From: Anaspis maculata
Lineage: Eukaryota; Arthropoda; Insecta; Coleoptera; Scraptiidae
NCBI GenBank assembly: GCA_949128115.1
Contig: OX421963.1
Coordinates: forward strand, 4,216,001-4,280,000
DNA length: 64,000 nt
Direction: 5' to 3'
The notes beneath the pieces were generated by a model. The model searched no databases and was not told the origin of the DNA. It saw only the letters and a program-made list of their open reading frames with translations. The first letter of the stretch is position 1. Each line of letters opens with the position of its first letter. A program made the position numbers and the translations under genes. Shown piece by piece: positions 1-64,000 of the stretch.

Positions 1-560
1 CGCGGTCCTAGTTCAGCATTATCTAAGGAACAATTTGGCACCAAGCACTATACTCTAGTTCCAACTTGCACACGGGACATCATCAGAAAACCTACTAGTA
101 GGTTCTCAAGGAATTTGGCTTAGCAATAAATACCGTAGTATTTTTCAACTTGATGATATTTACCTAAAACTTGAGGAATTCACAGGCTATGATGAAAACT
201 TGGACAAAAAGTAGTTGTAGCCCCTAAAAAGCATTTTTTACGCAAAAAAAAATTGATAACGTTTGCTGCGGGATTCGAACCTTCGATAGATCGGTCGGTC
301 AGCTTGCAAAAATCAACGCGTCGGACCATTCGCCTAACAACGCTTTATCAACAAAATCCGTGCACATCTATTCAAGCCCCGTGGTTTTGCCTCAAAACCT
401 CTTTTGAGTCTTTTTGAAGATGACGCTACCACTTGCCAGATGGCAACTTTTGACCATAGTTAAGTATACCCCTAACGCGTATTTCCCGCCAAAAAGCAGC
501 CTGTTATATTTTATTCCACCTATTCGCTATTTTTACTTCTAGAATGACTGACCTAGTAGC
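1..560. other. Intergenic DNA without a recognisable gene
   Basis: AT-rich sequence with stops in all frames. The only structured item is the tRNA-like segment described separately. The stretch ends where AGCTT-rich degenerate repeats begin. Confidence 0.5.
262..343 (-). repeat. tRNA-like SINE head (pol III A and B boxes)
   Basis: On the minus strand a perfect B-box core, GGTTCGAATCC (plus-strand 271-281), lies about 45 bases downstream of an A-box-like TTAGGCGAATGGTCC (323-337). The segment between resembles a class II tRNA with a long variable arm. The two ends do not pair into a convincing seven-base acceptor stem and there is no intact cloverleaf, so I read it as the tRNA-derived head of a SINE or a tRNA pseudogene rather than a functional tRNA. 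A T-rich tract lies immediately beyond its 3' side. Confidence 0.5.
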
Positions 561-1130
561 TATGACAAGCCTGGGAGAGCTGTGACTGCCAATACTTGTG
601 TTTTGAGCTTGAAGCTTTCCGAGCAAATTGTTGCTTTCTACAAGAAATTGAACTTTATTCGGCGGACAGAATTTAAATGCTAAGTTTTAGGAGCTTCAAG
701 GGGAAGCTCAACTGATTTTTACTGTTCATTTTGACCTAGAAGCTTCAACACTAATGTTCAGTTCACGAGGTTTTGGAGCTTTCAAAGCTTTCTCTTATCA
801 ACTCTTGAAACAGAAAATTTTAAGTAAAAGCTTTCGACTGTTACTCTAAGCTCTTTAGAAAAATTGATGCTGTTTTGCGACAGTACCAGCTTTTATCGCC
901 ATTCGAAGTTTTCAAAGCTTGAGCCTCCAACGCTTGCAAAGCTTGACTGATTTTACGTATTTATATTTCAGTCTCAAACATTTGAAAAATGTTAATTTTT
1001 CCTCTCCAAAGCTTTCAAAGCTCTTCCTGATTCCAGTAACTTAGATATTATCACAAAAAGCTTGAAGAAAAGTTTTCGACTGTTACTCGAGCTCCAAGTG
1101 ATCGAGCTTTGAGCAAACAGCGTCCTGATG
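560..1130. repeat. Degenerate AGCTTTC-rich repeat array (small copy)
   Basis: The stretch is dominated by imperfect repeats of AGCTT, GAGCTTTC and AAAGCTTG spaced 10-30 bases apart. One phrase recurs: CGACTGTTACTC appears near 834 and 1077, each time preceded by an AAG(C/T)TTT-type run. The same vocabulary fills 30.5-36.4 kb and 39.1-39.7 kb. There is no coding potential. Confidence 0.55.
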
Positions 1131-1444
1131 AAGAAGTGGAATTTTTGAAGAAATTTTCAGCAACAAAAAAAGTATAGCTGTTTGATTAGACGTTTCAATT
1201 CAAGATATCCGGTCTCTTCAGTTCCTCTTTCGAAGCATTGACAACAGTTGAAATGTGAGAAGAAGACAAAACTTTGAGAGGACAACCTTCAGCTACTGCA
1301 GCTTTCCAAGAGATAAAATATGCGGCAAATTCATTCTCGGATTCTAGTAGGACAATTGAAGTTGATTTCAATTATAGAGATTGGGTCTGATGGAATACGA
1401 AGTTGTAAAGGAAATGCACGATGGAATTGGCATCCTGCTAAGGA

Positions 1445-1561
1445 GCAATGTATTTCACTAATTTGGAACTTTCACAAGGGTACTATCAAATAGGCTTGAG
1501 CGAAGAGTCTCGAAAATACAAGTTTTCACTAGATGATACAGGCTGGAGAAAGTTTCCCTAA
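1445..1561 (+). pseudogene. Ty3/gypsy reverse transcriptase fragment
   Basis: The frame starting at 1445 reads AMYFTNLELSQGYYQIGL, the RT motif usually seen as (K/A)xFTKLDLxSGYHQI in Ty3/gypsy pol. It is followed by SEESRKYKFSLDD, matching the segment after it in intact elements (normally ...TAFxT). The frame stops at a TAA at 1559-1561, and sequence either side continues in other frames, so this is a decayed fragment of about 39 codons. A related and longer fragment lies at 3.93-4.59 kb. No LTRs, integrase or gag are visible. Confidence 0.75.
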
Positions 1562-2480
1562 ACACGCTTTCTAATGAAGATTCGGTAAATTCATCGCTCG
1601 ATCATTGTCGAGTGGTGCCGACTTTGGCAAAAATTACTGAATTTAGGAGGTTTCAAATGGAATATCTTTCGAAATTGTTATTTCTTCAACAATAAGGTAC
1701 CTACCTTAATCCATAAACTTTGAAGCAGAGGTCACTAGAAAGTGAATTTGGCTTTTTGTGGAACAACCAATTGTTGGATTCGTCATTGTTGCCAGCTTTG
1801 TCCTTAGTGGAGCACCAAAGTCTTGAGCTTCTGAGTGAAGTAATATTTGAATTGAATAACCGGCTTTCTAGCTGGACTCACCCGCTTTTAATCAACTGTT
1901 AATTTAGTAAAAAGTACGGTGACGTTATTGCAACTTGTACAAGAATAATAATTTCCGAGCTATATCACTGTTACCAACTCTGTGGCTCGTTTAGCACTGA
2001 AGCTACGAGTTTTAACGCGAAAATAACTATCATCATTACCAACTTTGCATATAGCCGGAGATGGTATATCATCACCCTATATTGATCAAATTTGAAGTAA
2101 AACGTTCCCAAAGTTACTGCAACTTGTGAGAGATGAATAATTCCAAAGTTGGCCACTCGATCACTGTTGCCAACTTTGTCGCATGTAAAGCTCTGTCTTC
2201 AGCTCCCAATAGGCGATATAACCAATATAATTATTATCAGTACCTGCCAACTTTGCAGCTGGAATTCTCCTTTATCAATCAACTCTGAAGCACAGCAAAA
2301 AATCGCTCGGCTAAGTTACGGTAACTTGGTGAGGAATAATAAACTTTCAACTGCGCGCAAATCGATCATTGTTGCCAGGGCAATCGCAAAGGACTGGAGC
2401 CAGCAACAAATCACTCTAATGGTGCGATTCTCTATAAAATAATATTCCAATTAGGTTACGCTGTTATTACTTGAGCAACA
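1562..2480. repeat. Diverged tandem repeats around TGTTGCCAACTTTG
   Basis: Variants of ATCACTGTTGCCAACTTTG recur near 1606, 1787, 1965, 2028, 2165 and 2244. They alternate with a second phrase, variants of GTTACTGCAACTTGTGAGAG, followed by AATAATTTCC, near 1924, 2108 and 2320. Spacing is irregular (about 60-190 bases), as in an old tandem array with indels. Short open frames here (for example 2149-2442, 97 codons) are by-products of the repeats; I recognise no protein. Confidence 0.5.
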
Positions 2481-3900
2481 GCCAATAGGCGACGGGATTT
2501 TTCACATAACAGAGCGTTTATGGAATGTTTTTTCCACAGAATCGCACTATAAAGTTACGATCTTTATTTAAATTTCAGCTCGTCATAATAAATTTCTCAC
2601 AAACTGTCTTTTCAAGTACAAATAGGTAGTTGCGTCAACCGAAAGCTGAAGTTACATTTTAATGAGGCGAATCGTCCCAATTTCCCATCAAACGTTGACG
2701 TGAAATTGCCAATTCAGTGGATCTAACTAACAGCAGAACGGTATAATCGAGACGATAATGGCTTGTTGTTACAGATGGAACGACATTGTTTTTCCCATCG
2801 ATCCCCCCGACCGATCCCTTATCAACCCCGGCCCATCTTAACGCCAAAGGTCAAGACAATTACGATAGTGTCAAATAAGACCTCTGATTAATCGCCAACT
2901 GGACCGGCAGATAATCAAAATTAATCGTTCGGTTTTGTGAGGCCCTGCCACGGTCCGATTCTGCATTTCACCCTCTCCTCGGGCCCCAACCGGCGGTCCT
3001 CAAACTTTAATCCCGACGTCGCAACTTTGTGACAAATCGACGGGCTCTTTTCTTCTGGGTGTATTACACCCGACTTACCTGTAAGCCGTAGGCTATGCGC
3101 AAAGATAAGAAAAAGAAAACTCAATCTTTTGAAAGCCGGAAGACGCACGCTCGCGCCCGCCCGTTAATTATTGACGGTAATTCCGAAAAGGCATTACAGG
3201 AGATTAAAACGGCCGTACGGCGGCAAGACGTTGCAGGATTGCAGGACCTGTAGTATAGGTATATCCGTACAGCTTTAATCCTATAGTCGGGGAGAAACCG
3301 GGGAAACTTTCCGGCTTTATGTCCGGTAATGATCGCTCTTTACAACAAAAGCGCCATACTACTGGGTGCGAGCTGAAAATTATCGATTGTCGAAACTTTG
3401 CGAGGGTACACGGATCCTGGTTGGGCATAAGTATTTGAAAAATTGCCGAGGTATTTTAATATTTTTCGCGAAATTGCCGGAGTTATCCCGGCTATAAGTA
3501 CGACGGAGGAACACGCGAGTGAAAAAAGAGAACATGTGCTCGCCGCTCGTGTAAGAAATACGCTCAATTTGTTCTTGCGTGTTATCTGCCGGCGCGCCGC
3601 ACTTTTATCCTCGGAAGCACAGCATATTTCCGGCGTGTCCTTATACGCGGCTAATAATCCTTCCGGCTTTTATGCCTTCTGTTGCACTGGCTTTCCTTAC
3701 GAATACTTTGTGCTGCTGAACTCTGTTATCTGAGGATTTGCTAGTTTATTTAGTTATTGGCGGGAACGTCACAACACTGACTACAGCGGCCGGTTGCGTT
3801 ACGTTACTCAAAAGCATGTGCATAAGTCCTAGTAGCTCTTGACTTCATGCTGATTTCTCAGTCGAAGATTTCGAAAATTATTTGCTGATGCGGTAAGAGA
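2481..3900. other. Single-copy-looking, GC-richer intergenic DNA
   Basis: This segment is clearly GC- and CpG-richer than its surroundings and shares no repeat family with the rest of the window. The longest frame (3443-3733, plus, 96 codons) matches no family I recognise and has no splice-site context. It may hold conserved non-coding or regulatory DNA. Confidence 0.4.
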
Positions 3901-3929
3901 GGAGTCAGCTTTATAATGGTCATCCTGTC

Positions 3930-4590
3930 GTGGTTGTGTCGAGGAAATGAGGCTGGGATCTGATCGAGGAGTTTAGAATAGTATCGTGTTATCAATCTTT
4001 GGATAAATCAATGGAGAATTATTATTTTCCACCGTCGTGTATCGATGAGATTTCCGATTCTTCAGGGAGAGCAATGTGTTTCACCCGCGTGGATCTTTCG
4101 CAAGGGTACCATCAAATAGCCCCGACAAAGATTTTCGGAAATACCAGCTTCCACCACAGACCAATGGAAATTTAAGCTAACACGCCTGCCAATGAGGATC
4201 AAAGTGAATCCAGAAAAGTTTGCAAAACCAATGGATTTTGCAATGTCAGGATCAAATCATACACTTTTTTATATTCAGACGACATGTTCATGTCGTCTGA
4301 ATATGACATGATTTGCTCGAGCATAACCAAATTCAATTCAGGTATCACATAGGCTGAGGAACGTGAATCTGAAGCTCGACTTCAAGAGCGAGGGATTGCA
4401 CCTGATCCTGAAAAACTTACAGTTATGAAAAGTTAGTTAGCTAGTAGTTACCCAATAACTAAAGATGCGCAAACAACTAAGCGTTTTTTAGGATTTGCAA
4501 ACTATTATGGGATATTTGTTAAAGAGTTCCTTCACATCGTGGCACCATTCCATCACCTTTCAAAAAAGCTTTTTGAGTTTCAAATGTACA
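3930..4590 (+). pseudogene. Ty3/gypsy pol remnant (RT palm to RNase H junction)
   Basis: Several frames together follow a gypsy RT. VVVSRK near 3930 corresponds to the usual VVVKKKDGSWR. YYFPPSCIDEISDSSGRAM is the PLPRIDDLLDxLGGA equivalent. FTRVDLSQGYHQIA near 4090 is the FTKLDLxSGYHQI motif. A degenerate YxDD reads YSDDM near 4271. RGIAPDPEKLTVMKS near 4387 and TTKRFLGFANYYGIFVKEF near 4467 match the GIxPDPEKIxAI and LRxFLGxxNYYRRFIxxFS segments between RT and RNase H. At least three frame changes and one in-frame stop (TAG in the GIAPDP segment) make it non-functional. No LTR is visible either side. Confidence 0.8.
4271..4304. repeat. Perfect 16-bp hairpin over the decayed RT active site
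   Basis: ATATTCAGACGACATG (4271-4286) and CATGTCGTCTGAATAT (4289-4304) are exact reverse complements separated by TT. The left arm is the DNA that encodes the YxDD-like motif of the gypsy remnant, so the palindrome looks like a local inverted duplication of that site. Confidence 0.85.
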
Positions 4591-6056
4591 GAGACTATAC
4601 AAGTAGTGATGTGCAATTACGTGTAATCTATAAAAATGTGAAATTCCACTCAAATTTCAGGTAACTCTCATTTTAGTTTTCGCATATACCTACCTATGTA
4701 GCTACAAAATCTCTTGAAAACTCTCAAAAGTACCGTCGGAATCTCCAAAAATCCATGGAAGGTGTCAAAACATTTTTAGAAATCATACACGACATTCCAG
4801 GATCGCGTGAGAATTTTCCAAAATCTCTAGAAATTTTTACGAAGTCCTCGGAAAAAATCTCAAAAATCTCGTAGAAATATCTAAAACTCCCCAGAAATCT
4901 TCTAGGACTCTTGAAAGTGATCCCGTAGACAGTTTGAGAGATCCCTTGAATTTCCGTAGAGATCTTGAGAAATCCCTTGAATTCTCGTGGAATTCAAAAG
5001 TTGACCAATTCTCTATATTCCAAAATCTTGTTGAAATATTCAGAGATTGCTTAAATGCCTTACAGATGTCCAGAACTATTTCTCTATGAAGATTCATTAA
5101 TCCCAACAAGTCTTGTAGAAATCTTCAAAAAATTTTGCAAATTCTTCGAATTTTTATAGACATTCTGAGAAATCTCTAGGAATTTTTAAAAATGGATACA
5201 AATTCCTCAGAAATCCATAGAAACCTCGTGAAATTTTTTTGAAAACTTTGGAAATCTTGTAGCAATCTAGAAATTTTTACAGGAACCCTGAAAAATCTCG
5301 TGAATACCTTTGGAAATTACGTAGAAATCTCTATATAATATGCTCAAAAAGTCTCCGGAAAGCTCGTAGAATATTTAGGAATTCCTAGAAATCTCATACA
5401 AATCTCTATAAACTGGAAATCCCGAAAAGGTCACGAGAAATTGATAGACATTTTTGGGAGTCCTGAAAAATCTCAAGAAATGTTCCCAAAATCTCTCAGA
5501 AGTATTCTTGAAATCCCTGGAAATACCGTGGAAATCCACAAAATCGATGGAGATTCCCAAAAATTTGAAGCAACTTCTGAGATTTTCACACTGATCAACA
5601 GGAATCCGTAGAAATCCAGCAAAAATCTTGAAAAATCCCTGAAATATACCAAAAATCTTCAAAACGTCCCATACAAATCTTTGGAAATCACTAAATTCTT
5701 GAAAATAAACTCGGTCGAGGGAGGGAGTAAAGTTAAAAAGTAAAAGAAAATCCCCAGAAATCTTGTAGAAATCTTCAGAGATGATCTGTAATGAATAATT
5801 GTGGAAACATTCAGTAAATCCAAGAATATTGTAGACATTTTTAGAATTCCCTTGAATTCTCTGAAATTCTTGAAAATTCCGTAGAAGTTTCTAGAGATCT
5901 CTAGAAATCCTTGAAAATTCCACAGAAATCTTGGAAATCTTGAAAACTTCATACAAATCTCCACTCTGTCCGTGAAAATCTGGAGCACAATAGAAATCAC
6001 ATGCACATCTTCAATGTCAGAACTCTATAGACATTTTCAGAAATCTTTAGAAATCC

Positions 6057-7916
6057 CCCGTGGACTCCGTTAATATCTCTGGAAATTCCTAAAAACTCTG
6101 TAGGAATCTTCCAAAATCCTCATGAATTCCGTAGGAAAATTCAGAAACCTCTGGATATCCAAAAGGAATGTACAGAAATCCCTAAAATCTCTCACAGGAA
6201 TTCTCAGAAATTTCGTTAATATGTTCAGTTATCCTGTAAAAATCTTCACAAATCTTGAAGAATTCTTCAAAAATCTCATGGGAATCTTTTGGAATCTCTA
6301 GGAATACAGCACAAATCTTCATGATTCCTGGAATTTGGCAGAAATAATTGAAAAATAAATAATTTTTTTTTGAGAATCCTCAACATTTTCAAAAAACTCT
6401 TGCAAAATCTTGTACACATTTTCGGAGATCTGTGAAAATCCCTTAGAAATTTCCAAAAACTTATGGCAATTCTTGGAAATTGTTGAGAATTTTCGAAATT
6501 TCTTATGAATCGTTAGGAATCTCTATATATTCGGTGGAAGTCTCTGGAATTTCCAGAATCTGATCATAGAATCATGAAATCTCCCAGAAATATCTTGGAA
6601 ATCCCTGGAGATCCCGTAGAAATCAGCAGAAATCGATAGAGGTCTTCAAACATACTTAGCGACTTTTAAGATTCCCATACTGATCAACAGAAATCCCTAG
6701 AGATCCAGCAGAAACCTCCAAACATTCATTGAAATATTCTAGAAATCTTCAAACAATTTCGTATAAAGCTTCAGGAATTCCTAAATTCTTGGGAATAAAC
6801 TCAGTCGAAAGAAGGAATACAGTTGAAAGTTGAAAGAAAATCCTCAAAAATCACGTTGAAATTTTCAGAAGCTCTCAAAAATCTTGTAGAAATAGGTAAT
6901 TCGAGATCTGTAAAGAACCGTGAAAACCTTTGAGAACTTTGAGAATATTGTAGAAATTCTGAGGACTTCCTAAGTTTCTCTGCAAATTCAAAGGAATCTT
7001 GTAGAAATTTCTACAGATCTCTAGAAATCCTCACAGATTCCATAGAAATCTTGAAAACATTAGAAACTCTACATAAATATTCACTCTGGCTGTAGAAATC
7101 TTAAAACTATGGAAATTCCATAATTATACATTTCCAATTTCAGAACTCCCCTAACATTGCCAGAAATATTTGAAACACTGTAGTGACCTCGAAAAATCTT
7201 TGGAATCTCTAATAATCTTGTAGGAATTTTTTGAAATCCTCACAAATTTCGTAGAAAAATTCAGAAATCTCTAGAAATTCGAAACGAATCTTCAGGAATC
7301 CCTAGAGATCCAGTGGGAATGTACAGAGATCCCTAGAAACTCTCACAGAAATTTTTGACAATTTCGTCAATATTTTCAGTTACTTATCTTGTAGAAATCT
7401 TTACAAATCTCTGAAAATTTTCGAAAAATCTTGTGAGAATCTTCAGGAATCTCTAGAAATGTAATACACATAAATATGATTCCAAGAAATCCTGCACAAA
7501 TAATTGAAGAATGTACAGACATTTTCAAGAATCCTCAACATTCTCAAAAAACTTTTACAAAATCTCGTAGACATTTTTGGAGATCCCTGGAAATCCCGTA
7601 GAAAGTTACAAAAACTCATAGAAATCGTTGAAAGTTTTCGAAATTTCATACAAATCGTTAGAAATCTTCAGATATGCCCTAGAAATCCTGGAAAATCTCT
7701 AGAAACTTTTGGAAATCTCGTAGAAATATCTAGAAATTCTAGAAATCAAAATCTCTAGAATTTTTGTAGAATCTTCAAAAGTGCTCAAGAATACTCAAAA
7801 ATCCTTACAAAGTCTAATAGAAGCATCTTCATAATCCCTAGAAACTGTAGAAATATTAGGGAATCCTTGTAAATTATTGACGAGTTTCTGAAATTTTCAA
7901 AAATCCTCAGAAATTC
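6057..7916 (+). repeat. Higher-order unit, copy 1 (about 1.86 kb)
   Basis: Begins CCCGTGGACTCCGTTAATATC and contains landmark phrases that recur in order in the next copy: CTCTGGATAT, TATGTTCAGTTAT, CATACTGATCAACAGAAAT, AACTCAGTCGAAAG, TCTAATAATCTTGTAGGAAT and AATACACAT. Landmarks correspond at a constant offset of about 1.86 kb up to 6564, and 2.03 kb afterwards because copy 2 carries an insertion. Confidence 0.7.
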
Positions 7917-9925
7917 CCCGTGGACCCCGGTTATATCTCTGGAAATTTCTAAAAAATTTGTAGGAATCTTCCAAATTTCTCATAAATTCCGTAGAAAAAT
8001 TCAGAAACCTCTGGATATTGAGAAGGAGTGTACAGAAATCCTTAGAAACTCCTACAAAAATTTCCAAAAATTTCGTAAATATGTTCAGTTATATTGTAAA
8101 AATCTTCACAAATCTCTGAAGATTCTTCAAAAATCTCATGGAAATCCTTGTAAATTCCTAGGAATACAACACAAATCTTAATGATTCCGGGAAATTTTGC
8201 AGAATTGATTGAAGAATAAATAGAAATTTTTGAGAATCATCAACATTTCCAAAAAACTCTTGCAAAATCTTGTATAATTTTTCGGAGAGCTGTGGAAATC
8301 CTTCGGAAAATTCCAAAAACTCATGGCAATTCTTGGAAATTGTTAAGAATTGACGAGATTTCTTACAAATCGTTAGAAATCTCTATATATTCTTTAAAAG
8401 TCTGTAGAATTTTCAGAATCTAATCATAATAGAATATAGCTTTTCATTCAGAATATTTACATTGTGAAATTAACTCAAAAAAGAAAATTTATTCGAGCTC
8501 TCTACCCGCAGGAAGTGTACCCATAATCGAGGTTGCATTTCCCCTTTGCAAAGTTAAACTGATAATTTGGATTAAATAACTTGTCGCTCTTCTTTCCTCA
8601 TAGAATCATGAAATCTTTCAGAAATATTTTGGAAATTCCTGGAGATCCCGTAGAAATCAGCAGAAATAAAATAGAGTTCTCCAAAAATACTGAGCAACTT
8701 TTGAGATTCCCATACTGATCAACAGAAATTCCTAGAGATCCAGCAGAAATCTTCAAAAATTCCTAGAAATATTCTAGAAATCCTAAAAAAAAAATTGTAC
8801 AAAGCTCAAGAAATTCCTAAATTCTCAGAGATGAACTTAATCGAAAGAGGGAATACAGTTGAAAGTTGAAACAAAATTCTCAGAAATCACGTTGGAGCTT
8901 TAGAAGCTCTCAAAAATCTTGTAGAAATATTTGAAGATCTGTAAAGAATCGTACGAACCTTCAGGAACTTCAAGAATATTGTAGAAATTCTTAGAACTCC
9001 CTAATTTTCTCCGTTAATTTAAAGGAATCTTGTAGGAATCTCTACAGATTTCTAGAAATCTTCACAGACTCCATAGAAATCTTGAAAACCTTGGAAACTT
9101 TATATAAATCTTCAGTCTAAATAGCTGTAGAAATCTTGAACACTATAGAAATAACATAATACATTCTCAGAACTCCTTAAACATTTTCAGAAATCCTTGA
9201 AAATCTGTAGTGACCCCGAGAAATTTTTGGAATCTCCAATAATCTTGTAGGAATTCTCAAAAATCCTTACAAATTCCGTAGAAAAATTCAGAAATCTCTA
9301 GAAATTCGAAACGAATCTTCAGGAATCCCTAGAGATCCAGCGGGAATGAACAAAAAACCCTAGAAACTCTCGCAGGAAAATTTCCAAAATATTTTTAGTT
9401 ATCTTGTAGAAATCTTCTCAAATCTTTGAACATTTTCCAAAAACCTTGTGGGAATCTTTGGAAATCTCCAGAAATGTAATACACATCATTATGATTCCGA
9501 GAAATCCCGCACAAATGATTGAAAAATGTACAGACATTTTCAAGAATCCTCAACATTCTCAAAGAACTTTTACAAAATCTCGTAGAAATTTTTGGAGATC
9601 CCTGGAAATCCCGTAGAAAGTTCCAAAAACTCATAGAAATCGTTCGGAAGTTTTGAAATTTTATACGAATCGTTAGAAGTCTTCAGATTTGGATTTGCCG
9701 TAGAAATCTTGGAAAATCTCTAGAAACTTTTGGAAATCTCGTGGAAATATCTAGAAATTCTATCAAAATCTCTAGAAATTTCGGAGAATCTTCTTATAAA
9801 TCCTCAAAAATCCTCAACAATCTCATAGAAGCATCTTTATAATCCCTAGAAACTGTAGAAATATTAGGGAATTTTTGGAAATCATGGATGAGTTACCGAA
9901 ATTTTCAGAAATTCCTAGAATTGTC
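7917..9925 (+). repeat. Higher-order unit, copy 2, carrying a 169-bp insertion
   Basis: Same landmark order as copy 1, starting CCCGTGGACCCCGGTTATATC. It is longer only because of the insertion at 8429-8597. Sequence leaves the unit near 9925, where unrelated text (TCGCTGTAAGTCTAGCGACT) begins before the short repeats resume. Confidence 0.7.
8429..8597. mobile_element. 169-bp insertion with TCATA target duplication
   Basis: TCATA occurs on both sides (8424-8428 and 8598-8602). The matching place in the paralogous unit (6564-6568) has a single TCATA with no insert, giving an internal empty site. The insert itself is non-repetitive in this window, has no terminal inverted repeat that I can see and no coding frame. 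It may be a short non-autonomous element of unknown class. Confidence 0.65.
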
Positions 9926-10300
9926 GCTGTAAGTCTAGCGACTGATGTTTCCAATTGGATCATCACTCAATAATTCTGGACATTTTCATGAGAATTATCG
10001 CTGTTTTGACGTCTGAGAGAAATATTCGTAGGAATCAAAATTCCTGAAAATCCAATGAAAAATTGGTGGAATCCTTGGAAATGCTGAATAACCCGCAGAA
10101 ATCTCGTGAGATTTTCTATGAAAATTCCGTAAGTCTTTGAAAACTACAAATCTCATGGAAACCTTCTAAGATTCCTATGACTAAGAAATCTCGTAGAAAT
10201 TTTTGAATGTCCCCGGAGATTTTTAGAATATTCCTAGAAATCCTATACAGATGTCCAGAAATCTATGGATATTCCGTTGGAATTCTTGATGGGAATCCAT

Positions 10301-10917
10301 GAAATATCGTGTTTGTTGAGTCAGAACGAACGCACTTCAAAAATTTTGAGACAATTTCTGATTTGGACCTTTTTAGGGGTGTAGGGAAGAAACTGTTCAT
10401 AGGAAAAGTCCAAATTTCTGGGAATATATTTCTCGAGTCAAGGTCTACAACATGGAAAAATTCAGCAAAATTCACCAAAACCAATTTTTCATAGTAAACG
10501 TCCTTTCACATGTTTTATAAAAAATGTGAAGTAACGGTGATTTCACAGTAATTTATGTAAGTTACAAATAATTGTAAGTTTACCATTTCCATCACTAATT
10601 TCAAGAATTTTTTGAAACGCTGGAATCTGCTCTATTCGGCCACCTATTTCACATTTTCTGAAGTTTTCAGAAGATGACCAATTCATTTTAGGAGCAGACG
10701 ACACATCAGGTTTTTGATGAGGGGCGGTTCTTCCGAATGGAGATGATCAAGGTGTATAGGCAAACAAAAGAACTGGAGAGTTTCAGTGAAAACGAAAAAT
10801 CGGTCAGAAATTGGAAATTTGAAACGAATACTTGTATTCTTTTTTTTTTCGCCCTCAATAGCCACTGTGAGTCAAGATCAAGGCAATCGAGCTCTTGCTA
10901 GAAGTAGGTACACTTTG
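10301..10917. other. Intergenic AT-rich DNA, no gene recognised
   Basis: The satellite fades out near 10300. Weak frames on both strands (for example 10263-10484 minus, 10309-10494 plus) overlap each other and match nothing known. A run of T (about 10840) precedes the foldback element. Confidence 0.4.
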
Positions 10918-12805
10918 TAGCCCAGGCGCCAGGGAGCAAAAATCAGCTCAATAAGGAAATAATTGTTACCTGGCTGGAAACTAGCTTAAAACGATCTGTG
11001 TAGCTTAAATTTCGACATACTAATTTCCCCCCTTTCGGAAATGTCGGTGTCATGTCGCCATCATCAACAAGAAGTGCACCAGCGTGGTTTTTGCTTAATA
11101 TCTTGATTTTGGGCCATCTGACAGCAAAAGATGTGATAAGTCATTTTGAAACCAATGAAATTCCCTACGAAATAGTTTCTAGATGATCTTTCTGCGACCT
11201 ATGGTTTTTGAGATAGAGCTTCTGAAAGCGACGCATTGTCGTAAAAGCTCCATGGCCACTTGACTCGAAAAACTAAAATGTCGATGTGACAAAAAAAATT
11301 CAAAATGAGATTTCTCGAGAATCCTTCATGCTATAGTTGCGGTGATGGTCCTAAACTCTTTCTCTTGAACCGTTGATCACGAATATAGAAAAGTCAAAAA
11401 CGTCACATTGTACATATACAGGGTGTACTTAAGGAATCAAATCAGATCAGAGAAATTTTACATATTTCTTCGATTTAGCCTATATGCGACACTCTAAGCA
11501 CCTAACACGAGTCCAATATCAATATGGATTTGCTCTATAAGCTTCACTTAATACACTAAAGAAGTGGTAAGCTCGCAGCTTTACTGTAAAATGTTTTGAA
11601 GGCCCTCTGAATTCATCAAAATATTAAAAATTTACAGTACCAAGGAATGTATATAACAGTATATTATATACCAAGGGACCAAAGTGAATTTTTAACTTAG
11701 GGATTTGGACCCAAAGGGCCGTCGAGCAACAAACTTCACCCAAAGGATCAAAAATTCACTTTGGTTCCTTGGTATATAATATACTGTTACATACATTTCT
11801 TGCTACTGTAAATTTTGATGATTTCAGAGGGCGTTCAAAACATTTTACAGGAAGGCTGTGAGCTGACCACTTCTTGAGTGTATCAAGTGAAGCTTACAGA
11901 ACAATGCATATTGATATTGGACTCGTGATAAGTGCTTAGAGTTTCGCATAGGCTAAATCGAAGAAATATGTCAAGTTTCTCTGTTCTGATTTAATTCCCG
12001 TAGTACACCCTGTATATGTACAATGTGACGTTTTTGACTTTTCAATATTCGTAATCTACGGTTCAAGAGAAAGAGTTTAAGACTATCACCGCAACTATAG
12101 CATGAGGAGTTCTCGAGTAATCTCATTTTGAATTTTTTTTTGTCACATCGACATTTTAGTTTTTCGAGTCAAATGGCCATGGAGCTTCCACGACAATGAC
12201 TCTCGCTTCCAGAAGCTCTATCTCAAGGACCATAAGTCGCAGATAATTGATTGAAAAACCAAACTGTAGGGAATTTTATAGGCTTCAAAATGACTCCTCA
12301 CATCTTTTGCTGTCAGATGACCCAAAATTAAAATATTCGGCAAAAACCACGCTGGTGCACTTCTTGTTGATGATGGCGACATGACGCCGACATTTCCGAA
12401 AGGGGGGAAACTAGTATGTCAAAACCTAAGCTACACAGATCGTTTTAAGCTAGTTTCCAGCCAGAAAACAATTATTTCCTTTACGTGTTTGTTGTGTTAA
12501 TACATGAGATGTAATGACTTTTATATAAGTTGTATATGGATATTACAGTTTATGTATTTAAGCTGACACTTGTCAAAATAACCTCAAAAACTACAAAAAT
12601 TTCACAATTTTCAATAGAACAAACACGTAAAATGTTGTACAACACTCGTGGCTTGTTACACAAGATGCTTTCCGACACTCAGCCTCTCACAGAACTCGGG
12701 CTGCGCCCTCGTTCTGCAAATTTCGGCTTCGTGTCTGAAAACCACTTATGTAACAGCCAACTCGTATTGTAAACTACTATATTGTTTTCCCTGGCGCCTG
12801 GGCTA
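10918..12805. mobile_element. Foldback palindrome 1 (concentric inverted repeats)
   Basis: The outer 18-bp arms TAGCCCAGGCGCCAGGGA (10918-10935) and its exact complement (12788-12805) enclose a nearly continuous palindrome from about 10952 to 12483. It includes matching text such as CCGACATTTCCGAAAGGGG near both ends. The motif TACAGGGTG at 11417-11425 is mirrored by CACCCTGTA at 12006-12014. The centre is near 11717. Between the inner arm end (12483) and the outer right arm lie about 300 bases absent from the left arm. There is no coding capacity; a TA target duplication is possible because both ends read TA at the boundary. Confidence 0.85.
12480..12631. mobile_element. Possible 152-bp MITE with 14-bp inverted ends
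   Basis: TTTACGTGTTTGTT (12480-12493) and its exact complement AACAAACACGTAAA (12618-12631) bound a short AT-rich segment. It begins exactly where the right arm of foldback 1 loses its partner, so it could be part of the insertion that lengthened that arm. No clear target duplication was found. Confidence 0.35.
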
Positions 12806-14142
12806 TTGGCCCAACCTCGACTTACGCACGATTATGTGACGTTTTCAACGCCACACGCTACAGAGGGACATGAATACGAAACCTTGGCAGGCAACTTAGA
12901 TATCTACTTTCACCGTCCGGCCATTCTCAATTCAATATCATATTTTGCATACTTATAGAGAAGTCGCATCAGCGAAAACCCTTAATGGTTTTTTTTCACG
13001 ATGCCGCCGGCCAAGAAGTGACGCATGAATAAACGAGCGCCGAAAGGCTTCCATTGTGCGCGGAAAATGGGGCATGTTTGGTAAATATGATTTATAACTG
13101 CGCGGAAACATTCATACCACCAAAATATATATCACTATATCGAATGGCAGGACACCGCAGGACCTGTGGCGATACCTACACACACACCGGAAAAGCCTGC
13201 GATAGGTAGATAGATAGGTATACACAGATTAATTTGTTCAAAGATTAATTTAATGATACTTTATACATTTGGAAAGGTAATAAATTCGTGATGTGCAATG
13301 AACGGTGGAGGATTTATGTGTGTTCCGGTCGGTCCCCCGGTCGAAAACTTTGTCGGAAACCGGCAGTTCTCAAACTTTTCTCTTGTTGAAATAGTCCATT
13401 GTTGTATCTACACCCCTGATTGTTATGAAATGATGCAAGAAAATCATGAAACTTTAAATATTTCACCTGTATATTTACCTACATTCAAAAAGACTACTTT
13501 ATTAGTGACATCAACTAAGTGGCGTTAACTAGGCGAGAACAGTGCTCCCTTTTTCCTCATTCATTCCGTTAATCCCGCCGTCCTCCGGAACGCCATGCCA
13601 AATATTCGAATGACGCCCCTTCAACTGGCGCTTAATTATCAATTACCGGGAGCATTTCGGGTTTATTAAGGTTTATTTACAAGGCGGTTGGCGGAGCTAA
13701 GTGAAGCTTTTAAGGCGCGCACGGGAATAATAATCCAAAGAGCTATACGTTGCGTAAGTATAGCGAATGGCATGGCGGAAAGCACCAAGTGATTCTGCAC
13801 CTCCGCATCCTGGATCCCATTTGTTCTATTATTCCCTCGATTATTCCCGTGCTTCCCTGGAAGTTGCTTTTTTTTTCGCCAATGAACTCTCCATGCATCT
13901 GACGGTTTCGTTGCCAATGACCTTTGCCATGGCCTGGATCTGTGCCGTCTTCATTGTGCTTGATGTGAAAAAGTCATCAATACTGATTCGAAAATATCCA
14001 AAATTCACTGAATCACTCATAATAGGCAAGAATCTAATTGTACCCGAGCTATATTCCTTTTACACGGAATCTCAGATAATCTCACCTCAGTTAGAGGGAG
14101 AAAAAGCGAAAATTGCATGAGAGGGAGAAATACAACTAGCAA
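12806..14142. other. Single-copy-looking intergenic DNA
   Basis: This segment has more CpG and fewer repeats than its flanks. A 117-codon frame (13767-14120, plus) encodes an unrecognised protein with one hydrophobic stretch and no supporting splice signals. An inverted pair, GCACGGGAATAAT near 13719 and ATTATTCCCGTGC near 13840, frames part of it. I cannot assign a function. Confidence 0.4.
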
Positions 14143-14221
14143 CTGAAGTGAAAATTCTCATTTTAATGTAGAAGGGCTCCATGAACTTGAAGTGGGATAG
14201 TTAGTTGTTGTATCATTTTGA

Positions 14222-14336
14222 TTTGAGCTTAAAGCCTTTCCACAAAGTTTTTTTATAGATTTTATTTTTCTTAAATGCTGCCGACCGGTTTCGCCAATCT
14301 TGTTGGCATCAACGGGGCTTGTACAAGGAAGGCTAC
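14222..14336 (-). repeat. PLE terminal segment, left copy
   Basis: Contains the text CTGCCGACCGGTTTCGCC, then a small palindromic TTGTTGGCATCAACG and TTGTACAAGGAAGGCTAC. The inverted twin is at 24985-25100. An ACCGGTTTCG word followed by a short self-complementary stretch is, as I recall, typical of Penelope-like terminal repeats. It ends in AAGGCTAC, the target of the 5-kb transposon. Confidence 0.55.
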
Positions 14337-14359
14337 GGGTTTGGTACATTTCACCGACA

Positions 14360-14750
14360 ACCAACTCACCGACAGGACATTTCACCGACAACCATTTCAC
14401 CAAACGGACATTTCACCAACACGCCGTTTCGCCGACAGGACATTTCACCGACTCGCCGATTCACCGACCGGACATTTCACCGACAAGACAATTCACCGAC
14501 ACGCCATTTTGCCGACAAGACATTCACCGACACGCCGATTCACCGACAAGACATTTCACCGACACGCCAATTCATCGACAGGACATTTAACCGACACGCC
14601 ATTTCACCGACAGGACATTTCACCGACACGCCGATTTACCGACAGGACATTTCACCGACACGCCTATTCAGCGACAAGACATTTCACCGACAAGACAACT
14701 CACCGACAAGACAATTCACCGACAGGAAATTCCACCGACTCGCCGATTTA
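14360..14750 (+). repeat. 16-bp tandem array, left terminal repeat
   Basis: About 24 copies of a 16-base unit alternating ATTTCACCGACAGGAC and ATTTCACCGACACGCC. Because 16 is not a multiple of three and the unit lacks stops, all three forward frames stay open for up to 158 codons (PTGHFTD-type peptides). These frames are artefacts. Confidence 0.9.
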
Positions 14751-14754
14751 GAAA

Positions 14755-16860
14755 ACTTTGCTTCAGAATGAGTTTTCGGAAAATGCTGCAAAATGTCACC
14801 ATATCATGTTTGGTATTGGCGAATGCGGGATAAAAACTTTTTTGTGTAGGTTTAATGTTTCCACATTGACCCTGTAGGTACTGTACATTGCTAAAAGCTC
14901 AAACGAGGAAAGGAGATTCTTGCCTGTATCTTTTTCCTGGAAAATTCGAGGCAAAAAAATTGGTAATGCAAAAATTGATCATCAGTTTTAAGACACCAAC
15001 CAATCTCGATTCAGAAGTACGTTTACCAAGTTACAAAATTTTCAGTGTCTGGGGTCTCCAAAGTCCAAACATCAGGAATTTCTTATGGATCAATGAAAAT
15101 TCACCGTAATTCACTGAACTACGTTGAACATTTACGTAAATGGTTATCGTCGTTAACCGCTGTTTTCTAGGTCTTGTTTAGGGTCAATTAAAAATAAAGT
15201 TCTGGAAAATTGAATTTCCACTTTTCCCGCGAAAAATCCAAGAAGCCATAATGATATAGGATCGTTTGCAATGAAATTACTGAAGTGGTCATTTTTATTT
15301 TTGTTAGGGAAATCCAAATTTCGATAAAACTTTTTCACAAATTTCCTTCACAAGTGAGTATTCTGAGTATAGGCTGTCTGATTTCTACATGAGTCTAGTG
15401 GGCTGTGTTTCTGGTCGTCATCGGCCGATCGCGGCCTGAATCGCAGCCGACTAGAATCATGTAGAAATCAGACGCCTATACCTGCACTTTTGCATTTTCG
15501 CGTAAAAATGAGTTTCCGGGAAATGCCGCAACGTAACCATATCGTGTTTGGTGTTGGCGAATGTGGAAAAAAAACCTCTATGTTTTGGTGTAGGTTCCAT
15601 TTTTTTTACAACCTGACCCTGTACATTATTGCGTACATAAGCTCAAACGTGGGAAACAAATTCTTGCCTGTATCTTTTTTCTGAAAAATTTAAGCAGAAT
15701 GAAACTGGTATGATAAAATGCAAAAATTCATCATCAATTCTAAGACATCAACTAATCTGGATTCGGACGTACGGTTACCGAGTTACAAGTTTTTCCGTGT
15801 CTTGGATCTCCAAACATCCCGGATTTCCTATGGATTCGAGAAAATTCACCGTCATTCACCGAACAACGTTGGGAAATTCACGTAAATGGTTTTCGTCATT
15901 AACCGTTGTTTTCTACGTCTTATTCGCGGTCAGTTAGGAAAAAAAGTGGAAAATTGTAAAAAACTGAATTTTCACATTTCCCGCGGAAAATCCAAGTAAC
16001 AAACCAATGATATGGGACCGTTCAAAATGAATTCACTGAAGTGGTTATTTAATTTTTGTTGGAAAAATCCAAATTTCGAAAAAATTTCCCATTTCCTTCA
16101 TGAGTGAGTACCCCCTCAAATTTTGCATTTTCGCGTATAAATGAGTTTCCGGAAAATACCGCAACGTAACCATATCGTGTTTGGTGTTGGCGAATGCGGA
16201 AAAAAAACTCTATGTTTTGGTGTAGGTTTCATGTTTCTACACTGACCCTGTACATTGCTAGAAGCTCAAACGTGGAAAACAAATTCTTGCCTAAATCTTT
16301 TTTCCGAAAAATTCAAGAAAAATGAAACTAGTATGATAAAATGCAAAAATTTATCATCAATTTTGAGACACCAACCAATCTGGATTCGGACGTACGGTTA
16401 CCGAGTTACAAGTGTTTCCGTGTCTTGGATCTCCAAACATCCCGGATTTCCTATGGATTCGAGAAAATTCACCGTTATTCACCGAAAAACGTTGGGAAAT
16501 TCACGTAAATGGTTTTCGTCATCACTCGTTGTTTTCTACGTCTTATTCGCGGTCAATTAGGAAAAAAAATGGAAAATTGTGAAAAACTGAATTTCCACCT
16601 TTCCCGCGGAAAATCCAAGAAACGAACCAATGATATGCGATCGTTCAAAATGAATTCACAGAAGTGGTTATTTAATTTTTGTTGGAAAAATTCAAATTTC
16701 GAAAAAAATTCCCCATTTCCTTCATGAGTGAGTACCCCCTCAAATTTTGCATTTTCGCGTATAAATGAGTTTCCGGAAAATGCCGCAACGTAACCATATC
16801 GTGTTTGGTGTTTGCGAATGCGGAAAAAAATACTCTATGTTTGCTGTAGTCTGCTTTAGC
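14755..16860 (+). repeat. Tandem 0.62-kb units inside the 5-kb transposon
   Basis: The phrase TTTCCGGGAAATGCCGCAAC and its variants, followed by CATATCGTGTTTGGTGTTGG, starts units near 14755, 15489, 16127 and 16746 (the last cut short near 16860). The second and third units are most alike; they share long stretches and the frames at 15710-15937 and 16255-16560. The first unit is the most diverged and is separated from the second by a 113-bp hairpin. I recognise no protein. Confidence 0.75.
15368..15480. mobile_element. 113-bp hairpin MITE
   Basis: Near-perfect inverted repeat: the left arm TATAGGCTGTCTGATTTCTA and the right arm, read inward, TATAGGCGTCTGATTTCTAC; pairing continues through CATGANTCTAGT. 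It interrupts the junction between 0.62-kb units, where the other junctions read AGTGAGTACCCCC without it. TA ends suggest a TA target. Confidence 0.6.
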
Positions 16861-16889
16861 CATTTTTCATGCTAGGAAATGCCGTCCTT

Positions 16890-18180
16890 GAGTGAAGAAT
16901 GGATTTATCATATGACAAGCCTGGAAAAAAAGAGGATGCTAGACTGCTAGAGTAAAAAATTCAGAAATGGACTGTGTATCTGGTAAGTCTGAAAAAAAAG
17001 GATACTCGAGTCAAACATAAACTCCTCAACTGGCATGTCTGAAGAAGGAAGATAGCTTGAGTCAAAAATAGACTTCAGCCTTCAGCTATGTAGTGAGTCC
17101 GGAAAAAAGAATGATACTTGAGCCAAAAATCATGAGGTGGGTTTGGAAAGCAGGACGATAGTTGAGTGAATAAATCAGTTGTTATCTTGTGGGTGGTGAG
17201 TGTGAGAAGAAGGATGATACTTGGATCGAAAATAAACTCTTTATCTGATATGCCTGAGGATAGTTAATTAAGAAAAAACTTACAGTAGGTCTTAAATTAA
17301 GGACAATACTTGACTAGAAAATTGATTAGTTATCTTGCGAGTCTAAAAAGGAGGATGATACTTGAATGAAGAATGAACTTCTTATCTGGCGAGTCTAAAA
17401 AGGAATAGGATGCTTGAATTAAATATTCAAATATAAGCTCGGTATCTGGAAAATCTAAAATAAGGATGATGCTCGATCAAAAATAAACTTTTGAACTAGC
17501 AGGTAAAGAAAACAAGAATGTTTGGGTCAAAAATTGACTCCATCGATCCCTGTCGTGAGTTTGAAAAGAAATATGGTACTTGAATCAAAAATTAATTCCT
17601 TATCTGGTGAGTTTCAAAAGAAGGATGATACTTGAGTCAAAAATCAATTTCTTATCTGATGGGTCCGAAAAAAATTATACTTGAGTTGAAAATAATAGTA
17701 TATTATTCAACCTCGTATTCAACAAACAAGTAATGATTGCTTCTTACTCATGATGATGCAGTTTGCCGACACGAGCCTTGGCGATCTGTTGAGTCCGAGA
17801 ATAATGATAATTATTATTGAGATTATTATACTTGAAAAGAAGAAAGATGCTCGAGTCAAAAATTTAAAAAATTGACTGTGTATCTCGCAGGTCCAAAAAA
17901 AAAGGATGATACTTGGGTCAAAAATGAACTCCTCAACTGGCAGGTCTAAGAAAAAAGGATGATAAGCCGAAAATCAATAACTCATTAGGTGGGTCTGGAG
18001 AGAAGGACGATACTTGAGCAAAAATTAAACTCTCATCTGGTTTTTTACTTGTGTGGGTCTAAAAAGAAGGATGAACTCGAGTTAAAAATCAGATTCTTAT
18101 TCGGTGAGTCTAGAAAGGAGTTTCATAGAGTCTGAAAAGAAGGATGTCACTTGAGTCAACAATCAGTTCGTAAAATGTTT
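16890..18180. repeat. Degenerate array of GGATGATACTTGAGTCAAAAAT units
   Basis: Around 18-20 imperfect units of roughly 55-75 bases, each combining (T/A)CTGG(T/C)GAGTCTGAAAAGAAG with GATGATACTTGAGTC and an AAAAAT tail. The array sits inside the 5-kb transposon and has no coding capacity. Confidence 0.65.
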
Positions 18181-18879
18181 TGTCAGAATCAGCGTGTCGG
18201 TGAATGGTCCAATAACCAAAATCACACATAACGTTGAAAACCAGACAAAATATTTGTTTATGTGATCAATAGCAAAAATATAATTCACACAATGTGGTGG
18301 TGAAATGAGATCTGGAAAAACTGTGGTGAATTCATATAATTTCTGATCATCAAAGAAATACTAACAATTCATTAGAAATTGATTTCAAGTGTAGGTATCT
18401 GGAAGTTTGTGGACCTTGTTTCAGAACCAAGCTGATTTGACTTCCTAGTCACCCCTGATACATCTACACGCGCCTTTATACTTCATTTCTGATCTTTTTC
18501 TCAGACTCGTGCCTCATGAGATGACCTTTTGCCTTCATGGCTTCTACCGCTTACGTGGAGAATTTATTTCAGATGTCTACTTTATCAAATGAAAAATTCC
18601 AAATTTTAACTAACTCAAATGCATGGTGCACCCAAAGGAAACTTGCCTTTGTCGTAAAAACAATTTTCCTTGACTTTTTTGCCAAAAATGGCCCGAAAAA
18701 AAAGACCGTAGTTGTCAACCCATCCCTCACTTTTGGCGCTGACTGGCGCTGACCAGCAACCATGGTGTTCGGAAACGCGCCGTCAAATGGCGCCAACGGT
18801 AGGGAATCAAGCATATCAATCTTTCAAATGTAGGTCACTTTCGCTCATAGATTTTGCTCCAAAACTCAAAACGCTACAG

Positions 18880-19350
18880 TCCTGTCGGTGAAATGTCCTG
18901 TCGGCGAAATGGCGTGTCGGTGAAATGTCTTGTCGATGAAATGTTCTGTCGGTGAAATTGCGTGTCGGTGAAATGTCCTGTCGGTGAAATGGCGTGTCGG
19001 TGAAATGTCCTTTCGGTGGAATGGCGTGTCGGTGAAATGTCCTGTCGGTGAAATGGCGTGTCGGTGAAATGTCCTGTCGGTGAAATGGCGTGTCGGTCAA
19101 ATGTCTTGTCGATGGATCGGCGATTCGGTGAAATGTCCTGTCGGTGAAATGGCAAGTCGGTGAATCGGCGAGTCGGTGAATTGTCCTGTCGGTGAAATGT
19201 CCTGTCGGTGAATTGTCCTGTCGGTGAATCGGCGTGTCGGTGAAATGTTCTGTCGGCGAAACGCCGAGTCGGTGAAATGTCCTGTCGGTAAATCGGCGAT
19301 TCGGTGAGTTGAGTGTCGGTGAAATGTCCAGTCGGTGAGTTGGTTGTCGG
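18880..19350 (-). repeat. 16-bp tandem array, right terminal repeat
   Basis: Inverted counterpart of the left array: GTCGGTGAAATGTCCT and GTCGGTGAAATGGCGT alternate about 29 times. Open frames on the minus strand here (up to 94 codons) are repeat artefacts. Confidence 0.9.
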
Positions 19351-19375
19351 TGAAATGTCCGTATCCCAAGGCTAC

Positions 19376-20324
19376 AATAGAAGTTTCTAGTTATTGTGTT
19401 TTATTGGAAAGAATTCTTTTGCTTTCGAGGATAATTTTGAGAGTCTGTGTACCTAATAAGTCGTCTGTCTGTTCGTTCGAGCAAATTGAGTTTGGATTTG
19501 ATTTCAATTCCAAAATTACAAGAGTTCCGAAAAGTAGTCTTTTATGGTAGGAATTTCCAAAATGTAGGAAGCTTCTATCAATAACTAGATCAAAATTGTG
19601 TTTTGAAAAAATTATGTGGCCTGAAAAATGAGATTTTGCACTGAAAGGACCAATTTTTTGTAATCTCGAAATTTCTCAATAATGTTCTTGAATTCTAGTA
19701 CAGGACTTTCTTCCTGATTGGCTAACGTATTTTGCATTACATAGGGTTCATTATGAACTTTGTTTCTAGATTATCTATAGAAAGGTCGGCTAAGAAGGGT
19801 GATAAGTTAGAGCCCATTGATAAACCTTTTTCTTGTAAATAAGAGACGTTGTTGAAATTGAAATGATTTTGATCAAGAGATAAACCTAATAAAGAACATG
19901 AATCTAAAATGTGATGTGTTGGTGTGATATTTTGAAATAATTTTTCTCTCATAATTTCAATACACTCTTGTCCTGGAACGCATGGAAATAAATTTGTTAC
20001 ATCGAATGAAACTAGAATACTGTCGTCAAAAATGTTGATATTTGATAATTTATTGATAAGATCTTATGACTTTCTATTTTGGAATCGGCTCGTGTATTGT
20101 GTTAGTTTTCGTAATATTTTGTTCAATATAGGTGACAAAATTGAACATGGCGAGTAAACATATGATAGAAGAGGTCTTATTATGGGATGTTTGGTTTATG
20201 AACTTCTGGTAACCCATATTATAGTCTGGGGTGTATTGATTTTGTGGTAATAATTTTTTGTGGTCTATTTTCAGCTCTACAAGTGTCGTGTTACATGCCT
20301 TGATTGTATTTTTGAAGACTTTTA
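19376..20324 (-). pseudogene. Penelope-like RT and GIY-YIG endonuclease, left copy (deleted)
   Basis: Minus-strand text matches the plus copy at 22.7-24.3 kb. Frame 19952-19737 reads MREKLFQNITPTHHILD..., then NNVSYLQEKGLSMGSNLSP, the RT block with GLxMGSxLSP typical of Penelope-like RT. At 19740/19741 the sequence jumps from the GIY-YIG region straight to NLETKFIMNP. A segment of about 650 bp (23292-23944 of the twin), including the YVDD active site and the GVY half of the nuclease, is therefore deleted. The C-terminus is kept better here than in the twin, ending ...ESKRILSNKTQ and a stop. The 5' part lies beyond a foldback insertion, at 22218-22590. Confidence 0.85.
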
Positions 20325-20511
20325 TAAAGAGTGTTTCGCAATTACGGTTACAAACTTCAATAGGGGAGATTCTCCATCAAAAATGGACCAGGAAAAATAT
20401 AACTTCGATGTCCTAAAATGCTCCGTTACAAAGATACAGGATGTTCAAGTTGACTTTTTTAAATCAATTTTTTGACATAACTCTTAAGCCGTTCAACTGG
20501 TTTTGTTCAAA

Positions 20512-20937
20512 TTTGGAACAAAGTTAACCAGAATAGGTCTCTATCGAATAATCAGTTAATATTATTTGATAATTAAAATAGCAACGTGTTCAGAAAACAA
20601 AATTCAGGGGCGTGGATAATGGGGAGTGTCTTCATATTTCCCCCCTATTTTTCACCCCTCTAGCTATTTTCCAAAATTGTTCTGATTTTTGAATTCTACG
20701 TCCAATTTGGAAAAAAAAGTTACTCTTGCAAAATTTTGATTAGAGGCTTCGTTTTTGATATATCTGGGTTTGAAACTTTGGAAAACATCTCGAAATTGCC
20801 ACTTTCAAAGGCCTAAAAATTAGAATCAATAAAGGGAAATATAAAGACACCCCTCATTATCTACTCCCCTGAATTTTGTTTCCTAAACGCGTTGCTATTA
20901 ATTGATAGAAACCTATTCTGGTCAACTTTGTTCCAAA
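20512..20937. repeat. Small palindrome at the centre of foldback 2
   Basis: TTTGGAACAAAGTTAACCAG near 20512 pairs with CTGGTCAACTTTGTTCCAAA ending 20937, and CAACGTGTTCAGAAAACAAA pairs with TTTGTTTCCTAAACGCGTTG. The middle mirrors itself through GGGGAGTGTCTTCATATTT and its partner near 20840. It directly abuts the AAAGGACCCC palindrome. Confidence 0.75.
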
Positions 20938-22035
20938 GGACCCCGCACGATTCTTATGGAAAATGGCTCCCGGTTAAATTCTCTGAATTTTTGATATGTT
21001 GTAGCTCATGAGATACTAATCAAATACCGTGAACCCCAAACTCAAATAATGGACAGTTTTTTACCCACTGATTTTAACCAGTTTTTTACTGGGTTGAAGT
21101 TGGAGGTTTTGACGGCTTCAAAATGATACTATGACGTTAATAAAAGCTTTTTATTTGGTTTCTTTTCAAGTTGTGCTTCATGCTAGATGTATTTATTTGG
21201 CAAAAAAATATCAACCCCCTCCTCCACCCCCAACCCCTATCTACCATCATAAAATTCGAGATTACTCCCAAAAGCCATGCGGATGGCTTCTGTGATTTAA
21301 ATAATGAATTTTGACATAAAAATTATTTTCCACCCCTAATGTTGGGGTGCCGGTTTTCCAATTTTCCTTGGTTAATTTGGCTGAATTTTTGGTATTGTGT
21401 ACTTCTAATTCTGTTGAACAAAAAGTTCCCATGCCAAAACTTATTCCTATGGACAGTTTTTGTTCTACAGGGGACTGAAGTTGAAGATTTGAGAGCATAA
21501 ATATTGAACTTCAGTCCCCTGCAGAACAAAAACTGTTCATAGGAATAAGTTTTGGTATGAAAACTTTTTGTTCAGCAAAATTAGAAGTACACAATACCAA
21601 AAATTCAGCCAAATTAACCGAGGAAAATTGGAAAATCGGCACCCCAACATTAGGGGTGGAAAATAATTTTCATGTCAAAATTCATAATTTAAATCACAGA
21701 AGCCATCCGCATGGCTTTTGGGAGTAATCTCGAATTTTATGATGGTAGATAGGGGTTGGGGGTGGAGGAGGGGGTTGATATTTTGCTGCCAAATGAATAT
21801 ATTTAGCATGAAACACAACTTGAAGAGAAACCAAATAGAAAGCTTTTATTTACGCCAGAATATCATTTTTAAGCCGTCAAAACCTCCAACTTCAACCCCC
21901 TGTGGGTAAAAAACTGTCCATTATTTGAGTTTGGGGTTCACGGTATTTGATAAGTATCTCATGAGCTACAACATATCGAAAATTCAGAGAATTTAACCAG
22001 GAGCCATTTTCCATAAGAATCGTGCGGGGTCCTTT
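20935..22035. mobile_element. AAAGGACCCC palindrome, copy 1 (1.1 kb)
   Basis: AAAGGACCCCGCACGATTCT at the left end and its complement at the right end bound an almost continuous palindrome centred near 21500, where ACTTCAGTCCCCTGCAGAAC mirrors GTTCTACAGGGGACTGAAGT. A second copy occurs at 37074-38153. Copy 1 has about 25 extra bases near 21070-21095 compared with copy 2 (second partial GTTTTTTAC). No protein. Confidence 0.85.
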
Positions 22036-22217
22036 GAACAAAATCAGTTTGACGGTTCAAAAGTTATGTCAAAAATTGATTTTAAAAAGTCAATTTGAAC
22101 ACCCAGTATCTTTTTAACGGAGCATTTCATGACATCAAAGTTATATTTTTTCCTGGTCCATTTTTGATGGAGAATCTTCCCTAGAAGTTTGTAACCGTAA
22201 TTGCAAAACACCCTGTA

Positions 22218-22590
22218 TATGCGTTTTGTGGATTTACAGTAGTTGTCTGTCTAAAATCGCCTGTTGATATGAAATTTTCTACTTTATGGATGTAGTTGTC
22301 TTTGTCTAGTATAACAAACTATACTCTTACTCTTACCTTTGTCAGCTTTTGTGATAATAAGTTTTTTCTTTTTGATTGTGTTTCTCAAAGAATTGATTGA
22401 TCTATCATCAAGGTTATTATTATTATGTTTTGTACATTTTAGTTCAAAGTTACTCAATTCTTCATAAACATGTACTTGTAGTTGTGGCTTATAGTGAAGG
22501 TTGGATTGTTGAGTTTTGTATTGTTTGTAATGATTTCTGTGTCCATGGTTAGGTGTTCAAATTGAATAATGACGTTGTTTCTATTTCGGT
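22218..22590 (-). pseudogene. Penelope-like element, left copy 5' part
   Basis: Continues the left PLE beyond foldback 2. Minus-strand text matches the plus copy at 22595-22720 (ADKG-type motif upstream of the RT fingers). It then extends further 5' than the plus copy, through a frame at 22639-22454 that I do not recognise. The two elements meet head to head around 22590. Confidence 0.6.
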
Positions 22591-22594
22591 GCAG

Positions 22595-24262
22595 GAAAGC
22601 TGACAAAGGTAACCGTATAGTTATACTGGACAAAGACAACTACATCCATAAAGTAGCAAATTCCATATCAACAGGCGATTTTAGACAGACACATGTAAAT
22701 CCACAAAACGCATGTAGGTATAAAAGTTTTTGAAAATACAATCAAGGCATGTAACACGACACTTGTACAGCTGAAAATAGGCCACAAAAAATTATTACCA
22801 CAGAATCAATACATCCCTAGACTATATGGGTCATCAAAAGTTCATAAACCAAACATCCCAATAAGACCTCTTCTATCATGTCATATGTTAACTCGCCATG
22901 TTCAATTTTGTCACCTATATTGAACAAAATATTACGAGAACTAACACAATACACGAGCCAATTCTTACTTGTTTACTCATCAATAAATTATCTTATATCA
23001 ACTTTATTCTATAGTATTCTAGTTTCATTCGATGTAACAGATTCATTTCCATCCGTTCCAGGACAAGAATGTATTGAAATTATGAGAGAAAAATTATTTC
23101 AAAATAATATACCAACACATCACATTTTAGATTTATGTTCTTCATTAGGTTTATCTCTTGATCAAAATTATTTCAATTTCAACAACATCTCTTATTTACA
23201 AGAAAAAGGTTTATCAATGGGCTCTAACTTATCACCCTTATTAGCCGACATCTTTATGGATAATCTAGAAACAAAGTTCATAATGAACCCTGAAAAAACA
23301 TTTCCTTTTATACAAAGTACGTAGATGACATTCTAGTCATTTTTTCAAGTAATCAAGAACAACTTGACCAACTGCTATTATTCTTAAACAATACACAACA
23401 ACATTACATTCACCATTGAACAAAAAAACAACAATCAACTTCCGTTTTTAGATTTGACGTTACATAGAATTCAAAACAGAATTGAATTTAGTATATATAG
23501 AAAACCCACAACAACATACCTTATTATTTCGTCTTCATCTTGTAGTCCTTTATCAACAGAAGCTGCTGCACTAAACACTTACTTTGAAAGATTATTCAAA
23601 GTACCACTTTCAGATAAAAATTTCACAACTTAATTCAATATAAATGAACAAATTGCAACAAGCAGCGGCTACACAATTTCTCTTATAAATAGAATTTTCA
23701 ATAAATTTCTTTCAAAACACACTTCATTCCAAATTAAGAATATTAAGAATGACACTATTTACCAAAAGCTAACTTACATTGGACCCTCATCAAACAAAAT
23801 TGCAAAAATCCTCCGTAAAGCCAATCCAAACTCAATCATTTCCTATACAACAATATCAAACTTAAAAAATATTTCATCTCATCCTAAGGACTTCCAACCA
23901 AATTCTGAAAAATCAGGCGTATACATGTTCACATGTAGAACTTGTAATGCAAAATACGTTGGCCAATCAGGAAGAAAGTTTTGTACTAAAATCCACGAAC
24001 ATCATCGAGAAATTTTGAGATCGCAAAAAATTGGTCATATTAGTGCAAAATCTCATTTTCCAGGCCACATAATTTTTTCAAAACACAATTTTGATCCCGA
24101 TATTGATACAAGTTTCCTACGTTTCGAAAATTCCTACCATAAAAGAATACTTTTCGAAACTCTTGAAATTTTGAAATTGAAATCAAATCCAAACTCAATT
24201 TGCTTAAACGAACATACAGACGACTTATTAGGTACACAGACTCTCAAAATTATCCTTGATAG
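22595..24262 (+). pseudogene. Penelope-like RT with GIY-YIG endonuclease, right copy
   Basis: The product would copy RNA into DNA at a nick made by its own endonuclease. In order: ADKGNRIVILDKDNYIHKVA (N-terminal PLE motif), RLYGSSKVHKPNIPIRPLL (PLE core upstream of RT), SFDVTDSFPSVPGQECIEIM (RT motif A), YLQEKGLSMGSNLSPLLADI (motif B), KYVDDILVIF (active site YVDD), FLDLTLHRIQNRIEFSIYRK and PTTTYL (motif D/E region), then GVYMFTCRTCNAKYVGQSGR with KIHEHH (GIY-YIG nuclease, N half). Frames shift near 22720, 22875, 23318 and 23405 and there is a stop near 23631, so it is inactive. The downstream C-terminus is cut by a solo LTR after TLKIIL. Confidence 0.9.
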
Positions 24263-24782
24263 TGTTACGAGCGGCGATCTCGTACATACTGGTAAACATT
24301 TGATGTTTCTGGATCTTTCCATCATTAGATCGCAGTGTAGAAGTCTGGAGCGTTCTGGTGCATTCCAGAGTGTTCGTGTATGTGAAACTGAAGGTAGACT
24401 TCAATGCTCGATCAAGAAAAGATCTGTCCATTTTGGCGGAGGCGCCGCTCGTAACCCGGCAGAATTATACGGGTAAAGTGTACGATTTTTCAGGAATGAT
24501 CTAGAAACCGCATATGCCAGACCATCATGGAATTTGCTGGAAGCAGACAGAGGGTTCGGGAACACTATTCGGAGGCCTTATATAAGGCATCAGCCGGCAG
24601 CTCGCGGCAGTATTGAATTGGAATGCGAGCGGACAGCGAGCGATATCAAACGAAGTACCTGCGATATAATTCCAAGTGGATAATTGTTGGCATTTATTGT
24701 AGTAGTACGCCAAAATAAACAGTGTGTGTTCTAAATCGATCGTCTAAATTATATTCGAACCCGTACGCGAAATATCGTAACA
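24263..24782 (+). mobile_element. Solo LTR of a retrovirus-like retrotransposon, 520 bp
   Basis: Begins TGTTACGA and ends TCGTAACA (TG...CA with an 8-bp inverted terminus), flanked by direct ATAG (24259-24262, 24783-24786). A TATA-like CTTATATAAGG lies near 24579 and an AATAAA near 24714. The left PLE gives the empty site: there TTATCCTCGAAAGCAAAAG runs without interruption. The family is unknown; a 4-bp duplication fits Ty3/gypsy integrases. Confidence 0.88.
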
Positions 24783-24786
24783 ATAG

Positions 24787-25100
24787 CAAGAGAATTCTCT
24801 CCGAAAAACACAATATCTTGAAACTATTATTATCACCCAAGAAAACCTGTAAAAATTCTGAATTGTTACTTTATACCTTTGTTGCTGACTTTGTCAATTT
24901 TGACATCCAGATTTTTACAATTTTTATAGTACGTTTTTTCTCTTTTCAACCATTCAGAATTTATTCATCGATTATTTTATTGTAGCCTTCCTTGTACAAG
25001 CCCCGTTGATGCCAACAAGATTGGCAAAACCGGTCGGCAGCATTCAAGAAAAATAAAATATGTAAAAAACCTTGTGAAAAGACATTGAGCTTGAATCAAA
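24787..25100 (+). repeat. PLE 3' untranslated part and terminal segment, right copy
   Basis: After the solo LTR the text CAAGAGAATTC resumes the PLE. The terminal segment from 24985 (TGTAGCCTTCCTTGTACAAG, then GCCAACAAGATTGGCAAAAC) is the inverted twin of 14222-14336. The CC/CCGGTCGGC word is shared with a related site at 44428. Confidence 0.6.
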
Positions 25101-25316
25101 GTTGAGAATTCTCAGTTCAGATGATAAAAGGAACGCAGCTCTAATTGTACACGCAATTGAGTACTTTCGCTGCTACCTTTTGCTATAAAGTTCAGAGTTA
25201 CAGCAGATCACAAGCCTTCATTCTACTTCAGTAGTGATAGCCCTTCCAGCAGATTAACAAAGTTCAGATTTTATTGGAAGAATACAGCTTCACAATCGAG
25301 CATATTGACAGGTCAA

Positions 25317-27513
25317 TAGTCCGGACGTTAGGGGAAACCACCCTGCATTTAAGGGTTAAAACATGCCAGTTGGTATAGTTGTTCCATGAACTATAATCTT
25401 CCGATTCAGAAGTGTAGACATCAGCAGCAGACGTGCAGGCTCTCTGTACAGGGTGAAGAAGGAAAAAGAAGAAGGAAAAATGGTAACTCATGAACCAAAA
25501 GAGGTAGAGTCGTCTAAATCGGTATTTATATCCCGATGTCTATGGCAATGGAATTTCATCAAACCATTTTCAAATATCCCGAAGCATTTCTGAAATATTC
25601 TGGAACACTCGTTTTTTTTTTCATAAAAATTTAATTTTTGGGTGGATCAGTGAATTTCAAAAGTATAAGAGTGAAACTTGGTAGTTCTTCATTCCGTGAT
25701 TTGATCAATTGAAAATAATCGGTAACCAGTGCCTAGACCTACTATTTCCAGAAAAAAGACGTTCAACTTTTTTCCTCTTCCCGGCAACAATCTTGCGTTA
25801 ACTATTTGCAGAATAATCAAGGAAGTGATTGGTTATTATAGAATTGATGAGGTACAACCATTTTACCTCAAAAAAAGTAACATCGACATTAGGAACTGCC
25901 TTCTTGTAGAATAAACATTGTCATCCGAGTTGTTCATGATTTTACAGACTTTCTTTGCTCATGGTGGCTAATGTGGTTATTGAAAGGAAAAATTACGTTA
26001 AGCATTCTTATGCCTCACATTTTGTCAAGTCGGTCACAAAAATTTATCATCATCAGTGTAGACGTTTGTCTCAGACAGCTGATCAAACAAAAGATATACC
26101 ATTCTTGTGCGAAAATTGCAAAAATATATAAGGTTTCGTCGTCATCGAATGTGTCTTGAAGAAAATCTGTTGCCTCGAGAGGTACGAATTAGCATGCAAA
26201 TAATTTAATGCAATCTGGTGTTAACAGTGATGCCAAGAAAAATTGGTCAGATGTGTCTAGCTGTCCCATAAAAGACGAGGAAGATGTGGAAAGCGTGGAA
26301 AAATGCAATATTAGCTATAACTATTTGGACCTCGATCCGAACAGTAGGCGAAAAGCACCCTGCACTGTATGGTTAGAACATGCCACTTGGCACAGTGACT
26401 GTTTGAACCATACTCTTTCAATTTAGAAGTGTAGCCATCAGCGCCAACCCTACAGTCCCTGTATGTGGGGAGAAGAAGTGGAAAAGCCACGAAAAGGTGT
26501 TGCTCAAAAACCGAAAAAAAAACGGAGTCTTATCGTCCTTTCTGCGTCGTTTGAAATGATCTTACCAAATTTGCAGATAGCATTGCAGTTGACAATGTCA
26601 ACACCAAGTCCCATAAGATTATCTCCAGGTGAAATTAAACAGTTTGCGGCAGTAAACTCTCTGCCAGAAGCATTCGATCGCAGCGAAACCGTTTTAATTT
26701 TTGCAATTTTCACACAAAAATCGTACATCTTTTGTTTGATCAGCTGCCGGAGACAAACGTCTTCACTGATGATGGAAAATTTATGTGGCTGACTTGACAA
26801 AATTTGTGGCATTAGAATGTCGAGTGTAGTTCTTCCTTTCAGTAACGACATTAGCCATCACGAGCAAAGAAAGTCTGTAAAACCAAAAACAATTCGAATG
26901 ACAATGTTTATTCTACAAGAAGGCAGTTACCAATGCCGAGGTTACTTTTTTTGTGGTAAAATGGTTGTACCTCACCAACTTTATAATAACCAGTCACTTT
27001 CTTAATTATTCTGCAAATAGTCAACGCAAGATGGCTGCCGGGAAGAGGAAAAAAGTTAAATGTCTTTTTTCTGGAAATAGTAGGCCTAGGCACTGGCTAC
27101 TGATCATTTCCAACTGATTACATCACTGAATGAAGAACTACCGAGTTGCACTCTTATACTTTGAAAACTCACTGATTTACCTGAAAATTTAATTTTTATG
27201 AAAGAAAACGAGTATTTCTGAATAATTCAGGAATGCTTCAGGATATTTCAAAATGGTTTGATGGAATTTCATTGGCAAGGACATCGGGATATATATGCCG
27301 ATTTACACGACTCTACCTTTTTTGGTTTATAAGTTACCACGTTTCCTTCTTCTTTTTCCTTCTTCACCCTGTACAGAGAGCCTGCACGTCTGCTGCTGAT
27401 GTCTACACTTCTGAATCGGAAGATTATGGTTCATGCAACAACTATACCAAGTGGCATGTTTTAACCCTAGAATGCAGAGTCCACCCATACTTTAGCGCCT
27501 AACGTCCGGACTA
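25317..27513. mobile_element. Foldback palindrome 3, TAGTCCGGACG family
   Basis: TAGTCCGGACGTTAGG at the left edge pairs with CCTAACGTCCGGACTA at the right edge. Arms of about 130 bases lead to TACAGGGTG (25447-25455) and CACCCTGTA (27365-27373). The palindrome then continues inward (for example GACTTTCTTTGCTCATGGTG near 25950 with its partner near 26855). At the centre, 26330-26470 is a third copy of the terminal arm module (ATGCCACTTGG..., TTAGAAGTGTAG). Short frames inside are mirror images of one another, not genes. A TA target duplication is possible. Confidence 0.85.
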
Positions 27514-28428
27514 CAAGCAGTGTGGCAGCTGACACCCTATCAAGGGTAATCCCAACGTTCGTGAAAGAGAAAAACGACGAAAAAGTGAGTGCTGGCTTGA
27601 ACAACTTGACAATCAACACATATTCTCCATTCAAACGGGAGATGAAGTTTTCCAGCAATTTTAGTAGGTATGTTATGGGCGCACTTTGAGCTTTTCAAAA
27701 AATACAGATACATTTTCTTGTGCTTTGACGGAAGAGTTGAGTTGATCATAGCAAAATAAGTCGTATGATTGGAAAAAGTATTTGCTTCTACTTCGCCTTT
27801 TACTAGAAGTTAGGTACTAAGCAAGTTTCTCTCAGCAACTCCTAGTTGAAGGTGGATTGACAGCAAACGTTTCTTTTAATCACAGCACAAAACGAGAAAC
27901 AATATGCCAAGCTCGGTCACAAAGCGAATTCCTGATGCCCATCAGCAAACTTTGAGACATTCCAAAGATCTGAAAGCATATCAAAGTTTTGTTCTAAATA
28001 AAAGCCTGGGAAAACTTACAAGCGCAATGATGCCATTACAGAACACTAATCAAGCTGAAAACCATCATAAGTGGATAATAATGCATTATTTTCGTGACTA
28101 CATCCAACTTCGTCCCAGTTTTACACGCAAGCATCATCCCCGTCTACGTACGAGAATTCCAAATCAAAACATGCACCTCGATGCACTTCAAATGCACCAC
28201 TCGACCTATTCCTTCAGATCAGCGCGCGATTTATTGCTCCCTGTTTCTCCACCGAGTCTATTGTTCGCTGTCCGAGCTTGTTTTATGTTGGTATAAGTGC
28301 CCTGGTATAGACAGAAAAGCTCCAAAAAGTCCAAAAACAGCAAAAAGAACAGAATAAAAAAACTCTAACAGTCTTCTTTTATATCCCCAGCATCAGCAGG
28401 AGTGCCGCTTGGCCCGAATCATGTATAG
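27514..28428. other. Intergenic DNA with an unrecognised 130-codon frame
   Basis: A plus-strand frame at 27904-28296 (130 codons, M PSSVTKRIPDAH start) has no motif I recognise, no signal peptide and no clear splice signals. It could be chance or part of an unknown repeat. Nothing else stands out between the two foldbacks. Confidence 0.35.
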
Positions 28429-29670
28429 TATATTGGAAATAGAATATCTGCTGGAATTAATTCAAACAAAAACGATTTTTTCACCATGGCTAGTTTTCAG
28501 TTCCCTCTTCAACATATCAAAAGTCCCCAACTCTAGGACTGCTACAAATTAGTATACAGGGTGAAAGTTTATTATTTTTCTTTATTTCCTTTCTTTCTCA
28601 AAAAACTGATTACTGAAGAAAACGATTTTAGGCTAGTTTGATAGGCCATGGTCTTCCAATAAACATATAAGAAATATACTACTCAGCAACTGCTGTGTAT
28701 CAAGTTACAGGGTGAAAACTATTTTTCATTTTCAATTTTTTTTCTAAGTGGAACTGATCTAGATTGAAGTCAGTTCCAGTTCTTTTGCAAGCTTATAATG
28801 TCATACTGAACATATAAAAAGAATACATTTCTGCAACTGCTGCTTTTCAATTTACAGGGTGAAAAGTCATTTTCACGTTTCAATTTTTTTCTTGGTGAAA
28901 TTGGCTCACACATCAATTTCGACTGATTCTTCTGTAAACTTGAAGTTTCTAGTCAAACATATCAAAATAATACATTTCTGCTACAGCTATGTTTCTTTTT
29001 ACAAACTTAAATGTTTGGGTATATTCGGGTATATTGCATCAAAAATTCAATAAATCTTGGAACGCAACCAAACATTCAAATTTGTAAATAAAAACGTAGC
29101 TGTAGCAGAAATGTATTATTTTGATATGTTCGACTAGAAACCCCAAATTTACAGAAAAAACAGTTGCAATTGTTGTGTGAGCCGATTTCATCAAGAAAAA
29201 AATTGAAACGTGAAAATGACTTTCCACCCTGTAAATTGAAAAGCAGCAGATGCAGAGATGTGTCCTTTTTATATTTTCAGTATGACATTATAAGCTTGCA
29301 AAAGAACTGGAACCGGCTTCAATCTAGATCAGTTCCACTAAGAAAAAAAATTGAAGATGAAAAATAGTTTTCACCCTGTAACTTGATACGCAGCAGTTGC
29401 TGGGTGGTATATTTTTTATATGTTTATTGGAAGACTATGGCCTATCAAACTAGCCTGAAACCGTTTTTTTCGGTCATCAGTTTTTCAAGAAAAAAAGAAA
29501 GTAAAGAAAAATATTAAACTTTCACCCTGTATACTAATTTGTAGCAGTCCCAGAGTTGAGGACTTTTGATATGTTGAAGAAGGGACTGTAAGCTTGCCAT
29601 GGTAAAAAAATCGTTTTTGTTTGAATTAATTCCAGCAAAGCACCTATTTTTTTCTATTTCCAATATACTA
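28429..29670. mobile_element. Foldback palindrome 4 with three concentric TACAGGGTG pairs
   Basis: TAGTATATTGGAAATAG at the left edge pairs with CTATTTCCAATATACTA at the right. Motif pairs, outer to inner: 28555/29523, 28706/29372, 28853/29225. The left motifs are spaced about 150 bases apart, each followed by GAAA and an AAAAT-rich tail and preceded by ACATAT plus an (AT)ACATTTCTGCAACTGCTG phrase, so each arm is itself a three-unit tandem array. Centre near 29040. Non-coding. Confidence 0.88.
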
Positions 29671-30215
29671 GTACTGCTCTTCCTATATTCCGCTGCTCAT
29701 CCACTAGTCCTCTCCGAGTCTCCGGCCTCCTTCCGCCTGGCGAGGGAATATCCGGGGGAATATTGAATTATATTCGAGCTTTTAATAAAAATGTCTAAAG
29801 AGGCGCGTCAAGAGGTGCGGAGAGTTACAATACCTTTTCGCCAGGGTACGAGTATAATATCCATCCAGCGTGTGCGCCATAAAATATGTATTCTTTCTCG
29901 TCTGGATTCTGGCGCAAGGCCGGATGTAGCTTTTAGACGCCTACCTGCCTGAATATATATATTTTTTAATAAGAACACTTCTGGAGATGAACAAATTCTT
30001 CAGCGGAGCTTTAACTACGAGTAAGATTGAATTGAAATAGTACCGTATTTAACAGTGAGCAGGTATATCGAACAGGAGTATGACTGCGGGATACCAAGAG
30101 GGATTTGATCCAGGGAAGTTTGATCGGGACGAGTATATATCGGAGTGTTGAGTATTCCAGGCATCCGGCAACAATGTTGCAACCGAGTTGTGTGTGTATG
30201 GTGAAAAGCACTCAC
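29671..30215. other. Single-copy-looking DNA, probable intron 3' of the LRR exon
   Basis: GC-richer than the flanks and free of the window's repeat families. On the minus strand it lies downstream of the splice donor at 30215, so it is probably intronic for the LRR gene. No further exon is recognised in it. Confidence 0.45.
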
Positions 30216-30360
30216 CTGAAAGCTCGATCCGCCACATGTTGCAGCCGGTTATTGGCCAGGATGAGGGCCTGGACTTGGCATCCTGCCAGGCTCTCCGCCT
30301 CTAGGCTGACGGTCCTCGATCCCACCACTTCCAGCTGGCTGATGCCGGCCTCTGGCAAGT
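30216..30360 (-). CDS. Internal exon of a leucine-rich-repeat protein
   Basis: Read on the minus strand, a pyrimidine-rich CGTTTCCGCTTGTTCCAG acceptor precedes the exon and GTGAGT follows it. The 145-bp exon is open in one frame and reads LPEAGISQLEVVGSRT, then VSLEAESLAGCQVQ and ALILANNRLQHVADRAF. The last part is a standard LRR (LxLxxNxLxxLxxxAF), and the preceding part looks like a diverged LRR or cap with a cysteine. It starts in phase 1 and ends in phase 2, so it needs flanking exons that are not recognisable here. Insect proteins of this style are usually secreted or membrane receptors and adhesion proteins. I cannot name the gene. This is the only host exon I can support. Confidence 0.7.
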
Positions 30361-30540
30361 CTGGAACAAGCGGAAACGAAAATCAGCTGCGGAAAGCTCG
30401 TCTGTCATGAACCCTGCTCCGATTTCAAATGCATTCAGTGGATTTGCTTTTGTATTTCTCTTTCTCGAAGGTAATAATATCACAGTTGGAAAAGAAATGT
30501 GGATGCCCACATATAATGATCACGCTCTTGCTCAAATAGT
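30361..30540. other. Probable intron upstream of the LRR exon
   Basis: Lies 5' of the exon acceptor on the minus strand. No additional exon is evident before the AGCTT-rich array begins. Confidence 0.4.
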
Positions 30541-33500
30541 TTTTTGTAGGGTTTCGAAAGTTACAAACTCAGCTTTTCAAGGACACTCAAGCTTTTCGAA
30601 AGTTACTATAATAGCTCTTACACCTACAGAATGTCCACTTCAACCGATCAAACTTCAGAAAAACATTCTCCCAGTCCTCCTGATTCAGAAGAAAGTAGCA
30701 TAAATGCACCACCGCTTTCTGGAAAAGCTATAGGGTGTCAAAATAATTCCTTTCAGTTTCTGAAAATTGGTGAAATGTTCAATGAAATTTGTTTTAATTT
30801 TATCCCTCGTTTTATCCTATCTTGAGTTACTCTATAGCCATGTTGAATCCCAACTACTACTGCTTTTAAAAGTTACGTATCATCAAGCCTTAAAAGCAGT
30901 TGAAAGTCAAATTCGTTACTACAAGACCTGGCATCAGAGCTTTCAAGAAGCTTTCGAACCTGAAATACCTGGTCAGATTTTGACTTTCTGAAACTAAATG
31001 GAATAATTCTGAATGGTTACATTTCGAGCACGATATAGCTCCTAATAACTTCCAACCAGCTCCAGTAACTCTCAAACTCTTGAGTTTGGAGCACTTATAA
31101 GCTCAAAGTTGCTTCAAATGGGTCCTTGTAACTCTTACAAGGTGTGAGCCTGACGCCCTTTGAACTCTGAGTGTGAGCTTGGCGCTTCACTAAGTTTCTA
31201 AAACTGAATGTTCAACCTGCTCGAGCTTGCAAGAGCTTTCAAAATAAAGTATCTATTAGTTTTATTTAAGTGGTCCTGGGAACTTCCAAAAAACTTGAGT
31301 TACTATCATAAACTTGATTTAAAATAGCTTTTGGTAACTTCCAAACTGCTTCGGTGACTTTCAAAATTTTAACTGGAAAGCGATAGTTAGTGAGAGCTTT
31401 CATTGTGCTTCCGTTACTCTGAAGGGAACAGAATTTACAATTTTCACACTTATTTTGACAAAGTTTCTGTGGGATTTGTTAGCAGAGTAAGAGCTGTGGA
31501 GAACTTTCGAAATAGTCCAAAAGGTTTCACGAGCTCAATCCAAACACTTGCTGGTAAATAGGCTCATCAGCTGAAATTGGTATAACTGGGCCTAGTGACA
31601 GCTTCCGAAGAGCTTGAGTAGCTCCCAAAAGCTGAACTTGGAGCCCTCTATGTAAGCTTTGACGAACTTGTTTTCATAAAGTCTCAGGAGCCAGAACCGC
31701 TATCCAAATTTCAATTCCAACTACTCAGAAAGTCATGGGAACACTCAAGAACCCCTGAGAAATTTCAATGAGCTTCGTAGTTCAGGAGTATTTCAGAGCT
31801 CTTATTAGCTTTCAAAGAGCAAACATATGACTTTCATGAGCTGAATTTGAATCCAGCAAGGGTTCATTAGAACTTCAATGGAGCTTTGGTAACATTCAGA
31901 AGTCAAATTCAGAGCCCTTGAACGCTGAGAAACTTTTTGGAAGCTCAACACAGCTTTGCAACCTGAAAAAATCGTCAAAAATTGAACCCAACCAAGCAGA
32001 AGCTTTTAAAGACTTGTAATAGAATCATGTTCCCATTATTCCATCCAGGCAATAACTTCTGGAAAACTGTAGCAGCTCTCAGAGGCTGAAAATGATCAAC
32101 AGCATCCAATAACTTTCAAACTGATCCAGGAACTTTCAGGAGCTAGATTTGAAACTAGCCAAGACCTGTTAGAACTTTTATGAAGTTCTGGTTACACTTG
32201 AGAGTGAGCTTACAGTATAGCTCTGACAAACTTCCGAAAAGCTTTTCAAAACTTCACAACCTGAACTGACCGGCAAAAAGTCGACTCTTAGCTCAGAAGA
32301 AGCTCTTGAAAAGTTCTGAGGAATTGATAAATAACCTGGGATATCAAATAACTTCTAGGATGCTTCGGAAGCTCTGAATAGCTGAAAGTCAACTGTTCCT
32401 AGCAATTTTCAAACTAGTGTTGTAACTCTCGGAAATCAGATTTGTAACAAGCAATAGCTCGCTAGAATTTGGATGGAGCTCTAGCAACCCTTATCCTTAT
32501 ATGCTGAATTTGAAATTTGAACCAAGCAAAAGCTCGTGAAAACTTTCAAAAACTTACGAGTCACTCAGGGATTGTGAATAACAGTGACTTCTACTAACTA
32601 AGAATATCAACAAGTTCAAGTACCTAAAAAAGAAACCTACGCTGGTAACTCCCAAAAGCTAGATCTGGAACTTGATTTGTTGAACTGGTTCTATGAAACT
32701 GTGGAAGCCCCAATCAAGTTAAATGAAATATAGACAAGAAAGTCTTGGGAGCTTATAACTGAGTATTTCTCAACTGTAACTAAGCTGAGTTCTTCTACAA
32801 AAAGCTCTCAAAAAACTTCAGAAACTAGCTAAGAATAGTAGAAACTCTCGAAAAGCTCATTTCAGGGGCCCAAAAATAAAGTCATCAAAGAATAGTGATT
32901 ACTCTGTAACAGCTTTGGTGACTCCAAAAAGCTCAATGTCAATAGCTCCAAGTAACTCTCAAATTGCTCTTACTCTTTGACACGCCGTTTGAAACTAGCA
33001 AGGGCTCATCTCAAGTGCCGTGGAGCTCTAGTAGCCGTTAAAAGCTGAATTTGAAGCTCTTTAAAGCTCTAGCAAACTAAGCAACTAGGTAGCAAGCTAA
33101 GCTACCTAAATATTTCAAATTCAGATTCTGATGGTTTTACTAAGGCTTTATGATAGGTTTTGAGCATTTGGGGAGAGCTGCTAGAGCTCTGTGAGAGTTT
33201 CTCATTGTTGATATGTGGTCGAGTGTGTGGTGAATGAAGTTTTTCGGAAGTTTCAAAATGTTCTTCGTGATTGAAATCAAGCCTAGAATAAATTTGGTTC
33301 CAAGGCTTTTTGGAGCCTTATTTTTGTCGAAATGTTGAAAAATTCAAATTTTGCCCTCGAGGGTAGAAACTAGAGCTACATAAAAGCTCTAATGGGCCCA
33401 TGCTCATTTCAAGTCTACTTCCAGGAAGTTACCAAAGCAGTTTGTCTTGTTACTAGCAGTTGACATTTTTTGCTTCTGGGAGCTACTCACTAGACATTTC

Positions 33501-36380
33501 CAAGAGTTGTCAGCTATTTCTGGATAACTTAATAAGCTCTTGAAATTTTGGCAGATTCTTGCCTTAGCTTGGAAGATTTTGTGGAACTCTTTAAAAGTTT
33601 GTCGATATTTCATTACCCTACTACTAGAGCTTTATGCAAGTTATGCTTATATCAAAGTATATAGGCTCTTTCTAGATTTAAGTACAGCTTCTGAAAGCTG
33701 CCAGAATAGTTTGAAAGATAGTAGAGCTTTTTGAGAGCATTTTTCAATATTCTTTGGTGGTTTGTGGAACTTTTAGAAGTCTTCGAAAGCTTTCGTTTGC
33801 CTGACTTCAGCTTCAATTTGCTCAGCTTTCACGAGTTAGGTTTGTGAACGTTTTTAAGGGTCATAAGTTCAGCTTTTTAAGGTTGCTAGAGCTCAATGAG
33901 AGCTCTCACGAGCCCTTGCTAGCTTTGAATCTTGGTTCTGAGGGTTTTGAGAGCAGTTTAAAAGTTATCGGGAGCTGATAACATTTGACACTGTAAAAAT
34001 ATTCAATAGATTTTGGAAATCAGTAGACCTTTCAAAAAGTTATTTGCGATTCCTGGATGACTCAATAGTTCAGCTGTGAAGGTTTTGTGGAGCTTTCAGA
34101 AAGTTTTGCTGAATTTCAAGGGTTGAAAATTCAGATTTTTGGGGTATTAGAGCATCACGAAAATACCTAGCCAGCTTAAAATTTAGCTTTGAAGCCTTTT
34201 AAAGTTACTAGAAGCAGTTTACATCCAGCTTTCAAGAGCTACTACAGCGTTTTGGGTGTTATTCAATGTTTCTCAGTGGCTTATGAAGTTTCTCGAAGTT
34301 TTCGAAAGCTCTCATGTGCTCGAGTTCAGTTTTTAACAGTTGAACGTTTAAGACTTCGTGGAGAACTTCAAAACTGTGTCAAAGCTTTTGCGGGTCCAAA
34401 ATTCAGGTTTTGAACGCTACTCTATCTTCATTGAAGTAGTTACAAGCTTTCACTAGTTCTGAACTCAGCTTCTGGGAGTTATGGAAGCAACTTTAATACT
34501 TCCATAGAAGCTGTTCACAATTAGCTCTTAAGAGACACTGGAGCTTTCTCAAAAGTTATTACTTTTTCGTGGATATCTTACTAAGTTTTTGAAACTCTCA
34601 CAAATTTTCGCGTGGATCAACTGCAGGCGGTTGACGGTTGACAGCCAATGTGTGGACTGCAACTTTTGACGGTTAGTTTGGCTTGGAGGTTTTGTGAAGC
34701 TTTCCGGAAGCTTGTCAAAGCTCCCATTGGCTTTGAATTCAACTTTCAGGTGTTACTAGAGCTTCAGCGAAATAATATAAAAGTACGAGTACTTGCTGGA
34801 TTCAAGTTCGGCTTCAAATCTAGCTTCTAAGCCACAAGAAGCGGTTGACGCTCAGCTTCAGTTGAGTTTTCCGCCACTTCTAGGTGGTTTGTGAAGCTTT
34901 TTGAAAGCTTCCGGAAGCTTTCAATTCTTTGATTTTATCTAGTTTCAATCTGCTGATTAGCTTAACCTTCATGAGTTTGTGGAGCTTCTTTTTGAAAGTT
35001 TTCAAGAGCTTTTGCTCCGTTGACGTTCAGTTCTTGAGAGTTGAATTTAGCTTTCGAAGTTTTGTGGAGCTTATCGAAATTTTGTTGAAGCTCCCAATTC
35101 AGCTTTTGAGCTTTTAAGTTTGGCTTTTTCCACTAGAGTCTCATAATAAGCTCCAGTGAGATCTTGTCTGATTCAAGTCAAGCTTCTGGGAGTTAGATAC
35201 CTGCTGGAGTTGTTTGAAGGTCACGATGAGTTCCAAAAAGTTTAGAAACATAGCTCTTGTAAGCTTGGGGCTTTCAGCTTCTAGCTTTTTTAAAAAAATT
35301 CTGAGGGTTCTTCGAAGCTCTTGACGATTCCTTAAGTGGTTGAAATTCAGCTTTGGATAGCGGTTTCAACTTCTGAAACTCGACACAAACAAAAGTGTGT
35401 TGAAACTCTTATTGGGTATGTCAAATTTTGTTTTTGGGAGTTGTTAAAGCTCATTGGGAGCTCGCAACAGGCCCAGCAAATGCAAACTTTGGCTTCTGAG
35501 ACTAGTTGAGAAAGTTCAACGTCTACAATGAAGTCTTTTCAATTTTTATTTTGCTAGCTTGTGTTTATTTATTTCAGCTTTTGAGATCTCTTAGACTTTT
35601 TTGAAAGGTTTCTACTCTTGATAGTGTAATAATAACAGAGCTTCTTGAAGCATTGTTTGTGTGATCAAGAGGTTTTAAATGCATGTGGTCTCCATATTTT
35701 TTACAGAAGCACATTAAAAACTCTCACAAATTCCTGCTGTGCGGGTGAAAGTCTAGATTTTGAAAGTTATCGCAGCAGTTTGAAGGTAACAAATACCTTT
35801 TGATTGTGTTTCAGCTTTTGAGATTGGAAAGAATTGCGATCTCTTGCTGGTTCGAGATTTAGTTTCAGGAGCTAGATCTTTCTTAGCTTCTTGGGCTTAG
35901 TGCAGTTTTTGAGAAGTTTCTTAGGGTTTGAAGTTGTTCATGCCTGACTTGTAAGAGAAAGTGGAGCTTTGAATTATTCTTGAGCTTAAATTTCAAAAGT
36001 TAATAAAGCATGTCGGAAGTTATAAGGAGCTCTCACGTGCTTGAAATGTAACCGTGCAAAGTATTCAAGTTAGTTTCCTGGGTCGGGTCAAAATTCATTT
36101 TTTCTAATAACCGAATTTTCTTAAAAGCCATGATGGATGTACTTTGAAAACTGGTTTTCAACCTCACATCCTGAGACTCTGAGCTTTGTTCAATTTGTTG
36201 AAGCTTTCAAGAGATCCAAATTAGGCTTTTGATTGTTAGTAGAGCTTGACTTAATTTTTTTCATAAGTTTGAAAGAGGATATCTTGTACGTTCGAATGCA
36301 ACTTTGTCTTCTGTTTTTGAAAGCTCTTACGAGCTCTAACTAACCCCAGACTCCATCTTATTCGAAGCTTTCAGCTCAAA
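30541..36380. repeat. Degenerate AGCTTTC-rich array, 5.8 kb
   Basis: Continuous imperfect text made of AGCTC, AACTTTCAAAAGC, GAGCTTTC, TTGAAGC and similar words with no exact unit. Left of about 33.1 kb the strand is rich in AACTTTCAAA and CTGAA(A/T)TTG. Right of it, the complements dominate (TTTGAAAG, CAGCTTTTGAG, TTTGTGGAGCTTT), so the bias flips near the middle. No coding capacity beyond repeat-driven frames. The same vocabulary occurs at 0.56-1.13 and 39.1-39.7 kb. Confidence 0.65.
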
Positions 36381-37073
36381 AGGCACGTTACTATTGTCGA
36401 CACATCACCAATTTATAAACTTCACGGATCCAGTTACGCTCTTGAAATCGGGTAAGTACCTACTCAGCAGTGATATAGGTACATTTGATAGGTCCAGTCA
36501 GACAATGAGACTGGTACTTTTCTCTCGTTTGCGCCAAGACTCGGGTAACGCCGTTGAAAAAGTTAAATCGGGGACTACAATCATGTAAAACTATACTATC
36601 GCCAGTTACTCCCATTTGGAAATCCAAAATCAATTTCGAAAATAATTATTCCTGGTCCGATTTGCACCTTGTCATTTCATGGATCGAATCACGAGCCATA
36701 AGTGGAACCCTATTGTGTCAAATCGCGTCAGTTATATTCACAACAGAGCTTTTCCCGACAGATGGTTCCATGTCTAATCAGAACACAATCCCGCTGATTG
36801 TGCTTCTCGAGGCACAGAACTTCCGAATTACAAATTTGAGAATAGTGTGGTGTAAACGGGCATTTTATTGATCTGAGCGTCCTACCAACCGTTGGAGTCA
36901 TTTCAAAAAGGTAATCTCAGTTCAGATTATCATTGTTTCCCAAAGTTTTGTACCTATTTTGGAGCAATATTTGTTCAAAGTGGACAGTAAGTTTGCGCCC
37001 ATCTTTTTGGTATTCATGGGGGGGCCATTTTGAGTACCTATGTGGTAGAACATCAAATGCTAAGCAGAACAGC
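36381..37073. repeat. Dispersed repeat, copy 1 (core 36570-36850), plus orientation
   Basis: Phrases ACTCCCATTTGGAAATCCAA and AATCAATTTC, then GAACACAATCC, GATTGTGCT and GAGGCACAGAAC, recur inverted at 39.88-40.05 kb. Here about 120 bases (36650-36770) separate the two shared blocks and are missing there. The encoded peptides share an I(P)LIVLxEAQN word, but no protein family is recognised. Confidence 0.5.
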
Positions 37074-38153
37074 AAAGGACCCCGCACGATTCTCATGGAG
37101 AATGGCTCCCGGTTAAATTCTCTGAATTTTTGATATGTTGTAGCTCATGAGATACTAATCAAATACCGTGAACCCCAAACTCAAATAATGGACAGTTTTT
37201 TACCCACAGGGGGTTGAAGTTGGAGGTTTTGACGGCTTCAAAATGATATTATGACGTTGATAAAAGCTTTTTATTTGGTTTCTCTTCAAGTTGTGTTTCA
37301 TGCTAAATGTATTTATTTGACAGAAAAATATCAACCCCCTCCTCCACCCCCAACCCCTATCTACCATCATAAAATTCGAGATTACTCCAAAGAACCATGC
37401 GGATGGCTTCTGTGATTTAAATTATGAATTTTGACATAAAAATTATTTCCTACCCCTAATGTTGGGGTGCCGATTTTCCAATTTCCCTGGGTTGATTTGA
37501 CTGAATTTTTGGTATGTGTACTTCTAATTCTGCTGAACAAAAAGTTTTCATGCCAAAACTTATTCCTATGGACAGTTTTTGTTCTACAGGGGACTGAAGT
37601 TGAAGATTTGAGAGCATAAATATTGAACTTCAGTCGCCTGCAGAACCAAAACTGTTCATAGGAATAAGTTTTGGTATGAGCTTTTTGTTCAGCAGAATTA
37701 GAAATACACAATACCAAAAATTCAGCCAAATTAACCGAGGAAATTTGGAAAATCGGCACCCCAACATTAGGGGTGGAAAATAATTTTAATGTCAAAATTC
37801 ATAATTTAAATCACAGAAGCCATCCGCAGGGTTTTTGGGAGTAATCTCGAATTTTATGATGGTAGATAGGGGTTGGGGGTGGAGGAGGGGGTTGATATTT
37901 TTCTGTCAAATAAATACATTCAGCATGAAACACAACTTGAAGAGAAACCAAATAAAAAGCTTTTATCAACGTCGTAATATCATTTTGAAGCCGTCAAAAC
38001 CTCCAACTTCAACCCCCTGTGGGTGAAAAACTGTCCATTATTTGAGTTTGGGGTTCACGGTATTTGATTAGTATCTCATGAGCTACAACATATCAAAAAT
38101 TCAGAGAATTTAACCGGGAGCCATTTTCCATAAGAATCGTGCGGGGTCCTTTT
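37074..38153. mobile_element. AAAGGACCCC palindrome, copy 2 (1.08 kb)
   Basis: Same ends, arm order and centre as copy 1 at 20935-22035 (AAAGGACCCCGCACGATTCT ... AGAATCGTGCGGGGTCCTTT). Here it stands alone in non-palindromic surroundings, showing that it is an independent mobile unit. No convincing target duplication is visible (left flank GAACAGC, right flank TCGGGACG). Confidence 0.85.
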
Positions 38154-39110
38154 CGGGACGTTTATATGTTTCTTAGGATTTGGTCTAATTTTATAAAGCT
38201 TCACTTATATTGCCTGTACTAAAGCAATCTCTCGAGTAATTCGAAGATGAAGAGCCAAAGTACAATCGCACAGCCACGAAGCGTATTCTCAGTTCCTCTG
38301 TTATTGAGTTACTTATCCTATACCTGCTTCATTCCAGATTGCACAATAAAGATATTCTTTGTTTTATCACAAACATAAAATAATTTATGGTGTTTCCATC
38401 GCGTTTCTCAACTCGAATTTCCAGGAGGTAAAACGAAATTTGACAAAAACGATTTGGTTAGGGCCTGACGCGTTAAAAACGTCTTATTCTTTCGGTTAAC
38501 TTGAATTTATCGTGTCGTATCGTATAAAATATTCGAAAACAGTATCCCGTCGTCGGGGATATTCAGTGTGATATTTACGGCCAGCATTTAAATACACATT
38601 CGAAAGACATAATATAATGCGCATTAAAAATTTTAATGACCCATGAAACGCGGAGGCGTTAAAAACAACCACCGATGCCGTGTGACCAACGCTAACGCGA
38701 GGATGTAATCCGTGCTTTCTGTGTGTTGAAATATAGTAGTTAATAAAGTTTGGTGTATATTATGTGTTTCGCGTTATATAAGTCTATTATGGCGAAACAC
38801 AACCTCAAAAATGTTACGAGTTTTACGTTTGATGGCTTACGGATATGTACATTCCTGTCTTCAAAGTGCACTATAACCGCCAGCTCTCGTTTACGATTGG
38901 CGCGGAGGGAACGTGCATCGCGTATTATAACGCTTATCAGACCGAGCAGTTTGGTTTACTGGCACGCCTGGGGAGCTTTCTCCAATTATTTCATCACATC
39001 TTGACGTTTTCGGCAATTAAACATTCGCAGAGATTCAAGCACAAGAATTTCATGTCTCACTTTGTTTGCTGAAAAAGCAAGGCAAAAATGCAGCTAGAAC
39101 GTAGGCCACC
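38154..39110. other. Single-copy-looking, CpG-containing intergenic DNA
   Basis: Contains no repeat seen elsewhere in the window. Two overlapping plus frames (38750-39004 and 38845-39072) are in different phases and match nothing known. Possibly conserved non-coding sequence. Confidence 0.4.
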
Positions 39111-39720
39111 AACGCATCTGTTATCAACTTGAATGACGCAGCTGCAGCGGCAAGTTTAAACATCTCAAGAGTTCTTTATAACGTTCAGGAGTTTTTGTAA
39201 CTCTTTCTGTTTATAACTGCTATAAAAAACTTATTTTTGGAAGACCCAGGTGTAAGTTTCAACCAAGAATTCCGAAGAGATTCAATGCCTATCTACAAGA
39301 AGCTTCACCAAATTTTTAGAACTGATGTGATGCTTTGAAAGCTCGATTTGATAAGAAGTAAGAGTTTACAAGGGATTCTGACTTAGTAACTCCCAAACAC
39401 TGTGTTTCGATTCCTCGAAAGCTCTAAATAATGCATATGAAGCTTCAAACCAAGTCTTAGTAAGTAACTCTCAGAATATTATGAACAATGAATGCACAAG
39501 AGCTTTGCAGAACTTCCAAGAAGCTTAGGAACTTCCAAAGTTCTCATCAAGCTTAAATGACTCTCAAAGTTTTCAAAGTGCCGACTGGTCAGCGGAAACA
39601 GATAAGATAACGGGGTGAGAGGACGCGAGTTCAAACTAGTCTGAATTTGAGATGAAATGAGCTCTATGAATGTGAGCAATGCTTCCAGAGTCACGCTTCA
39701 AGATGATATTTCACAATTTT
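39111..39720. repeat. AGCTT-rich degenerate array, third patch
   Basis: AAGCTTCA, AGCTCTGAA and ACTCTCAAAG words, as in the 30.5-kb array, in the left-half strand orientation. Confidence 0.5.
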
Positions 39721-41525
39721 TTTTTTATGTGAAAATTCCACTGGAGGCGGAGCTTAGATGACCAAACATGATTTCCGTTGCTCAAGCAGATTGTAATTAT
39801 CAAAACCCGAATATAAGATCAATAGAAAAACGTCCGGAAAAACCATTCGCTGCTGCAGTCTAATTGAATCTTGCCATCATAAAGAACGATGTGATAATTT
39901 GGCAGTTCTGAGCCTCAGGGAGCACAATCGGCAGGATTGTGTTCATAGTGACCGTGAGCAAAATAATTTTTGAAATTGATTTTGGATTCCAAAGTGGGAG
40001 TATCTGACAAAAGCACATGATGAGTTTGGTCTGGGAATCGTTATTAAATCGGGAAATGCCTGAGAATTCTGGACTGGAAGAGAAAGCGCGCGTGGGAGAA
40101 AGTTGTCCAACCTGATTTGAACTGAGTGAATAAATAGGTGCTGAAATGGTGCCTATGATGTGAATCGTTCGACAGGACATTTGACAGGTGTCATTTGAAA
40201 GGTGACAGCTGCCATAGGTGTAAAATCTGACGAAGTGATAGATGAGAAAGCGCAGGATATTTTGTTTCAGTTTCACTACGTAGGGTTCAGGCTACTGTGT
40301 TTTGGCTACTTTTGGGTCAAGCCACAAGTCTGAATATCTCTAGGTAAGAAATTCGACAATTGCGCATGCGTAGTACTCATCAGAATAGTGCGTCCACTTG
40401 ATTTACCTAGCATACAACATACAACACAACAACCATTCTTTACGTTATCTGGTAATTTCACTCACATTTCAGCAATTAGAAATCTTTCAATGCGCTTGCA
40501 ACATCATCTAGATAAATAAATACATGGGCAGCCTTGTAGCAATCTTCAATTGCAAAGTTACAAACTGTTGCATTGAATCTTGTAGTTTTATCTCCCACTG
40601 CCTTGAAAGACGCAAATATTTTCATTAGTCTTGCTTCTTAACAGCTGATGAAGTCGGATCGCCAATCTGCTTTCAACTCCTGGACTTTTCACCTGGCATA
40701 ATTAATTTGTTGCCAAAATTCATTTCAAATGTTGTTGAAATGAACTAAGTTGGACAATCTATTTCAGCAGTTTTATCAATTTTCGTATCAGTCTGCAGGG
40801 TTGACTTCAACAATTATTATATTGTCACAAAACGTCATGTGATTGTAGATAAATTACTTAGTCTCAACACAATTTCTTCGGAATAATTGGTATTACCAAC
40901 ATCTGAAATCACGCTGTTATTGGCTGAATTTTCTCGTGAAAACCACGATCCAAATCACCCGTTAGTTCATTTTATTTTTATTTTCAAGCAATTGACGGAT
41001 ATTGAATATCTTTTTGGAGCACGTCTCCACATTTTCAACTCGCAGAACTCACTAAACAGTAACCGAGAAGGATCAACTCAATTTCATAAAATATGAAGCG
41101 CAGATCTAGTTTTCCAATACTGCTCAGACACATTGATCCAATTTTCGATCCAGAGATATTTGGACCAATGACTTGACCATGGAAAAGTAGCCCAAACTCG
41201 CTAGATGAAATCCACTCCACCTCTCTTCACCTACATGAGGTTTTGGACATTTCTCTGATGCTTTTTGATGATGTTACGTGTAACAAGCAGGATGGAATCA
41301 GAGCATAAGAATGTCGACTCCTTCCACTTTTCTCAAACGTATGCAAGAATTCCGAAACATTTGGATGGAGATAACACGAATTTGCTCGTATCAATCAGAC
41401 AGAATGAAATGAATCTGTGTTTTGTATACGATGTGCAATCGAATATAACTTTTTGAAATTTCAAAAGAATGTGTAGGGAATGCTGGCTATCAAGATTGGA
41501 CCCGTGAAAATTCCCATGAATTATG
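39721..41525. other. Intergenic DNA including dispersed repeat copy 2 (39880-40270, minus)
   Basis: Minus-strand 40276-39860 carries the second copy of the 36.57-36.85-kb repeat, uninterrupted by the extra 120 bases, and is open for 138 codons without a recognisable domain. The rest (40.3-41.5 kb) is AT-rich with short frames in conflicting phases. I see no gene. Confidence 0.45.
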
Positions 41526-41800
41526 ATATTGTAATGTAACCCCCTTTTTCGATGTTATTGCTGTAGTGTATCCTGGTCACGGCACCATTCTGTAATGTAA
41601 CGTAGTTTTCGATGTTCGGCTGTGATCGTCGTTGTCCCTTCCCTTCTTGACGTTGTTTACCTTTCACCTACGTTGTGTGGAGTTCTTACTCGAGATGAGA
41701 ATGTGTCGTCGGGGATGAGGTTTGATTCTTGAATGAAACGCGAATGAAATGCAAGCAAAATGAATGTTTTATTGGAAATCAATTGCAAAGTTTTGAATGG
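41526..41800 (+). repeat. Dispersed repeat B, copy 1
   Basis: About 230 bases, from GTGTATCCTGGTCACGGCAC to AAACGCGAATGAAATGCAAG, recur inverted at 52655-52890. Copy 1 also has an internal duplication: TGTAATGTAAC...CGATGTT near 41534 and 41593. It could be part of an LTR or another element end, but no TG/CA boundary could be fixed. Confidence 0.6.
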
Positions 41801-42671
41801 ATTTGTTTCTTTTCTCAAAACACCTCACAACAAGGAATTGACAGTGATAAAATGACACAACATGAATAAAGAACAACAAAAACACGAACAAATGAAACAA
41901 GAGAAATCATCACAAATTATTTAAACAATGCATGAATTTAAAACAATGGAATGAACACAAAATCAGATTAACAAAACAAAACAAGAAATCATGAAACATG
42001 TCAAACTGTCAATTTAATCGCAAAGAAAAAGTGACGTATTCGCTGACAGGCACACCTGGGAAGAACACGTCAAAGAAACCCATGCGTATTGCCTGGTTGA
42101 TTGCTAGAAAAATCCCTTCCCAAAAGATCTGGACAAAAGTTGAGTGTGAATGAGTCATGATGAAATGACAGAGAAGTCACTCCAGTGATGCATCGATCAA
42201 GCCAGCGTGAATCGGTGCTTGAACCTCTTTGAAATGTTTGCTTCGTTTACAAGTTATTTACGTAACAACAAAAGAAAACTCGCTCGCTCACGCTTTGAGC
42301 GCTGAGCAATTAATTTTTCACTTTACAAAGAAAAGAAGTCAAATTGATAGATGAATAAACAGTGAAGAAACGATTGGTGAACAAATAAATAAATCAGTAA
42401 ATAAATAAACAAGACACAAATGATAAGTAAACAAGTGGATAAATCAGCAAGAAACAAATGCGAGATAAATAAGTGGATACATAAACAAGAAACAGGTGAG
42501 AGATAAATAAGTGGAGAAATTGAAAGTTGGTTATACCCTTTGTAAGCAATTGGAAGGAAGAAGTATCTATAACGCATTTGCCCGAAATTATCCAGAAGTT
42601 ACCCATTACAAACCCCACAGATACATACATACAAAACAGAAGAAGAATTAGTAAACAGTACAAGCAAGGGT
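41801..42671. other. A-rich intergenic DNA with a TAAATAAA-type minisatellite
   Basis: 41.8-42.3 kb is A-rich, with no gene. From about 42340 to 42520 imperfect units of GATAAATAAGTGGATAAATC, AGCAAGAAACA and AATAAATAAA follow one another. Minus-strand frames over it (Y/L/S-rich) are products of the repeat. Confidence 0.5.
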
Positions 42672-43248
42672 GCGGCGACTCGAGCCAACCTGTGGCCCTC
42701 TCTTCGTCGCCGACTTAGTTGGAATTGAAACCCCAACGTGAATCGAAGAGGTAAATTTGGAGTCAGATGTACTTTAGTGACATCCTGAGGGGATGGACAA
42801 GGAATTCTCATGAAGCCTATTTTTGATAAGGCCCACACGTGGGATCAACCCACTCAGGTGCCTGCCGGTGAGAGGGCCGAACAGTCCTCCCATCATACTG
42901 AACAGAGCGGGTAACAGCAAAAGAAGTGGAAGCACTCCTTTAACATTGAGAGTGTCTACATTCGTTTCCGAAGGTAAACACTTGTTTTCGTTCAAATGCA
43001 AGATAAGTGACATTCACAGTTGAGCTTGTGAATGGACATTGTCGGTACCATCGAGGAACGAAAATTGCAACCACAATCATTGGACACTTACACTGCTTCC
43101 ATACTCCATTCGAGTCCCACCATTCAACGTACGCATTCTTGGTGAGTAGGTTCCGTGATACCACCGAATATGTTTATAAATAAATATGCCCGTCGAATCA
43201 GGGCAGTAAAAAGAAACAAACCCGAGTCTGAAGCAGCGGCAAAAGGAT
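42672..43248 (-). pseudogene. Non-LTR element 5' fragment (5' UTR and ORF1 N-terminus), copy 1
   Basis: The minus-strand frame from 43013 reads MSLILHLNENKCLPSETN, a hydrophobic LPLLLLLPAL stretch, then GLIPRVGLIKNRLHENSLS and IPSGCH before a TAA. Beyond that, KFTSSIHVGVSIPTK and KRGPQVGS follow in frame. The same peptide (LLLLLPAL..., GLIPRVGLI, RLHESSLSIPSG, IHVGVSIPNK, KRGPQAGS) occurs in copy 2 at 52.4-51.8 kb. Both copies share the 5' boundary CCATCC(C)TTTAGCCGC (43248 and 52658), suggesting a true element start. Copy 1 stops matching at 42672. Confidence 0.75.
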
Positions 43249-45664
43249 GGGAGACAAATGTGGCGATTCCCAAAAAAAACAACATTTCACAAACGCTCCG
43301 TTACACTAGGCAAACCATTAGCCGACAGGATTTCTTTTAAATAACAGAGTATCTACAGAATGCCACCCTCCACAGAATTGCATCATAAGTAGGAACAGCA
43401 AGGGATCACGTTAAACATTTTGCAAAAGAGATAACATAATTCCCCCCAAATAAGAAACGGTTAGTAGACTCAACAAGGCAGAGTCATACAAGCAGGTGAA
43501 CCCCCCCCCAGGACAAGGAGAAGCGCGCAAGTCCCTTTTCCTTCCTTTACTTTAATGTATAACCTGATAATGAACAATGAAATGAAAATGAATCATAAAA
43601 GTACTGTTCTCTACTTAGCGGCTGATTTTGGCGTAGCAGAGTTCCTTTTTGTCGTCTTACTGTTTGTGACGTAACTTGTGGAAAGAAACAATTAATGAAA
43701 CCTCGAAATACGCGCGCAGCGCAGTTCGCAGGCCACGTCATTTGTGGGCCAAGTGTACATCCACTTGATTTCCGGATTTTGACGTCAACATTGAGATCAT
43801 TTGGGAGTAGATAAATCACACAAAATTTAAAGCTGTGCGAAGCACCTTGATTTCAAAGGGGAAAGCGGCGGGTTATGCAAGCCCGTTGATAACAAAGAGA
43901 ACAAAGGATTTCGGGTTATGTACAATAATTTCGCGGACAAAATAGGTATCAAAATGCATGAGTTGGTGAGTGAGTGGAAGCCAAAATTACGATACAATAA
44001 TTAAAGAAAGACCGACCTTAGAGTTGTAAAAACCACGCACTCTTGATGCACTGAAAATCACGTGTTCTTCACCACCACAGCTGATCCTCTTCTCTGCCTG
44101 CGGCTGCCGCCCGGCTCGCCTAGCGCCATCTCCCTCTCCCCGCGGCAAACGCTACCGACGTCAACGACCGTACCTACTTCAGGTACCAACGTATAAACAA
44201 AACCAAGGGGGAATACCACAATATTGACTCTGGTCGATACCGCTCCCAGTTTCAAGTAACCATAATGTTGGATCAACTGATGGAAGGTCAACAATTGAAA
44301 TAATTCAATCTTGTTCCATTTAATTACCAGAAATTTCTCCGCTATCTCTCAGTGGGATTGTATAAGTAAATTTTTGGTTCTCTCAGTCTCCCCATAAGTT
44401 TTTTGTAAAGATGTTTATTTCTACTGACCGGTTTCGAGGGCCTCTGGTCTCTTCTCTTAGAGTATGTACAGGAGAAATAAAATATAACAATGCAAATGGA
44501 ATGGAAATATGACAGTACATACCAAAAAGTGAATGCAGAAAGAGATGAAAAGTCGATATTCGAAGACACAAGGGGGCTCAGTGTAGCAAACCGGGCCTTA
44601 TTAGCTTGGTTTCCCCTACTCGGGATTTCTTTTGAATGATTGCTGGAGCCTAACTGTTCTTGTTGTAACCCAACTGCTATTTTTCTACAGTTAATTCGAA
44701 TTATGAGAGAGATTCGGAACTAAATTACGACCGCCTTTTCCCCTGTTAAACATACCGATGCTTTAACGTAATGAATGAGTCAACTAGACGGCTGAATTGT
44801 TCCTTAAAAAAACTTAACGCTCATCACATGTCAGACTGAACAAACATCCATGGGCAGATTTCAGCGTTGCAAAGAACTGGACCCCCCAAAAAGGTCCGCT
44901 CTTATTGGTCCGTGGGACCACGCGGTGAAAAGATAACCAAAGATGATAAATAGGTCCCACTTGACTTTCCCAGAGACTTCCGACCCAACTTTGAACTGAG
45001 CTGCATTTCGTTGCAGACCGCGCCGCGGTTAAATTCAATTACTAATTTATTTATGATTAATGACTGAAGTCATTAAGTTTCTAAGACTCGGATGTGTCGG
45101 CGGAACCGTCCAAGTTTGGCGGTCCCTCCCAGTAAAATTTCGAAATATTGAGTGGTCAAAGTTCCACAATTCTACTGTAAAATCACGCGCGAGAAATCAA
45201 TTAAATTCTTTCCCTTGTACTAGACGGGAAATCGACGCGTTAACAGTGCATATTGAATCCCCATGCTCAAGCCGATGCGTTATAAAATTTGAATTTTTCA
45301 AGATACGCGAAGACGCGTTCCTTCGTAACGTGCAACCTATTCGCCCCAAAGACATGACCCCTGTGTTCTTCGCAAGTGAACTCTGTTGAAACCCAGAGTG
45401 GAACGCAAAAATTGGAGTCTTTATAAGTGTGATGTCACCGCATATAAGGTAAAATCTATCAAATTAATATCCTCACGGATGAAGATTGAGTCACCCGCAA
45501 TAATGATCATCTGCCATGACTTCATCTCTCATACTAGTGAAATCCCCCTCTCTCTCTCTCTTGTATCTCCACTTACGTCATGTGCACGAGCTATGACGGA
45601 TGAACGCCAATATGGCGTCGCGACAGTTGTTGCATCACCCTCTCTTATTCTAAATGTATTAAAG
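43249..45664. other. Mostly single-copy-looking intergenic DNA
   Basis: Contains a C10-like run near 43500, a GC-rich patch at 44.08-44.17 kb, a PLE-like word at 44.4 kb (separate entry) and a short CT microsatellite near 45549. Frames such as 45060-45389 (109 codons) and 45386-45721 match no family and lack splice context. Confidence 0.4.
44395..44480 (-). repeat. Possible Penelope-type terminal repeat fragment
   Basis: ACTGACCGGTTTCGAGGGCC, then a self-complementary GGCCTCTGGTC and CTTCTCTTAGAGTATGTACA, has the same layout as the PLE terminal segments at 14.28 and 25.0 kb (GACCGGTTTCG, short hairpin, TTGTACA). No RT lies next to it. Confidence 0.4.
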
Positions 45665-47636
45665 TGCTCAACAATGAAAGTGTTACAATGCAAAAATTCA
45701 CCCAATTTTGAACCGCTGTAACTTTTGATTGGCACAAACGATTCTGATTCTGTTTTAAGTACTGAAGAGCCTGATCTTTTGGCCATCTTTCTTGTCAATA
45801 TAAAATCCATAGAGCCCCTCATAAAATTTCTACAGGGTGATGAACAGAGCAGTGCAAAATTGATGAAAGTTCAACATACCCCCGCTTTCGTTAAAAATTT
45901 TTTTCGGGAATATCAACACCAAATTTATGAAGAATGATGTATTCCCTCGAAACGGTTTTTGAATTTTAGGGATTCCAGTCAAAACCGCCAAAATGTGATT
46001 TTTTATTGTGAATACTGTATATTATTCTTGTAGCAACGCAAAAACATTAGAACTTTTCATATCAAGATGACGCCACTTAATAGGCTTGTTCACTGAACAA
46101 TTCTGAGCAATTTGACTTGCAAAACGTTCCTATTGTCTAGTGTAGGGGTGAAGAAAAGCCCAATTGGCAGTGTACTTTTTGGTACTACTCCTAAAATTCG
46201 AGTTTTCAGCATTGAAAAAAGGTTAATTTTTACTCTTTTCAGTCAACATGGGACTACGTCATTGGAATTGGATTAACAACATTTCCGCCATTTTGGAATT
46301 TTTTGCCTTTACCTCAAATTCCAAAACATAGGCATGTTTGGCATCATTTCTTGAAATGTTGGTCCCCTAAATGGGATTCTGTCAATAAGATCTGTCTATC
46401 TGTTTGTTTATCTGTCTATCTCTTTCCGAAAAAATATTGATAGAATTTTTAACCCCACCCCCCTTCTTCCTGAAATTCTCTGAGTGTCCAATTTGATATT
46501 CTTGAGCTCTCAATTCTTTTCAATGCAGTCAACGTCATCCTGCATAGCATCGGGAGAGATAATTTTCTGTGGAAAAAATGCCACCCAAATTTCACCCTTT
46601 CGCTCCCCCCACCTCATCTCAAAAATCTAAAATGGCAATACCTACTTTGTGATACATCAAATTGAAGGAAATTAAATTCTCTCCATGAACAAAATTTTTT
46701 CAAACTTTTTAAAACCCCCATTTTCCTCACAAAACACCCCAAATGTCTAATTTATTTGGAGAGGGGTTGAAAATTTCAAAAAAAATTGTTCTCGGAAGGA
46801 GAATTCAACTCTCTTCAATTTGATGTATCACAAAGTAGGTAGTGTTTCGTAAAATTTTGAAGCTGAGGTGGGGGAGAGCAAAAGGGTCGATTTGGGTAGC
46901 AGTTTTTCCACCGAAAATTCTTTTCTTCGATGTTTTCTATGATGACACTGACTGAATTGAAAACAATTGAGAGGTCCAGAAACAAGAATAAGACAGTCAG
47001 AAAATTTTTAGGGCGAAGAAAGGTAGGGTTAATATTTTTGTAAATATTTTTTTCAGAAAGAAAATTTAAATCTCTTCAATTTGATGTATCGCAAGGTAGG
47101 TCACCTCGTTTGAAATTTCAAAGTTGGGGTGAGTGGGGGCGAGGGGGCTCAAGATAGAAATTTGCCAATTTATGTTTTAGATGTCTCCTTTGATATGAAA
47201 ATCGACCTGTTTTTGCTCGAGGAAATATTCACTAGGAATCGGGAGTTATTGCAGGTGGATAGTTTTCAAATGGTCACCCGGTGCAGTATTCACAATAAAA
47301 AATCACATTTTGGCTGTTTCGACTGGAATCCTGAAAATTCAAAAACCGTTTCGAGGGAACACATCGTTCTTCATAAATTTGGTGTTAATACTCCCAAAAA
47401 GATTTTTTTGTGAAAACGGGGGTATGTTGAACTTTCATCAATTTTGCACTGCTCTGTTCATCACCTTGTAGAGAATTTATGAAAAACTCTATGCATTTCA
47501 TATTGACAAGGAAGATGGCCAAAAGATTGGGCTATTCAGAACTTGAAACAAAATCAAAATCATATGTGCCAATCAAAAGTTATAGCGGTTCAAGATTGAG
47601 TGAATTTTTGCTTTGTAACACTTTAATTGTTGAGCA
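45665..47636. mobile_element. Foldback palindrome 5
   Basis: TGCTCAACAATGAAAGTGTT at the left end pairs with AACACTTTAATTGTTGAGCA at the right. TACAGGGTG (45831) mirrors CACCTTGTA (47462). Arms run to GTGAATACTGTAT (46010) / GTGCAGTATTCAC (47283). An unpaired segment follows on the left (46.02-46.43 kb) before pairing resumes around a centre near 46740 (TTTGTGATACATCAAATTGA and its partner near 46816). No coding capacity; no clear target duplication. Confidence 0.82.
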
Positions 47637-48246
47637 GTTTAGTTCACCGAACTTGTAGCGTCACGAGTAAAGCAGTGGGTAACGGCCTCTGGCTGTGCGA
47701 GCGCGAGTCAGAGTGCAGGACTCTACTTTACCGGCGCTGTCACTGAAATGTCAATTACGTCATTCAAACGTCACAGTGTCAACTGAGTTTGTTGTTTACC
47801 ACTTAATGTTTTTTTAGTCACGTAGATGGCTGCATTTGTGAATATTTTTAATGCTAGTTTTTGATAACAATCTTGCAGCATTTGTAATTTTTTTATTTTG
47901 CTTGTTTTGAATATATTTAATGTTGTTTTGAGGAATCTCTTGTTTATCTGACCACCCTTCACGTTGGTGGTCAGATAAACGTTAAGCTGAAAATTCCAAC
48001 TCGATTCACATGCCTCGTCTGCCGGACTCAACATAAACGCCTACCCGAAGAGTTGAAGCCAGAAATAGATGCACGCTACCCCAATCTAGATTAAAACCTG
48101 AGATGCACCCAGATGGTCTGTTCCCCTCCCCCCATAGATCTGTCTCTCCATATAAAACAACTGAGAACAGTGGTGGCAGTTCACGTTACTACCCTAGATA
48201 TAAGCAACCCCTATTCTAACGACCATATAGGGTCATCGACCTACTA
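47637..48246. other. Intergenic DNA between two foldbacks, with one strong hairpin
   Basis: No gene is visible. It contains the 15-bp-stem hairpin listed next. The rest is non-repetitive within the window. Confidence 0.4.
47942..47980. repeat. Perfect 15-bp stem hairpin
   Basis: GTTTATCTGACCACC (47942-47956), a nine-base loop CTTCACGTT, then GGTGGTCAGATAAAC (47966-47980). Arms are exact complements. There is no T-run or tRNA-like context; it may be the tip of a decayed palindromic element. Confidence 0.85.
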
Positions 48247-49411
48247 TACAGAGTGATTCATGAGTGACCTTACATAGGCTTATGGGAGATAGAGGACTTC
48301 GAGGCGAGTCAGGATCCACTGAAGAAATTTTATTTTCTCAAATGGTTACGAAGATACAGGGTGTTTTGTGGGTTTCGTATGAAACATAGAAAAGCGATAT
48401 TTCTGAAACGACCAGAGATATTTTGTTGAGATTCACCAGTAATATTTCTCTATTGGAACTCATCCCGAAGCCATACCGGGTGAGTCAAAATCCAGGGCCG
48501 GGCTAGAAAAAAGGTGCCCCTTTTTTGTTTCATCAAATAGTACATTTTTGACCGCTTTTCTAAAAAACTGCTATCGGATTCAAAAAGCCAAGGAAAAATG
48601 CTTCAAGAATCACTCTTCAATTTAGATGGCACACCTCAACCGTTTCGACAATAAAATTAAAAATAAAATTTGTGGGTGAGTTCCCATTTTCGATCGGACA
48701 TAATCGACTCATTGTTTGATTGAATTCATTCAAATTCATTTTTCAGCTTGGCTTTGTTGAATGAAAGAGCTTGGTTGAGGAAAAAACTCCAGGGCCGACA
48801 ATTTTTTTTATTGACAAAATCGAGAGTGAAACCAAAATTAGACTCAATTTGGTTGTAAGATAAAATTTTCGGCTATGGAATTTTTCTTCCTACCAAGCCG
48901 TTCTATTCCACAGAGACAAGGTGGAAAATAAATTTGAATGAATTCAATCAAACAATGAGTCGATTATGTCCGGTCAAAAATGGAAACTCACCCATAAATT
49001 TCACTTTCAATTTTTATGTCGAAACGGTTCAGGTGTGCCATCTAAATTGAAGAGTGATTCTTGAAGCATTTTTCATTTGCTTTTCGAATCCGATAGCAGT
49101 TTTTTAGAAAAGCGGTCAGAAAATATACTTTTTGATCAAATAAAAAAGGGGCACATTTTTTCAATCCCGGACCTGAATTTTGACTTACCCAGTATGGCTT
49201 CCGGGTGAGTTCCAATAGAGGAACATTACTGGTGAATTTCAAAAAAATATCTCCAGCCGTTTCAGAAATATCGCTCATCAAAGTTTCATACGAAACACAC
49301 AAAACACCCTGTATCTTCGTAACCAATGGAGAAAACAAAATTTCTTCAGTGGATCCTGACTCGCCTCAAAGTACTCAATCTCCCGTAAGGTCACTCATGA
49401 ATCACCCTGTA
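48247..49411. mobile_element. Foldback palindrome 6 with two concentric motif pairs
   Basis: The element starts at the motif itself: TACAGAGTGATTCATGAGTG on the left and, read inward from the right, TACAGGGTGATTCATGAGTG, with TA at both edges as the likely target duplication. A second pair lies inside: TACAGGGTGTTTTGTG (48355) and CACAAAACACCCTGTA ending 49313. Arms continue (AAAGCGGTCA and partner near 48550/49113) to a centre near 48830. Non-coding. Confidence 0.88.
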
Positions 49412-49499
49412 GTTCCCCCAAACCGTACATAAGGTACAGGAACTCGTAATATACATGTAAGTACATGAAGTAGTAGGTACAGTATACAAATAAATTAAT

Positions 49500-49998
49500 A
49501 AGGTGGTTATATCACAGTACAATTCAGAAATTCATCTACGGAATAATAACATTTTTCGATTAGGTAAAGTTTAGTTCCAGATTTAAATCTTGTGAAGCTT
49601 TCAATGTTTTTGATTCTATTGGGGAGCTTGCATCCATCCCCGTTTGTGTTGTTAAACAGTTCCTCCCAGCATTTTGTTTTGGATTGATTGATTTCTATTC
49701 TGAGGGCTTTTCTTGCGTTCTTATACTTTTCCCGTCTGAACTTATCCCCTTGTTTCCTGGTGTTTGCTTTTATCAACTTTTTTTCAGCATTGAGACCCGT
49801 CTTTCTTTTCTCTGCAATGCTCTGGTTCCACCAATAAACGTGCCGTCGGCCTCCTTTGGGGTGAAATGGTGGCATAGCGGAATTGCAGGCTGTTTCCAAT
49901 GAGGATGTAAATTGAGCCGTATCAGCGCTATCTTGAATTAATCGTTGAAAGAAGACCTTTCTCGACATATCCAGCGGGAGTTTTTTTACTTTTCTCAC
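49500..49998 (-). pseudogene. Non-LTR ORF2 fragment (endonuclease-RT linker), copy 2
   Basis: The minus frame 49998-49507 reads ...FHPKGGRRHVYWWNQSIAEK, then KYKNARKALRIEINQSKTKC and WEELFNN. This is the linker after the AP endonuclease of R1/Loa/Jockey-type ORF2 (YWWNxxI ... Y..AR..LR.EI..SK..CW). The RT domain itself is absent: homology stops near 49500. Upstream, at about 50.0-50.06 kb, it is joined directly to ORF1 sequence, so the endonuclease core has been deleted. Confidence 0.8.
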
Positions 49999-50061
49999 AT
50001 TCCATTTTTAGTTGGAGTGTCTCCCCATTTTTTCGCTCTCGCGATATCAAATCGGATGAAG

Positions 50062-50414
50062 TCAAGGTCTTATATAGACCACTGTCTGCTTGAATGCTAC
50101 ATAGATTCCTCCTTCTACTGTTCTTTTTTCACCTTCCAGTTTTTCGGGGTCTTTCTTGAACAGGTTTTTATTTTTTATACTTCTACGATTTGTATCCTCG
50201 TCGCAAAAAATGATGAAATCTCCGGCAATTTCTTGTATGGGATCGCCGGTCTCGAGAGTGGTGACTTTGTAGCTTTCCTTCTCCCACCGCTCATTTATGA
50301 TTCTCTCCAGATCTGCATAGCATTTGATTTCCGTCTCCCTTGTGTCCACCATATCTTCTTGTATTTTGTTAGTTCTACAAACATCGCAGGATATTCAGGT
50401 GCAGGAAGTTGACT
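50062..50414 (-). pseudogene. Non-LTR ORF1 middle segment, copy 2
   Basis: Minus strand from 50406: PAPEYPAMFVELTKYKK in one phase, then a 96-codon frame (50352-50062) with EIKCYADLERIINERWEKES and YKVTTLETGDPIQEIAGDF. It belongs between the coiled coil (51.3-51.9 kb) and the missing gag part of ORF1. I recall similar KxRW...GxP...D segments in ORF1 proteins of hemipteran R1-like elements, but cannot check this. It ends at the deletion joined to ORF2. Confidence 0.6.
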
Positions 50415-51277
50415 ACACATATGAAGCACAAATCAAGCCAACCGGTGAAATCCTCAGTGCTTCATTTGTGCTTCATTGTGCTTCAAACTGAAGCCAAGTC
50501 ACACCCACGGTTCAGTAGATATAGGACTCCAAAGTGAAAAACGCAGGGCTAAAAATTGGCCACAGCTTTTTTGTTATTGAAGCACAAATAAAGCTAACTG
50601 GTGAAATCCTCAGTGCTTTGTTAGTGCTTCATTGTGCTTCAAACTGAAGCGCAGTCACACTTACACAGTTCAAGAATTAGAGGGTTTCAAAGAGAAAAGT
50701 GCAGGACTGGAAGTTGGCTACAGCGTTTTTGTTATCGAAGCACAAATGGTGTGATTGGGTTCTGGTTTGAAGCACAATAAGGCACTAGCAAAGTACTAGG
50801 AATTCCACAATCAGCTTCATTTGTGCTTCAATAACAAAAAAGCTGTAGTCAACTTCCAGCCCTGCACTTTGCATTTTGGAGCCCTATATCTCTTGAACCG
50901 AGAGTGTGGCTGGGCTCCGGTTAAAAGCACAATGAAGAACTAACAAATCACTAAGGATTCCACTAGTTAGCTTCATTTGTGCTTCAATAACAAAAAAGCT
51001 GTAGCCAACTTCCAGACCTGCACTTCGCACATTGGAGCCCTATATCTCTTGAACCGTAGATGTGGCTAGGCTTCAGTTTGAAGCACAATGAAGCACTAAC
51101 GGAGCAGTAAGGATCTCACCAGTTAGCTTTATTTGTGCTTCAATAACAAAGAAGCTGTAGCCAACTTCCAGCCCTGCACTTTGCACTCTGGAGCCCTATA
51201 TCTCTTGAACCGTAGATGTGGCTGGGCTCCAGTTTGAAGTACAATGAAGCACCAACAAAGCACTGAACATTCCACCA
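50415..51277. mobile_element. 863-bp insertion of inverted tandem repeats in ORF1
   Basis: The insert is flanked by direct GTTGACT (50408-50414, 51278-51284; AGTTGACT if counted as eight). It consists of about five units of roughly 167 bases built on TTCATTTGTGCTTCAATAAC, AAAAAGCTGTAG and CAACTTCCAGCCCTGCACTT. The two left units are inverted relative to the three right ones, switching near 50750, so the whole can fold back. Removing it with one target copy joins ORF1 (KRSQ to LPAPEYP) in one reading frame. The ORF1 tail from 51284 leftward (LVECSVLCW...) is insertion sequence. Confidence 0.8.
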
Positions 51278-51284
51278 GTTGACT

Positions 51285-52421
51285 TCTTTTTAGTCGGATT
51301 ACTCCCGCTTCTGCCTGTCTCCTTCGCTTTTCGAGTTCGTCAAATTTTTGCTTCTGGTCTTCTTTGTGGCGGTTGAATTTTGTCTCTTGGTCTTCCATTT
51401 TTTGTTTCAACTCTTTGAGACTTCCCTCGATGTTTCTGATGCTTGGGTGCTCAGTTATCAGGTCAGTTTTCTGCTCAGCTTCAAGTGTTTGCCGTCGCTC
51501 CTCTTCAAGTTGAAATCTTTCCACAATATTCAAGTGAGTCTCAACCATGTCATTGAACCTCATGTTAATAGCTTCGACTGCCTTCTCAATCGGGACGTTT
51601 CTGTTTTTCCCGATTATATTTATTTCACTCAGTTTCATTTTGATTGTTTGGGCGGCGTTACCATAACGTTTTTCTGGTTGTTCTATCCTTCCTTTTTCTT
51701 TGCGTCCTTTCTTCTGTGTGATGCCTTCGATTGGAGACATGGAAACGTCATCTCTCTTTCTTTTGTCGACCATTGTCCTAAAGATCAGTTCAATGTCTGT
51801 TGTTTGGTGCCTCACTTTTGTATTCTTCTCTATATCTGTCAACGACATCGATCTTTTTGAGCCAGCCTGTGGCCCTCTCTTCGTCGTCTTATTTGGAATT
51901 GAAACCCCAACGTGAATCGAAAAGGTAAATTTGGAGTCAGCTGTACTTTTGTGATATCCTGATGGGATAGACAAGGAACTCTCATGAAATGTAAATGTTT
52001 TCCTTCTTCTCGGCTTATCAGCGCCATAGGAGTTTTTGCGCCTTTTATTGATAACAGTGAATTATTACATGGGAATTACAATATACGCAAATTTTTCAAC
52101 AAACACAAAACATCCATGACTTATCGGGATTCGAACCCGCGCCATCCGCACCACAGACGGCAAACAACCGACTGTGCTACGGGGCCGTCTGGACAAGGAA
52201 CTCTCATGAAGCCTATTTCCGATGAGGCCCACACGTGGAATCAACCCAGTCAGGTGCTTGCCGGTGAGAGTGCCAACAAGACCGCCCAAGGTACTGATCA
52301 GAGCGGGTAAAAGCAAAAGAAGTGAGACCAAATAGAAAAACACTCCTGCAAAATTGAGAGTGTCCACATTTTGTTTCCGAAAGAGAACACATATTTTCGT
52401 TGAATGCAAGATAAGTGACAT
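51285..52421 (-). pseudogene. Non-LTR ORF1 N-terminal half with coiled coil, copy 2
   Basis: Begins MSLILHSTKICV at 52421, with a hydrophobic LVSLLLLLPALIS and GLIPRVGLIGNRLHESSLS. It is interrupted by a 203-bp SINE (51989-52191) and continues IPSGYHKSTADSKFTFSIH, KRGPQAGSKRSMS and a long charged helix: EAINMRFNDMVETHLNIVER, then SLKELKQKMEDQETKFNRHK, a predicted coiled coil typical of gag-like ORF1 proteins that bind element RNA. SINE plus one target copy is 222 bases, a multiple of three, so both halves are in one frame once it is removed. The N-terminus is shared with copy 1 at 42.67-43.25 kb. The far end is cut by the 863-bp insertion. Confidence 0.75.
51989..52191 (-). mobile_element. 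tRNA-derived SINE with 19-bp target duplication
   Basis: GACAAGGAACTCTCATGAA occurs at both edges (51970-51988 and 52192-52210). The minus-strand head has an A box, TAGCACAGTCGG, and a perfect B box, GGTTCGAATCC, with tRNA-like text between. The body ends ...GAAGGAAAACATTTACAT. The fragment at 42.8 kb supplies the empty site (TTCATGAGAATTCCTTGTCC uninterrupted). Insertion most likely used a non-LTR endonuclease. Confidence 0.88.
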
Positions 52422-52658
52422 TTACAGTTGAGCTTGTGAAAGGACATTGTCGGTATTATCAAGGAACGAGAATTCCAACCACAATCATCGAGTACTCATA
52501 TCACTTCCATATTCCATTCGAACTCCAACATTCAACGTACGCATTCTTGGTGAGGAGATTCCGTGTTGCTATCGAATATGTTTATAAATAAATATGCCCG
52601 TCAAAACAGGGCAGTAAAACAGAGCAAACCCGAGTCTGAAGCAGCGGCTAAAGGGATG
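52422..52658 (-). other. Non-LTR 5' UTR, copy 2
   Basis: Matches 43014-43248 of copy 1 up to the shared 5' boundary at 52658 (CCATCCCTTTAGCCGCTGC). It contains TGCCCGTCAAAACAGGGCAG and CGTACGCATTCTTGGTGAG words in both copies. Presumably the internal promoter region of the element. Confidence 0.6.
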
Positions 52659-52890
52659 GTTTTATTATTAATAAAAGTTGATTTTGCTTGCATTTCATTC
52701 GCGTTTCATTCAAGAATCAAACCTCATCCCCAAGGACTCATTTTCATCTCGAGTAAGAACTCACAGAACGTAGGTAAAAGATGAACGACGTGTGGAAGGG
52801 AAGGAACAACGACGATCACTGTCAACATCAAAAAACGGGGTTACACCACAGAAATGGTTCCGTGACCAGGATACACTACACTACCACTAC
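52659..52890 (-). repeat. Dispersed repeat B, copy 2
   Basis: Inverted counterpart of 41526-41800 (GCTTGCATTTCATTCGCGTT to CCGTGACCAGGATACACTAC). It abuts the 5' boundary of the non-LTR element here, whereas copy 1 lies 1.4 kb from the other non-LTR fragment, so the two repeats are independent. Confidence 0.6.
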
Positions 52891-54694
52891 TACCACTACC
52901 TACCAACCGTGTAATGTGCTCTTTTTTAATAACACACGCTCTCTGTTTCGACATTCGATCCGCTTGTAAGAAATCTCGCATGATGCAATCAACGATCCTG
53001 AGCATGATACTTGGGATAGGAACTGTCGAATGTGGTCACTTTCAGCTGAACTCGTATCGTAGATATAAATGCGCCCAGTAGTATTTTCAATGCTGAAAAG
53101 AATCTACCGACCCGACCCTAAAGACCCAAATTTAAACTTCACTTGGAATCTGGATTGGGAAAAAGATTGAATGAACATCAACTCATGAAATTCAAATCAG
53201 TTCTGAATACTTCAACATGTTTTTTTTTTGCATGGAACTAGCATTGTTGGTGAATGAACCAAATTACTACCGCAGATTTTTGGAGAAGAATCTGGGTGAA
53301 AACGGTAGAGCTTTATGGTTACGCGTAAGGTCTGCTAGGTTCAGTCATTAAAGCTAACTTGAGACCAGCTCAATTGAATGACGCTCATCGTTCAGGTGAC
53401 CGCGGAAAATACAATTCAACTTTAACAAAATCCAAACAGGTTGATGAAATGCAGCGGAGTTCTGTTCCATTTAAAACAAATGGAAGCCGACCGAAAACAA
53501 TCCTATGCAATGTTCAATTTCCAAACTCAAACGCAGCAGAGTGTCTCCGCGCTGAGCACGGAAGCGGCAAATCATACGTTTCCAACCGCGCGTCGTCCTC
53601 CGGACGCTTAATTGATTTAAACTTTTCCATTTTTCCGGAAAACCGCATGTGTGCCGACCCTCCGTTCCCATAAATAGCTCTGTATGCTCCCAGCTCCAGC
53701 AGGGGACCCGGAGCTTTCCACGGTAGTTGCAACCAGCAGCAGTAGTGGCAGTAGTCAATTTCCGGCCCGACCGACCGACGAGGTCCGTCTATGGCAATAT
53801 TTTATACGCCGCACCGTGTCCGGTCTATTTATTGCACACACAACGACGCGAGAAAACGCCTTACTTGGAAGGCTACAAATTGCGTTCGTTGGTGTGTGTA
53901 GTGGCAGCCACGGCGCCCCCCTGGAGCAGAGGCTGGCGGGTCGCATCAGTATATCGGAAAGTGCTTTGGGGACTCCGGGGAGAGAGAGCCGGACCGACCG
54001 CAGCCTCGAATAAATGAGCTCGGCCGACACAGGGAGCAGTGACTAAACACGCCGAAAACGACGCCACAAAGTGGGCCCGGACCACGGTCCCTCCAAGACC
54101 CTTTTTATTCGAACGCGTACACGGGAGACATCAGAAGTGGGATAGGTACCCCGAAAGTTCCCGGAACAAGAAATGAACACGCGCGTTAATGAAAGGGACA
54201 CGCGTGTGTGTCCCTTTGAAAATAATGGAGCTGTAGCGACTATGCCGAAAGGGAAGGTTGAAATGAATAGGATTGCGATAGGGCCTGGCCTGAAGGGGTT
54301 CGGTGCGCTAGCTGCGCTGCCGCTACAGACCTTCCACAGCCGCAACCACCGCCGCCGCCACCGGAAGTAAGCGTATTAATGTCTGATGCCATCGATACGG
54401 TTTACACCGGGAACACTCCTGTATCGCTTCCGGCGACATGCATGCATTAGGCAGACAATGCCCGTCTCTCCGTGGCGGAACACGAATCGATAATATTATT
54501 GATACTGGTGGCAAACACCTAATATTGTGATAGGTGCCAGCTAGGGTTGCGGCTGTCGAGAGACTTGCATGTGTGCGAAGAGCGCGATGAGTGAAACGAT
54601 ATTGCATCCTGTCATTTCGAATACATCCATATTTCCAAGAGATTTTTACACCTTAGAGAGTGTTTAGCAGAGAGCAGAGGCTCTGTAGTTATTA
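52891..54694. other. Single-copy-looking DNA, GC-rich from 53.55 to 54.6 kb
   Basis: 53.55-54.6 kb is the most GC- and CpG-rich stretch of the window. It includes a perfect 10-bp stem, AAAGGGACAC (54192) with GTGTCCCTTT (54208), around GCGTGT. Many frames stay open because stops are rare in GC-rich DNA; none overlaps a motif I know. It could be a promoter or CpG-rich regulatory region near a gene outside the window; the sequence alone does not show this. Confidence 0.4.
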
Positions 54695-55436
54695 TAGTCC
54701 GGATGCTAGTTGGAAGTACCTTGCATTTTTTGATGAGAAGATGCCACTCGGTGGAAATGCTCTTTGCATCGTACTCTTCCGATCCAGAAAAGTAGTCATC
54801 AGCGCCATCCATGCCGGCGGCGTATACAGGGTGATACAGAAAAAAAAAGTTGAAAAATTATATTCAAATGACCGAAACATGTGGAGACGTGTCACTCACC
54901 ACATACATTAACTATTTCATGCTTATGAAGTCGCAACAAACTGTTTTTGATTACCTTGAACCGTCTTCGAAATATAGGGGAAAACCAGAAGAAAAAAACA
55001 AAACACTCTTTTTTCCATAAAAAAATGATTCTTCGAGATATTGACACAATACTTGGTATTTCTACAAAAAGTAATGTTAGAAATAATATGAGCTGGGTAG
55101 CCAAATTCTAAGCCAACTATTTCCAGAAGTACGATTGTAAACTTTTTTTCCTCTTGAGCACCATCTTGAATCTGCCCTGTGAGGCATCGTTGAAAAAGTG
55201 ATTGGTTATTATAATAGTGGTAACATGGAATCATTGCATCGCAAAAACAACCTCCTCATCATAATTTAGTGACCTCTTCGGCGAAAAAGAATTGTCATTC
55301 ACGTATTTTTTGGCTCTTCAAAGCTTTAGTGCCCATAATGGCATTTGCAACATCTGGAATGGTAAAATATATTACGCTTTATGAACCTTGATGTACTTTG
55401 AGGTAGCCTACCAAGTTTTACCATCATCAATTGAGA

Positions 55437-56151
55437 GGTTTGTTCTTAAAAGTTGTTTGGACAGAATTTGTGTCGTTTTTTTTATGAAAAATACAAAATA
55501 TTGGGTCTCTCACCCTCACTTGATCCCTCACTGAGGATAGCCTGAAACCGAAAGTCTCCGAATTTTTCATGATAATGGTTCAGTGAGAAGTGCTCTTCAA
55601 TGTTTAGTTGTCAAAAATTGCATAGTGGCGTTCAGATTTCAGACAGAGAGCGACAAAGAAGTTCATGCAGTAAAAAAAGACATAAATTACAGTCGATAAA
55701 AAACTAGTCCAGAGCTAGACTGAAAGCAGTCTGGAGACCTTGCTTTTCATAACATAAATGTGCAATTTGGTACAGTGTTAGAGCTTCAAGTTAGTGATGT
55801 TTCGAGCCTTTTACCCACGCTTGAGAGTATTACAGAATCTGTGTATTGCGGGAAGCCTATCTAAAAGGGACATTTCCAGGATTTCTCCGTTGCATTGAAA
55901 GCTGTGTTTTTTTTCACTGCATGAACTTCTTTGTCGCTCTCTGTCTGGAATCTGAACGCAACTATGCAGATTTTGACAACAACACATTGAAGGGCAGTTC
56001 TCAATGAACCATTAGCATGAAAATTTTGGAGACTTTCGGTTTCAGGCTTTCCTCAACGAGGGATCAAATAAGGGTGGAAGATACAATATTTTGAATTTTC
56101 CATAAAAAAAATAAAACAAATTTTGTTCAAACAGCTTTTGAGAACAAACCT
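55437..56151. repeat. Palindrome at the centre of foldback 7
   Basis: AGGTTTGTTCTTAAAAG pairs with CTTTTGAGAACAAACCT. TTCATGCAGTAAAAAAAGAC pairs with TTTTTTTCACTGCATGAA. The core around 55.78 kb is less symmetric. It abuts foldback 8. Confidence 0.8.
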
Positions 56152-56155
56152 TTTA

Positions 56156-58297
56156 TAGTCCGGACGCTAAGGTCAAAATTTAGGGGGCACCCTTCACTTT
56201 TATAACAAGCAATGCCACTTGGCATACCTGTTGCCGAGACCATGTTTGACCGATTAAGATCAGGAGCCAAAGTCGTAGGTGATGCAGGCGCCGTATACAG
56301 GGTGTCGTATAGAAAAAAAGTGAAAAATTCGTATATCATTAACCGAACCAGATGGATTCACGTGAGTAGGCACATATATCCACAATATATTACCCATCGA
56401 GGAAGAGTCAACAGTTTTGGAAAATCTTGAGCGGTTCCTGAAATATTCCGGAAAAACTGAATTTTCTTCTAAATATTTTATTTCTCGGTAAATCAGTGAA
56501 TTTTCAAGATATCGAAGTGCAACTTGGTAAGTTTATGGCGAGTATTGTCATGAATAAAAAACGATCAGGAGCCAAATGCAGGGCCTGCTATTTCCAGAAG
56601 TAAGACAGTCAACTTTTTTTCTTCGTCACCGCCATCTTGAATCTCCGTTTTACTCAACAGTTGGAAAAGTGACAGTCGAATGTGAGAATGTTAGCATCCA
56701 GTCACCCTATTACAAAAAAGATGGCCTTGAAGCAAGGTGAGGGTGTCTTCATCAAGAAAACATTGTCACCCAAGGTTTTCATGGTAATACGCATTTGCAG
56801 CGCCTGTGATGGCTAATGAGAATTTTGAAAGAGAAGAGTGAGTTCTTTGTCACAATTCTACATTCATTTTGAGCTGAATTACCAAAATTCATGATGATCG
56901 GTCCAAAGGTAAACTCTTGATGGCTTGCTGAACCAAATAGGTGGCGCTTTTTGATGAGAAATGCAAAAAAAAATCGGGCTATCATTATCATGTTATCCCT
57001 CACGAAGAGAAGGCTGTTGCAAAAACTGAAACAAATCAACGCTGAAATGTTTTGTGAGATTGAAGCCTATATTCTTGAGCCAATAAATGTTGAACACATG
57101 TGTCCGGTTGCCAGAGAGAAGACATGGAAGGCGTGCATGCAGACAAAAAATTCAAAATTTTTATACACATATTTCATTCAGAAACCCACCAAAAGTCGAT
57201 GATCAACAATATTACATCCATTTTGAGATTTGGTACCAAAATTCATCATCATCGATCCAGAGACAAAATTTTGGTAGCTTTCTGAAAATAATACGTGGCT
57301 CAGAACTTGGAAAAAACTTTCTGCATGCAAGTCTCTCATGTCTTCTCTCTAACAAATGGACGCATGTGTCCAACATTTTATGGCTCAAGATTATAGGGTT
57401 GACTTTTCCAAAACATTTCAGCGTTGATAAGTTTAAGTTTTTGCAATAGCCTTCTCTTGGTGAGGGATGACGTGATGATGATTACTCGATTTTTATTGCA
57501 TTTTTCACCAAAACACGCCACATATTTGGTTCAGCAACCCACCAAAAGTTTACCTTAGGACCGATCATCATGAATTTTGGTAATTCAGCTCATAATGAAT
57601 GTAGAATTGTGACAAAGAGCTTACTCTGCTCTTTCAAATCTCTGATTAGCCATCACAGGCGCTGCAAATGCGTATTACCATGAAAACCTTGGGTAACACT
57701 GTTTTCTCGATGAAGAGACCCTTACCTTGCTTCAAGGCTATCTTTTTCATAATGGGGTGACTGGATGTCAACTATCTCACATTCGGTTGTCACTTTTTCA
57801 ACTGTTGAGTAAAACGGAAATTCAAGATGGCGGTCGCGAAGAAAAAAAAATTCACTGTCTTATTTCTGGAAATGGCAGGCCTTGCATTTGGCTCCTGATC
57901 GTTTTTGATTTATGACCATACTGGCCACAGAACTGCCAAGTTGCACTTCGATAACTTGAAAATTCACTGATTCACCAAGAAATAAAACATTCAAAAGAAA
58001 ATTCAGTTTTTCCTGAATATTTCAGGAACCGCTCAAGATTTTCCAAAACCGTTGACTTATCCTTGATGGGTAATATATTGTGAATATACATGCCTGTTCA
58101 CGTGAATCCACTTGGTTTGGTTAATGATACACATTTTTTTTACTTTTTTTCTATACGACACCCTGTATACGACGCCTGCATTGCTTGCGACTTTGGCTCC
58201 TGATCTTAATCGGTAAAACATGGTCTCTGCAACAGGTATGCCAAGTGGCATTGCTTGTTATAAAAGTGAAGGGTATTATACCTTAACATCCGGACTA
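56156..58297. mobile_element. Foldback palindrome 8, nested TAGTCCGGACG family member
   Basis: TAGTCCGGACGCTAAGG and CCTTAACATCCGGACTA are the ends. TACAGGGTG (56296) mirrors CACCCTGTA (58159). Arms continue through ACAGTTGGAAAAGTGACA (56660) and its partner (57793) to a centre near 57230. TA on both edges. It has the same arm module as foldbacks 3 and 7, and so belongs to the family that it interrupts. Confidence 0.88.
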
Positions 58298-59079
58298 TTA
58301 ATTGATGATTGCAAAACTTGGTAGGCTACCTCAAAGTACATCATGGTTCATAATGCGTAACATATTTTATCATTCCAGATGTTGCAAATGCCATCATGGA
58401 CACTAAAGCTTTGAAGAGCCAGAAAATACGTGAATGGCAATTCTTTCCCGCCGAACAGGTCACTAAATTATGATGAGGAGGTTGTTTTTGCGATGCAATG
58501 ATTCCATGTTACCATTATTATAATAACCAATCACTTTTTCAACGATGCCTCACAAGGCAGATTCAAGATGGTGCTCAAGAGGAAAAAAAAGTTGACAATC
58601 GTATTTCTGGAAATAGTTGGCTTAGGAATTGGCTACCCAACTCATATCATTTCTAACATTACTTTTTGTAGAAATAACAAGTATTGTGTCAATATCTCTA
58701 AGAATCACTTATTTATGGAAAAAAGAGTGTTCTTGTTTTTTTTCTGTTTTTCCCCTATATTTCAAAGACGGTTCAAGGTATTCAAGAACGGTTTACTGTG
58801 ACTTCATGAGCATAAAACAGTTTATGTGTGTGGTAAATTGAACGTCTCCACATGCTTCGGTTATTCAAATATAATTTTCCAACTTTTTTTTTCTGTTTCA
58901 CCCTGTATACGCTGCCGGCATGGATGGCGCTGATGGCTACCTTTCTGGATCGGAAGAGTATGATGCAAAGAATATTTTCACCGAGTGGCATCTTCTCATC
59001 AAAAAATGCAAGGTCCATTCCATTTTATGCAACTAGCATCCGAACTATTATGGCAATCCACCATGAGTGCCTATTAAGT

Positions 59080-59748
59080 GGAAGTCCAGGTTATCCTCGA
59101 CCTTTCCTGGGTATTGTGAGACCTTGTCGTTGGTGTAGGGGCTCAAGTAACTGCGATGATCCTGAGAGCTATGTCGGCGTTTGCCCAAGAGGGATTTTTT
59201 GGGACTTTCTAGGGTTTGTTCACAGTAGCTTCCTGAACATATCCCCAAAATTTCAGCTTGTTATTTGAAATTTCCAGGTTGAGCCAGTTTTTATTCCAAC
59301 TAGCCTGTACTACCTGGCTGGGACACTCATGCCGAGCAGGTCGATGGAGAGCGGTGAAAGCCAAGAAGCAGCACAAAGGGGCCTGAGCCTGAGCTGAGCG
59401 CCAGTCAGCCATTCATCATACCGTAATCACAGTGCACTCCACGGAAAGCACTCTCCTCACTCCTCAGCTTCCTCTCCTAGGTGCTGTAAGACCTTGAGGT
59501 AGTGGAGGGGCTCAAGTAGCTGTGATGATTCTGATAGCTAAGCCAGCGGGGACTGAACAAAGAAGCCCCTGGCAGAGGGTCACCCATGCCGGACAGGTCG
59601 AGGAAGAGCAGCGAAAGCCAAAAAACAGCACAACTTTTGGTTGGCCAGGGACCATTGAGAGCGGATATCCCCTCTGGCGACGAATCGGCGAGACAAATGA
59701 CATCCATACCTGGCAGAAGGTCTGAAATGCAAAGTAGGACACCGCGAC
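59080..59748 (+). repeat. Tandem 5' UTR units of the terminal non-LTR element
   Basis: TGTGAGACCTTGTCGTTGG (59122) and TGTAAGACCTTGAGGTAG (59485) begin two units about 363 bases apart. Both continue GGGGCTCAAGTA, CTG(C/T)GATGAT and later ATGCCG(G/A)(A/G)CAGGTCGA, GAGCAGCGAAAGCC. Tandem 5' repeats of this kind usually carry the internal promoter of non-LTR elements. Confidence 0.65.
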
Positions 59749-60750
59749 ATGGAAAAAAGTCAGCACCAAGAAACCTCGTCGAAAAACGGACCCCCGGATA
59801 CGGTGCAGGGGCTCGGATCCCCAGTACCCGTCGAGACAGAGAGTGGGCGAACGGGCTCCTCTCGACGGTCATCCAGCGACCGTTCAGCTTCTTTGGTGGC
59901 AGGCCAGGCCGAGGAAAGCAGCACTACTACTGGTGCACCGGACGACCAAGCAACAAAAATGGAAATTGAGAAGGAAGAAGAAGCTTTCCAGAGGGAAGGA
60001 AGTGTTTAACATTCCCCTCCATCGACTAACACAGATATAGGATGTAAAAACATAGACATACAGCTCAGCAAAGACGCGGGAGAAACGAAATACGAGGAAG
60101 ACGAAATATTTAAAACGCCATAATGTTTTCCAATATTAACAAGGACTTTGGGGAATTCTGGAACAGGAACCCCACTCCGAAGAAAAGCAGCTAAAAAAAA
60201 AGAATTAGGAGAGTCCAACTGTTGACATGGAGACAAGCGACATATTGATTTCCTTGATAAAGAGAACGGAAGAGCTTGCAGACTGCGGGGAACAAAATCA
60301 TAACGGACGACGTGAGGTGAGAGAGATAGCAGGCGAAATAGCAGCCATTACAAATAAAGCGATGGCGGAAAAAGGCAAAGATCACTCCGAACTATCAAAC
60401 CTCAAAAAGGAATACACAAAAGAGAAATGTGAGAACGGAACGCTAGAAACAGATATCGAGCTATTACAAATGGACGCCCAAAAGGAGGGAAAAGCGATTA
60501 AAGAACGAAATGGACAGGTGAAAGAGATTGATACTCTGTAAGTAAGAAGAAGTCGAAAGACAAAAATAAGAAATCGCGAAACTGAAAGAACATGTATTAG
60601 GGTTGAGGAGAGAGGACGAAAAACTTAGATGCCAAGTGGATGACAATGAGAACCTGAACCAGAGAATAGCCACTTGCATAAACCATGAGGAGGCAGTGAA
60701 AAATCGCAGAATGTAAATGGGAAATAGAAAACCACCAAAGTACAACAGAG
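59749..60750 (+). pseudogene. Non-LTR ORF1 N-terminal part: low-complexity region and coiled coil
   Basis: 59749-60009 encodes a Ser/Thr/Glu-rich, probably disordered stretch (PVETESGRTGSSRRSSSDRS). 60227-60541 encodes a charged helix (MAEKGKDHSELSNLKKEYTK, then IELLQMDAQKEGKAIKERNG). 60547-60715 continues it in another frame (EIAKLKEHVLGLRREDEKLR) with one stop. Together this is an N-terminal tail plus coiled coil, as in gag-like ORF1 proteins. Frameshifts near 60010, 60200 and 60540 show decay. The last codons run into the macro domain in frame (AECKWEIENHQSTTEMVGD), supporting one original ORF1. Confidence 0.65.
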
Positions 60751-61811
60751 ATGGTTGGCGATTTTTTCGAAGTCCCCGAAGGATACGCCCTAGCACACTG
60801 CGTGGCAGCGGATTTAGGAATGTATAGAAGACTTGCGGTGAGGTTCAAAGACCGCTCCCAAGGGATAACCGAATTGCGTCGACAAGGAATTGGAGTAGGC
60901 GGAGTCGCCTTCTCAACCAGAACTACCGAATTAGAGAATGGAACTCGAGCTCAACGTCAAATCTACTATTTGGCAACAAAAGACGTAACGTATGGTCCGA
61001 AAGTTTTGGGAATTTTTTTAAAAGCTAATAACTTTTTTTGGATAGTTTCAATTTTGTAGCTTAATATTGCAGAGACTAGCATCATCTTCAGCAATACCAA
61101 TTTCATATTCAACATATTGAAGATGGGTCATCATCTTTGATGGCTCTCAGTTTTCTTCTGCCATGTTCGATCATTCTCTGGACAACAGCAAGATTAATTT
61201 CTCTGAGCTCCTGCCTCCCAATGTACCGCAAGCTCGACCAATATAAGATTTTTGGTAAGTATTGAGCAGGATAGTATACGACAAGGGATGGGAAGCTGCA
61301 AATGAAGATCAATTACGGCGTCGCATTTTTCAATAACATTGGAGAATTCCACTTTTGAGAAATTGATACAGAAAATCATGGAACATGGCGGAAGAAAATT
61401 GAGACCCATCGAAGATGATGGTCCATTATCCATATGTTGAATATGAATTTGTTATTGTTATTTATAATGTTAATTTTTCCAATATCAAGTTGAAAAATTA
61501 AGACTATTCAGAAAAAGTTATTAGCTTTAAACAATTTCCCAAAACTTTCGGACCATACGTTATCTACGGGCAAGCCAACGTTAGCCACCCTATATCGAAG
61601 TCTGACGGAGCTTAGAGAGTTGATGCGGAAGCAAAATATCAGAAAAATTGCAATGCCAAGGATAGGCACAGGCAGGGACGAGATGGAATGGACATCAGTG
61701 AGAAAACTGACCGAGATTGTCTTCCGAAATGAGGATGTTGAAATACTAGTCTTTGGATTCAGAGGAAAATTCCGAATTCATAAGGAAGAACTTGACGAAA
61801 AAGATCTCTGA
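60703..61811 (+). pseudogene. Macro domain (TARG1/OARD1-like) in non-LTR ORF1, interrupted
   Basis: The family removes ADP-ribose from proteins or binds ADP-ribose. The first half (to 60990) reads VGDFFEVPEGYALAHCVAAD, LGMYRRLAVRFKDR and QIYYLATKDVT. The second half (61561-61811) reads STGKPTLATLYRSLTELREL, IRKIAMPRIGTGRDEMEW and FRNEDVEILVF. The order matches human TARG1 (GDLF..., LAHC, GIAVxFK, IYYLxTK, MPRIGxGxDxxxW). The K of the TK motif and the D of GxD, catalytic in TARG1, are kept. The glycine loop (normally MGAGIA) reads MYRRLA and is probably non-functional. A 565-bp palindrome separates the halves. Upstream coiled coil and downstream CCHC gag on the same strand argue that it is an ORF1 domain. 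A separately captured host gene is the alternative. Confidence 0.72.
60992..61556. mobile_element. 565-bp palindrome inserted in the macro domain
   Basis: ATGGTCCGAAAGTTTTGGGA at the left end and its complement at the right. Arms mirror through TTCATATTCAACATATTG (61103) and its partner (61430) to a centre near 61280. Direct ACGT flanks (60988-60991, 61557-61560). Excising the element with one ACGT restores the codons ...D V T L S T G K P T... in frame. Unlike the other palindromes it has no TACAGGGTG motif. Confidence 0.85.
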
Positions 61812-62711
61812 AACCTAGTAGACTAGCAACTAAAAAACCAGCTAACAATTTCACTGAAAGGAAAGCAGAAGCAATCTTAATAAACACGGAAGCAAACACC
61901 TACGCGAGCATTCTCCAGAAAACCAAAAAGATAATGTAACTGAGAAAGCATAGTAGAAGAGGTACGAAAAATAAAGAAGAGTAGAGACGGACAAATGGTC
62001 ATTCCGTTGGACAGAGAGGCCAAACAAGGAGAAGCATTGAAACAGATTATCGAGAATATAGCCGGTCAGCAGAAAGTGAGATTCGCTTTAAAAACTATGG
62101 CGACACGGGCCCTTGAACTCAAAGAGATAGAAGACGACATGTCAGAAGATAAAATATTGTATGCAATCAAGGCAAAATGCAAAAATCTCGGCCAAAGTAC
62201 TGAGCGAATAGAAATAAAGTGGACAAGGAAATACGGCGGATTACAAATGGCAATAATAACAGTAACAGGTGATCAAGCAAATGCACTGCTGAAAGAAGGA
62301 CAGTCAAGAATCGAATGGAACATCTGCACAATCATGGAAAGAAGGACTCAAGATACAAGATGCTTCCAGTGCTGCGACTTCGGCTATAAAAGATGGGAAT
62401 GTAAGGGACAAGATAGGACCAAACTGTGCCGCCACTGCGGCAGAAAAGACCACAGACCAACAACCTGCACGGACGAGCCATCCTGTTACTTGTGCTTGGA
62501 GAATGGAAAAGAAGGAAAACACTATCCCGGTTCAAAAAGATGCCGAGCATACGAAATGAGAAAGCAAACGCTGAAGGACCAACTCAAACAACAAACCAGA
62601 GCTCAAGGTATTTCAGCCAGCAAGTCACATCACAAGGAAAGAACGCTGAACCAAATCGAAGATAACAATAGAAAAAATGGCGAGCAGCCTGAAACTCCTC
62701 AGCAGTTATAA
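61812..62711 (+). pseudogene. Non-LTR ORF1 gag domain with three zinc knuckles
   Basis: Gag-like part of ORF1, which coats element RNA. The first stretch (about 61850-61937, shifted frame) reads KAEAILINTEANTYASILQK, the usual SYAxVLxxxK lead-in. From 61995: MVIPLDREAKQGEALKQIIE, then CFQCCDFGYKRWEC (CX2CX4YX4C, histidine replaced by tyrosine), CRHCGRKDHRPTTC (perfect CX2CX4HX4C) and CYLCLENGKEGKHYPGSKRC (longer third knuckle). Three knuckles of this layout are typical of R1/Loa-group ORF1. The frame is clean for 238 codons and ends at 62711; its methionine at 61995 is internal, not the native start. Confidence 0.85.
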
Positions 62712-62857
62712 AAAACGACAACGGCGAAAGCGACGGTCCACGAAGACGGAGTCTTCAAATAGTCGACAGAGACTTTCCGACAAGGAAACCGTAAACACAA
62801 AAGACAACAAACATCAAAGATCATCATGCAAGAATCAGAATTGAGTCCCCTCCCAAC

Positions 62858-64000
62858 ATGAAAGTACTACAAATAAACACAAACAACAGTAGCCATGCCC
62901 TGGACATGGCCCTCGCAGTCACCTCAAAAGAAAAGGTCGACATAATCGTAATAACGGAACCAAACAAAAAATGATGCTGTAACAAGACCAAAATATACGC
63001 AAATGAACAAAAAACGGCATGCATAATAAACTATAGCAAAAACTATCGGTTCCAAAAGCTATCGGATCCAAAAACTTCGAACAGGAAAATCCTTCGTGAA
63101 CATAGAGACAGAGGACTTGTCCATATACAGCATCTACATCAGCCCAAACGTTTATTTGAGACTTTTAACATCTAGTCGAGTCCAAGGTCATCTAGTCTAG
63201 CCGAGTCCGAAGCGAAAAGATTATTGTCACCGGAGACTCCAACACCAAGAATGAAATCTGGGGAGGCACAAAGACAGACAAAAGAGGTAACACTGTTCTG
63301 GACTGGTGCCAGTCACTCAACCTCAACATTCTGAACGATGGAAAATATCCAACCCTGGTGAGAACAAGAGGTGTCTCCTACATTGATCTCACGCTAGTCG
63401 ACGACCAGATCACAACTTTGAACCCATCGTGGAAGGTCCTAAACGACGAATCGCTCAGCGACCACCAATTTTCAGTGACGGACACACGAATAAAAAAGAA
63501 ACAATATCGACCTTTATATAAATATGGCCCAATACAACCCGGAAAACTTATAGCTAATTTCACGGAAATTCGTAGAGGACAGATGGATTTTGAAGTCAAA
63601 GAATGTACCAAACTCATCAGCGAGGCCTACAAAAAAACAACATCAAGGATACGCTGCGACCCAAATGGGCAAATACCATACTGGTGGTCGAACGAGATCC
63701 ACGAACTGATGAAAGCAACCAAAAAAATGAGGAGACGCTGGGAACGCTCACAAAAACAACGCAAGGCACAGTCAGTTGATTTCAAAGAAGAATACTCTGC
63801 AGCCAAAAAGCGACTTACAACAGAAATTCGAAGTGCCAAAAGACAAAAATTGGAAAGCAGATCTAGATAACGATATATTCGGAGCCGCCTACCAAATCGT
63901 ACGCTCACAAGCAAAGCTCAAAAACTCGAAAATTGACTTGACACAAAAAGAGAAACACGAACTCTTTCAACAACTGTTCCCAAGAAATGAAAGTCAACGA
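62858..64000 (+). pseudogene. Non-LTR ORF2: AP endonuclease, truncated by the window end
   Basis: Starts MKVLQINTNNSSHALDMALA, then VDIIVITEPNKK, the N-terminal strand of APE-type endonucleases in R1/Loa/Jockey elements. A stop follows, and SIYISPNV appears near 63128 in another frame. From about 63226: VTGDSNTKNEIWGG (GDxN motif), SYIDLTLVDDQ, SLSDHQ (SDH motif) and the linker IPYWWSNEIHELMKATKKM. The frame stops at 63870, but text shifts to NWKADLDNDIFGAAYQIVRS and ELFQQLFPRNES up to the last base, so the RT should begin just outside. At least three frame breaks: an inactive copy. Confidence 0.85.

Follow-up and report, generated by a model that had tools for sequence, protein, structure and literature searches.

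Palindromes with mirrored CAGGGTG motifs in Anaspis maculata are probably non-autonomous transposons of two classes

Motifs and palindromes in the window

The window, a stretch of 64,000 nucleotides from the beetle Anaspis maculata (contig OX421963.1), contains a series of palindromes whose arms carry the motif TACAGGGTG or CACCCTGTA. The original prediction described twelve mirrored pairs of this motif, some of them degenerate, and all 24 positions hold it: 19 copies are exact, four have one mismatch (20435, 22100, 47462 and 48247), and the copy at 20325, TAAAGAGTG, has two. Each of the 19 exact copies in the window falls in one of the twelve pairs, leaving none without a partner, and the left copies point inward, as described. 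At one mismatch or fewer the window yields 35 matches, compared with a mean of 6.2 in 100 shuffled sequences, none of which reaches 35. The motif is likewise common throughout the 758-Mb genome, with 143,590 exact copies, whereas the reversed control has 2,714. The palindrome at 10953..12481 has ends near AGGAAATAATTG, a TA-like duplication and the motif pair 11417/12006, and that at 45660..47641, with outer ends placed only loosely, contains the pair 45831/47462. The remaining palindromes are described below by class. Among six open reading frames from the window compared with Pfam, only one gave matches; both fell below the curated cut-off, the better being to a LINE-type domain, and a protein search with this reading frame found nothing.

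The pairs had been read as concentric, with complementary sequence outside each pair and each level ending precisely where the next one out has its centre. Complementarity outside the pairs fails for two of the twelve: the flanks of 20325/22209 and of 48247/49403 share nothing beyond TA. Ending at the centre of the next level is true of any motif within a palindrome arm. This is evident from a control in which the cited palindromes contained 7,240 9-mers at inverted-repeat positions, 2,728 of them exactly mirrored; 2,344 of the latter showed at least 80% complementarity across the 40 bp outside (the control takes in smaller palindromes within the cited ones and counts positions 56152-58301 twice). 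Mirroring and outside complementarity are the norm for a motif in a palindrome arm, and apparent concentric palindromes require such a control, since most motifs in inverted arms look concentric. The cited palindromes are non-autonomous transposons, and the mirrored copies of TACAGGGTG look like sites internal to common transposons with long inverted arms, not like elements inserted into palindrome centres.

TA-class elements

Elements of the first class, termed the TA class, have C(A/C)GGGTG ends with TA on both sides. The expectation that CAGGGTG marks the end of a TA-targeting element is borne out in 16 preset 10-kb regions, where TA precedes 36 of 45 CAGGGTG copies. TA flanks both sides of all 14 outermost elements examined, seven of them with TATA, TA having been partly a criterion in finding several of the 14. 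Two members lie in the window. The palindrome at 48247..49411 has the ends CAGAGTG and CACCCTG, TA on both sides, and a second TACAGGGTG 108 bp in from the left and 98 bp in from the right. That at 20325..22217 has the ends AAGAGTG and CACCCTG, again between TAs, with a second motif 110 bp in on the left and 109 bp in on the right, and it contains a palindrome of the type found at 37074 (about 20935-22035).

In several TA-class families a second TACAGGGTG lies about 108-140 bp inside. Inner and outer motifs are 108-110 bp apart in six diverged families (98 bp in one arm of the 48247 element), a spacing that is partly selected, since loci L030-L041 were fetched for closely spaced motif copies; three of the six families were obtained in this way, while those of 20325, 48247 and L010 came without that choice. 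Among the 19 listed forward motif neighbours less than 200 bp apart, six are separated by 108-109 bp and four by 124 bp. Across the six families, 31 of 173 aligned columns are invariant, and invariant runs of at least four columns occur only within the two copies of TACAGGGTG.

This arrangement resembles that of Tc1/mariner transposons of the IR/DR type. Passages of PMC7827188 describe Sleeping Beauty-type elements as having a TA duplication and inner and outer motif copies in each long arm; the TA class shares the TA duplication and the inner and outer copies at a fixed distance in both arms. The likeness has bounds: what the copies have in common here hardly extends beyond TACAGGGTG and its TA, in contrast to a direct repeat of about 30 bp, and up to four copies occur per arm (L043). 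CAGGGTG ends of mariner elements are already in print, two mariner lineages of Rhodnius prolixus having ends that start with CAGGGTG and a MITE of the same insect, tagged "Tc1-like ?", starting with TACAGGGTG, as given in parts of PMC4678618; the likeness to these elements consists of the first bases. In the genome, a Transposase_1 search gave eight matches from 22 candidates; from these matches alone, taken without their flanks, no transposase was tied to either class.

TAGT-class elements and the asymmetry of their arms

The second class, for which TAGT class is our own label, comprises elements with TAGT ends and 3-bp duplications of any sequence. In its four members in the window the distance of TACAGGGTG from the end is 130-131 bp on one side and 140-141 bp on the other. 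The family C element at 25317..27513 (2197 bp, ends TAGTCCGGACG, duplication CAA/CAA) has its subterminal TACAGGGTG at 25447..25455 (+ strand) in the short arm, 131 bp from the left end, and at 27365..27373 (- strand) in the long arm, 141 bp from the right end. The element at 28426..29670 (1245 bp, ends TAGTATATTGG, duplication GTA/GTA) carries the motif three times per arm, at 130/281/428 bp on the left and 140/291/438 bp on the right, the first copies being at 28555..28563 (+, short arm) and 29523..29531 (-, long arm). The family A element at 54695..59047 is itself about 2.2 kb long and contains a further element of about 2.15 kb; it has the duplication TTA/TTA and motifs at 54825..54833 (+, short arm) and 58899..58907 (-, long arm). 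The inserted element, of family B (56156..58297, about 2.15 kb), likewise has the duplication TTA/TTA, with motifs at 56296..56304 (+, long arm) and 58159..58167 (-, short arm). These last two pairs, 54825/58899 and 56296/58159, do not owe their nesting to central insertion. The centre of the 2.2-kb family A element (54691-59051) is at about 55793, and the right arm of this element holds the family B element (56152-58301), about 358 bp away from that centre and within its own TTA/TTA duplication.

The 25317 element is multicopy. Nine further copies were fetched, eight of which are 95-97% identical across the whole element; the ninth (L028), with a central deletion, is 98-99% identical over its two main pieces. 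Chosen without regard to duplication, all nine have a matching 3-bp duplication. Arm-to-arm identity within the copies is 85-88%, and the divergence between arms is inherited with each copy. In all, 19 TAGT-class duplications are 3 bp long; for ten of them, a 3-bp match between the flanks, whatever its sequence, had been a condition of the search.

These features separate the class from known groups. PIF/Harbinger elements have the 3-bp duplication TWA, to which only two of the 19 duplications conform (both TTA). CACTA (EnSpm) elements resemble the TAGT class in their 3-bp duplication of any sequence and their subterminal repeats, but their ends are CACT(A/G) rather than TAGT. RAG/Transib elements, with 5-bp duplications and CAC-type heptamer ends, are set aside by the 3-bp duplication and TAGT ends, and the Galileo duplication is 7 bp. 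Galileo and other Foldback-like elements of the P-element superfamily share with the elements described here long inverted arms with motif-bearing tandem repeats, several transposase-binding sites being attributed to those repeats in passages of PMC3688188. However, P-superfamily duplications are 8 bp in the sections of PMC7776569 that treat them, while those here are 3 bp (TAGT class, including the nine copies not chosen for it) and TA (TA class). Passages on Zator and pogo in PMC7386202 contain no match to the TAGT class, nor was a description of it found in the searched portions of open-licence papers.

A genome-wide pattern of TAGTCCGGAYG, a gap of 100-130 bp and TACAGGGTG gave 1,326 and 1,359 matches, compared with none for its reversed control. 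In six arms of three TAGT families that are about 60-69% identical, 314 of 1,175 aligned columns are invariant, and TACAGGGTG is the second-longest invariant run. Of ten TAGT-class elements compared, seven have the motif at close to 130 bp in one arm and close to 140 bp in the opposite arm (one at 120 and 141 bp). The other three (L002:1942, L002:4140 and L015:1430) lack any TACAGGGTG-like site at a distance of about 100-180 bp from the end; not every member of the class therefore needs the motif.

In all ten of these elements the two arms are out of register near the end, the offset being 9, 10 or 21 bp, or about one helical turn (two turns in one case). Four of the offsets (9, 10, 21 and 10 bp) come from the preset regions; of the remaining six elements, four are those of the window, which prompted the idea, and L042 and L043 were fetched with their end lengths known. 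The element at L002:7940 was first spotted by eye and passed the offset scan after its threshold was loosened. Left out of the ten were two of 12 scan matches, L008:3104-5892 and L008:3104-6285, which belong to a tandem array and show no offset, as well as L044, both of whose ends are long, and L045, whose flanks are mismatched (TAA/TCA). Inverted alignments at 80% identity or above contain 181 gaps, 14 of them 8-10 bp long; six of these 14 are the end offsets in question and eight lie elsewhere, so that gaps of such a size are not unique to ends. Among 100 listed ends, all on contig C1, for which lengths of 120-150 were possible, 46 have a length of 139 and 44 a length of 149, and in 31 of 31 cases a pair of facing neighbours no more than 10 kb apart has a long end opposite a short one.

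Asymmetric ends are known from the P element (9/21 bp) and RAG (12/23 bp), as set out in parts of PMC7776569, and the TAGT-class spacing resembles both, including the 12/23 signals of V(D)J recombination; it differs in the 3-bp duplication, the TAGT end and the occurrence of the asymmetry within palindromic elements of about 1.2-7.3 kb. The chances seem to us about even that the TAGT class represents a eukaryotic transposon group not previously described, which makes 3-bp duplications and obeys a 12/23-like pairing rule of one helical turn. If so, a rule kept in palindromes with otherwise similar arms would mean that selection on end spacing can be read from sequence, and the sharing of the trick by a third transposon class, one with a 3-bp duplication, would make helical-phase asymmetry a recurrent means of forcing two-end pairing. 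Palindromic elements offer a clean setting for unlike-end spacing because the rest of their arms is mostly matched.

Origin of the inner motifs

The explanation that we prefer, and consider probable as a whole, is that of two classes of long-armed transposon, each palindrome of which would have been copied into place as a single unit. One class would insert at TA through C(A/C)GGGTG ends, like Tc1/mariner elements, and the other, with TAGT ends, would duplicate any 3 bp. The inner motif is most likely a putative binding site for a transposase or helper protein during end pairing, as in IR/DR transposons, and the arm difference of about one helical turn would favour the pairing of unlike ends.

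The first idea of the original prediction was instead that TA elements entered palindromes already in place, one after another, at the tips. Palindromes with two to four levels of motifs, such as 28426, invite this reading, yet we regard it, taken as a recent process, as very improbable. A preference for palindrome centres is contradicted by seven of 13 CAGGGTG pairs in the 16 preset regions, which have non-complementary flanks and lie in ordinary DNA; CAGGGTG elements so placed are what the prediction itself had named as refuting it. Outer arms were expected to be more diverged than inner ones, but arm divergence shows no inward fall: inner divergence exceeds outer in six of seven two-level elements when the first 120 bp of the inner level are measured and in all seven when as much as 400 bp is taken, some of these longer alignments having many gaps, and the four-level element 28426 shows no trend across levels. 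Moreover, the whole 25317 palindrome occurs in multiple copies, which inherit its arm differences (for which reason the dating of levels by arm divergence was dropped), and inner and outer parts co-diverge, the identities of outer unit and inner arm being broadly parallel across families.

An older event is more plausible, though still unlikely: a single insertion of a TA-class palindrome into the TA at the centre of one of the TAGT class, giving a composite that went on to spread and diversify. TA precedes each internal motif of the cited pairs and, being self-complementary, would leave a flush palindrome; additionally, the inner sequence starts like TA-class ends. The retained TA before internal CAGGGTG copies counts against our preferred explanation, as a binding site would not need it and an old TA insertion would explain it; the partly selected motif spacing of the TA class and the three TAGT-class elements that lack the motif count against it too. 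Opposed to such a capture are the greater divergence of inner arms noted above and a nearly constant end-to-motif distance among families with scarcely any alignment: the first TACAGGGTG is at 130/140 bp in 28426 and at 131/141 bp in the TAGTCCGG families, to which 28426 is only 52-54% identical, a background level. This fixed spacing may itself be partly inherited, because the families share ancestry. Furthermore, two limited searches found no unfilled outer, single-level palindrome: unfilled TAGTCCGG palindromes 257-287 bp long, looked for by exact ends across the genome, gave one locus, an internally deleted element, and none of 80 matches to a joined-flank query (40 of 743 candidates scored) spans both arms.

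The transposon explanation that we prefer is compatible with growth of the arms by tandem duplication of motif-bearing units, palindromy being kept by inter-arm conversion or by inverted duplication of one arm. We hold this growth to be possible, with somewhat better prospects than the old capture. That arms are built of repeated units had also been suggested, and this part stands for 28426, with tandem units of 151 bp that are 65% alike over 362 bp, and for L042 and L043, whose units are about 305 bp apart (left-arm TACAGGGTG at 131/436/740 and 131/435/740). Consistent with such growth, L002:4140-5582 contains an internalised TAGTCC-like end; the AAA and TTT that flank it are not the product of a 3-bp duplication at a palindrome centre. 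Growth of this kind explains neither why families A, B and C have just one internal motif nor why the first spacing is fixed. An autonomous element was sought in L044 (C1:14788393-14794894), in whose reading frames no transposase was recognised by eye; the locus, flanks included, is an inverted duplication at 98% identity. L042 and L043, which belong to family D, measure 5.5 and 7.3 kb, and the reading frames of their shared core, judged by eye, include no recognised transposase and are broken and reverse-transcriptase-like.

Mirrored motifs and concentric palindromes

The twelve mirrored motif pairs of the original prediction are present at all 24 positions, 19 exactly, four with one mismatch and that at 20325 with two. 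The window holds 35 motif matches at one mismatch or fewer; 100 shuffles average 6.2, and no shuffle yields as many as 35. Across the 758-Mb eukaryotic genome, occurrences of exact TACAGGGTG number 71,780 forward and 71,810 in reverse, far above its backwards-read control (1,383 and 1,331); the motif therefore marks very abundant repeats.

The nesting of these pairs had been read either as insertion at palindrome centres or as inverted duplication of arms, the sequence outside each pair being described as itself complementary. That description holds for all pairs except 20325/22209 and 48247/49403 (2 of 12), which are outermost and have flanks that are unrelated save for the TA. Moreover, the property is generic. 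Among 7,240 9-mers at inverted-repeat positions of the cited palindromes, 2,728 have an exact mirror partner; complementarity across the 40 bp outside reaches at least 80% for 2,344 of them (the count takes in smaller inner palindromes, and the 56152 element enters twice, once within the 54691 element). Since most mirrored arm words have complementary surroundings, concentricity alone is no evidence. The pairs 54825/58899 and 56296/58159 proved not to be concentric: the element at 56152-58301 sits about 358 bp off the centre of 54691-59051. The latter is a palindrome of 2.2 kb centred near 55793; inside its right arm lies the related element of about 2.15 kb, bounded by the duplication TTA/TTA, and the two pieces of that arm, once joined, align along the left arm.

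Sequential central insertion was expected to leave outer arms more diverged than inner ones, and the reverse was found: inner mismatch exceeds outer in six of seven two-level elements over 120 bp and in all seven over up to 400 bp. For the elements at 10953, 20325, 25317, 45660, 48247, 54691 and 56152, outer-unit mismatch is 9.1, 7.3, 6.8, 13.9, 7.0, 7.4 and 8.1%, and mismatch in the inner level is 10.3, 15.7, 10.8, 10.0, 11.7, 14.3 and 14.2% over its first 120 bp and 9.5, 18.3, 12.6, 15.2, 10.5, 8.3 and 11.1% over up to 400 bp, with many gaps in two at the greater length. The four-level element at 28426 has no trend (6.9, 10.5, 6.0 and 10.0% by level, the last being its first 120 bp). Arm divergence cannot date insertions here because it is inherited. 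Eight of nine whole copies of the 25317 element are 95-97% identical to the window copy, the ninth (L028, with a central deletion) is 98-99% identical across two main pieces, and arms within the nine are 85-88% identical to each other.

Searches for unfilled palindromes covered exact ends and set lengths. For the outer TAGTCCGG palindrome (257-287 bp, whole genome), the single locus found turned out to be an element with an internal deletion, flanked by TAA and TCA. Short pairs of 203-233 bp with TA-class ends occur at 428 places genome-wide, each appearing on both strands; none of the 16 compared, from roughly 50 places listed, is a clean palindrome, and identity after the motif is 41-69%. 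A query joining the flanks of 25447/27365 gave 80 matches, many in facing pairs about 2.0 kb apart, and none spans both arms (40 of 743 candidates scored).

In the element at L002:4140-5582, from one of the preset regions, a TAGTCC-like end has become internal, at a depth of about 310 bp, and the core beyond it is 62-67% like the 54691 element. AAA borders this end on one flank and TTT on the opposite flank, where the old end is placed by our own reading. A 3-bp duplication yields copies in direct order, and bases repeated in that way cannot complement one another; central insertion by that kind of element therefore does not account for the layering. The original observation was partly right, and the insertion mechanism attached to it is not supported.

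Elements ending in CAGGGTG

The motif CAGGGTG as the end of a TA-targeting element was upheld: TA precedes 36 of 45 copies in 16 preset 10-kb regions (at 10 and 20 Mb along the eight long contigs; 16 exist of 20 requested). This is a freer figure than that for the 14 outermost elements of this TA class, whose ends read C(A/C)GGGTG and several of which were found with the help of TA; all 14 have TA on both sides and seven have TATA, with the flanks of five (L030, L032, L038, L039 and L040) compared over about 8-12 bases. The proposed preference for palindrome centres was not borne out, as 7 of 13 motif pairs in the preset regions lie in DNA with non-complementary flanks.

For six diverged TA-class families whose first unit measures about 110 bp, 31 of 173 columns are invariant, and invariant runs of at least 4 are confined to the two motif copies; three of the six (L036, L038 and L040) were fetched because their motif copies were listed 108-109 bp apart. 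Among 19 listed forward neighbours less than 200 bp apart, six are at 108-109 bp and four at 124 bp. Over the first 60 bp, the arms have no offset in 11 of 14 elements, 2 bp in one and 10 bp in two (48249 and L030:3998); L010 has a 57-bp arm difference further in. Mariner-type elements with CAGGGTG ends are already in print from Rhodnius prolixus (PMC4678618).

Unequal arms in the TAGT class

A second class, here labelled TAGT, has TAGT ends and duplicates any 3 bp; its window members are 25317, 28426, 54695 (the 54691 element) and 56156 (the 56152 element). Nine copies of 25317, not picked for their duplications, all have matching ones (CGA, AAA, TTG, CTT, AGC, TGT, AAG, CTA and CAG).

In 25317, 54695, 56156, L042 and L043, one arm has its first TACAGGGTG 131 bp from the end and the opposite arm has it at 141 bp. 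These distances are 130 and 140 bp in 28426, whose identity to the 131/141 elements is only 52-54%, and 120 and 141 bp in L002:7940. The other copies of 25317 (L021-L029) retain 131/141, save for one arm at 134, with one or two mismatches to TACAGGGTG in 4 of 18 arms. No such site is present at about 100-180 bp in L002:1942, L002:4140 or L015:1430, and TACAGGGTG is absent throughout L015. An alignment of six arms, from three families that share about 60-69% identity, has 314 of 1,175 columns invariant; the 9 bp of TACAGGGTG form its second-longest invariant run, behind one of 10 bp. Furthermore, outer-unit and inner-arm similarity broadly co-vary between families. Position, invariance in both classes and co-varying similarity together point to TACAGGGTG as a constrained site within elements that are mobilised whole. 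By analogy, it may be a protein-binding site, comparable to the inner and outer direct repeats of Sleeping Beauty (PMC7827188) and the several transposase-binding sites in the foldback-like arms of Galileo (PMC3688188). The elements, long-armed and with subterminal sites, likely spread by ordinary transposition as whole units. Arm growth by tandem units also occurs, the units being 151 bp in 28426 and about 305 bp in L042/L043.

In ten of ten elements compared, the arms differ by an insertion that starts 16-22 bp in from the terminus. The scan covered the window, L001-L016 and L030-L043 and looked for TAGT..ACTA with at least 12 of 17 end bases, matching 3-bp flanks and at least 68% identity over the first 120 bp. 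Of the 12 matches, two belong to a tandem array in L008 and show no offset. The remaining ten form about five groups by end identity, and their arms are offset by 9, 10, 21, 10, 10, 10, 10, 10, 10 and 10 bp. The four window elements prompted this rule and L042/L043 were fetched with end lengths already known, which leaves L002:1942 (9), L002:4140 (10), L002:7940 (21, first spotted by eye) and L015:1430-3173 (10) as free cases. Among 181 gaps in the inverted alignments, 14 are of 8-10 bp, eight of them elsewhere than the end offsets. The extra bases of the long arm are often an A-run then G, by eye.

TAGTCCGGAYG followed by TACAGGGTG after a gap of 100-130 occurs 1,326 + 1,359 times genome-wide (control 0), and TAGTCCGGAYGYTAR alone 1,931 + 1,998 times (control 1 + 0). 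Lengths among 100 such ends listed, all on contig C1 and mostly copies within few families, are 139 (46), 149 (44), 140 (4), 148 (2), 150 (2), and 131 and 141 (1 each). All 31 facing neighbours within 10 kb among them pair one 139 with one 149, 16 in one order and 15 in the opposite order. It is this one-turn asymmetry that merits specialist attention; it may be either a pairing rule with a function or an ancient trait kept by descent.

The 3-bp duplication and TAGT ends of the TAGT class do not fit the P or RAG/Transib groups, nor do its ends fit CACTA. Harbinger duplicates TWA, which only 2 of 19 duplications here match. In anatomy, the class resembles the P element, whose ends have 9 versus 21 bp between terminal repeat and transposase site, likened in a review to 12/23 recombination signals (PMC7776569); the 3-bp duplication and TAGT ends are unlike it. 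Transposase_1 has 8 matches in the genome.

L042 and L043 are elements of 5.5 and 7.3 kb with a common core 96-97% identical; between their arms, this core has broken reverse-transcriptase-like frames, by eye. A separate locus (C1:14788393-14794894) is an inverted duplication whose arms, about 2 kb each, are 98% identical; it takes in flanking DNA of a TAGTCCGG end, and both its ends look long-type.

Other features of the window

A palindrome at 50422-51142, in which TGAAGCAC words recur and which is bordered by ATA at each end, looks like another family; no arm offset was seen in its first 60 bp. A near-perfect palindrome with ends near AAAGGACCCC is present in two copies, one at 37074-38152 (arms 94-96% identical) and one at about 20935-22035 inside the 20325 element. 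Around that element is a larger inverted arrangement (19422-24262, arms 320 and about 580 bp). The ORF at 23925-24476, which by eye we take to resemble a GIY-YIG/Penelope fragment, has no Pfam match. LINE-like ORFs at 61995-63870 include a CCHC-type gag by eye and a weak endonuclease/reverse-transcriptase Pfam match below the cut-off. A degenerate 16-bp repeat forms two arrays in inverted orientation, at 14346-14739 (24.8 copies) and 18879-19360 (30.2 copies), about 4 kb apart.
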